A DNA stretch of 64,000 nt from Isoetes taiwanensis. Taxonomy: Eukaryota > Streptophyta > Lycopodiopsida > Isoetales > Isoetaceae. Below the pieces are notes generated by a model that did not search any database, was not told where the DNA came from, and saw nothing but the letters and a program-made list of their open reading frames with translations. Below, in pieces: positions 1 through 64,000 of the stretch (position 1 is its first letter; each line of letters begins with the position of its first letter). Made by a program: the position numbers and the translations under genes. The stretch lies in contig JAJEKV010000112.1 of assembly GCA_021234155.1 (NCBI GenBank), positions 1,324,341-1,388,340 of the forward strand. Reading direction: 5' to 3'.

Positions 1-1218
1 TTACCCTCTTTTTCTTGGGATTCCAACATTGTTGTTACCTCATATACCATATCAGCTGCTGAGACCTTAGAACATTAGTCATGATGCCCCTAGAGACTCC
101 TATGGTATAGTTATGCAACTCCATAATCTGCTAAAAATATCTTCAACCCCTCCTTCATTATCTTCTTTGTGTCTTCACTCATATACTGAGACTTCTATTG
201 GAATTCCACTAATGCAATTCCTATATGAGCTAACAACAGTTCCAACCTTTTTGAATCACCTTCTGTCCATGTCTTCAACTTGGTGGCAACATATGAAGAA
301 GGAAACATTGAATCATAAAGTGTCCATTCCTTCTCTATAAGTCTAGGTTCATCTTCATATCTTATCCTAGAAAAGTCCAATGAGCCTTCATATTGGTACC
401 ATCTGTCAAAGTGATTGTGGTTATCATCTGAAGATTTCCAAAACTATTTATATACTGCTCAAGTTCCATGACTCCTGCCTAATATCTCTCACGTGTGGTC
501 CTTTCATGAACAAATTTTCTGTTAATGATACACATGTATTTCAAAGAAGTTCATTTGAGTTTTTGTGCATAGCATGTGCAATCTCAAACAACAAATATCT
601 TGTGTGTTTTCCATGAAAAGTGCCACTTCTATTTCCTATTTTAACGTATTCTAAGCATCTAGCATTCTCATGATCCACCCCATCCCTCCTCCTTTTTCTT
701 GTTTCGTACACATTATATTCATCATCCGATTCATCCTCATCTTCGTCTTCAAGATCAGGTTTTTTTGTTGTTAAATCTGATTAGAGAGCAAGACTAGCCA
801 CATCAAGATTATACATCAGATCTGATTCAGTATCAACTTCTTTCGTGTACAATAATACAATTTGTGTGTCATTGTCAGTCAAAGTATTAAGATGAATAGG
901 TCTATGCCTATCAATAACAAAAATTGAAACAACTCTAAGTTTTAGCAGACGTCTTAGGTCACGAATCGCACTCCAGTTTAGAAGCAATAACAGTAAAGCC
1001 TGCTGCTGGTCTACTAATAGCTATGAATCCTCAATGTCGTGAAAGCTTGTAATAGGCATGATTCCATCAGAGGCCAATTTTTGTGTCGCAATCTTAATAA
1101 CACATGAGAATCTGCATCTGCTGTAAATGGAAAAATGAAGATTGAAATGGTGTGGGTCGCTTTTCTTTGCAGACCTAATACTTTCATAGAATTGAGCATC
1201 ATTTTGTTCCCTAATCAT
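1..1218 (-). pseudogene. CDC45: CDC45 fragment 1 (N-terminal plus middle part), broken
   Basis: Read on the minus strand, the start is ATG at 1216-1218, giving MIREQNDAQFYESIR, the N-terminus of plant CDC45. At 987-781 comes LLNWSAIRDLRRLL with FVIDRHRPIHLN, a CDC45 family signature. Next is an acidic linker, and at 380-195 the middle part YEDEPRLIEKEWTLYDS and SSYVATKLKTWTEGD. CDC45 is part of the CMG replicative helicase (established). This copy is not functional. The reading frame stops after DVASLAL (TAA at 781-783), changes frame near 1,080-1,200, and is broken again in the middle part. No introns are visible, so the founder was either a processed copy or intronless here. The copy runs off the left end of the window. 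The identification is firm from several independent motifs. Confidence 0.85.
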
Positions 1219-1676
1219 TCTCCTTGTCTAAAAATCCAATTAAACTGAAGAAATCAAGCAACATTTAAACCGGCAGGGTCTGAATAGCAAAAGAAAGAGA
1301 GGAGCATGATTTGATGAATGGCCATAAACCAAGCAATATTTGCGTGGCATTTGGTCATTTTTTCTCCCAAATCCGAGGGAGGGTTGCAAGATGGCACTTA
1401 AAAGTTTCTTCCTCCAAGGATTTGTTGCTGACGTGGAAACTATATTGATACGCCATCCAAGATCTGTTACGACGTGTCAAGCCCCCATCATCAGCCAAAC
1501 CCCCCGTTATCGCCCAAGCAAGCGCCACGGGCCTAGAGCTAGAACGGGCAACCCCGCGGGGCAAATGCAGATCTGATACGGGCAAGGGCACATTGCTGAC
1601 ATGGAAACCATCTCGGCACACCGTCCATGACTCATGCTACCATAACATGCCCCTCGTTATCAGCCTAGTAACACAA
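1219..1676 (-). repeat. GC-rich spacer of the CDC45 unit
   Basis: This segment lies directly upstream of the CDC45 start and recurs in the same place in every unit, so it may hold the old 5' flank or promoter (inference). It begins with an AT-rich part ending in a conserved lead-in to the ATG. It then has GC-rich modules containing GGAAACCATCTCGGCAC and GTTATCAGCC-like words. Here it is fused near 1,676 to the C-terminal CDC45 piece, which differs from the usual junction. No gene is visible in it. Confidence 0.7.
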
Positions 1677-3160
1677 GCTTGACCTGTGGGAAACACCTAT
1701 AATTAAAGCCATTGAAGACTCGGGATCGCGAACCGCACATATCATATGTTTCATTCCAGCATCATCCTCTCTTAGAGCATCCATCAGGAAGTAATAGAAC
1801 TTAATAAGACATATGGGCTATCCTAAAAGCATTAAATCAGGTCCTCCATCAAGTTTCAACCACCTAGACTCTTCAGCACTCCTTATGTATTCCTGTTTTA
1901 AAATGGTTAAAGTGCCTTGGCTCACAATAGCCTTTTGCACCTTGATAGCTTGTTGCATATCAAGCTGCAAATCCTTCTAATTAGTTGGTGAAAGGCAGCA
2001 TATACTTTCTAGAATTGATCTGCAAAGTTTTTATCCTCTTCTCCTTGGATGCCAACACTGTGTTACCCCATATACCACATCAACTGCTGAGACCTTAGAA
2101 AAGTAGTCATGATGCCTCTGGAAACTTCTATAGTACAATTCTAGAAGTCTATAATTTGCTGAAAATGTCTTCAACCCCTCCTTCATTATCTTCTTTGTGT
2201 CTTTACTCATATACTGAAACTTCTGCTGGGATTCCACTAATGCAATTCCCATATCAGCTAAAAACAGTTTCAACCTTTTCAACACAGGTGAAAGGGCAAA
2301 GATATATGCTTTCAAGAATGATCTACAAAGTTCTTACTCTCTTTTCCTTGGGATTCTAATACTGCTATTACCTCATATACCACATCGAGCCATGAGACCT
2401 TAGAACAAGAGCCATGATGCCTCTAGCTCTGGAAGTCTATAATTTGCTGAAAATGTCTTCAACCCCTCCTTCATTATCTTCTTTGTGTCTTCACTCACAT
2501 ACTGAAACTTCTGCTGGGATTCCACTAATGCAATTCCCATATCAGCTAAAAACAGTTTCAACCTTTTTGAATCACCTTCTGTCATCTCTTCTGCTTGGTA
2601 GCAACATATGAAAAAGAAAATGTCGAATCATAAAGTGTCCATTCCCTTAGAAGCATAAACCTAGGTTCATCTTCATAATGTCGAATCATAAAGTGTCCAT
2701 TCCCTTAGAAGCATAAACCTAGGTTCATCTTCATATCTTATCCTTGCATTGATACCATCTGTCAAAGTGATTGTAGTTATCATCTAAAGATTTCCAAAAC
2801 TTGATCTATATACTACTCAAACTCCATGACCCTGCATGATATCTCTCGTCTGTGGTCCTTTCATGAACAAATTGATCTGTTAATGACATGCATGCCTTTC
2901 AAAGAAGTTTATTTGAGTTTTTGTGCATAGCATGTTCAATCTCAAACAGCAAATACCCTGTGGGTTTTTCATGAAAGGTACCACTTCTATTTCCTCTTTT
3001 AGCACATCCATTCCTTTATAGCCTCGTTTAAGCATCTAGCATTCTCATGATCCACCCCATCCCTCCTCCTTTTTCTTGATTCTTCCACATTCATCCTCAT
3101 CTTCATCTTCAAGATCAGTTCCTGTTGTTGTTAAATTTGATTATGCAAATGAAGTGACTA
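1677..3160 (-). pseudogene. CDC45: CDC45 fragment 2 (C-terminal piece and duplicated middle part)
   Basis: On the minus strand, 2,030-1,690 corresponds to the CDC45 C-terminal region: a MALIIG-type end is missing, but QAIKVQRAIV-like, QGTL and RWLK-like words can be read, and it ends abruptly at about 1,676. The middle part is present twice in tandem: 2,315-2,031 (LLELYYRSFQRHHDYFSKVS) and again at 2,585-2,400. A 57-bp local repeat at about 2,620-2,735 duplicates the stretch around the EPRLML motif. At 3,140-3,200 the copy ends in a rearrangement module shared with three other sites. Frameshifts and stops make it non-functional. Confidence 0.8.
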
Positions 3161-3199
3161 CCTTCCGGCTATTGCTATACTTTGCAACTTGTTTTGGAA

Positions 3200-3641
3200 G
3201 GCTCCGGACTTTTCTAGGACAATATATGATGAAGAACCTAGACTTACGCTTCTGAGGAAATGAGCACTTTATGATTCAACATTTTCTTCTTCATATGTTG
3301 CTACCAAGCTAAAGACATGGACAGAAGATGATTCAAAAAGGTTGAAATTGTTGTTAGCTCGTATGCGAATTGCATTAGCAGAAGCTCTAATATATGAGTG
3401 GACACAAAGAAGATAATGAAGAAGGGGTTGAAGATATTTTCAACAATTTATAGACTTTGAGAGCTATACTATAAGAGTTTCTATAGGGATCATGACTATT
3501 GTTCTAAGATCTCAGCAACTGATGTAGTATATGAGGTAATAACAATATTGAAATTTCAATGAGAAGAGAGTAAAAACTCTGCAAATCAATTTCGGAAAGT
3601 ATATGTTGACTTTCACCAACTAATTGGAAGGATTTGTAGCT
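3200..3641 (+). pseudogene. CDC45: CDC45 fragment 3 (middle part only), plus strand
   Basis: The orientation flips at about 3,200. The plus strand reads the middle of CDC45: a FSRTIYDEEPRLTL-like stretch, then SSYVATKLKTW-like and LLARMRIALAE words, SATDVVYEV and NQFRKVY. It ends at the recurrent junction GTAGCTTAACG (about 3,642), where CDC45 sequence is replaced by spacer. It is too short and too frame-broken to encode anything. Confidence 0.8.
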
Positions 3642-4202
3642 TAACGATGGTACTTGGCTGATAACGGGGGTTCTGACATATTATCATAGGTCTTGGACAC
3701 GTTGCCGAGATGGTTTCCACGTTAGCAATGCAACCTTGCCCGTGTCAGACTGCCCAGAGCAGCTCTAGGGCCATCGAACACGCCAAGTGGCTGATAACTG
3801 TGGTACTATGCTAATAGCGGGGGGCATGGTACGTCAGCACGAGCCATGGACGATGTGCCGAGATGGTTTCCATGTCAGCAATGTGCCCTTGCCCATATTT
3901 GCCCCGAGGGCTGCACGGGGTGGCTCTAGGCCCGTCGCGCCTTCCTTGGCCGATAATAGGGGGTTTGATTGATGACGGGAGGGCTGACATGTCATAACAG
4001 GTCTTGGATGGCGTGTCAAGATGGTTTCCACATCCGCAACAAATCCTTGGAGGAAGAAACCTCTAAATGCCAGCTTGCAACCTTCCCTCGGCATTGGGAG
4101 AAAAAATGACCAAGTGCCATACAAATATTGCTTGGTTTAAGGCCATTCGTGAAATCATGCCCATCTCTTTCTTTTGCTTTTCAGGCCCTGCTGGTTTAAA
4201 TT
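3642..4202 (+). repeat. GC-rich spacer of the CDC45 unit, plus strand
   Basis: Contains at least three related modules, each about 170-190 bp, marked by GAGATGGTTTCCACGT or GATGGTTTCCATGTCAGC and by GGCTGATAACGGGGG-like words. It finishes with the AT-richer lead-in (GCTTGGTTT-like) that precedes CDC45 N-termini elsewhere. CpG content is visibly higher than in the flanking CDC45 coding remnants. It contains no supported gene. Confidence 0.7.
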
Positions 4203-5345
4203 TTGTTTGGTTTCTATGCTCAATTCTATGAAACTATTAGGTCTGCAGCAAAAGTAGCCACTGCTTTCCCAGCCTTCATTCTTCCATTTTCAGCAGATGC
4301 AGATTCTTCATACACCGTTAAGATTGCGACACAAAATTTGGCCTCTGATGGAATCACGTATTCTATTTATCCTATTACAAGCTTTCACAACATTGAGGAT
4401 TCAGAGCTATTAGTAGAGCAGCATTAGGCTTTAGTGTTGTTACTTCTAAACTGGAGTGTCGATCGTGACCTAAGATCTCTGCTAAAGCTTAGAGTTGTTT
4501 CAATTTTTATTATTGATAATCATAGACCTATTCATCTTAATAGTATGAGTGACAATAACACACAAGTTGTGGTATTGTACACTAAAGAAAATGAGGTTGA
4601 AGCAAGTCTAATGTATAATCTTGATGTGGCTAGTCTTGCCATCTAATCAGATTTAACAACAGAACCTGATCTTGAAAACGAAGATCAAGATGAATTGCAT
4701 GATGAATATGATGTGGAAGAAACAAGAAAAAGGGGGAGGACCATGAGAATGCTAGATGCTTAAAAGAGGCTATAAAGGAATGGATGCGCTAAAAGAGGAA
4801 ATAGAAGTGGCACCTTTCATGGAAAACCAAAGGGTATTTGCTGTTTGAGATTGCACACGCTATGCACAAAAATTCAAACGAACTTTATTTGGTAGGCTCC
4901 AGACTTTTCTAGGATAATATATGAAGAAGAATCTAGACTTATGCTTCTGAGGAAATGGGCACTTTATGATTCAACATTTTATTCTTCATATGTTGCTACT
5001 AAGCTGAAGACATAGACAGGTGGTGATTCGAAAAAGTTGGAACTATTGTTAGCTAGTATGCGAATTGTATTAGCGGAATCCCAACAGAAGCTTCAGTATA
5101 TGAGTGGACACAAAGAAGATAATGAAGAGGGGTTGAAGACATTTTTAACAGTTTATGGACTTTGAGAGCTGTGCTATAAGAGTTTCTACATGGATCATGA
5201 CTATTGTTATAAGGTCTCAGCAGCTGATGTAGTATATTTGATAATAGCAGTATTGAAATCCCAAGGAGAAGAGGGTAAAAACTCTGCAAATCAAATTCGG
5301 AAAGCATATATTGACTTTCACCAGCTAGTTAAAAGGATTTGGAGT
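4203..5345 (+). pseudogene. CDC45: CDC45 fragment 4 (N-terminal plus middle), plus strand
   Basis: The true start is lost in a small deletion, so the copy begins at AQFYETIRSAAKVATAF. Next come ITSFHNIEDSELLVEQH (stop at 4,425) and LLLLNWSVDRDLRSLLKL with IIDNHRPIHLN (4,434-4,646). The shared stop TAA follows SLAI at 4,644-4,646. The acidic linker and HAMHKNSNEL-like word follow. The downstream part reads SSYVATKL and AADVVY and ends at the recurrent spacer junction (about 5,346). At least four frame breaks are present. This is the clearest plus-strand example of the basic unit. Confidence 0.85.
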
Positions 5346-5939
5346 TTAACGGGGGTACATGGCTGATAAGGGGGTCTGATATATTAGCATAGGTCTTGCA
5401 CAAGTTGCCGAGATGGTTTTCATGTCGGCAAAGCAACCTTGCCCGTGCCAGACCGCCCGGGGCCACTCTAGGCCCGTCGCGCACGCCTTGGCTGATAATT
5501 GTGGTACTAGGCTGATAATGGGGGGCATGGTACGTCAGTATGAGTCATGGACGGTGTGAAGAGATGGTTTCCACATCAGTAATATGCCCTTGCCCGCATC
5601 AGATCTGTATTTGCCCCCCGGGGCTGCCTGGAGCGGCTTTAGACCCGTCGTGCCTACCTTGGCTAATAATGGGGGTTTTGGCAGATGACGGGGGGCTTGA
5701 CGCGTCATAACAGGTCTTGGATGGTTTGTCAAGATGGTTTCCACGCCAGCAATAAATCCTCGGAGGAAGAAACCTCTATGTGCCAGCTTGCAACCCGCCC
5801 TCAGACTTGGGAGAAAAAATGATCAAGTGTCACGCAAATATTGCTTGGTTTATGATCATTCGTGAAATCATGCCCATCTCTTTCTTTTGCTATTCGAACC
5901 GTGCCGGTTTAAATTTTACTTGATTTCTTAATTGAATTT
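5346..5939 (+). repeat. GC-rich spacer of the CDC45 unit, plus strand
   Basis: Same layout as the spacer at 3.64-4.20 kb: repeated GGTTTCCACRTCAG-type modules, then the conserved AAACCTCT...GGGAGAAAAAATGA stretch and the AT-rich lead-in. The near-collinear repetition of spacer plus CDC45 shows a head-to-tail unit of roughly 1.7 kb. No gene is seen. Confidence 0.7.
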
Positions 5940-6415
5940 TAGATAAAAAAGAATCATTAAGGAACAAAATGATGCACAATTCTATGAAAGTATCAGGTCT
6001 GCAGCAAAAGCAGCCATCGCATTTCCAGTCTTCAGTTTTCCATTTGCAGCAGATGCAGATTCTCCATGTGTTGTTAAGATTGCGACACAAAAATTGGACT
6101 CTGATGGAAGCAGGTATTCTATTTATCCTATTATAAGCTTTCACGACATTGAGGATTCAGAGCTATTAGTAGAGCATCATCATGCTTAATTGTTATTGCT
6201 TCTAAACTGGAGCACAATCTATGACCTAAGACTGCTGCCAAAGCTTTGAGTCGTTTCAATTTTTATTGTTGATAATCATAGACCTATTCATTTGAATAGT
6301 TTGAGTGACAATAACACACAAGTTGTGGTATTGTACACTAAAAAAATGAGTCCAAAGCAGATCTGATGTATAATTTTGATGTGGCTCTAGTCTTGCTCTC
6401 TTTCGGCTCGAAGTT
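5940..6415 (+). pseudogene. CDC45: CDC45 fragment 5 (N-terminal part), plus strand
   Basis: The start codon is mutated (ATC in place of ATG), followed by the frame for KEQNDAQFYESIRSAAKAAI, PFAADADSPCVVKIAT and SFHDIEDSELLVEHH. RDLRLLPKL-like and HRPIHLNSLS words follow. The copy breaks off near 6,415 where the orientation inverts. The N-terminal part is nearly open for about 80 codons but lacks a start, so I call it a remnant. Confidence 0.82.
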
Positions 6416-6417
6416 CC

Positions 6418-7098
6418 TCTTCTGAAGATCATGCAGAGCAAATATCCTGTGGGTTTTCCATCAAAAATGCCACTTTTGTTTCCTCTTTTAGCGCACCCAT
6501 TCCTTTATAACCTCTTTTAAGCGTCTAGCATTCTCATGATCTTTCCCATCCCTTCTCCTTTTTCTTGTTTCTTCTACATCATATTTATCATGCGATTCAC
6601 CCTGATCTTCATCTTCAAAACCAGGTTCTGTTGTTAAATCTGATTAGATAACAAGACTAGTCACATCAAGGTTATACATTAGATCTGCTTCAGCCTCATC
6701 TTCTTTAGTGTACAAATACAATACCACAAGTTGAGTGTTATTGTCACTCATACTATTAAGATAAATAGGTCTATGATTATCAATAATAAAAATTGAAACA
6801 ACTTCAAGCTTTAGCAGAGGTCTTAGATCACGAACGACGCTCCAATTTAGAAGCAACAACACTAAAGTCTAATGCTGCTCTACTAATAGGTCTGAATCCT
6901 AAATGTCGTGAAAGCTTGTAATAGGATAAATAGAATACATTATTCTATTAGAGACCAATTTTTGTATCACCATCTTAACGACACATGGAGAATTTGCATC
7001 TGCTGGAAATGGAAGAATAGAGACTGGGAAAGCGTTGGCTCTTTTACTGCAGACATAATACTTTCATAGAATTGAGCAGCATTTCATTCCCTAGCCAT
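6418..7098 (-). pseudogene. CDC45: CDC45 fragment 6 (N-terminal part and piece of middle), minus strand
   Basis: Minus-strand ATG at 7,096-7,098 opens as M-A-R-E and then meets a stop, where other copies read REQNDA. Downstream, 6,862-6,644 reads LLLLNWSVVRDLRPLLKL and IIDNHRPIYLN, with an inserted dipeptide in the VVLYLYTKEDE stretch. It ends at the shared stop. A short piece of the GTFHGKP-type segment survives at 6,430-6,520 before the inversion. Confidence 0.83.
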
Positions 7099-7520
7099 TC
7101 TCCTTGATATAAAATCCAATTAAACTGAAGAAACCAAGCAAAATTTTAAACTAGCAGGGTTTGACTAGCAAAAGAAAGAGAACGCAATTGGGCATAAATC
7201 AAGCAATATTTGGGTGGCACTTGGTCATTTTTTCTTTCAAGTCCTAAGGAAGATTATAAGCTGGCACTTAAAGGTTACTTCCTTCAAGGATTTGTTGCTG
7301 ACGTGGAAACGATCTTGGCACGCCATCCAAGACCTTGATAATATGTCAGGCTCTCCATCATCAACCAAATCCCTCCGTTCTTAGCCAAGGCGGGCACAAC
7401 AGGCCTAGCGCCACCCCAGGCCGCCCTGTGGATCCAGGGTGGGCAAGGGCGCATTGCTGATGTGGAAACCATCTCGGCATGCCATCCAAGACACATGCTT
7501 GACGTGTCTAAAATCCCTAT
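7099..7520 (-). repeat. GC-rich spacer of the CDC45 unit, fused to a receptor-kinase gene
   Basis: A shortened spacer with two GGAAACSATCTYGGCA modules. At about 7,500-7,530 it is fused to the 3' end of the receptor-kinase pseudogene. This is the left-block boundary of the CDC45 array. Confidence 0.6.
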
Positions 7521-9738
7521 TATGATTTGCACCACCTTGCCCATCTCAAACCTGCATACTGGATCCAATTGAATGCACCACATGGCTACCTTGGATCCAA
7601 TTGAATGCACCACATGGCTACCTTCACGCATCTCTTAAACTGCTCCCAATCTATGTGCTTCTGAAATCTAGGATCTGCTACAACTTCCAAATGCCCATTT
7701 TTTAATTTCTCTAGAGCCCACTCTGGAAAATAACATTTATTACCTTCTACAGCTGGGGTCGTAATCAAGAGGTTTTGTCTACCACTTAAAATTTCAAACA
7801 AAAGCATGCCATAGCTATATACACCTGCCTTGGCAGTGATGGGCTGATTGGTAGTCCATTCTGGTGCTAAGTACCCCCTCGTGCCTCTAATGGTCGACAT
7901 AGAAGTGACAGTTTCCCTACTCATCAATTTAGCCAAACCAAAATCACATATCGTCCAACAGTATATTTTGAGGCTTGATGTCAAAACGACGGATGCACTC
8001 ATCGCATTCCTCATGTAAATACATGATGCCTCTAGCAACAAATCGGATATCCCAATGGGATGTTTGATCATTCAAGCTGGAGAACAAGAAATTGTCCAGG
8101 GACCCATTTGGTATGTACTGATGAACTAGCAAACGGTATGGACCTTCAGAACAATATCCTAACTAACATTTGATGGCAATCAGAGTTTTATCTGGTAACT
8201 TACCTTTGTGAACTTGCCCAAACCCACCAGATCCAATCTTATGACTGAAGTTCTCACTTGCAAGCTTGAGCTGCTCATATGAAAACCTGGTAGGCATGCC
8301 ATGCATCCATCCATGTTCCCGTGTTGCTCTCCACTTTGATTTAAGCATAAAAAAGCCACAGATGCAAAAGATGAGACAACAGATTCACTTACGGCTACAA
8401 ACAACATTGATGTTGCATATTTGCGTGGCAGAAAAGAACGCTTTTCTAAAGAATCCTTGATAGTTGAAGGCAAAAAAACAGTGGTATAGGAGCTCAAATC
8501 TTAAGGGAATTGCATAGTAACATTTATCTTAGTATCTGTTGAAAGTTTTAGAAGAACCACGTATGGAATACCAGGTGATTGCATCCCATTCGAAAGCTTG
8601 CTTTTGAGCAAGCATGTGCCTACTTCAGAGAGGTAATAAACAGCAACCGCACACTTGCATTCATCCAAGCAATATTTTTTTACATGTGTCCATGGACACA
8701 AAATAATATCCATCGAAGTCATTGCTATGAAAATTCTGCATGCTATATAAGGAAATGATGCTGAGCTTTTCCTTTGCAACATTAGTGCTGCATCCAATTT
8801 GAATTTGCTGAACACATTTCCCATTTTGCATCTCGAAGCCGGGCGACAAATGCAAGTAGGAGTTGGCATGTAGGCACATACTGCATTAGTCCCACATCTG
8901 CCATATATGCTACACTCTGTTAGCATAGCCTGCCATAATATGACCCATGATTAGTTTGAGCTTGAATTAAGACCATATACTCTAGCATTTCCATCATCAT
9001 CTAAAGACAACCTTCTCATGATACCTTCCTGACTGGTAATCAAAATCAACCAGTTTATAGGAGTCATTCTCTTGCACATTGTAGACTGTTACTACACCAG
9101 ACGAGCTGAGATTAAGAAAGGGTGACTGAAAAGGAGTGGCTGAGTAGCTCCAATATGAAGGATCGGTCAATTGATCATCCAATCCTCGTGAAGATGTGTA
9201 GTTGAGCCGTATGCCTCTGGTGTAGATCTCTAGCAAGTAATCTCCATTGAGAGGGTAGAAGAAAATTTTTGACTGGGTACAAGGTGTGGGTGGAATAGGA
9301 GAAGCTTTCCCATACATTGCCACTGTTATTGAAGAGGACGAAATTGCCAGAATTTAACATAGAAGCTCCAGTTGCAGCAATGAAGCCAGTGCTTGCGTAC
9401 CAAACAGTATTGCCAGAATCTACAAGTGTTAAATTACCATTCATGGACAAGGAAATAGTGGCTCTACTACTAACTTCTATATCCTTCACTGATCCAGTTG
9501 ATCGGACACTCCAGACAACAGTCTGGGAAGGGACCTTGTCACACCAAATTGCCATAACAAATGTGCCATGCCGTACTTGAATAAATCCCATGGCAAAATT
9601 GCTATCATCAGATTTCCAAGAACTGTTTCCGGCAGCAATAATAGTTGAGCCAAGAGGAACAAGGGCAGCAGAGGGCAAAAAATTGCCCAGAAGGAATGGC
9701 ACCATAAGCCCAAGCCTGGCCATGCTGTGCGCTAACAT
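7521..9738 (-). pseudogene. G-type (bulb) lectin S-receptor-like kinase, SD2-5-like, decayed
   Basis: Plant plasma-membrane receptor kinase family. Minus-strand order: a start at 9,738 or the internal MARLG with a hydrophobic signal segment; bulb-lectin domain (9,690-9,250; NFAMGFIQ, VVWSVRST, LVDSGNTVWYAS, SFSYSTHTLYP); SLG-like region (9,320-9,000); EGF-like cysteines (CSIYGRCGTNAVC, about 8,920); PAN-like CLLDECKCAVAVYY; then the kinase domain with GSGGFGQVHKG and AIK (8,250-8,163), [24 protein letters not shown] (about 7,960), DFGLAKL, GTRGYLAPEW and VAMWCIQLDP. The stretch between the AIK lysine and the hinge (alphaC and beta4-5) is missing, and several frameshifts separate the pieces. 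The 3' end carries a 32-bp tandem duplication and is cut by the CDC45 spacer. FDIKPQN in place of HRD is typical of the SD2-5 group, not a defect. Confidence 0.85.
7561..7624. repeat. 32-bp perfect tandem duplication in the kinase 3' end
   Basis: Two identical copies (7,561-7,592 and 7,593-7,624) beginning GGATCCAATTGAATGCACCA. On the minus strand they duplicate the VAMWCIQLDP stretch of kinase subdomain XI and shift the frame. It lies within about 100 bp of the fusion to CDC45 spacer. Confidence 0.9.
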
Positions 9739-10063
9739 TTGAGTCCTAACTTGAGTTCATAACGTAGATAACTAAGACAGAAGGCAAGTGCATGTTCATT
9801 GTCAACATGTTTGAATGTGTCTTATTAAGCGGACCCGACCATTTCTGATCATATAGAACCCAACATGAGGTCTTCGTTAACTTTCAAACAGGTGGGGGCC
9901 GTCTGTGAGCATCTAGAAGGTAACCAAGACCATCTCAAAAGGTAAACAGGACCGATTCAAAACGAGGCCAGAAAAAAGAAGAAAAAAAATGCAGGCAACG
10001 CAGGACCCCTCTATAAGAATGGTTGTGGAGCTTACCTCAACCTAAGCGTCCTAGTCCGGCGCC
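9739..10063 (+). promoter_or_regulatory. Short intergenic region with candidate TATA box for the cysteine-rich peptide gene
   Basis: Only 325 bp separate the divergent kinase pseudogene and the peptide gene. CTATAAGAA at 10,011-10,019, about 50 bp before the ATG at 10,064, is a reasonable TATA element. No other motif is claimed. Use of this TATA is inference. Confidence 0.4.
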
Positions 10064-10294
10064 ATGGCTGCTTCATTCGTTCGCAAGATCGGCACCATGT
10101 TTCTCTTATTTGTGCTGGTATTCGGCAGCTTAAGCTCTTCCAATGCTTCCGTAAGAAGCTTGAGCAAAAGCTTGGTTTCTAGATCGCTCTTCGAAGAGGG
10201 ACAACGATATTGCTATTGCAAATCCGATTCAGACTGTAGCACTCTTCCTTGCCGCTATTGTGACGACCAATGCATTTGCAATTGCAGGCAATAG
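10064..10294 (+). CDS. Small secreted cysteine-rich peptide (76 aa)
   Basis: An intact 76-codon frame. Residues 1-28 form a signal peptide (positive start, then MFLLFVLVFGSLSSSNA, with likely cleavage after an Ala). A short basic-serine stretch follows (SVRSLSKSLVSRSLFEE). The C-terminal 28 residues hold eight cysteines in the tight pattern C-x-C-x6-C-x4-C-x2-C-x3-C-x-C-x-C (QRYCYCKSDSD to CICNCRQ). Eight cysteines would allow four disulfides. The pattern does not match classical defensins, snakins or LTPs that I know. A role as an apoplastic defence or signalling peptide is a guess from size and secretion only. The start is the first ATG, in good context (GCCATGGC). It could be the 3'-most exon of a longer product, but a TAG closes it. 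Confidence 0.65.
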   Translation: MAASFVRKIGTMFLLFVLVFGSLSSSNASVRSLSKSLVSRSLFEEGQRYCYCKSDSDCSTLPCRYCDDQCICNCRQ

Positions 10295-10502
10295 TCATTG
10301 GTCAAGTTCTATAAGTTCCCCAGAAAATTATTTCCATAATTTTGGTTGTGCATATAATAAAGGAGTTCATGAAATGGCTTTCATGCCTTACATATATATG
10401 GTTCCGGCCAAATCTAATGCGGCTCCATTGAATCATATGAAGGCTGTCATTTTATTTTTGATGGTTTCGCTCTGGGGCCGACTAAAGCTTCAGAAATACG
10501 GG
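10295..10502. other. 3' flank of the peptide gene
   Basis: Non-coding; no recognised element before the hairpin at 10,505. Confidence 0.4.
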
Positions 10503-10504
10503 AA

Positions 10505-10613
10505 GTCAACCCTCCCTCTCGCAGATTATATGGGAAACAAACCCTCTCGGCCTGTCGGCCTCGGGGACAGGCCTCGGGGTTATTTCCCATAATCTGCTTG
10601 AGGGGAGGGTTAA
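10505..10613. repeat. Long imperfect palindrome (hairpin), about 110 bp
   Basis: Left arm 10,505-10,556 and right arm 10,565-10,613 are near-perfect reverse complements with an 8-bp loop. Shared words include AACCCTCCC, GCAGATTAT, GGGAAA and GGCCTGTC. It may be a small foldback element or a microRNA-like hairpin; its age cannot be judged from one copy. Confidence 0.8.
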
Positions 10614-10619
10614 CTTTCT

Positions 10620-11600
10620 TCTTCAGTTCTAATGCATGATTTGAATGATTAACCAATTGTTTATAGACCTAATTGTTCGATGATGAATATTTTATTACTC
10701 GCTAAGGTTGGAAACTGTAAATGAATGAATATGCATTTCATAGAAGACAAATAAACAACAGATGCCCGGTAGGACCAGCACAAGGTTGGAGGGTCCAAGA
10801 GTGACATTGCTGTATCTTTTGGAACCTCATAAGCCTTGGTCTCTCTCTTTCTTAATCAACAGTTGAATCAAGGGCTAAGGTCCATGGATCCAAGAGTGGC
10901 ATTGTTGCATTTATATTTTTTGTGCATACCATTTGGCCAGGCAAAATCATGACCCTTGGAGATTCTGTGAGACGGAACCACCAATCGTTGGGATTGTGCC
11001 ACATCACCACATTAAGGGTAACTTACCATTTGCATAAAAGCTATCGTTTTGAAAGTTGCTTTGGGATATGCTATTAATGTACTTTGACTTTAATGTACTT
11101 GACTTTAGGGTGGTTATTACTTATTTTAGGATGGCTCGTGAGATGGAACCATCTAGAACATTCTCCTATCTATTTTGAAACATATGATCAACATTAAGTT
11201 ACAATCCCCGGGGCGCAAGTTATTAGCAGCTTTTATACATATAATCAACATGGTTAACTTGTTATCCTTAGGGTGCAAGGAGCTAGTAGCTTTTATTTTG
11301 GGACATTCGATCAATCTAGTGAGTTCCTGTCAAAGCTTGCTTTTTGAGATTCAACATTAAGGAGCTTTAAGACATCTGTTCAACTCAACATATATTTTTT
11401 CAAACATCCAATCAATATGATTTATTTTAGGTTGCGTAGACTACATTTTGCTATTATGAGGTGGCTATTCAACTAGAACCCTTATAGAGCATCCTTCCAA
11501 AACAAACTGAGCAATTGGTTGAATGCATGGATCGCTCGAGATATGGGTCCCATCTGGGTGTGCGTTCCATAAACTCTGGCTTCTCGTGAACGTGAAAAAT
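10620..11600. other. Non-coding stretch, nothing recognised
   Basis: AT-rich sequence with no conserved protein similarity in any frame. It contains several 'ttttgagat/acatt' phrases repeated loosely (for example around 11,170-11,420, where ATCAACAT and TTATC-GG-TGCAAG motifs recur), suggesting an old decayed repeat. Confidence 0.3.
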
Positions 11601-11680
11601 GTATCTATCTATCTATCTGTCTTATCCCGTAGTAACTAGTGGGTTTTGAACCTTGGTGGATGACAGCCCAACCAGAGTAG
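11601..11680 (-). mobile_element. Fragment of a tRNA-derived SINE with ATCT-repeat tail
   Basis: On the minus strand, GGTTCAAAACCCACTAG (about 11,636-11,652) matches a tRNA B-box. The same phrase, ACTAGTGGRTTTTGAACC on the plus strand, occurs in the SINE at 17.6-17.75 kb. The 3' end runs into four ATCT units at 11,602-11,618, a common SINE tail type. The A-box end is weak, so this is probably a truncated or diverged copy. Confidence 0.5.
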
Positions 11681-11865
11681 AATTAGAATTGAATTGAAGC
11701 AAAATTATAATAGAACTGTGAGTTCTACTATAAGGAGAAATTAGTGGAGATTTTTAGCATCCTATATGGATTTGGGTTTGATGGTAGAGAAGCATTTTAG
11801 AAGAAACCAAACTGTGGAACACACAATAAACGGCGGGGCTCAAAGCTTTCTTTCCCCCTCCCCTT

Positions 11866-11953
11866 TTTGGGTTGCCCCCAGGGGGGCAAACCCTTGCTCA
11901 TATGGGTTTTCGGCATATTCCAGGTATATATCAACATATGCCTAGAATATGCC
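11866..11953. repeat. Two short hairpins
   Basis: GGGTTGCCCCC facing GGGGGCAAACCC (about 11,869-11,894), and GGCATATTCCAGG facing CCTAGAATATGCC (about 11,912-11,953). They lie 100-170 bp upstream of the beta-galactosidase start. Function unknown. Confidence 0.55.
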
Positions 11954-12044
11954 AAAAACTGCTTCAAATAGACTGTTGTCAGTAAACTGGCGGTCAGCCC
12001 TGTTGCCAATCGGTGCTGTTCGAACCGCCTAACCGGCTTTACTG

Positions 12045-12904
12045 ATGGATCTAAGTCAGAAGTCTGGCGTCTACAAGAGGAGCCGGCTCTTCTACTACTG
12101 TGCTTCAATACTTTTTGTGGGTTTGGGTTATTTCCGATCTGTGCAGGTACTATCGATCAATGTTTACAGTTTTAATGGCGCTATTAGCCTTGCTAATATT
12201 GCTTCTGCTCTTCTGCGTCGTATTTGGAGTAAGCTTCTGAATCTCTTACTCATGTTCACGGGATTGGCCATTCCATATACTTTGATAAAATGGTCTTCAA
12301 TGTCCAAGAACGTGGACATTTTGCATTTCCTCGAAACTATTTTTCCCTTACGGTTGTTTTACAACCTTTGTACAGGCCAAAGATGTGAAAGAAAGGAGTT
12401 TCACCATTGCCAATGACATGTTTATGAAAGATGGTGAACCATTTCGAATTATAGGCGGTGATGTTCACTACTTCAGAATCCTGCCTAATGTAAGGAATTC
12501 TTCTTAAATTATAAGTTCTAGTTGAATCTGAGCTTCATGTTACTTGTTGATATGAGTAGCCTCTATGCAGAAACATCTGAACATTTTTAGGTTGTCCTTG
12601 ATGAAACTAGTGAATATAATAGTCTACAACGTCCTTTATGTTAAAGTCTTACAGATTTAGAAAATATTGATGAAACATGGCCTATTTTGGTTTGCAGTAT
12701 TGGGAGGATAGGCTGTTGAGAGCAAAATCCTTGGGATTGAACACTATTCATACTTATGTTTGGAACATTCATGAGTCTCATCCGGGAAAGTTCCATTTTG
12801 GTGGCTCTGCAGACCTTAAAGCTTTCTTGACGCTTGCTGATAAATTTGGATTGTTAGTCATGCTCAGGGCGGACCCCTATATTTGTGGAGGTCTGTGTCC
12901 TTAA
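12045..12904 (+). pseudogene. Beta-galactosidase (GH35, BGAL17-like), three 5' exons only
   Basis: Exon 1 is 12,045-12,146 (34 codons, with a membrane or signal anchor LFYYCASILFVGLGYF) and ends CAG|GTAC. Exon 2 is 12,376-12,489 (after TTTGTACAG) and reads SFTIANDMFMKDGEPF and IIGGDVHYFRILPN, ending AAT|GTAAGG. Exon 3 starts at 12,698 after TTTGCAG and reads [24 protein letters not shown] and [12 protein letters not shown]. All junctions are phase 0 and the splice sites fit GT-AG. The family hydrolyses terminal beta-galactosyl residues of cell-wall glycans. The protein stops just before the ICGEW acid/base motif, and HTYV-WN lacks the usual Pro. I found no later exons in the next 3.8 kb. It may be a truncated relic, or the remaining exons may lie beyond very long introns. 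Confidence 0.75.
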
Positions 12905-15900
12905 TAATGGTAAATAAAAATGTCTGCATTCTCGCTTCTGCAACCACGTTTGGGTTTGAGATAGAACAGCCAAAACATGGCATTAATCTGTTGCATTAAG
13001 TACACCACAACAAATCAGTTAAGATTCATTCCCATTTCTGGTCATTGGGAAATAGGAAATGATAGATAAGATGCACAAGTAACAAGAGCCATCTTTCTTC
13101 CTTTCTCACGCGTGGGCTTTGTATGGACTATGCATCATATTCCACTTTAGTTTATACAACAACGAAATGGTGTTAGGAAAATTCTAGGTTGACTGCCCAA
13201 GTTGAAATTTTATTACTTTGGGTTGTTCTAATGAAACCAGCAACGCTTTGACCTTAACAATAGCAAATAACAGTCATTTATCGAGCATTGGTCAGCCTGC
13301 AGAGACGATAAACATGATGCCCATTTGTAATAAAAGAGCCACCTCCATGTTGTCAGCAATGTCTCAGTGCATCATTAGTTGCCTTTGCTTTGTTGCTGTG
13401 GTATGTATCTGGTTAACGTATTGTCTACCTGAGTGACTTTGAGATATTCTCTAGAGTGTAGCTTCATAAGCTACCTTCAAAGTCTGAGCTTACACCTGGA
13501 TCTTTTCATTTACATTCTAACAAGCATGTTATAGACGTTTCCTCTGACAAATTTGGGCATGCTTGGCACATTGCAAAGTGGCATGCCAAGTGCTAAATTT
13601 TGAACAAAAGCTGCAGGCATATGTAAACTTATTCCTACATTTCTAACATGCAAGAAAGCAGACCGAAATTCACTGTTGCTGTAGAACAAATTGACGAAGG
13701 TTTATGCATTACCTTTAATCTCTAGTTTTCACACTGTTGCGCAAATTCTCGAGTAGAGAAGGTTTGCTCGGTTGGAATGAGGAATTTTCGGTTGAGCTAG
13801 CGCATCGCAGGAAAGATTTTTATGCATATTTGTTTAAGGGTAATGCTAATTTCTGATTGGGATATGCGATATCCGGCTATTTGAGGAAACATTATGAGAT
13901 TTCTCGATAGAGGTTACAATGTTTTCCCAACACTGGTCCTGCATAATATTTGTCAACTATCCAATGCCCCAGCTACAACATATCTGGTTCTATAAACTCA
14001 CTTCAAGCCAATTAAGTTTTAACTGGTGAAATGGGTGGCAGTCCTGCTCCTCTGACATAGTAAATTATTTCTTCATGGCATATGCTTGAAGCCTCCCCTA
14101 GAAGATGCGGCAATTTGGTAGGACTGATGCACATTTGTAAATTGTAATGCTTGATTAGGCGGAAACGAATCTCATGTTATACTGCAATACCCAGAATTTC
14201 AAGTATCTGATCATTGACAAATATTCTCTCTGCAGTTCTTTTATTTTCCGGTGAACTACTTCAGTGTACCTTGCAATAAAAAAAAAAGAGAATTTTCTTA
14301 AAAGATTCAGATATTTATCCTTAGACATAGACATGTAATGCTGGTATACCGAGAGCACATTGCCAGTCTACTATTTCTTTTGCAAAATGGACAAAACAAA
14401 TCAGAAAAGACAATCTATAGTATTCTGGTTGCTTGAACATGTAGGTTTTGTAGGATCTTCTGCCATCTAGATGCCAGAATAGTTGGCTTGAATAAATGGC
14501 AATGAGGCTACCGAAGGAACTCTAGATAAATTTCTTAATCAAGATATAGAACAGGACCATGAAATTAGGATATTGATGCCAGCATATCTTTTCGCAATTA
14601 AGAGAAAAACATCTATTTAAACATATTTTAAACTCTCAGGAAAGACTTGAAAGACCTTTTTTTATGACCTGGCCAAATGTTATTTCTTGGTAAGGGCAGA
14701 AACTTGTCTCTGCCATTTAGTTTATGGACTAGCTAACATGGTTTGTATCATAAACGAAGTATTTAAAGATTATTGAGTTTGAAAAGCACTTAACATACAG
14801 TGAACCTGATTTCTCATACACTTGCAATTATCTGTGGTAACATTACAAACTTGCACCTTTATTTAAGGACTTTATCATATAAAAGATCTTTTTGAGTACC
14901 AGTAATCCATAGTGCCAGAATTGGTTCGTGGAATCCCCTTTTCTACGAATCTGTGCCCCTTTCCGGCCTCTACATTAGCACAGATTCATTTCTGATCCAG
15001 CGCAGTCGGATCGCCATAGCCAATGATGCCCATACAAATCCTCTAGCTTTTGCCAGAAGAAGACGTAGAGGCATGATGCCATTTGGGTTCCGTGGATTGA
15101 TCTGTTAGCGCCTAATTATCATTTGGGCAAGCATTTGCTGCAAAAATGTATTATCAGAAAGATTTGTGCAAAAATTGTGAGCTTAACATTTGGGGTTAAA
15201 ATTTTCTCTCAAAGTTAAAGAACAATGAATATATTTTGTAGTCTGGTGCTAGTATTTGTGATTGTAGTTGGGTTGTCAGTTCAATACAGGGGGCCTGCTA
15301 GACAGGTCACATTTAGCAGCTCAAGCAAAACATTTTCAAATAGCTCTAGTCTGGCGAAACATGGAGCAGAATTGGCTTGTACTAGAACTGGCACCATATT
15401 GGAAATAGGATTTACAAGCCCTTTGCCAATGAGACTTCTGTTCTAACAGTCCCTTGGTAAACCTACCCAGGTGAAGATAGCAAAATTAGAATACTTATGA
15501 TACTTTTATTGGATCTATCTGGGAAATAACAATTGAATATATTTCTGTACGTAGGTTCACCATATAGCTATCAACATAAATTGGTTTATGCATGAGCATC
15601 ATAACTAAGCCTTGATGTCGATAGTGCATCGTTTATCATGTGCAAGCTACATAATAATGATATTCATGTTTCTTGCAATTACCTGGCTCCTTGGTGCATA
15701 TCGTTCTTCCCCGATCCCTGCCTTATATTTACAGACAGCCTTCAAAAAGAATTGTTCAGAACATAGGCAGTTTCTAAGGCATGCAATTTGTACTTCTCTT
15801 ATGAAACCAATAGCTGCAGACAAATGTGTGGCCATTATACCCAGGTGGTCTAGAAAAGCTACCTAGAAACTTGGTTGTGCTCAAGTAGCCCGGCTGTCCC

Positions 15901-16517
15901 GCCAAAGATACCCTCATTATCTCTAACTATGATCCCCCCTGAAACTATGTTGGTGAACGTCTTTCTGATTTGGTGATGGCAAATAAATATGATACTATGT
16001 ACCTAAACATATTTAAACAAATGATTAATTCTTATTGTTTTACATTAACTTATTGGAAGCCTTATAAATTGGCTTACTTTTGCCTTGAGCAATGTAGGAG
16101 AATCTCTTGCACCTACACACGCTCCATGAAAATTGAATAAACCGTTGGCAAAATCTTAGATCTTTTTTTCATTTGTCAATTTCAAAAACTTAGAATGTCA
16201 AGAACATTGGAGGGCATTTCGGCTCATCTTGTTTGAATCTATGAGCCGGGCATCTTGCATTTCTCTGAAAACTTACATGATGAATTCTCTTTTCTATTTA
16301 TAGTTTAATCCGTGCTCTTCCATTTCATGCTAACCAAACAGAAATTGATTGCACTTTTAAGTTATTGTAGGCACATGTCAAGAGTGTCATCCTCGATAAA
16401 GAGTGAATCAAAATGTGGATAATTCGGCTCTTGGGGGGATTTCAAAAACTTACATCTCTGATATGTTATCTTTTTAAGACCAGCTTAGCAACCTAGAATT
16501 ACAAATGGGCTGACATG
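12905..16517. other. Non-coding region, possible introns of the beta-galactosidase, nothing else recognised
   Basis: AT-rich, with frequent stops in all frames. Two short open frames with hydrophobic starts (15,225-15,446 and 15,612-15,866) show no family match I recognise, and I do not call them genes. No catalytic GH35 motif (GEW, GGTNFG) is visible in this stretch on the plus strand. Confidence 0.35.
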
Positions 16518-18970
16518 CTAGTTGTAGTCCTCACATGAACATGCTCCATTTATGAAGTGATGCATGCGATATGCATCCTTGATTATAATCTCCCGTCTTT
16601 CAATTTTAGAGGACTTTGCATGCATTATGGCAGTCCATGCATACTCGAAGATTCTTTGTTGCTCTAATAGTTGTACCAGGAGAGGTGCTATATAATTCCA
16701 AATGCAATTGAAAGTTTTTCACAATGCCCACAAAAAGATCTTCCTTTTCCTCATTTGACATTTGCTAAAACCAAGTTATGTTTTGGTGTACATCCATCTC
16801 CTTTCATCTGATTATTTAAAGTTTTTAACATAGTGCATAGTTCTTCAATTTGTGGATTGCTCTTTTCTCCAATAACAAATTCATGCACCTTCAATCCATG
16901 CCTTTGCTGGTTTCTTCCAGGCACATCCATGTTGCTTGAGCTCATCTATTTTTAAGGCCTTTTTCCATAATCCAGAATTAGAATAAATGCCTGACATAAG
17001 TACATATGCACCCGCATGGTAAGGATCTAATGGGACAACCTCGTTAAAGTAGTGTCTGCCAAGCTCCACATGACCATATGTTCTACAGGCAGCCAACAAT
17101 GTTCTTCAACTAATATTTGACTTAACAGTGTGCAGTAAATTTTCAGCTTTCCCTAGGTGTCCTGCAGGGCCAAGAAGATCCACTATGCAAGCACAGTAGT
17201 ACCCATCTGGAGTAATGTTATGATCTTCTAGATTTGAAATGTTTGCAACCGTCATCCACCAAGCCTGCATGCCCCGCATGCGCCAAGAATAGTGGAAAAT
17301 GTCACCTCATTTGGTCTGATGCCTTCTTGTTGCATGTCCTTGAGGCATTTCAGCGAACTCACATTGCCAGACTGCGCATGCACCAATATTATCGCATTCC
17401 ATGTGACCACATTTTGGATTGATAATCTTTCAAAGACTAGGCATGCCTGATCCAGATCCCCACATGTAGCATACATGTCAATCAATGTATTTTCTATATA
17501 TATGTCAAATTGGAGCCCTTTACCTTTAATATGTTCATGAACTTGCCTTCCTTGCTCTATTGCACCTATGCTGCTGCAGGCTTTCAAAGTACTCAAAAAT
17601 GTTACCTTGCCTTCTCTTTTTATTTATTTTTTGAAGGCATGGTTGGTGGGACTTGCACCCACCGACGTCTCCCACCCGATGGTAGCTAGTGGATTTTGAA
17701 CCCTAGTGGGGATCACCCCAGTACAAGGCCTTACCACTAGACCACCACCTGCCTTCACGCTGCATGTCCTTGAAGCATCTTAGAGAAAGAAGGCCTTCGT
17801 CATACATGGCATATCCTTCGATCAGTGCACTCCAAGCCACCACATTCGGTTTGACAATCTGATCAAAGATTTTATATGCTTCCTCAAATCTACCATGTTT
17901 AGCGTACATATTAACAAGTGTTTCCCACAACAATGTCATGTTCAAATCGAGAATCAATTATTTGTTTATGAATGTACCGTCCTTGCTCAATTGTCATGTC
18001 CATGGTGCTGCATGCTTTTAAAATGGTAATAAAAGTCACTCTACAAGACTTTATCCCAATCTGCTGCATATTTTCCAAGCATTCGAAAACAACGACAACA
18101 TCTTCACATTGCATATAACTTGCAATCATTTGCATTCCATGCCACCACATCTGGCGGAGGCAATGTGTCAAAGAGCCTATGTGCCTCATCCACCTTCTCA
18201 AATTTTCCATACATATCAATCAGGGTAGTTCCCACAACAATGTCAGATTGAAGGCCAACCTGAATGACTTGTTCATGGATGCACCTGCCATGCTCTATTG
18301 CACAAATGCTACCACACCCCTTTAGATATTCCAAAAAGTCACTTTGTCTGATTGCATACCTCGCATCTTTTCATGGCATTTCAAAGCTAGAAAGCCTTCA
18401 CTATGTTGTGCATATTCTCCTATCATGGCATTCCATGTCATCAGGTTCCTATGAGGCAACCTATCAAAGCTGTTGCGTGCTTCCTCAAGGTTTCAAATTT
18501 TCGCATATAAATCAACAAGAGTTGTTCCTACCACAACATCACATCCTATTCCAATATTGATTATTCATGAATGTTCCTGATTTGCTATATACCACTTATT
18601 CTACTGAAGTGCTCAAAAATATGTATTTATCTGCTATCGAGTCCTCGTTGAATTTCATCATAGAATTGAAGGGCCATTTCATTTTTTTCCAAGCTTTGCA
18701 TGGGCACTAATAATTGTATTCCATGTATACTGGCTTGGATCCACAACCTTGCTGAATGATTGATTTGCTTTAACAAGGCTTCCGTATGCCCCAAATTGTC
18801 TAATTAGATGGCCTGACAAGAGAGAAACAGAATCTAATGAATTATAAACCATAACATTGTACACCTACTAGCTGATTTCCAGGTCTTGAAGTTTTGTGCA
18901 CTCTTGAACAAGGCCCAAAACAGTGTCTTTGGGTATACGCACATCCTACTGCTGCGTCATCTTCAAGGAC
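16518..18970 (-). pseudogene. PPR-DYW organelle RNA-editing protein, decayed
   Basis: Minus strand. The N-terminal region reads PKDTVLGLVQECTKLQDLEI (about 18,945-18,885) and then repeated P-L-S type PPR motifs: YTWNTIISAHAKLG, CGSICAIEHGRCIHEQVI, GTTLIDMYGKFEKVDEAH, VVAWSALIEGYAMYDEG, ACSSIGAIEQGRQVHEHI, TWNAIILVHAQSGN and GIRPNEVTFSTILGACG. The E domain follows (TPDGYYCACIVDLLG, LLAACRTYGHVELGRHYF), then E+ (VHEFVIGEKSNPQIEEL) and DYW ([10 protein letters not shown] with the HxE zinc/catalytic motif near 16,720; [27 protein letters not shown]). Such proteins edit organelle transcripts (established). The wording resembles fern PPRs. It is inactive: a Trp codon is a stop before LLAACRTY, there are several frameshifts, and a SINE is inserted at 17.6-17.75 kb. 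The final tripeptide reads D-Y-N, not D-Y-W. Confidence 0.88.
17615..17747 (-). mobile_element. tRNA-derived SINE inserted in the PPR gene
   Basis: On the minus strand it begins GGTGGTGGTCTAGTGGTAAG (A-box TGGTCTAGTGG) and has a B-box GGTTCAAAATCC about 40 bases later, matching RNA polymerase III promoter spacing. It ends in an A/T-rich tail (AAATAAATAAA-like). It is flanked by a 9-10 bp near-identical duplication (CCTTGCCTTC at 17,605-17,614 and CCTGCCTTC at 17,748-17,756). PPR sequence continues on both sides, so the insertion boundaries are clear. Confidence 0.85.
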
Positions 18971-19187
18971 ATGATTACCTGGTGCAAATACCCTTGGTTG
19001 CTCAGTCCTTGGCAATCTCGGTTGATATCAACAGACATTCTAAGTTGAACAGAATTGCACTCACGTATAGAAAAAACCGCACCATGATTGCACAACAATA
19101 AGTTATGAGAGTAGAAGTAACTCTAAAATATTCAATTTCGAAAGCGACCAAAGGGACGGACCACTTTTGACTATTCCTTGTCTGTCT

Positions 19188-19644
19188 GGGACGCCCGTAT
19201 ATAGAGTCCGGGATGTAGTATTTCCGGACTTTTTTTTGTAGTATTTCCGGCCACCCGATATCAGCCGTGGTATTTTTGGCCAAAAAAGTGGTGTTTCTGG
19301 CCAAAAATATGGTATTTCTGGCCAAAAAGTGGTATTTCTAGCAAAAACCAAGCGGAAACCGTCTGGCGGGCAAAATCTTTGGTCGGATCCTTCTTGCAAC
19401 TCCACGGGCGGCTTGAGACGCTTCAAAACCCTTCCAATTGCTTTGTCTTCTCTTTAACACTAGTTTGATGAAGAGAGGGAAGCGATTTGAGCTCGAATAG
19501 GGCCGGATTGAGCAAAAAATGACCCAAAACAGTTCGTTCTAGGCTTGAAACTGTGAAGTGCATGGTGGCTGATAATGAGTGGCTGGAAACACCACAAAAA
19601 AAATCCGGAAATACCACATCCCGGACTCTAAATACGGGCGGTCC
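19188..19644. mobile_element. Foldback/MITE-like element with about 78-bp terminal inverted repeats
   Basis: The left arm 19,188-19,265 and right arm 19,567-19,644 are reverse complements with few mismatches (shared words CGCCCGTAT, AGAGTCCGGGATGT, GTATTTCCGGA, TATCAGCC). The interior of about 300 bp has no coding capacity. No convincing target-site duplication was found, so the superfamily is unassigned. Confidence 0.7.
19266..19346. repeat. About four tandem units of a 20-bp motif inside the foldback element
   Basis: Successive units resemble GTGGTATTTCTGGCCAAAAA. The same GTAGTATTTCCGG word also occurs twice in the adjacent inverted repeat, so the terminal repeat and the tandem units look related. 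Confidence 0.7.
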
Positions 19645-20916
19645 GCCTATCCGGGCTGGATTGGGAGGCTATGAATCGGAAACAGCTCTCCCACGGCGCC
19701 ATTGTTCTTGTTACTTCGTCACCGGCGAACAATGAATTAGACGGTTGAATAAAATGGAAAAAGATAAGGAAGCATTGTGGTAGGGATGCTCAAGAACTGA
19801 GAGGCCATCAATCGTAGTAGAATCGGCCAGAAGCTAGCTTCATCTCCCATGTTGTGGGGCTTAGGGTTTGCGTGACGCGGGCTCACAGAGGAGGATGACA
19901 TGGCATACTCGTGGCATACACGTGGCATAGCTAGAATTGTAGCAAAGTGTGCATCTCGGGTTAGGCAACCCTGCTAAAACGTTGTGCGCGCTATATAAAC
20001 ACATACTTCATATGACGAACAATATATATGACCCAAATCATATAAAAACTATTGTGAAAATCTCGTACATATTAGACAACGAACCATTTTTTGTTATATT
20101 GGTAGAAGAAGAAGCAATTTTTACATCATGTCACTTGGCGGCATCCGATTGAATATATGATGCCTACATTACACCAACATTGTTTAATTAGGTCTTGCCC
20201 TTGGAAGCATTTGATTGAACATATGATGCCTAGACCACATCAACATTGCTTAACATTGCTTTTTTGGGTCCTGCCCCAACCACCTTACATTTAATATGGC
20301 TCTAAGCAGCCTCGAACTCGCGAAACATATTTGTTCTAGGACTAATGTATTACGTGCCCTCTGCAGATCTCATTGGAAGTGGTCTGGGATTAGAGGATGA
20401 GATCCTTACCTCCAACATAGCAGCACGTGACTCCATTTTCGTCGACTCCATTTCTGCGATAGATTTGCAGGATTGTGCGAACAATCGATCCCATGCAACG
20501 TATTTGCAAGGGATTTTAGAAGAATTAACGATTAAAGGGCACGGATATGTACTGGATAGACTTTGTTGGTCCTGTACTTGGATTCAATTAAGAGGATATA
20601 GACAGGAATAGTAAGCAATTATAAAAGAGCATTGAATGGATTTTAGAGAGGCAAGAGGAATTACAGTTACACAATCACCATGAGATCATAGGGGCAACTT
20701 CATGTCATTAATTCTACTGGGTGCATCATTTTTGGTGGCCATGGCCTTCAAAGGAAAGCTTCATAACCACATGCATAGTATGCATGAGGTTTGCAAGCTA
20801 GTATCTAAAAAAATACCTCCGATGGCGTTGGGGCTGGAGTGTAGGAGGTAAAGGATTCCCTATGTTTTTGAAGAAAAGAAACATCGTTCTATGTCTAACC
20901 TACCCAACTTCGTAGA
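19645..20916. other. Non-coding stretch with one direct duplication
   Basis: Nothing conserved is recognised, including the 88-codon open frame at 20,345-20,611. A direct duplication of about 65-70 bp lies at 20,141-20,200 and 20,205-20,276 (shared GATTGAAYATATGATGCCTA and ACATTG). The CDC45 C-terminal piece starts at about 20,917. Confidence 0.4.
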
Positions 20917-21440
20917 GCAATTCTGAAAAGCATATGCTGCCCTTTCACCAACTAATTGGAAGAATTTGCAGCTTGGTATGCAGCAAGCTATCAAGATGTA
21001 GAGGGCTATTGTGAGCCAAGGCACTTTAGCCATTTTAAAACAGGGGTACATAAGGATTGCCGAAGAGTTTAGGTGGTTGAAACTTGATGGAGCACCTGAT
21101 TTAATGCTTTTGGGATAGCCCATGTGTCTTATTAGGTTCTATTACTTCCTAATGGATGCTCTGAGGCGGTTCACGATCCCGAGTCTTCAATGACTTTAAT
21201 TATAGGTGTTTCCCACAGGCCAAGCTTGGAACTCAGCGAGAGAACCACTTTGAAAAGGTAATTGAGAATCTTGGCATAAATTTTCAGCATGATGGCTTTG
21301 AAGCTGCTTGGATATGACTTGCGACTGCAGTTGGAGCATTTATGATGCAACTCTACAAGAAAATGTGATCTATCTGGAAGCTGGTTCTGTACTCATGTCT
21401 CATTTGAAACAATTCGAAACTTCAATGATTTTTCTTGAAA
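20917..21440 (+). pseudogene. CDC45: CDC45 C-terminal part with stop and 3' flank
   Basis: The plus strand reads EQF-KAYAALSPTNWKN, QGTLAILKQGYIRIAEEF, RWLKLDGAPDLMLLG and RFYYFLMDAL, then the final GAFMMQLYEKM followed by a natural-looking TGA at about 21,366. This is the best C-terminus in the window; family members end with such a helix. Internal stops (for example after QAIKM and after LLG) and a deletion near 21,165 (the GMKP/ICAV region is missing) inactivate it. The 3' flank ends at about 21,447 in an inversion junction also seen at 35.28 kb. Confidence 0.85.
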
Positions 21441-21446
21441 TTGTTT

Positions 21447-21755
21447 CAATTCTCTCATCTGTGGTCCTTTCATAAACAAATTAATCTATTAATGACATGC
21501 ATGCATTTCAAAGGAGTTTATTTGAGTTTTTATGCATAGCATGTGCAATCTCAAACAGCAAATACCCTGTGGGTTTTTCCATGAAAGGTGCCACTTCTAT
21601 TTCCTCTTTTAACGCATCCATTCCTTTATAGCCTAGCATCTAGCATTTTCATGATCCATCCTATCCCTCTTTTTTTTTTTCCACATCATATTCATCATCC
21701 GATTCCTCCTCATTTTCGTCTTCAAGATTAGGTTTTGTTGTACATCAGATTTGTT
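21447..21755 (-). pseudogene. CDC45: CDC45 fragment, start of the middle part, minus strand
   Basis: Minus strand: remnants of GTFHGKPTGYLLFEIAHAM, the acidic linker (Asp/Glu-rich, RKR-like end) and FVNERPQMRE-like text. The N-terminal part is deleted and the copy runs into spacer at about 21,756. Confidence 0.75.
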
Positions 21756-22104
21756 TACTCATCATTTGCCAAATCCCTCATTTTCAGCCAAGGCAAATGC
21801 GACGACCCTAGAGCTGCCCCGAGAAGTCTCACGGGGCAAATGCGGATTAGATGCGAGCAAGGGCACATTGCTGATGTAGAAACCATCTTGGCATGCTGTC
21901 AATGACTCATGTTGACGTATCAGGCACCCCGTTATCAGCCAAGTACTCCCGCTATCAGCCAAGGCGTGCGGATGGGCCTAGAGTCGCCCGGTGCGATCCA
22001 ACGTGGGCAAGGACGCATTGCTGACATGGAAACCATCTCAGCACGCCATCCAAGATCTGTCCTGACGCCTCAGGGCCCTCGTTATCAGGCAAGTACCAAC
22101 GCTA
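21756..22104 (-). repeat. GC-rich spacer of the CDC45 unit
   Basis: Two GGAAACCATCTCAGCACG-type modules. It ends at the recurrent spacer/CDC45 junction near 22,104 (CGCTAAACTGCAAATC on the plus strand). Confidence 0.65.
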
Positions 22105-23407
22105 AACTGCAAATCTTTTCAATTAGTTGGTGAAAGGGTAGCATATGCTTTCCAGAATTGATCTGCAGAGTTTTTATCCTCTTCACTTTGGGATTCCAAC
22201 ATTGATGTTACCTCATATACAACATCACCGGCGAGACCTTAGAAAAAGTAGCCACGATGCCTCTAGAAACTCCTATAGAGTACAACTCGAAGCCTATAAA
22301 TTGCTGAAAAATGTTTTCAACCCTCCATTATCTTTTTTGTACTTTCACTCATATATCGAAACTTCTTCCTGAATTCCACTAATAGAATTCCAATATGTGC
22401 TAATAACAGTTTCAACCTTTTCAATCATCTATCCGGGTTTTCAGCTTGGTAGCGACACATGAAAAAGAAAACATCGAATCATAAGTATCCATTCCCTTAG
22501 AAGCATAAGTCTAGATTCATCTTCATATATTATCCTAGAAAAGTCTGGACCTTCACATTGATACCATCTTTCAAAGTAAATGTGGTGATCATCTGAAGAT
22601 TTTGAGAAATGTTGATATAATGCTCAAGCTCCATGACCCCAGACTGATCTTTCTCATCTGTGATCCTTTCATAAAGAGATTGACCTGCCAATAACACACA
22701 TGCCTTCCAAAGAAGTTCATTTGATTTTTTGTACATGTGCAAACTCAAAACAAAGAAATATCCTTGGGGTTTTCCATAGGTGCCACTTCTATTTCCGCTT
22801 TTAGCGCACCCATTCTTTTATAGCCTCTTTTAAGCATTTAGCATTCTCATGATCCTCCCCATCCCTTCTCCTTTTTCTTTGTTCTTCTACATCATATTCA
22901 TCATGCGATTCATCCTCATCTTTCTTTCAGGATCGGGTTACACAATTGTTAAATCTAACTAGATAGCAAGACTAGCCACATCGAAATTATACATCGATCC
23001 GCTTCAACCTCATCTTCTTTAATGTACAATATCACAACTTGTGTGTTATTGTCACTCAAACTATTAAAATGAATAGGTCTATGACTATCAATATAAAAAA
23101 TTGAAACAACTCCAAGCTTTAGCAGATGTCTTAGGTCACGAACCGCGCTTCAGTTTAGAAGCAATAACACTAAAGCCTAATGCTGCTCTACTAATAGCTC
23201 TGAATCCTCAATGTCGTGAAAGCTTGTAATAGGATTAATAGAATATCTGATTCCATCAAAGGCCAATTTTTGTGTCGTAATCATAATGGCACATGGAGAA
23301 TCTGCATCTGTTGCAAATGGAAGAATGAAGACTGGGAAAGCGATGGCTGCTTTTGCTGCAGACCTAATACTTTCATAGAATTGAGCAACATTTTTTTCTC
23401 TAACCAT
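22105..23407 (-). pseudogene. CDC45: CDC45 fragment (N-terminal plus middle), minus strand
   Basis: ATG at 23,405-23,407: MVREKNVAQFYESIRSAAKA, then FILPFATDADSPCAIMI, ITSFHDIEDSELLVEQH and stop. Next come the second N-terminal piece (IIDSHRPIHFNSLS-like), a stop in the same codon as in other copies (TAG here instead of TAA), the acidic linker, SNELLWKACVLLAGQSL (about 22,700) and the middle part down to VSPVMLYMR-like remnants. It is the best preserved start in the minus-strand copies, but it is still broken at several points. Confidence 0.85.
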
Positions 23408-24025
23408 CTTCTTGATCTAAAATTCACTTAAACTGAAGAAACCAAGCAAAATTTAAACAAACAGGGTTTGACTAGCAAAAGAAAAGGATGGGCATGATTT
23501 CTCGATGGGATATAAATCAAGCAATATTTATAATTCACTTGGTCATTTTTTTCTCCCAAGTCCTAGAAAGGGTTGCAAGTCGGCACTTAGAGGTTTTTTC
23601 CTCCAAGGATTTATTGCTGCATGGGAACCATCTTGGCGCGCCATCCAAGACTTGTGATGACATGTCGAGCCTTTGTCATAAGCCAAAACGCTTTGTTATC
23701 GCCCAAGGCGAAGCACGGCCCGAAGCCGCTTTGGGCATTTCACATGGGCAAATGCAGATCCGATACGAGTAAGAGCATATTGCTAACGTGGAAACCATCT
23801 CGGCACACCGTCCATGACTCAAGCTAACATATCATGCCCCCATTATCAGCATAGTCCACGGTTATCTTAAGGCACACGCGTGTCGGACTTAGAGCCGTCC
23901 CCTGCAGCCCAGTGCGGGCAAGGGCACATTGTTGATATAGAACCTATCAACCTATCTTGGCACACTGTCCAAGACCCATGCTGATGTGTCAGCCCCCCCC
24001 GTTATCAGCCAAATACCACCGTTAA
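23408..24025 (-). repeat. GC-rich spacer of the CDC45 unit, three modules
   Basis: Three modules can be read, with GGAACCATCTTGGCGCG at about 23,626, GGAAACCATCTCGGCACA at about 23,790 and a diverged third at about 23,945. Spacing is about 160-170 bp. It ends at the recurrent junction CCGTTAAGGTGCAAAT (about 24,025). Confidence 0.7.
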
Positions 24026-25240
24026 GGTGCAAATGCTTTCAATTAGTTGGTGAAAGGGCAATATATGCTTCGTAGAATTGATTTGCAGAATTTTTACCTC
24101 TTCTCCTTGGGATTCCAACACTAATGTTACCTCATATACCAGATCAGCTGCTGAGACCTTAGAACAATGACCATAATGCCTCTAAAAACTCTTATAGAGT
24201 ACAACTCTAGAAGTCCATAAATTGTTGAAAATGTCTTCAACCCCTCCTTCATTATCTTCTTTGTGTCTTCACTTATGTACTGAAACTTCTGTCGGGATTC
24301 CACTAATGCAATTCCAATACGCGCTAACAACAGTTTTAACCTTTTTGAATCACCTTCTGTCCAAGTCTTCAGCTTGGTAGCAATACATGAAAAAGAAAAT
24401 ATTGAATCATAAAGTGTCCATTCCCTCAGAAGCATAAGTCGAGGTTCATCTTCATATATTATCCAAGAAAATTCTGGAGCCTTCACATTGGTACCATCTT
24501 TCAAAATAATTGTGGTTATCATTTGAAGATTTCTAGAACTATTGCCCGATATCTATCATCTGTGATCTTTTCATGAAGAGATTGACATGTCAATGATACA
24601 CATGCCTTCCAAAAAAATTCTTTTTTGAGTTTTTGTGTATAGCATGTGCAATCTCAAACAGCAAATATCCAGTGGGTTTTCTATAGGTGCCACACCCATT
24701 TCTTTATAGCATCGTTTAAGCATCTAATATTCTCATAATCCTCACCATCACTTCTCCTCTTTTTTTTTTTCCCCCTCCATACCATATTCAACATGCGATT
24801 AATCCTCATCTTCCTCTTCAAGATCATATTCTATTGTTGTTAAATCTAATTAGGTAGGAAAACTAGCCACATCAAAATTATACATCAAATCTGGTTCAAG
24901 CTCATCTTCGTTAATGTACAATACCACAACTTGTGTGTTATTGTCACTCAAACTATTAAGATGAATAGGTCTATGACTATCAATAATAAAGATTGAAACA
25001 ACTCCAAGCTTTAACAGACGTCTTAGGTCACGAACTGCGCTCCAGTTTAGAAGTAACCACACTAATGTTTGAGGCTGCTCTACTAATAATTCTGAATTCT
25101 CAATGTCGCAATCTTAACAGCACATGAAAAATTTGCATCACCGCAAATGGAATGAAGACCGAAAAGCGGTGGCTTCTTTTTGCGCAGACCTAATACTTTC
25201 ATAGAATCGAGAAGCATTTCGTTCTCCAACCATTTTTTTT
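24026..25240 (-). pseudogene. CDC45: CDC45 fragment (N-terminal plus middle), minus strand
   Basis: The middle part is open for 131 codons (24,522-24,127): TIILKDGTNVKAPEFSW, IYEDEPRLMLLREWTLYDS, LLLARIGIALVESRQKFQYI and LKTFSTIYGLLELYS. The N-terminal second piece (25,062-24,850) reads LLNWSAVRDLRRLLKLGVVS and IIDSHRPIHLNSLSDNN, ending at the shared stop TAA. The first N-terminal piece is frame-broken. This copy has the longest continuous open piece of the middle domain in the block. Confidence 0.86.
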
Positions 25241-25850
25241 TTAATCTAAAATCCTATTAAACTAAAGAAACGAAGCAAAATTTAAACCAGCAGGGTCTGA
25301 CTAGCAAAAGCAAAAGATGGAATGATTTCGTGAATGGGCATAAACCAAGCAATATTTGTATGGCACTTGGTCATTTTTTCGATCAAGTCCTATGGAGGGT
25401 TGCAAGCTGGCACTTAGAGGTTCTCCAAGGATTTGTTGCTGATATAGAAACCATCTCCGCACGCTGTCCAAAACCTGTGATGACGTGTCAAGCCCCTTGT
25501 CATCAGCCAAAACCCCCGCTTTATCGCCTGGCGCGCGTGTGGGGCTAGAGCCACTCCGTGGGGCAAATGCAGATCCGATGTAGGCAAGGGCACATTGTTG
25601 ACGTGGAAACCATCTCAGCACGTTGTCCATGACTCTTGTTGACGACGCCTTCCTTTATCAGCCAAGTACCCTCGTTATCAGCTAAGGCATGCATGACGAG
25701 CCTAGAGCCGCCTCAGGCGTTCTTGCATGGGCAAGGGTGCATTGTTGATGTGGAAACCATCACGGCATGCCATCCAAGACTCGTGCTGACCTATCGGCCC
25801 CCCCATTATCAACCAAATACTCGCATTATCAGCCAAGTATCATCATTATG
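25241..25850 (-). repeat. GC-rich spacer of the CDC45 unit, three modules
   Basis: Same design as the 23.4-24.0 kb spacer, with modules at about 25,440, 25,605 and 25,755. It ends at the recurrent junction near 25,850. No gene. Confidence 0.7.
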
Positions 25851-27378
25851 CTGCAAATCCTTCCAATTAGTTGGTGAAAGCGCAAAGATATGCATTCCGT
25901 AATTGATCTGCGTGGTTTTTACCTTCTCCTTGGGATTCCAACACCGTTGTTACCTCATATACAACATCAGCTACGGAGACCTTAGAATAGTAGCCATGAT
26001 GTCTCTCAAAACTCCTATGCTACAACTCTTAAAGTCCATAATCTGTTGAAAATGTCTCCAACCCAGCCTTCATTGTCTTCGTTATGTCCATTCATATACC
26101 AAAACTTCTGCTGGGATTCCATTGATGCAATTTTCATATGAGCTAACAACAGTTTCAACCTTTTTGAATCACCTTTTGTCTAGTTCTTCACTTGGTAGCA
26201 ACATATGAAGAAGAAAACATCAATCATAAAGTGTCTATTCCCACAAAAGCATAAGTCTAGGTTCATCTTCATATATTATCCTAGAAAAGTCTTGAGCCTT
26301 CACATTGATACCATCTTTCAAAGTAATTGTGGTTATCATCTGAAGATTTCTAGAACTATTAATATATTGCTCAAGCTCCATGACTCCTGTCTGATATCTC
26401 TCATCTGTGATTCTTTCATGAATAAATTGATCCTATGAAGAAGAAAATGTCGAATCATACAATGTCCATTCCCTCGAAGCATAAGTCTAGGTTCATCTTC
26501 ATATATTATCCTAGAGAAATCTAGAGCCTTCACATTGGTACCATCTTTCAAAGTAATTGTGGTTATCATCTGAAGATATTTTGAACTGATACTACTCAAG
26601 CTCCATGACACATGTCGGATATCTCTCATCTGTGATCCTTTCATGAATAAATTGATCTGTTAATGACACATATGCCTTTCGAAAAAGTTCATTTGTGTCC
26701 TTGTGCATAGAATATGCAATCTCAAACAGCAAATACCCTGTGAGTTTTCTATGAAAGGTGCCACTTTTATTTCCTCTTTTAGCATATCCATTCTTTTATA
26801 GCCTCTTCTAAGCATCTAGCATTCTCATGATCCTCCCCATCTCTTTTCCTTTTTCTTGTTTCTTCCACATCATAATCATCATCCGATTCATCCCCATCTT
26901 CATCTTCGAGATCAAGTTACGTGGTTTGTTAAATCTGATTATATAGCAAAACTAGCCATATCAAAAATATACATTAGATTTGCTTCAACCTCATCTTCTT
27001 TCGTGTACAATACCACAACTTGTGTGTTATTGCCACTCAAAATATTAAGATGAATAGATCTATGACTATCAATAACAAAAATTGAAACAACTCCAAGCTT
27101 TAGCACACGTCTTAGGTCACGAACCACGCTTCAGTTTAGAAGCAACAACACTAAAGCCTGATGCTAGTCTACTAATAGCTATGAATCCTCAATGTCGTGA
27201 AAGTTTCTAATAGAATAAATAAAATACCTGATTCTATCAAAGGCCAATTTTTGTGTCGCAATCTTAATGGCATGTGGAGAATTTGCATCTGCTGCAAATG
27301 GAAAAATGAAGACTGGGAAAACAGTGGCTGCTTCTGCTGCAGACCTAATACTTTTAAAGAATAGAGCAGCATTTCTTG
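25851..27378 (-). pseudogene. CDC45: CDC45 fragment with internal duplication, minus strand
   Basis: N-terminal pieces at 27,378-26,939 (VLKLGVVSIFVIDSHRS, shared stop TAA after SFAI). The middle part contains a tandem partial duplication: the stretch from FMKESQMRDIR through IIYEDEPRLML occurs at about 26,660-26,440 and again at 26,435-26,190. A terminal piece down to 25,851 follows. The start region is rearranged (REQND missing). Confidence 0.82.
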
Positions 27379-27856
27379 ACCAAAAATCCAGTTAAATTGA
27401 TGAAACCAAGCAAAATTTAAACTAGCAGGGTCCGACCAACAAAAAAAAAAAGATGGGCATGATATTGCGAATGGGCATAAACCAAGCAAAATTTTTGTGG
27501 TACTTTGTCATTTTTTCTCCCAACTCCTAGAAAGGGTTGCAAGCTGGCATTTAGAGGTTTCTTCCTCCAAGGATTTGTTCCTGAAGTGGAAACCGCTCTC
27601 ACGACGCCAAATCAAGATCCGCGGATGACGAAGTGGGCTCCTTCTCATCGCCTAAAACCCCCGCTATCAGCCAAAGGCAGGCGCGACGGGCCTAGAGCCA
27701 CCCCAGGCAGCCCCAAAGGGCAAATGCAAATCAGCGCAGGTAAGTGCGCATTGCTAACGTGGAAACCATCTCAGCATGTCGTCCAAGACCCGTACTGATA
27801 TGTCAGACCCGCGTTATCAGTGACGTACCCGTTATCCTCCAAGTGCCTCCATTAAG
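27379..27856 (-). repeat. GC-rich spacer of the CDC45 unit
   Basis: Two modules plus the conserved GGGAGAAAAAATGACAAAG-like lead-in (reverse strand). It ends at the recurrent junction near 27,856. Confidence 0.65.
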
Positions 27857-28519
27857 CTGTAAATCCTTCCAATTAGTTCGTGAAAGGGCAGCATATGCTT
27901 TCAAGAATGAGTTGCAGAGTTCTTGGGATTCCAATGCTTCTATTACCTCATATACCACATCAGCTCCTAAGATCTTAGAACAATAGCCATGATGCCTCTA
28001 GAAACTCCTATAATATCCTTCATTATCTTCTTTGTGTCTTCACTCACATACCGAGACTTCGATTCCAATAATGCGATTCCCATATGAGCTAACAATAGTT
28101 TCAATCTTTTGAATCATCTTCCGTCCATCTCTTCACAGTAGAAACATATGAAGAAGAAAACATCGAATCGGACAATGTCCCTTCCTTCCGAAGCATAATT
28201 CTTGGTTCATCTTCATATATTATCCTCATATTGGTACCATCATCAAAGTGATTGTGGTTATCATCCTGAAGATTTCCAAAACTTCATTTATATATCTTGC
28301 TTAAGCTCCATGACCCGTATGATATCTCTCATCACCGTGGTCCTTTCATGAACAAATTGACAAATACATCTGTTATGATATGCATGCCTTTCAAAGAAGT
28401 TTATGTGAGTTTTTTTTGCATAGCATGTGCAATTTCAAACAGCAAATACCATTTGGGTTTTTCATGAAAGGTACCACTTCTATTTCCTCTTTTAGCACAT
28501 CCATTCCTTTATAGCCTCT
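27857..28519 (-). pseudogene. CDC45: CDC45 fragment (middle part), interrupted by a solo LTR
   Basis: Minus-strand remnants of the middle part with many small indels. The copy is split at 28,519 by the LTR insertion and resumes at 30,975 with the CTAAGCATCTAGCATTCTC stretch typical of the linker region. Confidence 0.75.
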
Positions 28520-30974
28520 TGTTAGCCTAAAACCTGGAATTTTAGCCTAACCTCAAAGGAATCTTAAACAGAATGGTTAGAACCTCCAGATCACTTAGGG
28601 TGATCAATCCTTGTCATATGAAACCAGAAAATTCATTTTTGAAGTGCTAGTTTTTTCAAAATCACTAGAGTCCCCGAACCCAAAAAACTGCCGAGAGCAA
28701 AACCGAACTTGCGCATACACCTTGAGAGATTTTGAAGATCTGATTGGTGTTATAAGTGGTCAACAAACAGAGGAAAGTGGTGGAGAAGATTTGACTTGAT
28801 TTGAATAAGGGAGGGTCAAGAAAATCGAGGTCAAAGGCAAGTCAAAAAGTTGGCCAGTGCCAAAACAGAGAGCCAAATTTTGCGGATGGAGTTTGATGGG
28901 AAATTTTGGGTTGGGATCTGTGCGGATAAACTTCAAAATAGCCTCTAGATCACGTGCAAAAGGTTTGAATAGCAAAAGGATGTTTTAGTTTTCCGTAAGT
29001 AAACAAAACCTCAAGAAAAGAACAAACTCAGAATGCTTATGAAAAGAAATCTTTTTATATGTTTTCTCCGAATGTATAGGTTTCTAGGATTCCTATAAGG
29101 ATGAAATACAACTATCCAAGAGGATATAATCTCGAGTAAGTGTTTTGGTCTTGTTTTTGGTTTTTGCTTTTTAAAAAAGAGCAATGCGAATTACAAAAAA
29201 TGGATGTACAATGATGAAAACGATTTTTCAGGCAAAAACTATGCATTATAGCAAGGTGGTACGAAAGTTTGATAATGTCAACGGGGTATTACCAAAGTTT
29301 GAAAATAATAATGCTTGAGTAATAATGCTTGAGAGCAATTTCAAGATCAGATGAGTCTTTTCGAAAGTGCTTCAAAAATACCAATGAAGTAATATGGAAT
29401 GATTATTTAAGTTTGCAATCGAGGTGCTTCGATCTTTGAACAAGTCACAACGAACCGACTTCAATCTCGAATCGAAATAGAGCTGGAATCGAAAAGAAAG
29501 CGAGCAAAATGATATCAAAATATTGATCGCCAAAATCACAGAGGTATATCTCTGAGGGGCGTGCTGATTTGATCTGTTTCTTGGCTTAAGAACTGTTCTT
29601 CCCAAAAGCTAGCTCGGTTGAGTAATTTGAGGCCCAAATTGAGCAATTTCTATCGAATCAAGTGCCACAAAGGATCCCCATGGTTTTAAAAAGGTTTAGG
29701 AGCTAATTTCGGGCAAAAATTGGCGGGATTCAATCAAATTTAGGCACGAATTGGCCGGATTTAGCAGGTTCCCCTATTTCTTAGGGTTCATCAAAAATTC
29801 TTAAGGGTGATATATCCCACAGGCCGAAGTGGTTCTGAAGGCCTCTGTATATAAGGAATAATGCGGGCCCACTATTAAATTTATGTACGCAGAGGGGACA
29901 CCCAGCCAGGTAAACCGCCCCCACGCCTACGCCACGGGAAAAATTGGGGGTGACCTGGAACTATGCAGAAATAGATAGGGTAGATAGGCTAGAATAGGTT
30001 TTTTATTTTTTTGGCACGCATCCCAAGAATCCAGTTTTGAAGGCCTTCCCAAAGGTTTTTTTTCAAATTTAAAAGGCTATGCTAGCTCTTTTTGCCAAAC
30101 TTTCCATCTAGAAGGTTTTCGTGGTCAAACCAAACATTTAAATTTTTGTCCATTTTGACCCATGGTCAATAAATATTACAACATAGGGATGGTGAAAAGT
30201 CATGGGAAAAAGATGGGAAAAGGGTGTAAATAGGCTATACTAGGGTTTAGGAAGATGAAATGAGAATGAGAAAAGAGTTTTCTTGCCTTTGAAGTTTTTC
30301 AAGATCATTAGGGGGCAATTCTCAATTGAAGGTAGGATCAATAAAAAAAATGGGTAGTGAAATGATGGGGAAAGGTCTCAAAAAAGTGAAAAACATGGTG
30401 AGAGAAAGGTTATAAAAGGTTCATAGGACATAAAAAAGGTGGATATGGAATGAAGACAAGATGGGTACCTCTCAGTAGCACTTGATTTCATCTCGATTGT
30501 CTCTAATGCTCAAATCATACCTCATAGTGAAGACACATTTGCTCAAAGCCTAAGGGTCTTCCAAACTTCTATAAGGGTCTTCCAAACTTCAAGGCTAGAA
30601 TAAGAGCATGTTTCACTTCCAAGATGGCATCCTTGTATGTGTGACTTCAAACTACTAATGAAACTCAAGCAAGCTTCATAAGGTTGAGCTTTGGTAAAAC
30701 ATCTTGTGCTTCCTTGATAATCTTGCTATAGCCTTTGCCTGGTCTTCAAATCAAAGGAAAATGTTAAACAAATGGGAATGTGTCTAAAGGTATTTTACCT
30801 CAAGGAAAAGATTAGGCTATAAAAGGAGATCCCCAATGCCTTCCAAACTTGGTCAAATGTCTTCCAAACTCTAATGGGATCACAATAGCCTGAAACTTTT
30901 CCTTAGAGGAAATATGGATGAAACAAAAGTTTTTGATAATAGATGCTAGTCCATGTTGCCAGAAATGGGCAACA
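28520..30974. mobile_element. Solo LTR, 2,455 bp, with 5-bp target-site duplication
   Basis: The insert begins TGTTAGCCTAAAACC and ends GGGCAACA, so the ends are the short inverted repeat TGTT/AACA usual for LTRs. It is flanked by CCTCT at 28,515-28,519 and 30,975-30,979, a perfect 5-bp duplication, and CDC45 linker sequence is continuous across it. There is no gag or pol similarity and no second LTR, so a solo LTR left by recombination is the simplest reading. A non-autonomous element without LTRs is less likely. Confidence 0.8.
29848..29855 (+). promoter_or_regulatory. Candidate TATA box of the solo LTR
   Basis: TATATAAG sits roughly in the middle of the LTR, as expected for the U3/R border, and suggests plus-strand orientation. 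This is inference from sequence alone. Confidence 0.4.
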
Positions 30975-31110
30975 CCTCTTCTAAGCATCTAGCATTCTCA
31001 TGATCCACACCATTCCTCCTTCCTTTTCTTGTTTCTTTCACATTCATCTTCATCTTCAAGATCAGGTCCTGTTGTTAAATCTGATTATGCAAATGAAGTG
31101 ACTACCTTCT
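30975..31110 (-). pseudogene. CDC45: Remainder of the CDC45 copy split by the solo LTR
   Basis: Contains the second target-site duplication and the linker region, then runs into the recurrent rearrangement module (AAATGAAGTGACTACCTTC). Confidence 0.7.
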
Positions 31111-32420
31111 GACTATCGCTATAGTATATGCAAAAACACAAACAAAGCTTCAAAACTATGTGTCCACTCATATACTGAAGCTTCTGCTGCGATTCCGCTA
31201 ATGCAATTCGCATACGAGCTAACAATAGTTTCAACCATTTTGAATCACCTTCTGTCCATGTCTTCAGCTTGGTAGCAATATATGAAGAAGAAAATGTCGA
31301 ATCATAAAGTACCCATTCCCTCAAAAGCATAATTCTAGGTTCATCTTCATATATTATCCTAGAGAAGTCTAAAGCCTTCACATTGGTACCATCTTTCAAA
31401 GTAATTGTGGTCATCATCTGAAAATATTTTGAACTGATACTGCTCAAGCTCCATGATCCCTGCCTGATATCTCTCATATGTGATCTTTTCATGAACAAGT
31501 TGATCTGTTAATGACATATATCTTTCAAAGAAGTTCATTTGTGTTCTTGTGCATCGAATATGCAATCTTAAACAGCAAATACCCTGTGGGTTTTCCATGA
31601 AAGGTGGCACTTCTATTTCCTCTTTTGGCACATCCATTCCTTTATAGCCTCTTCTAAGCATCTAGCATTCTCATGATCCACCCCATCCCTCCTTCTTTTT
31701 CTTGTTTCTTTCACATTCATCCTCATCTTCATCTTCAAGATCAGGTCCTCCTGTTGTTAAATCTGATTACGCAAATGAAGTGACTACCTTCCGGCCATCG
31801 CTATGTTATATGCAAAAATTCAAATGGAGCTTCAAAAACTATGTGTCCACTCATATACTGAAGTTTCTGCTAGGATTCCGCTAATGCAATTTGCATATGA
31901 GCTAACAATAGTTTCAACCATTTTGAATCACCTTCTGTCCAGGTCTTCAGCTTGGTAGCAATATATGAAGAAGAAAATGTCGAATCATAAAGTGTCCATT
32001 CCCTCAGAAGCATAAGCCTAGGTTCGTCTTCATATATTATCCTAGAGAAGTCTAGAGCCTTCACATTTGTACCATCTTTCAAAATAATTGTGGTTATCAT
32101 CTGAAGATATTTTCAACTGATACTGCTCAAGCTCCATGACCCCTGCCTGATATCTCTCATCTATGATCCTTTCATGAACAAATTGATCTGTTAATGACAC
32201 ATATGCCTTTCAAAGAAGTTCATTTGTGTCCTTATGATAGAATATGCAATCTCAAATAGCAAATACCTTGTGGGTTTTCCATGAAAGGTGCCACTTCTAT
32301 TTCCTCTTTTAGCACATCCATTCCTTTATAGCCTCTTCTACTGGCATTCTCGTGATCCTCCCCATCTCTTCTCCCTTTTTCTTGTTTCTTCCATATCACA
32401 TTCATCATCTGCTTCATCTA
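31111..32420 (-). pseudogene. CDC45: Two tandem CDC45 middle-part fragments, minus strand
   Basis: Both fragments (31,661-31,140 and 32,417-31,815) run from the linker (GYKGMDV-type frame or GTFHGKP frame) through FVHEKITYERYQAGIMELEQ, TLKDGTNVKALDFSRIIYED and REWVLYDSTFSSSYIATKL to AESQQKLQYMSG. Each ends in the same rearrangement module. The N-terminal parts are absent. The first is open for 137 codons (31,498-31,085), running through the junction. They form a local tandem repeat of about 680 bp. Confidence 0.85.
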
Positions 32421-32455
32421 GATTCATCTTCATATATTTTAATTGGATTTTAGAT

Positions 32456-33240
32456 CGATGAGAATAGTTAGGGAACAAAATGATGCTCAATTTTATGAAA
32501 GTATTAGGTCTACGGCAAAAGCAGCCACCGCATTTTCAGTCTTCGTTTTTCCATTTGTTTGCATCACGCATTCTCCATGTGTTGTTAAGAAAGCGACACA
32601 AAAATTGGCCGCTGATGGAATCAGGTATTTTATTTATCCTATTACAAGCTTTCACGACATTGAGGATTCAGAGCTATTAATAGACCAACATCAGGTTTTA
32701 GTGTTGTTGCTTCTAAACTGGAGCGCAGTTCGTGAACTAAGATGTCTGCTAAAACTTAGTTGTTTTAATTTTTGTTATTGATAATCATAGACCTATTCAT
32801 CTTCATAGTTTGAGTGACAAAACACACAAGTTGTGTTATTATACACTAAAGAAGATAAGTCTGAAGCAGATCTGATGTATAATTTTGATGTGGCTAGTTT
32901 GCTCTCTAATCAAATTTATTAACGAAACTTGATCTTGAAGATGAAGATGAGGATGAATCGGATGATGAATATGATGTGGAAGAAATAAGAAAAAGGAGGA
33001 GGGATAGGATGGATCATGAGAATGCTAGATGCTTAGAAGAGGCTATAAATAAATGGATGCACTAAAAGAGGAAATAGAAGTGACACCTTTCATGAAAAAT
33101 CCACAGGGTATTTGCTGTTTAAGATTGCACATGTTATGCACAAAAATCCAAATGAACTTCTTTGAAATGCATGCGTATCATTAAGAGATCAATTTGTTCA
33201 TAAAAGGACCAAAGATGAGAGAATTGAAACAATTCCAATT
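32456..33240 (+). pseudogene. CDC45: CDC45 fragment (N-terminal plus start of middle), plus strand
   Basis: After an inversion at about 32,425 the plus strand reads REQNDAQFYESIRSTAKAAT, ATQKLAADGIRYFIYPITSF, DIEDSELLIDQHQVLVLLLL and NWSAVRELRCLLKL in one 112-codon frame. Here the internal stop after the QH of other copies is absent. The initiator is ATA instead of ATG. A frameshift follows at KLSCFNFCY. It ends at 33,240 in a shortened inversion junction. Confidence 0.85.
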
Positions 33241-33540
33241 ATCTTATTTTTGTCTTCACTCATATACTGAAACTTCTGCTGGGATTCCATTACTGCAATT
33301 CCCATATAAGCTAGCGACACTTTCAACCATTTAATCACCTTCTGTCCAGATCTTCAGCTTGGTAGCAATATATGAAGAAGAAACTTTCGAATCATAAAGT
33401 GTCCATTCCCTCAGAAGCACAAGTCTAGGTTCATCTTCGTATATTATCCTAGAGAAGTTTAGAGCCTTCACATTGGTACCATCTTTCAAAGTAATTGTGG
33501 TTATCATCTGAAGATATTTTGAACTGATATTGCTCAAGGA
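33241..33540 (-). pseudogene. CDC45: CDC45 middle fragment, minus strand (left arm of inverted repeat)
   Basis: Reads MITTITLKDGTNVKALNF, SRIIYEDEPRLVLLREW and SSYIATKLKIWTEGD. It is directly followed by the same region on the plus strand, making a close inverted repeat. Confidence 0.85.
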
Positions 33541-33970
33541 TAATATACGAAGAAGAACCTAGACTTATGCTTCTGAGGGAATGGGCACTTTATGATTCAA
33601 CATTTTCTTCTTCATATGTTGCTACCAAGCTGAAGACATGGACAAAAGGTGATTCAAAAAGGTTGAAAATGTTGTTAGCTCGTATGCGAATTGCATTAGC
33701 GGAATCCCAGCAGAAGCTTCAGTATATGAGTGGACACAAAGAACATAATGAAAAGGGGGTTGAAGACATTGTCAACAATTCATGGACTTTGAGAGTCACA
33801 ATAAGAGTTTCTACAGGATCATGGCTATTGTTCTAAGGTCTCAGCAGCTAATGTAGTATATGAGGCAATAGCAGTATTGGAATTCCAAGGAGAAAAAGGT
33901 AAAAACTCTGCAAATCAATTTTGGAACGCACATATTGACTTTCACCAACTAATTGGAAGAATTTGTAGTT
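33541..33970 (+). pseudogene. CDC45: CDC45 middle fragment, plus strand (right arm of inverted repeat)
   Basis: Plus-strand IIYEEEPRLMLLREWALYDS, SSYVATKLKTWTKGDSKRLK, LLARMRIALAESQQKLQYMS, then frame-broken SAANVVYEAIAVLEFQGEK. It ends at the recurrent junction near 33,971. Confidence 0.85.
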
Positions 33971-34500
33971 TAATGATGGTACTTTGCTGATAACGGGGGT
34001 TCTGACACATTAGAATAGGTCTTGCACCGGTTGTGGAGATGGTTTCCACGTCAACAATGCAACCTTGCCCGTGCCAGACCGCCCGAAGCTGCTCTAGGAC
34101 CATCACGCGCGCCTTGGCTGATAACTGTGGTACTCGCTCCTGATAGCAGGGGCATGGGGTACGTAGGCATGACTCATGGACGGTGAGCCGAGATGGTTTC
34201 CACGTCAACAATGTGCCCTTCCCGCATCAGATCCACATTTGCCCCGAGTGCTTGCCTTGGCTGATGACGGGGTTGCCTGACACGTCATAACAGGTCTTGG
34301 ATGGCGTGTCAAGATGATTTCCACGTCAGCAACAAATCCTTGGAGGAAGAAACCTCTAAGTAACCCTCCCTCGGACTTGGGAGAAAAAAATGACCATGTG
34401 CCACGCAAATATTGATTGGTTTATAGCCATTCGAGAAATCATGCCCATCTTTCTTTTGTTATTCAGACCCTGCTAGTTTAAATTTTGCTTGATTTCTTCA
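33971..34500 (+). repeat. GC-rich spacer of the CDC45 unit, plus strand
   Basis: Modules with GAGATGGTTTCCACGTCAAC (about 34,040 and 34,190) and a third at about 34,310, followed by the AT-rich lead-in to the CDC45 ATG at 34,528. Confidence 0.7.
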
Positions 34501-34527
34501 GTTTAATTGGATTTTAGATCAAGAAGA

Positions 34528-35285
34528 ATGGTTAGGGAACAAAATGATGCTCTATTTTATGAAAGTATTAGGTCTGCGGCAAAAGCAGTCACCGCATTTC
34601 CAATCTTCATTTTTCCATTTGCAGCAGATGCAGATTCTCCATGTGTTGTTAAGATTGCGACACAAAAAGTGGCCTCTAATGGAATTAGGCATTCTATTTA
34701 TCCTATTACAAGCTTTCACTACATTGAGGATTCAGAGCTATTAGTAGACCAGCATTAGCCTTTAGTATTGTTGCTTCTAAATTGGAGCGCGGTTTCTGAC
34801 CTGAGATGTCTGCTAAAACTTAGCTGTTTCAATTTTTGTTATTGATAATCATAGACCTATTCATCTTAATAGTTTGAGTGACAATAACATATAAGTTGTG
34901 TTATTATACATTAAAGAAGATAAGTCTGAAGCAGATCTGATGTATAATTTTGATGTGGCTAGTTTGCTCTCTAATCAGATTTAAAAACAAAACATGATCT
35001 TGAAGACGAAGATGTGAATATGACGTGGAAGAAACAAGAAAACGGAGGAGGGATAGGATGGATCGTGAGAATGCTAGATGCTTAGAAGAGGCTATAAAGA
35101 AACGGATGCGCTAAAAGAGGAAATAGAAGTGGCACCTTTCATGAAAAACCCACAGGGTATTTGCTGTTTGAGATTGCACATGCTATGCACAAAAACTCAA
35201 ATGAACTTCTTTGAAATGCATGCGTGTCATTAAGAGATGAATTTGTTCAAGAAAGGGCCAAAGATGAGAGAATTGACACAATTTC
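34528..35285 (+). pseudogene. CDC45: CDC45 fragment with intact start (N-terminal plus start of middle)
   Basis: ATG at 34,528 reads MVREQNDALFYESIRSAAKA, IFPFAADADSPCVVKIATQK and ITSFHYIEDSELLVDQH, then TAG at 34,756. Continuation in frame reads LVLLLLNWSAVSDLRCLLKL and then shifts. It is the best-preserved N-terminal start on the plus strand. It ends at about 35,285 in the inversion junction shared with 21.44 kb. Confidence 0.85.
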
Positions 35286-36764
35286 AAGAAAAATCATTGA
35301 AGTTTCGAATTGCTGCGAATGAGACATGAATACAAAACCAGCTTCCAGATATATCGCATTTTCTCGTAGAGTTGCATCATAAATGCTCCAACTGCAGTCA
35401 CAAGTCGTATGCAAGCAGCTTCAAAGCCATCATGCGGAAAATTTATGCCAAGATTCTTAATTACCTTTTCAAATTGGTTCTCTTGCTGACTTCGAAACTT
35501 GGCTTGTGGGAAACACCTATAATAAAGCTATTGAAGACTCGGAATCGTGAACTGCACATATCATAGGTTTCATTCCAGCACCATCCTCTCTCAGAGCATC
35601 GATCAGGAAGTAATAGAACTTAATAAGACACATGGACGATCCCAAAAGCATTAAATCAGGTCATCCATCACGTTTCAACCACCTAAACTCTTCGACACTC
35701 CTTATGTACCCCCTGTTTTAAAATGGCTAAAGTGCCTTGGCTCACAATAGCCCTCTACACCTTGATAGCTTGCTGCATACCAAGCTGCAAATTCTTCCAA
35801 TTAGTTGGTGAAAGGGCAGCATATGCTTTTCAGAATTGATCCGCAAAGTTTTTACCCTCTTCTCCTTGAATGTGAACACTGTGTTACCCCATATATCACA
35901 TTAACTGCTGAGACCTTAGAACAATAGTCATGATCCCTATAGAAAGTCTTATAGTACAGCTCTCAAAGTCCATAAACCGTTGAAAATGTCTTCAACCCCC
36001 TCTTCATTATCTTCTTTGTGTCCACTCATATACTGAAGCTTCTGCTGGGATTCCGCTAATGCAATTCGCATACGAGCTAACAACAGTTTCAACCATTTTG
36101 AATCACCTTCTGTCCAGGTCTTCAGCTTGGTAGCAATATATGAAGAAGAAAATGTCGAATCATAAAGTGTCCATTCCCTCAGAAGCATAAGCCTAGGTTC
36201 GTCTTCATATATTATCCTAGAGAAGTCTAGAGCCTTCACATTTGTACCATCTTTCAAAATAATTGTGGTTATCATCTGAAGATATTTTCAACTGATACTG
36301 CTCAAGCTCCATGACCCCTGCCTGATATCTCTCATCTATGATCCTTTCATGAACAAATTGATCTGTTAATGACACATATGCCTTTCAAAGAAGTTCATTT
36401 GTGTCCTTATGATAGAATATGCAATCTCAAATAGCAAATACCCTGTGGGTTTTCCATGAAAGGTGCCACTTCTATTTCCTATTTTAGCACATCCATTCCT
36501 TTATAGCCTCTTCTAAGCATCTAGCATTCTCGTGATCCTCCCCATCTCTTCTCCCTTTTTCTTGTTTCTTCCATATCACATTCATCATCTGATTCATCCC
36601 CATCTTCGTCTTCAAGATCAGGTTCTGTGGTTGTTAAATCTGATTAGATATCAAAACTAGCCACATAAAAAATATACATTAGATTTGTATCAGCCTCATC
36701 TTCTTTAGTGTACAATACCACAACTTGTGTGTTATTGCCACTCAAAATATTAAGATGAACAGAT
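35286..36764 (-). pseudogene. CDC45: CDC45 copy with C-terminal and middle parts, cut by a copia element
   Basis: Minus strand: C-terminal piece at 35,870-35,330, middle part open for 108 codons (36,275-35,949; DGTNVKALDFSRIIYEDEP, LLARMRIALAESQQKLQYMS), linker, shared stop TAA after FDI (about 36,648), then the N-terminal part up to the copia insertion at 36,765. The N-terminal remainder continues at 47,744. With the insertion removed, this is the only copy in the window holding part of all three regions in order. Confidence 0.86.
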
Positions 36765-37173
36765 TGTTGAAAATATAATGGTCATATTCATACTTGGAAT
36801 TTTGACCTTATCTTTAATGGTTAAAGGTGGCGACATGTTAAACATTATGATATATATTCTTATGATACAGATTCGTAGGGTGGACAAACAGCTGAATGAC
36901 AGGCCATGATATGTATTTTGGAAACCTGCATCTACTTTCTAATTTGATAACCAGCACAGCCGGATGGGTCTGTACAAAGCGGCAGAGATCAGTGAGTTTG
37001 GATGTGTGCCGGTGTGCCCTATCTGGACTGTAACGAATGCAGGTCGTGGCTGGATTTTGAGACAGATGTGTTGAGTCGTTGGCTTAATAAAATAGCTCAA
37101 GTTCTATATGTCAATTTTGAAATTGATTGATTAGATGAAATAATAGTCTTAACATTTGTACTCAAGGTTATCA
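36765..37173 (+). repeat. 5' LTR of outer copia element
   Basis: TG...CA ends; 409 bp. AT-rich parts are identical to the 3' LTR, but the CpG-containing middle (about 36,950-37,060) differs at many positions, including small indels. Confidence 0.92.
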
Positions 37174-37186
37174 TTGGTATCAGGGC
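37174..37186 (+). other. Primer binding site of outer copia element
   Basis: TTGGTATCAGGGC directly after the LTR matches the initiator-Met tRNA primer site usual in plant copia elements, with one change. Confidence 0.85.
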
Positions 37187-37272
37187 TAATGGCATCTAGA
37201 TTAGGTGCATCATTGTTGAGTGGTATTGAAGTGTTTCAGGGAGAAGCTGGATTCCAAGCGTGAAAAGGAAGA

Positions 37273-38156
37273 ATGAGAGATGTTCTTGAGGCAGAAGAAC
37301 TTTGGGAATGTATTGCTGAAGACAACAGTAGTGAAGGAGAGAGTAATATGTACTCTGCTCAAGGCATTGGAAGCACCGCAGAAGGTTCTGCTGCAGGAGG
37401 AAATGCTGGAAGTAGTTCGAGAAGTAAACTGCATGAAGCCAAGGTAATTCTTGTTAGCAAGTTGAGTTCAAGCATTATGCTGAAAGTAAGAAATAAATCT
37501 GCACGAGAGATATGGGAGTATCTCATTGAGAATTATGAGATTAAAAATACCTCCCAGTTGGATTTGCTGGACAGAGAACTGAGGAAGTTGAGATATCATG
37601 AAAAGGACAGTCTTACACAAATTTTCCAGAAATTTGACAATATAATTGCAGATATGGAGGCTGCAGGTGTGCCAATCACCAAGGAATATCAGGTTTTGTC
37701 GCTTGCTAGAGCTTTTAACAAGTTTGGTCAACTTGGGAGCCTGATAAGGACTGTAGGAAGAAATAGGGAAAAAGCGGAAACTCTGATACGAACTGAAATG
37801 GAGTAGATGAAGGTAACTCAGGAAGATGATGAAGAGCAAATTGAAGTGCTATTTGCGGGTAAAGGAAATCGACGGATCTTCAAAGCTGGTAAAGTAGGTC
37901 CATGTTTTGTATGTAATACATGCGGCCATTTGAAAGCAAATTGTCCAAAAGTTAAAGAAACTAGATGCTATAATTGTAATGGTTTTGGGCACGTAGCTGC
38001 TAAGTGTTCTAGTCCGAAAGATTTGAGACGTGGCATAACGAGGCTAAATATGGTAATAGAGAAAAGGGAAATTCCTTTAGAGGAAAAGAAGGAGCTGGAA
38101 GAGGAAGACAATGGTCGGTTAACTTTGCAAAACATGTTGAGGAGGAGGAAGCCATA
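37273..38156 (+). pseudogene. Gag of outer copia element
   Basis: Open 37,273-37,806, then a stop and restart in the same frame (TAG at 37,804) to about 38,156. It contains the UBN2-type Gag stretch (SSSIMLKVRNKSAREIWEYL, SQLDLLDRELRKLRY) and two CCHC zinc knuckles (CFVCNTCGHLKANC and CYNCNGFGHVAAKC, 37,903-38,010). The true N-terminus probably lies upstream, near MASRLGASLLSG (about 37,191), out of frame. It binds and packages element RNA. Confidence 0.8.
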
Positions 38157-38199
38157 GATGATGATGCAGAGGTAAAAGTTTTCTCCTCCTTATCTGTGA

Positions 38200-38475
38200 C
38201 TAAGAAAGGATATGGTAATAACAATGACAGTTTTTATGTTCTAGATAGTGGAGCTGAACGATCAGTGATCAAGTCAGCTCGATCTCTTAAGGATAGGAGT
38301 AACAGGAATGGAAGTTACGTGCAAATGGGGAATGGTGTGCTGCAGAAGGTTGAAGAAAGTGGATTTCTAGAATTGTTTGATCTTGCAAAGTGTTGCTCAA
38401 TAATGAAATTAAGTTTCTGGCAACTCGTGTTGGAAATTTATTTGGTTTTCAAAATGCAAATGTGTCTAATAGCTT
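38200..38475 (+). pseudogene. Protease region of outer copia element
   Basis: YVLDSGAERSVIKSARSL holds the aspartic protease DSGA motif (about 38,239), followed by VQMGNGVLQKVEESG. A frameshift at about 38,400 moves the rest into another frame. Confidence 0.8.
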
Positions 38476-39160
38476 GAACGCAGTAGTTACTTGCTCTTCC
38501 AGGACCTGGCATGAGCGATTGGGACATACAAATATTGGAAATGTGAAGTACATGCTCAAACAAGGAATGATTGTGGGTGAAAATAACGAGAAGGATCCGT
38601 TCCTGTGCACAGGATGTCTGTTAGGGAAGCATACTCGATTGCCTTTTCCAAAAAAGGCAAAAAGAGCAAAGGAAATACTTGCCCTGATCCATACGGATTT
38701 GTGTAGGCCTCTGAATGTTACCAGTTACTCTGGAAAGAGGTATTTTATTACGTTTATAGATGATTTCTCCAGACTGATAAAATGTTATTGCTTAAAAACT
38801 AAAGATCGTGGCCTTTGTTTTTTTTAAATATTTTGTTTTCTTGAAGTTGAATGTGAAACCGGGAAAAGAATTAAATGTGTTAGATCTGATCGTGGAGGAG
38901 AGTATCTTTCAGGAAATTTTAAAAAATATTGCAGGCAAAGAGGCATAAAAAGACAGCTAACATGCAGCCATTCGCCTCAGCAAAACGGTGTTGCTGAAAG
39001 GAAGAACAGAACAATTCTTGATGCCGTCAGAGCTATGCTCAAACATTCAGGCCTACCAAATTTTTTGTGGGAAGAGGCCGTTATGACAGCCATTAAAATT
39101 CAAAACAAACTCCCTTTGTCCAGCACAAAGGGCAAAATACCTGAAGAGTTGTGAAATGGT
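38390..39160 (+). pseudogene. Integrase of outer copia element
   Basis: GAG-pre-integrase zinc part TWHERLGHTNIGN and CTGCLLGKHTRLPF, then the core: HTDLCRPL (first Asp, about 38,692), RSDRGGEYLSGNF (second Asp, about 38,886) and SPQQNGVAERKNRT (Glu, about 38,995). A poly-T tract at 38,816-38,825 coincides with a frameshift, and TGA at about 39,152 breaks the frame again. DNA-joining enzyme of the element; inactive. Confidence 0.85.
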
Positions 39161-39178
39161 GTAATACCTGATTATGAC

Positions 39179-39499
39179 ATGTTTAAGGTGTACGGCTGTC
39201 TCGCTTTTGCACACGTTCCAGATGAATTAAGAAAGTTGGATGACAGATCGTATAAAACCTTCCTAGTTGGATATGACGATTTGAGCAAAGGATTTAGGCT
39301 CTATGATCCGGATAGAAGAAAAATAATAGTAAACCGTGATGTAATTTTTGATGAACAGACCTTGTATAAAGACCGTGCGAGCAAATCATTGAAAAGAGTC
39401 TCACTTGACGGTGAAAATTCTGAAGTTAAGGAGGTTGAAGATGACACTAATTTTGAAGACATGACAGAAAATCAGAACTCTTTTAGGGGTATGGCATAA
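39179..39499 (+). pseudogene. Integrase C-terminal/linker region of outer copia element
   Basis: MFKVYGCLAFAHVPDELRKL and KTFLVGYDDLSKGFRLYDPD are the standard copia segment after the integrase core. An acidic linker follows and ends at TAA (39,497). Confidence 0.82.
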
Positions 39500-39586
39500 A
39501 ATCAGCAAGAAAAGGAGACATATATAGAACAGAATATTGTAAAAAGGGGAAAGAGATTAACTGAAGTAGAGAAACTTAGAGAAGGA

Positions 39587-40630
39587 ATGGCCTTTGATGA
39601 TATGAATTATGGAAGAAAAGATACAGGGAAAAGCAAGAGACATAATAAGGGAGATGACCAAGAACTCATCATAGATTTAAGCTTTATAATGGCAATACTA
39701 AATCCCAATGTGCCAAGAACTTATGAAAAAATGTTGAATGCTCCTGACTGTGATAAATGGAAAGAGGCCATGTGTGCAGAAATGAAATTGTTTGAAAGAA
39801 CAAAAACTTATGAAGTTGTTAGCATGCCTGAAGGGAAGAATATAGTAGGCAATAAGTGGATATTTAAATTGAAAACAGGTCCAGACGGAGTCACTCAAAA
39901 ATACAAAGCAAGGCTCGTCGCACAAGGATTTTCTCAAAAATATGGTATTGAGTTTGAGGAAACGTTTTCTCCTTTAGTTAAGTTGACTAGTGTAAGAACA
40001 TTGCTTGCTTATGCCAATGCATATAATTTGGAATTAGAACATATGGATATGCATACTGCCTTTTTGAATGCAGAACTCAATGAAGAGATTTATATGTATG
40101 CTGTACCAGGCTTTGAACAAGGGAAAAACACAGTCTGGAAGCTAAATAGAGCCGTATACGGATTGAAACAGTCTCCAAGAGAGTGGTACAAATGCATTGA
40201 TTCATTCTTGAAAAGTAAGCGGTTTGCTAAACTTGAAACTGATGGTAATTTGTACATGTTTTATGAAGACGGTAATCTCTGTATAGTTGCTTTATACGTA
40301 GATGATTGTCTTATGGCAACCAATAGTGAATGTTGTATGAGATATTGCAAACAGATAATGATGAGCAGATTTGAGATGTTTGAGCTGGGCAAACTAACAA
40401 AGTTTCTTGGAATGGAAATCACCAGGGATAGACGGAATAATATACTGAAATTGACACAGGGAGGATATATAAAAAGCATGCTGAATAAATTTAGAATGGA
40501 AGATTGCAAACCAGTCGGTTGTCCAATGCTTCCGGGCACTAAACTGTCCAGCACTATGAGTCCACAGACTAATAAAGACAAATTAGAAATGACAACAGTC
40601 CCGTATCAGGAGTTAATAGGAAGTTTGTTG
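39587..40630 (+). pseudogene. Reverse transcriptase (RVT_2) of outer copia element, 5' part
   Basis: Open for 348 codons: DKWKEAMCAEMKLFERTKTY, IVGNKWIFKLKTGPDGVTQK, YKARLVAQGFSQKYGIEFEE, HMDMHTAFLNAELNEEI (first catalytic Asp), VYGLKQSPREWYKCI, and LYVDDCLMATNS (catalytic YVDD near 40,295-40,306). It is interrupted after ELIGSLL by the nested element, and the frame resumes as LYLVNS at 46,642. This was the most intact domain before the insertion. Confidence 0.92.
40626..40630. repeat. Target-site duplication of nested copia (left copy)
   Basis: TGTTG, repeated at 46,642-46,646. Removing the insert and one copy restores the GSLLYLVNS junction of the outer RT. Confidence 0.9.
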
Positions 40631-41529
40631 TGATGAAATTTTAATGATAATACACCCCAAGATAAATATCTAGCAAGATTTGCACTCTTACAACAATTTG
40701 AGTTCCAATGAAGATCTTAGTAAAAGCCAAGAGATGGTCACTTATTTTACTAGATCATATTCACAACATCATCATTCAAAATACTAGATACCATTCTAGA
40801 ATAGTCCTAGGATAATAAGATCCTAGTCAATAATGAAATAGCTAGAATAGTCTTAGGATAATAATAATGGCCATTCAACCATTAGAATACTGTAGCATAA
40901 ATTCACTGTTCATCGGGCATTGACCCGATCACTGTAGCCATGTTGACTTCCGGCATTTCGATCCTTTTCAAGCTCGAATAATCTCCTCCTGCAGTTAATC
41001 CCCTTCTACAAATGTTTCTTCGGCTATATACGACGTTCCGGCGGTTATGGGTCCTGATTTTCTTTCCTATCTTGGTATTCCAGATCGTCGATAATATCCC
41101 ACAGGACAAGTCTGAGGAATTCCCACAGGACTAATTGCTCGAACTGGCTTCTCGACCATTGAATTAAAAATTGCCTTAATAAAAGGTTCTTCTTCAACAT
41201 ATAGGTTAACATTTCATATATCATCTCAACCTTAAGATAACCTTCAACATTGAATCAACTTGGCATAATATCTTGGCAAGAGTTCCTCTCTCATTTGCAC
41301 ATTAGCTTTGACCATGATCTGCAAGTGAAACCTACTGCCACTGCTTCTCATAGGTAAATTATGCAGACATGTTGAACTCAATTTGATCTACACTACTGCC
41401 ACTGCTTCTCATAGTTAGATCAGACACAATATAACCCAGTACTCTTCAAATAACCTTGTACTCAACATATATTGTTATTTGCATAGCATATACTAACCTT
41501 GTAGGATTATGAGGTGAATATTTCCATCA
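40631..41529 (-). repeat. 3' LTR of nested copia element
   Basis: Identical to the other LTR for roughly the first 255 bp from the left end, then clustered mismatches and short indels, especially at about 40,890-41,140 and 41,325-41,435. Confidence 0.92.
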
Positions 41530-41559
41530 CCCTCCTTCAACTCATAAGCCCGCAAGTCC

Positions 41560-42509
41560 GACTTCTCCAAAGACCTTTAACTCGCTTTAAAATCCATTAA
41601 ACTTGTTGATAGGCGGGGGCCTTGGTAAAAATATCTGCAACTTGATGATTAGTATCCAAGTAAAGCATTTCAATTATCTTTCTTTCTGCCAGCTCTCTTA
41701 TAAAGTGGATGCTTAGTTCAATATGTTTGGTTCGATCATGTTGCACAGGATTTTTCACTATGGCTATGCAACTTTGGCTATCTGTCCAGACATCGTGGGT
41801 TCAGTTTGTTCACAGTGTAGTTCATCCATTAACCTTCTCAACCATACAATTTCTTTAGCTACAAGTGAAGATGCGGATACTACCGCTTCGCGAACTCATG
41901 GCTATAGCTGTTTGTTTTTTGCACCTCCAGGTAATTACTCCACCACCAAAGAAAACAGCATATCCTGAAGTTGATCTTCTGGTGGAGAGATCACCTCCCC
42001 AATCTTCATCACTAAAGCATGCCATAGTTAGGTCTTCTGAGTCATAGCATATTCCTTGACTTTGAGTGCCTTTTCGGATATTTCACAAAGACACGCTTAG
42101 CGACCTCCCAATGTTCCTTTGTTGCATCATGATTTCTTCTGCTTAGGATATTTACAGCATAAGCAATGTCAGGACGAGTGCTATTGGCTAAATAAAGTAG
42201 GCAGCCAATCAATGCACGATAGGGTACATTTTCCATCTTTGTAGTCTCCTCCTTTGTGGTTTGCTGAATATCAGTCAGCCTATGCCCTGGAATCATGGGT
42301 ATTTTTGCAGGTTTGGCTTCAACTAAATTAAATCTTTTGAGCATATTTTCTATGTGCTTACTTTGATGCAATTTGAGCCATTTCCCTTCTTTATTTCTGA
42401 TCACCTCAATTCCCAGAAACTTTCTTAGCTCCCCTAAGTCTGTCATTTGGAACCTTGCCTTCAGAATACCTTTGCATTTATTTAGAATATTTAGTGAAGT
42501 TGCCACCAT
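41560..42509 (-). pseudogene. RT C-terminal part and RNase H of nested copia element
   Basis: 42,509-42,042 reads LGELRKFLGIEVIRNKEGKW, MLKRFNLVEAKPAKIPMIPG, YRALIGCLLYLANSTRPDIA and YAVNILSRRNHDATKEHW. Below 42,042 only frame-shifted RNase H words remain (DSQSCIAIVKN-like, NQTY-TKHP, QVADIFTKAP-like). The break in YVDDCIM lies near 42,510-42,525. Confidence 0.82.
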
Positions 42510-42520
42510 GATACAATCAT

Positions 42521-43519
42521 CTACATAAAGAGCAATAATGCTTGCTCCAATCTGTAGAGATTACCATCATTGTGAAGTTTGTTAAACCCTTGTTCTTGCA
42601 GAAACTGATTTATGCAAAGATACCATTCCCTGGGTGACTGCTTCAACCCATACATTGCTTTATTCAGTTTCCAGATCATGTTCTTGCCTAGTTCATAGCC
42701 TGGTGGTTGCCTCAAAAATGCTTCTTCTTCCAAGGTTGCATTTAGGAATGCTGTTTTGACATCCATGTGATGTATTTCCAGTTTTCTTGTATTTGCCATG
42801 GCCAGCAATATTCTGATGCTTGTCAATTTGACTAGGGGAGAATATGTTTCATCATAATCTCTTCCCTTCTTCTGTGTATAACCCTGTGCTACCAATCTAG
42901 CTTTATATTTCTTAGTCCCATCTGGATTTAGTTTAATTCTGAATAACCATTTGCTGCCAATGATGTTATGCTTACCATCTGATTTTACCAGTTCATATGT
43001 TTTAGTGTCTTCAAACGATTTGAGTTCATCATTCATGGCTGCTATCCATTTATCTCTGTCAATATTTTCTTGTACATCTTCATAGCTTTGGGGAATTATC
43101 TCATCTTCTAATATTGCCATAATATATTCATGTTCATGTTCAACTGTTTTTGCTTCAATTCTTTTACTTCTTCCCCTTTCATTTCTGCCATAAACTTGAT
43201 CATCCAGTTTTGCTTCTTCAACAAGTTTTTCTGCTTGAGTTTTCCTTTTCTTCTTTTCATGATGTTCATTTATGGGCTCAACCACACCATCTTGTCCTAG
43301 ATCTGAACTGTCTTCAGATCTTGGTTGTTCCAGATTATTTGTTTCCTTTGGCATTTCTGGAATTTCTGATTCCTCATAATCCTCTTCTTCAAATTCCACC
43401 TTTGGAGTTTGTTCAGGTTTATCAGGTTGAACTTTGATGCCTTTCTTGAATTTATGTTTGTATAACACTTCTTCACTAAATAATACATCTCTACTAATTA
43501 CGATTTCCTTGGTCTCCAA
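42521..43519 (-). pseudogene. Reverse transcriptase of nested copia element
   Basis: 332 open codons: acidic and basic linker (EDYEESEIPEMPK, EHHEKKKRKTQAEKL), then KWIAAMNDELKSFEDTKTYE, YKARLVAQGYTQKKGRDYDE, HHMDVKTAFLNATLEEEAF, PPGYELGKNMIWKLNKAMYG and LKQSPREWYLCINQF. The frame is lost at the YVDD motif. Confidence 0.92.
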
Positions 43520-44342
43520 GTGAGTAGATTACATACCCTTTAGATTCTTTGTCATATCCTACCAAGAACCCTTTTTCTGCCCTGTTATCTAACTTTTTCC
43601 TTAGTTCAGATGGTACATGCACATAGACCAAACATCCATATGCCTTGAACTTTTCATAGTTTAGCTTCTTTTCTGGATCCCATAGCAGCATAGGGATATT
43701 TCCTTGTAGACTTTACTTGATGGAAGCATATTCTGGATTTCATTTCTTGTATAAAGTGCTTCTTCCATAGATAGTTAGGTAAGCCACTTTCTTTTAACAT
43801 TGATCTAACAAAGATCTAATAGGGTTCTATTCTTCCTTTCACGAAACTCCATTCTGCTGAGGTGAGTGTCTGCACGTTAATTGTCTCTTGATTCCATGTG
43901 ATATGCAAAATGATTTGAATTGACCTGAAAGGTATTCTCCTCCTCTATCTGATCTGATACATTTCACTTTGACACCTGTTTCTCGTTCCTTTTCTGCAAC
44001 ATATTGCTTGAATGCATTTATGGCTTGTGACTTCCTGGTTAAACAATATGTGGTGCATGTTCTGCGAGGGCCACATAAATCTGAATGTATCAGTTCAAGT
44101 TTTTGTTGTGCTCTAGTTTTCCTTTTATGAAATGGCAACCTGCTTAATTTACCCAGGGCACATCCCTCACATATGATATCTTGTCTAGTTTCATTCTCAA
44201 AGCTGATGTGACCTTGCTTGTGAAGAGATTCTAATTTTTTATAATTAGTGTGGGCAAGTCTATTATGCCAAGTGTCTACCCCAACTTCCTGAACTGCATA
44301 CACTATTTTCCAATCCATACAAGTTCCCCACATGTTTGCCAT
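43494..44342 (-). pseudogene. Integrase of nested copia element
   Basis: TWHNRLAHTNYKKLESLHKQ, CEGCALGKLSRLPFHKRKTR, HSDLCGPR, RSDRGGEYLSGQF and HSPQQNGVS cover the zinc part and the catalytic core, but the region between the first two catalytic Asp residues is shortened (CGPRRTCTTYCLTRKSQ). FKAYGCLVYVHVPSELRKKL and GFLVGYDKESKGYVIY follow at 43,691-43,494. The stretch after QQNGV to the AER-RT region is frame-broken. Confidence 0.85.
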
Positions 44343-44644
44343 AAAACTTTATTTCATTATCCTTCATAATATTGCACTGATCTGTATCAAATACAACTTT
44401 ATATCCCAAATCACACAACTGACTAACTGATATTAAATTTTTGATAATTCCAGGCACGCACAAAACATTCTGGATGTTTATAACATTTCCAAACCAAATC
44501 ATTAATCGCGGTAATCCTCTTCCTTGAACATCTTGGAGGGCTCCATTTCCCACTTGAATTTTCCTTGAACTTTGCCTTTGTTATATTCTTCAAGAGATCA
44601 ATATTTTGTACTATTGATCTTTCGGCTCCACTATCAACTATCAA
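44263..44644 (-). pseudogene. Protease region of nested copia element
   Basis: MIVDSGAERSIVQNIDLLKN contains the DSGA catalytic motif (about 44,632). The following VLCVPGIIKNLISVSQLCDL is the typical segment before the integrase zinc domain. One frameshift near 44,540. Confidence 0.83.
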
Positions 44645-44819
44645 ATGATCAAATTGTTAGTTGACATACTCTCATTAACAATTGCAAATTCATGAGATAC
44701 CTCATCCTCATCTTCTTCATTTGCACAGTCTTCTTGTTCTCTTGCCACATAGGCCTTTTTATTTTCCGTCCTCTCTGCCACCTCTTGTATGTCGGCTTCA
44801 CCTCTTCACCTCTTGCGGA

Positions 44820-45703
44820 TCTACCATAGTTTTTAGGTGTAGGACATTTTGAGGCTGCATGTCCTCTGCCACCACATGTGTAGCAATTGAAATCCCTTTT
44901 TTAATTTGGGGCATTCATTCTTATAATGACCTTTTTCATGGCGATTTATAGCATATCACTTTATCTTTTTTCTTAAGCAATAGAATTTCTGGAGTTTCAT
45001 CGGTTATTGACTCACGCCTTAGTATCTTTCTCTGCTCCCACTTAGTTCTTAATATATTTTCTGCCTCTTCTCTTGATTTACATGAATTTCTTATGAATAA
45101 GGCCAAGGTCTCATTTTCACCAATTGCCCTAGATATTTGCAACACTTGACTTCTTTCAGAAATGACCACTCCTGCTCCATTGAGGTCAGCAATAAGATTA
45201 TCAAACTTATTGAAGAATTACATTTACATCCTCCTCTTCTTTAAGTTTTAAACCCCTTAATTCATTCTCAAGAAGATCAATTTGTGAGGATGTCTTTTCC
45301 TCATAGTGTTTAAGTAAAAACTTCCACATCTCTCTAGGACTTAATGACCTTAATTTCAAGCGTATAGTTGGACTAACCTTGCACGTGATAATGCCTTGTG
45401 CTTCCCTTGTTTTGGCAAGCAATGATTTGCCTCCTGTTCCAGATGCTCCAGCACCTGCTCCTGCATCCTTTGAAGCTTCGGTCTGCGTTCGCGGCCTTCC
45501 TATGGCGCTCCAACAACGAAACTAGAAGAACCGGTTACAGTAAGTACTCTTGTACCCTCTTCATTCTGCTTTGGATCCACCAGCTCCCAAAGGTCCTCCA
45601 CCTCAAGTATGTGTGCTATAGCATCTTTCCATACTTGGAAACCTAGACCTCCCTTGTATACATCCACGGATTCAATAATGATGCACCAAATCACGCTAGA
45701 CAT
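44820..45703 (-). pseudogene. Gag of nested copia element
   Basis: Pieces: GGLGFQVWKDAIAHILEVED with LWELVDPKQN (45,660-45,560), VSPTIRLKLRSLSPREMWKF and EKTSSQIDLLENELRGLK (45,370-45,240), SQVLQISRAIGENETLALFI (about 45,140), and a CCHC knuckle C-Y-T-C-GGRG-H-AASK-C (about 44,886-44,845). Several frameshifts. Confidence 0.8.
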
Positions 45704-45722
45704 GTTGAGTTGCTCGATACCA

Positions 45723-46641
45723 GCATGAAATTTTAATGATAATACACCCCAAGATAAATATCTAGCAAGATTTGCACTCTTACAACAATTTGAGTTCCAA
45801 TGAAGATCTTAGTAAAAGCCAAGAGATGGTCACTTATTTTACTAGATCATATTCACAACATCATCATTCAAAATACTAGATACCATTCTAGAATAGTCCT
45901 AGGATAATAAGATCCTAGTCAATAATGAAATAGCTAGAATAGTCTTAGGATAATAATAATGGCCATTCAACCATTAGAATATTTGTAGCATAAATTTCTT
46001 TGTTCATGGGGCATTGACCCGATCACATGTGAACCATGTTGACTTCCGGCATTTCGATCCTTTTCAAGCTCGAATAATCTCCTCCTGCAGTTAATCCCCT
46101 TCTACAAATGTTTCTTGACTATATCTGACGCGTCCGGTTATGGGTCTGATTTTTCTTTCCTATCTTGGTATTCCGGATCGTCGATAATATCCCAAAGGAC
46201 AAGTCGAGGAATTGGCTTTCCACAAATATCCACGGACTAATTGCTCGAATCTGGCTTCTCGACCATTGAATTAAAAATTGCCTTAATAAAAGGTTCTTCT
46301 TCAACATATAGGTTAACATTTCATATATCATCTCAACCTTAAGATAACCTTCAACATTGAATCAACTTGGCATAATATCTTGGCAAGAGTTCCTCTCTCA
46401 TTTGCACATTAGCTTTGACCATGATGCAAAAGTGAAACCTACTCCCACTTTGCTTCTCATAGGTAAATTATGCAGACATGTTGAACTCAATTTGATCTAC
46501 ACTCACCGCCCTTGCTTCTCATAGTTAGATCGATTACACAATATAACCCAAGACTCTTCAAATAACCTTGTACTCAATATATATTGTTATTTGCATAGCA
46601 TATACTAACCTTGTAGGATTATGAGGTGAATATTTCCATCA
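45723..46641 (-). repeat. 5' LTR of nested copia element
   Basis: Right-hand LTR, next to the primer binding site. Its inner end reads ...TTTCATGC instead of ...TTTCATCA, a two-base change next to the primer site. Confidence 0.9.
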
Positions 46642-47238
46642 TGTTGTACCTAGTCAATTCTTTGCGGGCCGAGATATTAAACATTCGATTAGGATTACTC
46701 GGTGGTGGGTTACTGCGGCAATCCGGGCAAACAACATTGGATTGCGCCAAAAAAGGATATTAAGGTATCTCAAGGGCGTTGAATGTGGAATAACGTATTA
46801 TAATGAAGACTTGACACTAAAATGTTATTAGGATCTTGATTGGGGAGGAGATGTAGACTCTAGAAAATCTACCTCGGGGTTATGTACTCATCTTTGGGTG
46901 GAGGTGCAATTTCTGGAAGAGTAAAAATAGTCCAAATTGCTATGTCTCTGCGGAAGTCGGTATTATGCCACAACTCTTGCAAATAAGGAAATTGTATGGA
47001 GTAGGCGTTTGCTAAATGAACTTGGCATAATACAAGTCTTCTTGTGACAGATAGTATGAGCTGTATTGCCATTTGCAAAAATCCTGTGTTACATGAGCGA
47101 ACCAAACATATTGAAATGAATATGCATTTTATCAGAAGCATGGTAGAAAAAGGACATGTCTCAGTAGAGTATATTCCTACACAACAACAAGTTGCAGATG
47201 TGTTAACTAAACCTCTCTCACGATATAAAATTCCATAG
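46642..47238 (+). pseudogene. RT end and RNase H of outer copia element
   Basis: Resumes the outer RT at LYLVNS. After several frameshifts, DSMSCIAICKNPVLHERTKH, MNMHFIRSMVEKGHVSVEYI and QQVADVLTKPL (47,044-47,238) are the RNase H C-terminus that closes the copia polyprotein. Confidence 0.85.
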
Positions 47239-47317
47239 ATTTCTTGATGATGGGATTCTGAGTTTTGCGACTAAAAAGTGTGCGTTAAGGAAGTGAAAAA
47301 GTCGGATGAATATGACA

Positions 47318-47328
47318 TTAAGGAGGAG
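47318..47328 (+). other. Polypurine tract of outer copia element
   Basis: AAGGAGGAG-type purine run directly before the 3' LTR at 47,329, the plus-strand primer site. Confidence 0.75.
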
Positions 47329-47738
47329 TGTTGAAAATATAATGGTCATATTCATACTTGGAATTTTGACCTTAGGTTTAATGGTTAAAGGTGGCACCAT
47401 GTTAAACATTATGATATATATTCTTATGATACAGATTCGAAGGGTGGATGAATAGCTGAATGACAGGCCATGATATGTATTTTGGAAACCTGCATCTACT
47501 TTCTAATTTGATAACCAACCTTTAGGGATGGGTGCGTACAAAGCGGTAGAGATCGGTGAGATTGGATGTGTCTTGGGGTGTGCCCTATCGGGGCCGGAAT
47601 CTGCGCGTCGTGGCTGGATTTTGAGACAGATGTGTTGAGTCGTTGGCTTAATAAAATAGCTCAAGTTCTATATGTCAATTTTGAAATTGATTGATTAGAT
47701 GAAATAATAGTCTTAACATTTGTACTCAAGGGTTATCA
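47329..47738 (+). repeat. 3' LTR of outer copia element
   Basis: 410 bp, TGTT...ATCA ends, matched to the 5' LTR. Differences are concentrated at about 47,515-47,620. Confidence 0.92.
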
Positions 47739-47743
47739 CGGAT

Positions 47744-48300
47744 CTATGATTATCAATAACAAAAATTAAACAACTCAAAGCTTTAGCACCGTCTTAAGTC
47801 ATGAACCACACTCCGGGTTTAGAAGCAACAACACTAAAAGCCGATCTTTGCTCTACTAATAGCTCTACAATCCTCAATGTCATGAAAGCTTGTAATAGAA
47901 TAAATAGGATACAGATTCTATCAAAAGCCAATTTTTTGTGTGATCTGCTTGCCAATGGAAAAATAAAGACGGGAAAATAGTGATGCAGACCTAATACTTT
48001 CAAAGAATTAAGCAGCAAATGAACGAATTGATCTATTAATGATATGCGTGCCTTTCAAGGAAGTTTATTTGGATTTTTGTGCATAGCATGTGCAATCTCA
48101 AGCAGCAAATACCACATGGGGTTTTTCATGAAAGGTACCACTTCTATGTTTTAAATCCATTCCTTTATAGCCTCTTCTAAGCATCTAGCTCATTCCTTTC
48201 TTCCACATTCATCCTCATCTTTATCGCAAGATCAGGTCCTATTGTTGTTAAATCGGATTACGTAAATGAAGTCACTACCTTAAGCTCTGCTACCGCTATG
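47744..48300 (-). pseudogene. CDC45: Remainder of the CDC45 copy cut by the copia element
   Basis: Continues the N-terminal piece beyond the insertion (LKVLGL, NPGVWFMT-like frame-broken text) and then jumps by a deletion at about 48,020 to the linker and middle part. It ends in the recurrent rearrangement module at 48,260-48,310, where orientation flips. Confidence 0.78.
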
Positions 48301-49040
48301 CTATAAAAAAACTCAAACGAACTTTTTGGAAGCTATAGACTTTTCTAGGATAATATATGAAGAAAAACCTAGACTTATACTTCTGGGGTAAAAGCATGAA
48401 AGGGTGTCTATAAATGTATCCCTTTTGGTACATGTGGCTATATTACACAAATCACCCAAAGTACCCAAAATAGCCAAATAATATCCGAAATTTAGCTTAA
48501 ATGTATATGCAAAGTACATAAAATCGAAAAGTGTATGTTTATACAAATAAAAATAACCAAAATGTAATGCGGAAAAGTATCCATATTTGTACATCAATTC
48601 AATTACAATGTACGTTACACCCTTTCATGCTTTTACCCTCTGAGAGAATGGGCACTTTATGATTCAACATTTTCTTCTTCATATGTTGCTACCAAGCTGA
48701 AGACATGGACAGAAGGTGATTCAAAAAGGTTGAAACTGTTGTTAGCTCGTATGCGAATTGCATTAGCGGAATCCCAGCAGAAGCTTTAGTATATGAGTGG
48801 ACACAAGGAACATAATGAAGAGGGGGTTGAAGACATTGTCAACAGTTCATGGACATTGAGAGCTGTACAATAAGAGTTTCTACAGGGATCATGGCTATTG
48901 TTCTAAGGTCTCAGCCACTGATGTAGTATATGAGGTAATAGCAGTATTGGAATTCCAAGGAGAAAAAGGTAAAAGCTCTGCAAATCAATTTTGGAAAGCA
49001 TATATTGACTTTCACCAACTAATTGGAAGGGTTTGTAGCT
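48301..49040 (+). pseudogene. CDC45: CDC45 middle fragment, plus strand, carrying a TIR element
   Basis: Starts with NELF-like remnants and RIIYEEKPRLIL, is interrupted at 48,386-48,638, and resumes with REWALYDSTFSSSYVATKLK, LLLARMRIALAESQQKL and SATDVVYEVIAVLEFQGEK. It ends at the recurrent spacer junction (about 49,041). Confidence 0.83.
48386..48638. mobile_element. MITE-like element, 253 bp, 22-bp perfect terminal inverted repeats
   Basis: Ends GGGTAAAAGCATGAAAGGGT and the exact complement. TCTG duplicated at 48,382-48,385 and 48,639-48,642; CDC45 coding text is continuous across it. The interior is AT-rich and non-coding. A 4-bp duplication does not point to one of the common superfamilies, so none is assigned. 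Confidence 0.87.
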
Positions 49041-49215
49041 TAATGATAGTACTTTGCTGATAACGGGAGTTCCAACACATTAGAATAGGTCTTGGACAGG
49101 TTGTGGAGATGGCTTTTATGTCAACAATGCCACCTTGCCCGTGCCCTGTGCCGGCTGCTTTAGGATCGTCCGCCAGGTGGTGATAAGCGTGGTACTAGCC
49201 CCGATGGCGGGGGCA
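49041..49215 (+). repeat. Truncated GC-rich CDC45 spacer; right end of the array
   Basis: One module with GGAGATGGCTTTTATGTCAAC, then loss of similarity at about 49,215. Confidence 0.6.
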
Positions 49216-50780
49216 TTGTGGCGTCCCTACTGGTATACGATGCACTCGCCGTATACAAACGGAGTTCATCCCCTATACCAGCTCCCACGCTGATACAAGG
49301 CCCTCCACACATCACTTTGCAATCCATTGGGAAGAATGAAGGTGTCATTTACCCCGTCTCCCTCGGGGCCTACCTAGGCTGCGAAGCGTAAACATATGTA
49401 AGTACATATACATCAAAGCACATCATGAGCATCTCAAGGATGGCTCACCACATATCTGCATAGACAAAGATCAGCACAATACAAAGGAAGTTCCTACCCA
49501 AGGCCTCGAACACGGGGATAGACCTGACAAGCTTGGGCCTCCGAGTTCATTGCGCATTTAATCATGACAATGGATTGGGCTGGCATAAGAACATGGCATT
49601 GGGTTGTCCACCCATCCGCCCCTCCTCACGCACACTTTGCGTAGTAGGTTGAAAAGTGTTGGGACTGACCCACGGGGTGCATAGCCAAAGGGGCTATTCA
49701 CTGGTTACATCTCCCCATGGGGGGGCGTAGGGATCCTCCCCTCCAGAGATCTACATGCTGACCCAGGTGACTAGAGGGCCCTTGCCCTTATTCCGACTTA
49801 ACCCACCGGAAGGTGAACTCCCACCACGGGTGTGAGCCCATGCCTTACCCACACTTAGTGGCAAGCCATTGAGACCTAGTCACTCTGATCCCGGTGGGCC
49901 TTACACACCGGAGGGGATTGGTCAAGGGCCCAAATCACGAACCTCATTCTAAGCCCGGTCAGCCCCCTTCACCCACAACCAGGTGGGCTCCCCATTAATG
50001 TGCCTAAAACTAGTAATGCACTAAGAGGGACTAGCTAGGAGCATCATCTACTAAGCTTTAAGTCTCTACCCCCCTTCCCAATACAATGAGTCCACGAATA
50101 CATCCGTCCATCATATCAACATAAGTAAATAAGAACTAATCTAATTCATAGAGTTAGGTTCTTTAGTTAGAGTCAATCTCGGGATCTCCTTGGCTACTAA
50201 GGGTGATTTAATAGGCTAAACCTCTTCGTTGTTGAAGGCTGGAATAAGGTTTAGGCTATTCAATCGACCAAATACCTGATCCTGGTTCCTCCTCTCGATC
50301 CGGCGTCCATGTCTCTGCTCGGCTTCGGATGCGGTCGAAGGATGATCCGACAAAACGACCGGCAGATCGTGGGAGTTGGAATTGACTCCTCGGTAGCGAA
50401 TCGGACTCCTAAGATCAGTGGGCGAAAAAAGGGAAAGTTAGGGTTTGGTGCCTTATGTAGGCTATCGGGTTAGGTTTAGGGTTTCCATGACCCTTGGTCT
50501 ACCTTTAATGGGTTAAAGGTCTAAAAAAGTCGCACATTGCTAAGTGTGTGCACCATTGCAAGCCGCCCCTAGGCCCTTGCTTGGTACACGTCGGGCGCAC
50601 ACCGTCGATTGGGACGGGCGGTACTGCAGCGTGACGATTGCAATACGATTATACGCCTTGGGATGCGTATCTCGTTTGGAACGCCACATTCTCCCCACCT
50701 TGAAATGATGTTTGTCGCAAAGATCGTGGGTCTCCCCACCTTGGAATCTTGCTAACCTTGCAATCAACTTTGATGCATAC
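49216..50780. other. Non-coding, LTR-retrotransposon-like region
   Basis: C-rich, with phrases such as CCACATTCTCCCCACCTTG (about 50,682) that recur in long plant LTRs, and a minus-strand ATGGACGCCGG frame (near 50,306) that runs into a GT donor-like CAG|GTATTT. No gag or pol motifs and no LTR pair were found, so the assignment is weak. Confidence 0.3.
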
Positions 50781-50807
50781 GATATACTACTATAATACTT
50801 ACACATT

Positions 50808-51320
50808 TATTAAGATTACCTTAAGGTAATATTTTTAAATCATTATTATGCCATTACATTATCAAATAACTTGTCAAATCGTAACTTCTATTAAAACAAG
50901 GTACTTATTAGTCTCCGTTATCACAACATTTAGTTTATCACCATTTAACACTTTCATATACAATTATTATTTAAGGTACTCTTCATTCCTTGCAACACAT
51001 CCCAACAAAATTTGTGTTGCAAGTCTTCCTTAACTTAAATCACAGTATTAATTTTACAATATCTATAATTACATACTTACTATCTTAATTATTAGAGTTA
51101 CTCTAAGGTAATGTTTAAGACATTACTGTACTATTTCATTATCCAATTAACTTATGACTTCATAACTTAATCCACGCAAGGTAATTATTAACCTTACTTA
51201 ATACAACATTTAAGTTTATCAAAGTTTATCAATTTCATACAAAATTTACACTTCTAAGGTACTCTTCATTCCTTGCAACACATTATAACAAAATTTGTGT
51301 TGCAAGTCTTCGTAGCTCGA
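50808..51320. repeat. Direct duplication, about 215-bp copies at a 285-bp period
   Basis: Copies about 50,815-51,032 and 51,098-51,313. Both end with AAGGTACTCTTCATTCCTTG and AACAAAATTTGTGTTGCAAG. AT-rich, non-coding. Confidence 0.75.
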
Positions 51321-51539
51321 CCTCTTTGCCCTCCGAAGCGCTCTATTGGCTTGCAGGTCAACACTACGTTAGTACCATTTTAATTATTAATAAAATTTTG
51401 GTTATGTGGTGACCACCCCACCTATCTACATGAATGCATGGCTAATCTCCGTGCGTAGGAAGGGATGTTTCTTCCATCGTGGGTCAAGTGGAGACATGCA
51501 TGCCTATAATGCCTATATGGCAGGGAAAAAATTACTAAA

Positions 51540-51945
51540 CTCATATTTTAGATTAGCTAGAAAAACTTTGGCTAATTTAACCCAAAATGCATAGGAAAAC
51601 TTTCTAATGTTTGGCTAAAGTTGAATAATTTTCCTTTACTAGTTTTGAATGTTTGGCTATTTTTTGTTTGAACCTTTATATAAACTTTAGCCAAACATTT
51701 ATGTTATGCCAAATATTTTACTATACGAACATATTAATTATAGAAATCCACTAGTTGGAGAACAAAAACTATCCATCTAATATAGTATTAGCAACCTCTA
51801 TTCCATAATGTCATGAATAATCTCATATTTTACATTAGCTATTAAAAAGTATGGCTAATCTATCCCTAAATGCATAGGAAAACTTTCGAGCGTTTGGCTA
51901 AAGTGGAAGAATTTTTCCTCTCCTACTTTCTTATTTTTTGGCGAT
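51540..51945. repeat. Direct duplication, about 120-bp copies at a 282-bp period
   Basis: Copies 51,540-51,660 and 51,822-51,945 share AATGCATAGGAAAACTTTC and GTTTGGCTAAAG. The period is close to that of the neighbouring duplication. No coding content. Confidence 0.7.
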
Positions 51946-53340
51946 TTTTTTCTTTTTTTCTAGAATTTTCCTCCTTTGTAGTTTAGCCGTACTTTTTCCA
52001 AAAATGTCCAAAAAATCGCCATTTGGCTAATACTAGCCGCTATTTTTTTCCATGCTATATGGCGCTCATGCCTACACCTTTAGTTGCCCAACGTGGAGGA
52101 TAGGTCCTTCCCGTATATGGGGCGTGAAGGCCAGATTCCTCCTATCAAAGCATATATGGGGCTAGAGGTGCTTTTCCTATCAATGCATTCCTCAATGACC
52201 TCCTTTCTCTCGAGGTCGTCTACTTCCGTGGGACAGAAGTAGACTTTGCAAGCGGCACCGCGATCATGCCTACATTGACATTACACCATGTCCTAGAGAT
52301 CACCGTAATGATCTCATCATCGGTAAATACGCATGCAACCCATACCTGGCATAGGTTGCATGCGTAGATTAATCTTAACTATACATGAAACTAATCTAAA
52401 CACAAATCGACATGCCTGAGCCGATTTTTGCTGGCTCCTTTAATGCATGTGATTAACATAATTACCCTAAGGTAATATTTTTTTTAATGAATTAACATTA
52501 TCATAGTATCGGATACATTACTTCCGATAGTACAATTATGTTTACTCTAAGTTTTGCAATATTTAACGACTTTTAGATCGCGATTATTTAGACAATAACC
52601 CTGATTTAGACCTATTGTTACATAGAGAAGGTTTTATTTATCATACACAAGAATTAGATGTGCTTCTTATTATCTTCCTTGGGTCCTGCCTTACCCTTGG
52701 AAGTATATCCCTAAGATGCACTTAAGTATATCTGAATTCTATTTTCTATTTATATTTATAAGGACCCCGAGGTCATATAGCTATCCTTGGAAGGAATTTC
52801 ATCCTTGCGAAGGATTAATTAATATGCTACCTCCACTATCGTTGTTATTTAACTTATTTCGGTATGATACATATCGTCACGATAATTTCTATACAATTAT
52901 TAGGATCTATATGTAACTTATTTATAAGATACATTAAAAGCTTATAATGCATGCACATACCTAAGGCTAGAATGCATCCACCCATTGAGCCGGCATCGGT
53001 AATTTGGAGATGACTTGGTGGATTCTATGTTGCTTCCATAGTTTTGCTCCATTCCTTGGTGTAGTTAGCTACTAAATCCGGTCTACCATACGTTGAAGGC
53101 CACGAGCACTAAGTGCATCTATCTAGCTCTGTCTATTCTCTTAACCCGACCCATTTGCGGAGTGGGCCTATTCTGGTGGGTCAATTTGATGCAAATGCAC
53201 GTTCAAATATGAATTTTCATACCGACTGCGACCATTTTACAGCTGAAATTTGTTCGCGAGGTGAACTCTATTCTCGGTCAGTCAGATTTGATACCGAAAT
53301 CACCCGGATTTCGATCATAAGATTAGGCCCTCCGTAGCCG
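51946..53340. other. Non-coding stretch, nothing recognised
   Basis: AT-rich with no reading frames of note. A phrase ACCTAAGGTAAT-like, also present in the 50.8 kb duplication, recurs at about 52,460, hinting at the same repeat family. Confidence 0.3.
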
Positions 53341-56300
53341 AGAGCAGTTAACGCCACTCAGCTTTGGCGGTTGCACAGCGTCATATCAATCTCTCTCCCC
53401 TTAAGGACTATGCGGCTTCTTACTGCGCATTAATTTACCTAACTTATTAGCTGAGAAACATAATCACATCTAAGATGCTGGATTCACATATTATGTTATC
53501 ATTTGACTTCAATATAGTTTATAGGATTTACCTGCCGGTTGACATTCCTAAACCCTGGGGTTTTCAATTATGACAATTCTTTGTCTCAAAAACCTGTTTG
53601 ATGGTATTTTAAAGTGCTATCACCGGCGCTGTTTACCCCCATAATTCATAGACCGGGGGTTTTGCTTTGCCGGTTATTTGGTTCCGGAATATTCCTGCGG
53701 TAGATTTCTGATTGGCGTGACGGTTGGACGTTTGTATTGCTGTATACTGCGGTTGGATTATTCTTTTGGAGAATACTAGATTGAACCGGCGAACAATATA
53801 GTAATGATTCATTAACCCCGCTGGCGGGTGCGATTGATGCCGGACTTCCATTCAGCATTGGATGTCGGTAACAATGCATTCTTCTCAATTTTAGATTACC
53901 GCTCCTATCGTTTCGGCTTTACAATATTTGGCGAAAACCATCAGTAAAGAACCAATCTACGTGAGAATGTCCTAACAATGCGCATTTCTAATCCACCCAA
54001 ATGCATGGATGTTACCATCACCTGCAATTTAAACTACTAAGACCCCATAACCGTTACGCTGGGCTTTTGAGGCTCAAATGCCGTTCTTTTGCTTGAAACT
54101 AGCGGGTGGCGTTTGGCTAAAATTGAAACAGGTACTTGGGTCGCTCATGGCGGTGGATCCTCTTTGATGTAAAGGGAGTTGACTTTGTTAAGTTAAACCT
54201 CATTCAGGACGACTTGCTGAATTATGGATTCGATCCGCTTAAAATCTTTGCGTATAACGCTTAAAAGCACGAAGGTGAAGCCATTGAAAGGGTTTAAATT
54301 CACCGGAACCTCTTTAATCATTGCTTGCTTCGCATTTCTGTATCCAGGTACGTTTTATTTAAGAAACCATTCGATGTGCCATGCGTCCGAGTCCTCTTGT
54401 AAGCTATTGCGAAGAGTGTTGAGGATGTGGATTGCTTCACCTACCGTTAGGCTATCTCTTCTTTTGATCCCAGCATTTTAATAACTCATGGGAGGGAAGA
54501 ATAACGGGGGAACTATACATGCAAAACATATAAAGCACATAATTACAATTCACCGGGTCCCCCCTTATTGCCTCCTCCGGAGTTGCACATACAAGTATAA
54601 AACGATTGTTCTCGTTACCGGCTGAATGGCGGTCATATCCATCCTGTTTTGTCGCGTCGGCCTTATACGGGGTGGCTTCGTTATGCTTGGGCCGCAAGAT
54701 GTTTCGTCAGGCAGCGGCATGCTTTGGATCACATTCTAACTTGGCGGAGTGTCTTTGCGGTGAATTGATGCTTCAACATTTGATTCCACTTCATGATCTG
54801 TTCTCCGGTAATTATCCCTTCATGATACTGAGAGCTATTTGGGAGAAGGCGTCTCTTGAAATTTTAATCTTTAGCGATTCCACGCTGGCTATACTCTACA
54901 GGGGTGCGTTTCTCTTAACGATTGTTCTTTTGAATCGTCCATCCTTAGGTTCACCGGGTTTTGCATGCAATTCGCACGTGCAAGTCGTATTCGCCTACGC
55001 CTGGGTGCTTCTCAACGTACCGGAAACTTCCAAACTACATTGAACAGTCCCGCGATCACGCCGACTGGAGCGTTATCCGCGTTCCGCTATCTTTAAATCA
55101 ACCCTGTTAATAGCGAAAGGGTACCTTGGGTGGCTTTGATTGTTGCCGGTTTCACGATCCCTCATTTATACCTCTGAGGAGCTGTGGAAGAGTCCGGTTA
55201 CTAGCACTTCTCCGGTTCGGTTCGACCTTTGTCCTCTGTAAATATGGTCTCGGCAGGTAAAGCATCGCGAAACCATCCTCCACCAGCACAAACATATTGT
55301 GGGAACAGTGGATCCTTATATCGCATGCGGCTTGACCCCTTGAGTTGGAGGGTACCTTACGCCATAAATATACTCTACATGGATTTGAATGGCGTATTAT
55401 CGAACTCTCTTGCTTACGAGGTGCTTAGCCCGGTTGCTATCCTTATGGTTCAGGTCATTAAGATGTAAACTGCGGACGACTGCATGTGGAGGGTGTTGAA
55501 GGCTGCTATAGCTACAATTACATTGCAATTACTGACGAAGGCCATCACCCTAATGATTATTACGAAGGCATATCTCTATCGTATGATGGCTTTCCGTAGA
55601 ATTGCGCATCTCCATCTATTACCGTGTCATAGCGCACATCACCCTATATTCACTACAAAGGACAGGTGTAGTTTGTCGAGATGTTGCCTTCTTGGATTCA
55701 GCTCACGTTAGTTCCTCCTATTATTCAGAGGTACTCGTGTCATAAGTTAAAATTCCCAGAGTGTTATTTCTTTGTCACCAAGAGGTACAGATGTTGCATC
55801 ACAGCGATGTTAAGTCTTGTGATGATCTCTGGCCTGACGGTGTTGTCTTTGTTGACATTGGATGGATGGTCTTCTACTTGAAGGGCATTTGGGAAGTGTT
55901 TGGAAGTGAAGGTTTGCTTGGCGAAACTCCGATCGTTTTCCTCCGATAAGCACTCTTCCATTTTTGATCTTGAGCTCATTATTTGTAAAAGCACCCTTGC
56001 TTCCTCTTTGAGTAGCATTCGAAGTAGAAGAGAACTTCACGATCTGATTACCGAATCCATAAAACATATGACTGTACTCGTGACACCTCACTATCATGTA
56101 GACATCAGGGTATACAAAATACACCTTATCGCATTTTACATTGGGACTAGTTCATCCTTTTCAAAACAACTCGAAGATCTGCTTGGTACTCCTTTGGGAC
56201 TTCCTCACTCTATAAGCGTTTGATTCTTTGGGACTTCTTGCATGCTTCTTCCGTTACTGGTTACGACTCAGGATTTGGCCAGATGCTGCTGCTATTGTTG

Positions 56301-59300
56301 AGCTTCGCGGTCGAAGAGTTCGTCCAGCTGAATTCGCGAGAAGAGTGTTTGTGATCTTCCAGTCCTTGAAGAGATGCTCATCCTAATGTGTATAGTGATA
56401 GGCAGAATAGACGTCATCGCTTGTTAGCAACATCTCAAGGAATCGATCGTGAGCGAAGAAGATGCGGTGAGCCAAAGAATCAACAGCGAAGAGAAAACTA
56501 AAGAAACATAAACATTTAAATGGTATGATAGTCTGAAAGTGAATCGAAACCAAAATCCCCAAACATGCTAAATATCTTTCTGCTCTTCGGTATTATGCTA
56601 CCTCCGGGATCGTTACGATAGTGAAGAGAACGATCTGGAAATCATCGACACCATCAGTTACGGCGTACAGGAAGCAAACTGCTCGACACTACCAAAAAGG
56701 AAACGAAGCTTAACAAACCAAGATCAAATGGAAAAGTGAAACATCACACGAAGAGGAGAAAACGATACGGTAAATAAACAACCACTCAAACACTTCCGTG
56801 AGAAATACTACCTGGCTCAGAAAGGCGCTGGTCATCAATATCGAACAAAGACAACTTACCGATCATCAAAGATCATCGGTGACGCACCCGAGAAGACAAC
56901 CGTCTGCGGATACTAACACTCACATAACTGACCGACGCGACAACTTCTTTTATGAAGCGAACATTTTGCTGATCAATCACCTCGGCTTTCAACTGGGAAG
57001 AGCATCCCATTAACAACGAAACCAGCTAGAAACGGCGTATCTCGCGACCAACCACTCGAATTCCACTTACCCGTAATATAAAGAGGTGGTCGTATGTTGC
57101 AGTATAGAATGGTATGCAGCCAGCTAACGACATTATGCCGTGGTGATAATGGAACCTCTACCGATAATTAGAAAGAAGAAGCGATCATACTCGGGCGCAT
57201 GGCATCAAGCTAATGGCGTGTTACTGCTGGCATTTTGAATGCTGGCGGCGCCGGGGCTATTCAGCGACGGTATTTAAGGCGATATCACTTCAACTCGAGA
57301 TCAGCGAAACTGGCGGTATAAAGTCCGTCATCGAACAATAACGGCGGTATGATGCTGCGCGACCGTGTGCATAGAGGACAGATGCGAGGCGGCTGGAGCA
57401 ACGACACCGACTTCTTCCTGACTCGAACAACGCATCAAGCTGACGGCTACAATCAAACGATACCTCGAACAGAAAACGACATAATGGAAGCGTGACAGCG
57501 ATCAGAAGTCGTATGATCGAGGATCAAACAAAAGTGAAACCGATGAAGAAAAACTGGCGAAGGCGACGATGACGTGGTTACATGCAACAGTAAGGATGAA
57601 CTCAAAGAACAGCTAACGACTCGGTGAAAGAAAGAGATAAATAACGACTTCAAAAGAAAGGCGCTAATAACTACGTATCGAAGGACGAAGACGAGGATAA
57701 AGGAAACGGCAAAGAGATGAAATCGGCGTTTCGGCTGCTGATCCAGGAGAAAGCGTCGACGTGTATGAACGAAATATCGGAGAAACTGAAGTATCAACCA
57801 GATACCAATCTGGTGACGTGCAAACTAGAGGATTATCGTCGTTTTGCCGGGAAAGTGACATTGCTGAATAGATGATGCGGCTTTCACGGAGGACGTATTG
57901 ATTGTGTTATTAACCCTTGTGTTTGCATCAGTTCACTGTTGTTTCCGCTCCCATGGCATAGCGGATCGAAAATGTCGACGGGCCGGGGTAACAATCATCT
58001 CAACGCTGAACGCGATGGTACAGAAGGACTTCGACATTATCGGATACGTAATTGAATACTGGCTGTCGGTCTGGTCGTTAACTACTGGGCTGAAGTTGAA
58101 TGAAAAACCTTTTCAATGGGCGCTGACTTTGAAAAGTGTTGCAGTGATGTCGACCATCGAGCTTCTAACGAACAAAGTCAACATACATCAAAGAAGGATC
58201 CTTACCGTGAAAGCGAAGTATCGAAGCGACTTCGGAGAAAACGTTACCTTTAAACGAACTTCCAGCGGTGCAGTGGACGACTTCTGGCAACTCGAAATCT
58301 GAACCGTAAAGTTGATTGAAGGCGTTGATGGGCATTCGTAGAAGATGAATGGCGTCGAAATATTGAAGCATGGGAAGTGACTAAAATTATACGCGTTGAT
58401 CCGGTTGTCAATGAAGGCCGCTGACGGTGATCTGCTTCAGAAGGATCTGCTGGGACGGTTGTTAAATCTGGTACCTCCAGCGTAATCGGCGAAGAAATCA
58501 GTATGAACAACAGATTGATATTCAGAATTTAAATGGCAGAAAGGGGAATCTGGTCTGGAAATCAAAGGAAGCGAAGTGAAACCGTCACAAAGATAACGGT
58601 TATCGAAAATGGTCTTTTGGTTTGAAAGGGTGTCGTGATGACAGAAGCAGGGCTCGTTTAGCGTGGTAACCTACTAAACTATTGGAAATGAAATGATAAC
58701 ATATTATCGTCATCTTTTAGATGCTATGTCGGCTGAAATACTGAAATGACAATCAAACTAAATGAAAGCATGGTATATTGAAGAGGAGAATCAGATATGG
58801 CGTTGTGTACGCAGCGTCGTTAAAGAGTCGGTTTGTTTCGGCGTGGGAGAATTTCAGTCTTATGATTGATACTTGCATCAAGAATGACCGACCGTGGAAT
58901 GAAGTTCACTCGACCGATAGGCGTGGCTTAGATAGATACTGCCAGATGCTTCCGGTGACTGGCGCAATGACGCCGATGAACAAAATATGGGCTGCCAGCG
59001 TTCCAGTCGTATCAGTACTGATAGCGCTCGGTATGAGCGGATCCGTCACGACTTGCTACGGAGGCGTGTTGCGTGCCAGACTTTATTATTGATAGATAAA
59101 GTTGCGTATGGATCACAATAATTGCGTAGAGAAACAACTGCGATAACGTATATGTATCATCAAATAAGTTAAATATTTATTGATGGCATATTGGTAATCG
59201 CCGCGGATGAAATTCTAACTTCAGAATAACTATATATTTATAATACTATAAAAATGAAATGGAACCGGATACTTAATTAAATGTCTTGAGACTCACGGTT

Positions 59301-62300
59301 AAGGAAAATAATGAAGCACATCTAATTCTTGTTGGTATGATAAATAAAACTTCTAGAAGATAAGTTATGTGCCGGAAGCAGGTAAAGCTACATGGTGCGC
59401 TATGGGGTATTAACTGTCGAATACTATGATGTTAATTCATAAAAAGTATTGCCCAGCAGGGTATTATGTTAATCACGTACGTTAGAAACCCGACGCGAAA
59501 ACCGGCTGTCGTTTATCGTTGGGTAGTTTCATCAATATGGATAAGATTGATCTCGCGTACCTTCTTGCTGGGAGTACACGATGATTGCGACGGACGTACC
59601 GATAGCCAGCGACGCCGCACTTGCACGTCGCGGTAGGCGACGCAGGAAAAGGAGGTCATTGAAAATTGACCGGAAAGCACTCTGGCCGCTATCTTTGATG
59701 AGAATGCAGGCTTATATCGAGGAAGGAGACTATCCTCCGTTAGGCATGAGCATGGCGCATATAACGTGGAAAATGGCGTGTAACCAGCCCGAGTAAGCGA
59801 TTTTGGACATTTGGAAAAGTATCGACTAAACGAGAAATACGAAAAGTCAGCATGAGGAAGAAAATTCTTCCGCAGCCAAGCTGCTGAAAGTGGGAGAAAA
59901 TTCTTTCACTGGCAAGCGCTCGAAGCACCATGAATGGGTAGCCATGCTTTAATAGCTAATGTGAATTATTCACTATGGAATGAAGGTGCTAATACTATGA
60001 CAAATGAATGGTTACTGTTCTCCAACTGAGTAGTTTCTATAGTGTATGTTGGGCGGCAGCGTGTTGTTAGAGTTTGTGGGTTCCGAAGCAAAAATAGCCG
60101 AAGCTACATTCGAAAGCTAATGAAAATTGACTTCACGGCTTTAACGAGAACCTGCTCGCATTACGGATTAGAATTACAACCGAGTTACAGCCCCAGAATA
60201 TGAGTTTATGTTTTCACTTTATATAGGCATTGTAAGCGATATCCGCGACGCGATGAAGAAACATCCTCTTCTGCGGCATGCATTCATCGTGGAATGAGAT
60301 TGATAGCAGGTACGGTAATAATTAGCACTAACGTGGTGTTGACGCAAGCCAATAGGCGATGGAAGCTCACGGCTAACGGCGATTTTGTTATAATGTGTTG
60401 AAAATGAAAGTACGCTTGAAGTGTAATTTTGTGAAATGATAACGATAAACTTAAATGTTGTGATGAAACAAGGTTAATAATTACGCTAGTGGTGGTACAT
60501 GATAATTGGTGAATATTGAAATGATGCGATGTTGAAGCGTGCGCTAGGTAACTCTATGAATTAAGATAGTAGTAATGTGATTATAGATATTGTAAAACGC
60601 AGATGGCGAAGGCTTGCGGCACGGAGATTTTGTTGAAGATAACGTTACTATCGAAGGTACGCTTAAATAATAATTACGTATATCGAAAGTGTTGAAATGA
60701 AATTGATAAACTCATCGTTGATTTCGCGGACTTCAACTTCAAAAAGTACTGCTTGTTTTTAATAAGAGTTACCCGCGATTGACGAAGTTCATTTGTTAAT
60801 GTAATGGCATATTCAATAATTTTAAAATATTGCCTTAGTCGGTATCTTAATAAATCAATAGTATTCGATATAAATGAAGTACGCTATCGAGTAATATCCG
60901 GTGTTTCGATTCGCTTCAAGATTCAAAGTCGAGAACTTCCGCGATCTTCTTACCGTATCATCGACACGAAGATGAGGAAGATGGCGAAGGTTCGATGATG
61001 GATGGGAATATCAACATCAACGCAGATCGCGGCAGATACGATAGATAACGCGTATTGCTGCTGAAAGGCGACTTCGATTACGCTTGGCAATAACGCACAG
61101 ACAACCGGTAAAAGGCAGATCGGGTCGTAAACCGACCCATGAACCGAACCTAACTTCCTTTTAAACCCGCCGGACCTTCGACTTTCGACCGTGCTGAAGT
61201 CGATTCAACTCCAGATACGGGTATTTGTGGGATATCTTGCTGGGCATCGGCCGAGCGGTTATGGGCGCTGCTGAACCGAGCGATGGTCGGATCGGTGTTT
61301 TGACCGTTGAATGGCCCGCAAACGTATTTCGACCTTAAGTGATGAGTTTAACTATTAAATGCCATGGCGGATATCATGATTGACTCAACTAAGACACAAC
61401 TCTGTAATTGAATTCAGTTCTTTATGTTGATATGATAGCGGCGGACTATTCGCGACTCAAAATATGGAAGGGGAAATTGAACTTAGTAGATGACCAACAC
61501 ACCTTCGGTCATAACAGTCTTTGGATACTGGAACGACACGATTGTGGTCGAAGGGCGACGGCAAACAGTTCCGATCCACCATTATGCCGGTTTGAATCAT
61601 GTTGCTACTGGTATTGGAAAAGGCGAATCGTTTCGCAGACAATTCACCTTTCGTGAAGACGGCGGTATTCTGTCTGCCCAGGTCGGCATCAACAGATACT
61701 ACGGAGAATCCTATACCCCGGCAGACTGATTAACCGGGGAATGGCGACGCGATAGAACTGCGATAAAGTCCCTTTCGACCTGCTGAATGCATGAGGAAGA
61801 GCGTGGAAGTGGACAATGCCGTTAATAGCGATTCAATCGATAAATGATTACGTAAATTCACGGAGGCCCAACTTCAACGCGTCCGGTGAAAGAACTTTCA
61901 AACGTATTGATAATGGTCTTTATTCTGTCGCGACAATATCGCCCGTATTTCTGTTATCTGCTGTTTGCGACACAAAGCGTGAAGGAAGGTAGGTAAATCG
62001 ACTCATTTCCCGAATTCGCGATGTGGAAGGGCTGACAGAGGATGACTACGTGATTGCATCATCTGTGAAGGACGTCTGTGCCCAAACTATGGGGAGCTGA
62101 GCCACCGGTTCACCAGGCGTAACGATCTCTCTGGTATATTGGGCGATCTGGCGCATGAACAGATCGGCTGCGTGTTCGAGCTACATAAACAAATCTCCAG
62201 CACTATCAAAGTTCATTCAATGTGATGGAATAAGTTATCAACCGAAATTTTGTCGATGACTACGAACCCGCTGAACCGGACGGTGAGAATCAATAACTTT

Positions 62301-64000
62301 CCAGGTATTTCGACACACTGTCGCGAGAATTCAATCTTCTTTACCTTCATATGCTAAATCAATTGGTAGGACGCCGGGCGTGGTGATCACTGCTGAAACT
62401 CTTATTCTCAATGTCGTGAGGAAACGACAATGATATTCGACCCTAACAAATTACTGTTCGCTTGTGTCCGCTTCATATCAGAAACCTGGTACGGATTAAG
62501 CTAATGCGGTATGCGGCAATAACGTTCAGCCTTTTGTCGCCTTTGTCGTAATATTTCGGCAATGTGAAGAAATGTTGGTCATAAAGTGCCCGTTCTTCGG
62601 AGGGTAAGAAGCGTGAGAGGATTGTGCGTTGCGTTTGTCTTTGAATTGATGACACGAATAATGAATTTTCGCGTCCATTTGATTGTTTGTTTGTATAAAA
62701 CTACGCTATTCGCTGCATAACATTTGAAGCTAGATTTGGGATATTATTGACATTTGCTTTTAGTGGACTGTCGTATGTAACTTGCGTAACACCCGAGTTC
62801 GTTGAACGCCCGCTGTCTTTTGCCCGGTCTGAAGTCTGGGTTTTAACTGTCTGAAAGACTGTTATTGCTCAAAAAATTGGATTTTGGTACTCAATATGGC
62901 GTTGGCTTCCGAAGATGACATTCAAATCGTTGTAACGTGGAAGTTTTGATCTTCGGAATGGGTGAGGATGATATTGAAGAAGATGATAGATATGAAGCAT
63001 AAAGTGGTCGTAAAACCTGCTTCCGCCCAGCGCTGTTTGGCGTAGCGAAATAAAACTTCCTTGAAAGAACATATCAATGAATCGGTGGATTCATTTCAAC
63101 AGCAATTCTTAATCGATAGATGCGAACTTTCGCAGGTCTTGTTTCCCCAGGCGTGCGTTACCAAAACGTGGAACATCTATTTTATTCTGATACAACTTTC
63201 AATTGGAGGTCAAATGATGAAGCGACTACATCGGGAACTTCCCCAGTCGTTGTTAACTTCAAAGGGTAATGATTCATGACAAGGCAGTGCTAAACTTTTG
63301 ATTTGTTTCAATTTTGTTATTGATGATAAACCAGATCTGTGTTTGAAATTGCAAATGTTGAGACTATTATTTCGTATAATCGATCGATTTCAAGGTTGAT
63401 GCGGGAATGACAAACCAGCGACGCATACGTCAAAATCGACCGCGACTTTGCGATAGATGCGATCGGATGGGGCTGCCGACATCAATCTCTTGATCTCTGC
63501 CGTCGTGATTATCGGGGCCAGTAGATGGAACAAACACATATCGTAAACGTCGTCCGATGATGCATCACGCCTTCGATATGTCGTAATATCTTCATGTTGA
63601 CATGTTGTACGCATCAACAAACCTGGGTCAATTCGAAAGTGACCGTTATGATTTCGACGCTCTTCATGGCGTATTCAAATGCGTTTTCTTCGATCAATGC
63701 GTGCTGGGCTGCGAATAAACGATCATCGTCGGAAGTCTGTCAGATTTTATTGAAGGCCGGATGACATCTTGCGGCTTGTTTGTTGATAATAGCTCTCGGT
63801 TGTCGATGCACTACCGTAACACGGAAAATCATATTCATTATCGTCTTCTTCGACTGGGGATTTTGCGAATGTCGTCATCATATACTGCGATAGAATGAAC
63901 GTTCATGGCGTCTGCTCCATACGATTTCGCTTGAACACGGAACGATGACGATAAAACTGGCGATGAGTTATATTGACTACTGGCAATAGAAGAAAAAGGA
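53341..64000. other. Unassigned CpG-rich tail without recognisable genes
   Basis: No protein family, RNA gene, LTR or other repeat was recognised in either strand over about 10.7 kb. The longest open frames (145 codons at 54,606-55,043 and 134 codons at 57,898-58,302) match nothing I know and lack domain-like patterns. CG dinucleotides are frequent (for example 7 in 57,241-57,300), unlike the CDC45 and copia regions. Strand composition drifts: T-rich plus strand around 54-56 kb, A/G-rich around 56.4-58 kb. Neither a plant gene nor a bacterial gene layout fits. Confidence 0.4.

Follow-up and report, generated by a model that had tools for sequence, protein, structure and literature searches.

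The window, as we call the whole 64,000-nucleotide stretch of Isoetes taiwanensis DNA analysed here, carries 28 CDC45-like DNA pieces in positions 1-49,216, 10 on the plus strand and 18 on the minus strand (matches to the CDC45 locus of contig C1033, E <= 1e-10). A profile search with the Pfam CDC45 family (PF02724), which the initial annotation had named as a possible refutation of its gene assignment, gave 18 matches in the window (E 5.5e-30 to 3.1e-7; the leftmost begins 4 bases ahead of the window), each covering only part of the model and most containing stops. Together with the DNA matches, these establish the proposed identity as CDC45 and agree with the proposed number of fragments (about 18), their presence in both orientations, and their scrambling and expansion. 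The estimate that they fill roughly 25 kb was right as to a large CDC45 content and somewhat high as to its amount, since CDC45-covered bases sum to 17,479, all inside 1-49,215.

No array copy in the window has an intact CDC45 reading frame. Among at least 81 PF02724 matches genome-wide (a lower bound, 71 of 10,448 candidates being scored), only those on C1100 (L001; 591 aa ORF) and C1033 (L002; 590 aa ORF) span the whole model without a stop. The window pieces are 7-30% divergent from the C1033 gene and show median pairwise differences of 16% (region A, 10 copies) and 14% (region B, 7 copies); thus, they are distinct copies and not one locus assembled repeatedly.

The features are listed below, with gene positions (in brackets) given in coordinates of the C1033 locus. 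CDC45 pieces were called by DNA match to that locus, and patches of rDNA intergenic spacer (IGS) by IGS match unless stated otherwise.

1-1261, minus: CDC45 copy (884-2185), truncated by the window edge, 82% to the C1033 locus
1425-1670, minus: IGS patch, adjoining CDC45 at 2544 instead of 2255
1674-2282, minus: CDC45 piece (1932-2544), 89.6% to the C1033 locus
2287-3140, minus: CDC45 piece (1377-2230)
3197-3642, plus: CDC45 piece (1796-2255), stopping at the common break
3642-4039, plus: IGS patch, about 2.6 subrepeats, 78% to the rDNA spacer of C91
4040-4216, plus: upstream part of the unit; 40 of the 40 genome matches listed are CDC45 array loci (40 of 142 candidates scored)
4217-4885, plus: CDC45 piece (947-1637)
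4894-5347, plus: CDC45 piece (1798-2255)
5347-5753, plus: IGS patch
5929-6402, plus: CDC45 piece (903-1375), forming the left arm of a closely spaced inverted repeat (also by folding and joint)
6437-7141, minus: CDC45 piece (884-1594), right arm of the same repeat (also by folding and joint)
7295-7508, minus: IGS patch without adjoining CDC45 3' edge
20911-21431, plus: CDC45 3' end and 3' flank (2192-2762)
21451-21740, minus: CDC45 piece (1393-1700), inverted joint 1700|2762 (also by joint)
21760-22097, minus: IGS patch
22104-23449, minus: CDC45 copy (884-2255), 82%
23613-24024, minus: IGS patch
24024-25357, minus: CDC45 copy in two pieces (1119-2255, 780-1061)
25436-25837, minus: IGS patch
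25850-27494, minus: CDC45, two pieces (1665-2253, 780-1894)
27578-27836, minus: IGS patch
27854-28526, minus: CDC45 piece (1504-2255)
30975-32432, minus: CDC45, three pieces
32440-33222, plus: CDC45 piece (903-1700)
33238-33515, minus: CDC45 piece (1750-2029)
33534-33971, plus: CDC45 piece (1812-2255)
33978-34332, plus: IGS patch
34407-35271, plus: CDC45 piece (780-1700)
35291-36757, minus: CDC45 copy and 3' flank (1263-2762), 85%
36765-47738, no strand assigned: nested LTR retrotransposon DNA with Copia-type gag and RT (Pfam PF14223, PF07727), splitting the array, bounded by direct repeats 36765-37173 and 47329-47738
47743-48387, both strands: small CDC45 pieces
48641-49041, plus: CDC45 piece (1852-2255), 84%
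49042-49216, plus: IGS patch with which the array stops (linker self-match to 49216; direct IGS match 49049-49146)

The right end of the array is well placed, as the final IGS linker piece stops at 49,216.

The chimeric CDC45-rDNA unit

The linker separating the CDC45 pieces consists of up to about 400 bp of 45S rDNA IGS subrepeats, each 150 bp long. It was identified as spacer because matching subrepeats, in two blocks, flank the SSU, 5.8S and LSU rRNA sequences of a locus on C91. Counting against our account, this rDNA unit, whose LSU matches over 1,537 bp vs a 3,401-position model, is degenerate and is the only place where rRNA was found beside IGS subrepeats; a preceding Rfam scan of six other linker-matching loci detected no rRNA. 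Linker bases 1-397 are about 69-79% identical to the IGS subrepeats over the matched parts. In the genome search (40 of 272 candidates scored) these bases were matched at 45 of the 71 places listed, on nine contigs, with none extending beyond base 397; the remaining 26 matches, all at CDC45 array loci, continue to base 475-480.

Arranged head to tail, the unit comprises an upstream region, the first ~443 of 590 CDC45 codons and ~2.6 IGS subrepeats, with a total length of about 1.7-2.1 kb, of which IGS makes up about 0.4 kb. Adjoining CDC45 3' edges, on the same strand and within 40 bp, were found for 38 of 51 IGS patches (17 loci). The junction lies at gene position 2250-2255 in 34 of these 38, and in the other four at 2102, 2216 and, twice, 2544. 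Recurrence of one junction at 34 of the 51 patches points to one CDC45/IGS joining event. Against this count the 13 of 51 patches that have no CDC45 edge within 40 bp and the four displaced junctions; we tentatively read both as later breaks, split patches or cuts at locus ends.

Divergence, shared rearrangements and spread

The array copies stand about 15% from the C1033 gene. With that gene taken as the ancestor, mismatch frequencies at codon positions 1, 2 and 3 are 0.156, 0.134 and 0.161, and C>T changes reach 36% at CG, 20% at CHG and 15% at CHH sites, vs 5.6% for A>G. The copies thus decay in the manner of neutral, methylated pseudogenes. In 60-bp bins, identity to the gene ranges from 0.67 to 0.93; the top bins lie beyond the break, where just 6-9 copies contribute, and before the break all bins are at or below 0.874. 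Selection for a small-RNA target was rejected, as nothing before the break is strongly conserved.

Trees were built from copies covering at least 88% of region A or B, shorter pieces being left out. Neighbours within 4 kb are no closer in region A (0.169, 9 pairs) than distant copies (0.160, 36 pairs), which suggests an old burst; region B shows somewhat smaller distances within 4 kb (0.118, 4 pairs) than between distant copies (0.144, 17 pairs), so that local exchange may have played a part, a point against the explanation that we prefer.

Rearrangements are shared between sites. The deletion joint 1648|1796 is present at 9 places on six contigs and the inversion joint 1700|2762 at 6 places on three contigs; a scrambled 8-kb block at C1078:23577000-23585036 is collinear, at 84% identity, with C996:7411212-7419400. 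Because this deletion joint is common to six contigs and the block is collinear between C996 and C1078, the scrambling was inherited. Copying of blocks is also seen within C996 (97%) and, inverted, between C996 and C922 (97%). IGS-bearing units occur on seven contigs (C996, C922, C1078, C321, C1077, C1108 and C1018), and the copies listed cluster on C996 and C922. The initial annotation had neither the chimeric unit nor the larger C996 array nor the inheritance of the scrambling.

The array parts fetched from C922 and C996 are about 97% identical, and a 5.8S region 99.4%. A plain allelic copy (haplotig) was rejected, since window positions 53000-57000 find only 69% dispersed-repeat matches and short pieces of up to 82%, and 61000-64000 only short matches of <200 bases. 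A bounded inverted duplication is more likely than an allelic version with rearrangements.

Origin of the array

We consider it probable that the array derives from a chimeric tandem repeat that has since decayed. A C1033-lineage CDC45 gene copy at an ectopic site would have broken near codon 443 and been joined, with at most 1 base of matching sequence, to about 2.6 IGS subrepeats. The resulting head-to-tail unit would have been amplified in an early burst, via unequal exchange or circles, with deletions and inversions early in the history of the array; later copying would have involved mainly multi-kb blocks, within C996 and between it and C922 and C1078. LTR elements interrupt the array. 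Of the mechanisms first offered for this locus, tandem amplification is supported by the head-to-tail units with one common junction, while transposon capture has gained no support so far, the linker being rDNA spacer.

A version compatible with this account, which we hold slightly likelier true than false, makes the spacer a passenger: an ordinary tandem duplication had its junction filled with rDNA and was expanded by unequal exchange. Foreign-DNA filler is ordinary at break junctions; given one founding event, IGS and amplification are statistically inseparable, and the lone IGS-bearing unit at C1018:4955354 is unamplified within the 6.5 kb read. Three CDC45 sites without IGS (C1035, C85 and C922:1582630) hold one to four pieces per stretch read, which speaks against a passenger role; the argument is weak, as the amplified copies probably go back to a single ancestor.

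Less likely, though of some weight, is a CDC45-IGS extrachromosomal circle that arose once, multiplied through rolling-circle replication and integrated into several chromosomes. It would account for two unlinked sources in one head-to-tail unit and for an identical junction on seven contigs; moreover, the sequence read on the flanks of the C1033 gene, which is intact, contains no linker, and C1033 has no further unit match among the matches listed. However, the dispersed sites share the later joint 1648|1796 and the collinear scrambled block, so these sites, at least, moved as rearranged blocks.

We are doubtful that the captured spacer acted, by analogy with known elements, as a natural amplification-promoting (replication-stimulating) element that multiplied the CDC45 fragment. 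A further step, in which hairpins would give rise to small RNAs directed at the CDC45 gene of C1033, is less likely. As a functional reading in its own right, that prediction from sequence seems highly improbable to us. The inverted pieces at window 6040-7015 do fold at -481 kcal/mol vs -208 +/- 5.4 for 20 shuffles, the inverted joint of the 5929-7141 repeat persists at 4 places, distributed over three contigs, and 295 of 1,753 coding 21-mers of C1033 are found exactly in the window vs 31 of 1,756 for C1100. Nevertheless, any inverted duplicate would fold likewise, divergence is near-flat over codon positions and the best-conserved bins lie past the break.

Capture by a transposon (Helitron, Pack-MULE or similar) is comparably improbable: units on seven contigs and LTR elements inside the array would suit it, but the listed copies cluster on C996 and C922, the LTR elements break the array and lie outside the unit, and the recurrent copy boundary, as judged from 51 IGS patches, is CDC45/IGS. 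A transposon as the linker itself was rejected once the linker had been traced to rDNA. A retrocopy origin is not supported, inspection by eye revealing no poly(A) after the 3' ends of four CDC45 pieces.

Relation to known repeats

Gene-derived tandem arrays are known in animals. The Su(Ste) and AT-chX repeats of Drosophila lie in silent chromatin and consist of truncated protein-gene copies in tandem, as the CDC45 copies are truncated and in tandem; the Drosophila repeats make piRNAs silencing the parent gene, which on present evidence sets them apart from the CDC45 array.

By analogy, the array resembles IGS-derived plant satellites, yet carries a protein-gene fragment. Like them, its unit holds a stretch with homology to rDNA spacer of the same species and lies outside working rDNA arrays (at gathering score, Rfam matches nothing in the window; a lone 5.8S copy on C922 is 284 kb from the window, the distance to the C996 array part being about 93 kb). 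Unlike them, it is neither a long homogeneous tandem array (median divergence 14-16%, scrambled) nor mainly spacer DNA. Tandem Repeats Finder reports no unit, its 500 bp period limit being below the unit length.

In tomato, spacer subrepeats were multiplied by recombination alongside foreign sequence, namely an LTR element that had inserted into 18S rDNA (Jo et al. 2009, PMC2679016); in the present array IGS is the minority of the unit and is paired with a fragment of a host protein gene. IGS-related repeats of Vigna and others (as cited in PMC8724763) and Physcomitrella (PMC6302065) likewise hold spacer subrepeats in tandem, as independent satellites in some plants, and the accessible text mentions no gene fragment in them. 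In tobacco, the amplification-promoting sequence of rDNA (APS; Borisjuk et al. 2000, summarized in PMC8724763) is likewise a spacer piece beside a gene whose copy number is raised; it was transgene-tested, whereas the array offers an association only, probably from one event. Titles and abstract openings in the literature disclosed no CDC45 array or gene-IGS chimera, and the main texts of the Isoetes genome papers contain no 'CDC45', 'rDNA', 'ribosomal DNA' or 'satellite'. A sex-determining-region idea was dropped, as the titles listed gave nothing on CDC45 in plants.

CDC45 gene models called within the arrays should be treated as pseudogenes. Plant satellites from rDNA spacers are already known; here one tandem unit combines spacer with a protein-gene fragment, and its one recurrent junction and still-readable history make it a case for testing the role of spacer DNA in amplification. 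If the amplification-promoting reading were true, the genome itself would have run the tobacco cloned-spacer experiment, multiplying a protein-gene fragment.

CDC45 copies in the genome and in the window

The genome searched comprises 1,658,258,908 bases in 1,110 sequences, and its rbcL gene looks like one from a non-seed plant. The Pfam CDC45 model has at least 81 matches in it, 18 of them inside the window (71 of 10,448 candidates scored). Two matches cover the full model without a stop, those of the genes on contigs C1100 (591 aa ORF) and C1033 (590 aa ORF), whose proteins are 78% identical. At the DNA level, 28 CDC45 pieces (10 plus, 18 minus) cover 17,479 bases of the window. The initial annotation, which described a multicopy array of CDC45 fragments in both orientations, is borne out on both points by these counts, and the intact gene that it proposed to look for elsewhere was found twice; the array is, nevertheless, more complex than it described.

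Window pieces have 70–93% identity to the C1033 locus and generally lower identity to the C1100 gene. In trees of two regions (44 and 34 sequences) the array copies group with the C1033 gene, and a copy on contig C85 adjoins the C1100 gene. The latter (C85:106686-108465) is an additional near full-length copy with stops; in two regions it differs by 0.5–6% from the C1100 gene. It is either a pseudogene of recent date or an allelic contig rich in errors. For one repeat unit, window 22104-23900, 119 matches were listed (40 of 260 candidates scored), mostly at C996:7.25-7.52 Mb and C922:1.32-1.36 Mb (C922 being the contig of the window, which occupies C922:1324341-1388340), with further ones on C1078, C321, C1077 and C1108, at the C1033 gene and at C922:1.58 Mb.

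Other features of the window are as follows.
2619-2735 and 7560-7624: two tandem repeats, each of two exact copies (58 and 32 bp), amid otherwise decayed DNA
7586-9738 (minus): fragments with protein kinase and B_lectin domains, from a lectin-type receptor kinase, flanked by array parts
36.8-47.7 kb: LTR Copia DNA interrupting the array
53000-57000: member of a dispersed repeat family with matches of ~67–74% on many contigs

A chimeric unit with a recurrent junction

Many pieces start near position 780-884 of the oriented C1033 locus, upstream of the start codon, and share a 3′ stop at 2255 (codon ~443 of 590). Units are spaced at ~1.7–2.1 kb, a linker of ~480 bp separating the stop from the next start. 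Among the matches listed (40 of 272 candidates scored), linker bases 1-397 occur at 45 additional places on nine contigs, none reaching beyond base 397, and the 26 other matches are CDC45 array loci that extend to base 475-480. The linker beyond base 397 taken together with the CDC45 upstream region gave 40 listed matches, 40/40 at array loci (40 of 142 candidates scored).

Linker-matching loci on four of the nine contigs have in common a 150-bp subrepeat adjoining 195-bp subrepeats; G+C is 55–70% in two of the four loci, and none of the four showed rRNA. On a fifth contig, C91, a longer stretch holds SSU, 5.8S and LSU rRNA flanked by two subrepeat blocks, and a 5.8S gene is present on at least five of the nine linker-matching contigs, 4 to ~370 kb off (40 scored of 37,650 candidates). 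Because of this flanking arrangement and these 5.8S genes, the linker is, judged by sequence, 45S rDNA intergenic spacer (IGS), the identity on the four other contigs being read from the linker match alone. The rDNA unit at C91:14500-32000 is degenerate, with an LSU match of 1,537 bp vs a model of 3,401 positions.

The junction was surveyed at 17 loci (the window and 16 others), counting CDC45 3′ edges of like strand up to 40 bp from a patch. Such an edge adjoins 38 of 51 IGS patches (13 are without), at position 2250-2255 in 34 of the 38; within the window it adjoins nine of ten patches, eight at 2253-2255. Six window junctions have an identical break site and, by eye, at most 1 base common to CDC45 and IGS there. 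The recurrent junction fits the expectation from one event.

Neutral-type decay and copying in blocks

Substitutions were analysed in 113 aligned pieces with the C1033 gene as assumed ancestor. Mismatch at the three codon positions is nearly equal between array and C1033 gene (0.156, 0.134, 0.161), vs 0.129, 0.087 and 0.247 between the two intact genes. C>T rates are 36% in CG, 20% in CHG and 15% in CHH contexts, and A>G is 5.6%; this context bias reads as the mark of long methylation. Fourfold sites differ by 0.176 between array copies and C1033 gene vs 0.289 between the intact genes, and therefore amplification is probably younger than the gene split. Copies at C1078:23577000-23585036 are farther from the C1033 gene than the related C996 copies (0.21–0.31 in two tree regions; over all pieces, 0.184 vs 0.150), as if they mutated faster.

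Median difference among window copies is 0.164 in region A (n = 10) and 0.141 in region B (n = 7), two compared CDC45 stretches. Near neighbours are not closer than distant copies in region A (0.169 vs 0.160) and somewhat closer in region B (0.118 in 4 pairs vs 0.144 in 17). The unit-level burst thus looks old, and subsequent homogenisation weak.

In C1033-locus positions, six contigs share the 1648|1796 deletion (nine places), and two inverted joints, 1700|2762 (six places) and 1375|1590 (four places), are each found on three; five joints occur once. Since identical joints recur on several contigs, the scrambling was largely copied, not repeated. Whole blocks were copied as well: C996:7411212-7419400 and C1078:23577000-23585036 are collinear at 84%, three blocks within C996 are 97% alike, and the pieces read from C996:7474-7518 kb match C922 in reverse orientation at ~97%. 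On each of the two array contigs there is a lone 5.8S rRNA copy (C922:1645158-1645310, C996:7607864-7608016); the surrounding 4.5 kb are 99.4% identical, above the arrays (~97%).

Origin, possible roles and classification

We propose that an ectopic CDC45 copy would have been joined to rDNA spacer, that the joined piece would then have been amplified in tandem and that the array would afterwards have been rearranged and moved as blocks. The source is taken as ectopic because no linker was seen in the flanking DNA read at the C1033 gene and no other unit match on C1033 is among those listed (40 of 260 candidates scored). The burst is compatible with either unequal exchange or circle reinsertion.

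The IGS piece may have contributed to amplification, by analogy with two published cases: in tobacco a cloned spacer element increased linked-gene copy number (PMC8724763), and in tomato a satellite arose from rDNA spacer into which an LTR element had inserted (PMC2679016). Three sites whose CDC45 copies lack IGS (C1035, C85, C922:1582630) have one to four pieces each, which favours such a contribution weakly; against it, the founding event was probably single, and a lone unit on C1018 is unamplified within the 6.5 kb read. The sequence would also allow a small-RNA role, given a long predicted hairpin at window 6040-7015 (−481 kcal/mol vs −208 for 20 shuffles) and the presence in the window of 295 of 1,753 C1033-gene 21-mers (31 of 1,756 for C1100), but up to the break identity per 60-bp bin never exceeds 0.874, and the bins of 0.90 and 0.93 sit past it, on 6–9 copies.

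No published CDC45 array or chimera of gene and rDNA spacer was found in the literature searched, most subscription papers lying outside the search. The array is best filed as a new variant among rDNA-spacer-derived tandem repeats, one with a protein-gene fragment in the unit.
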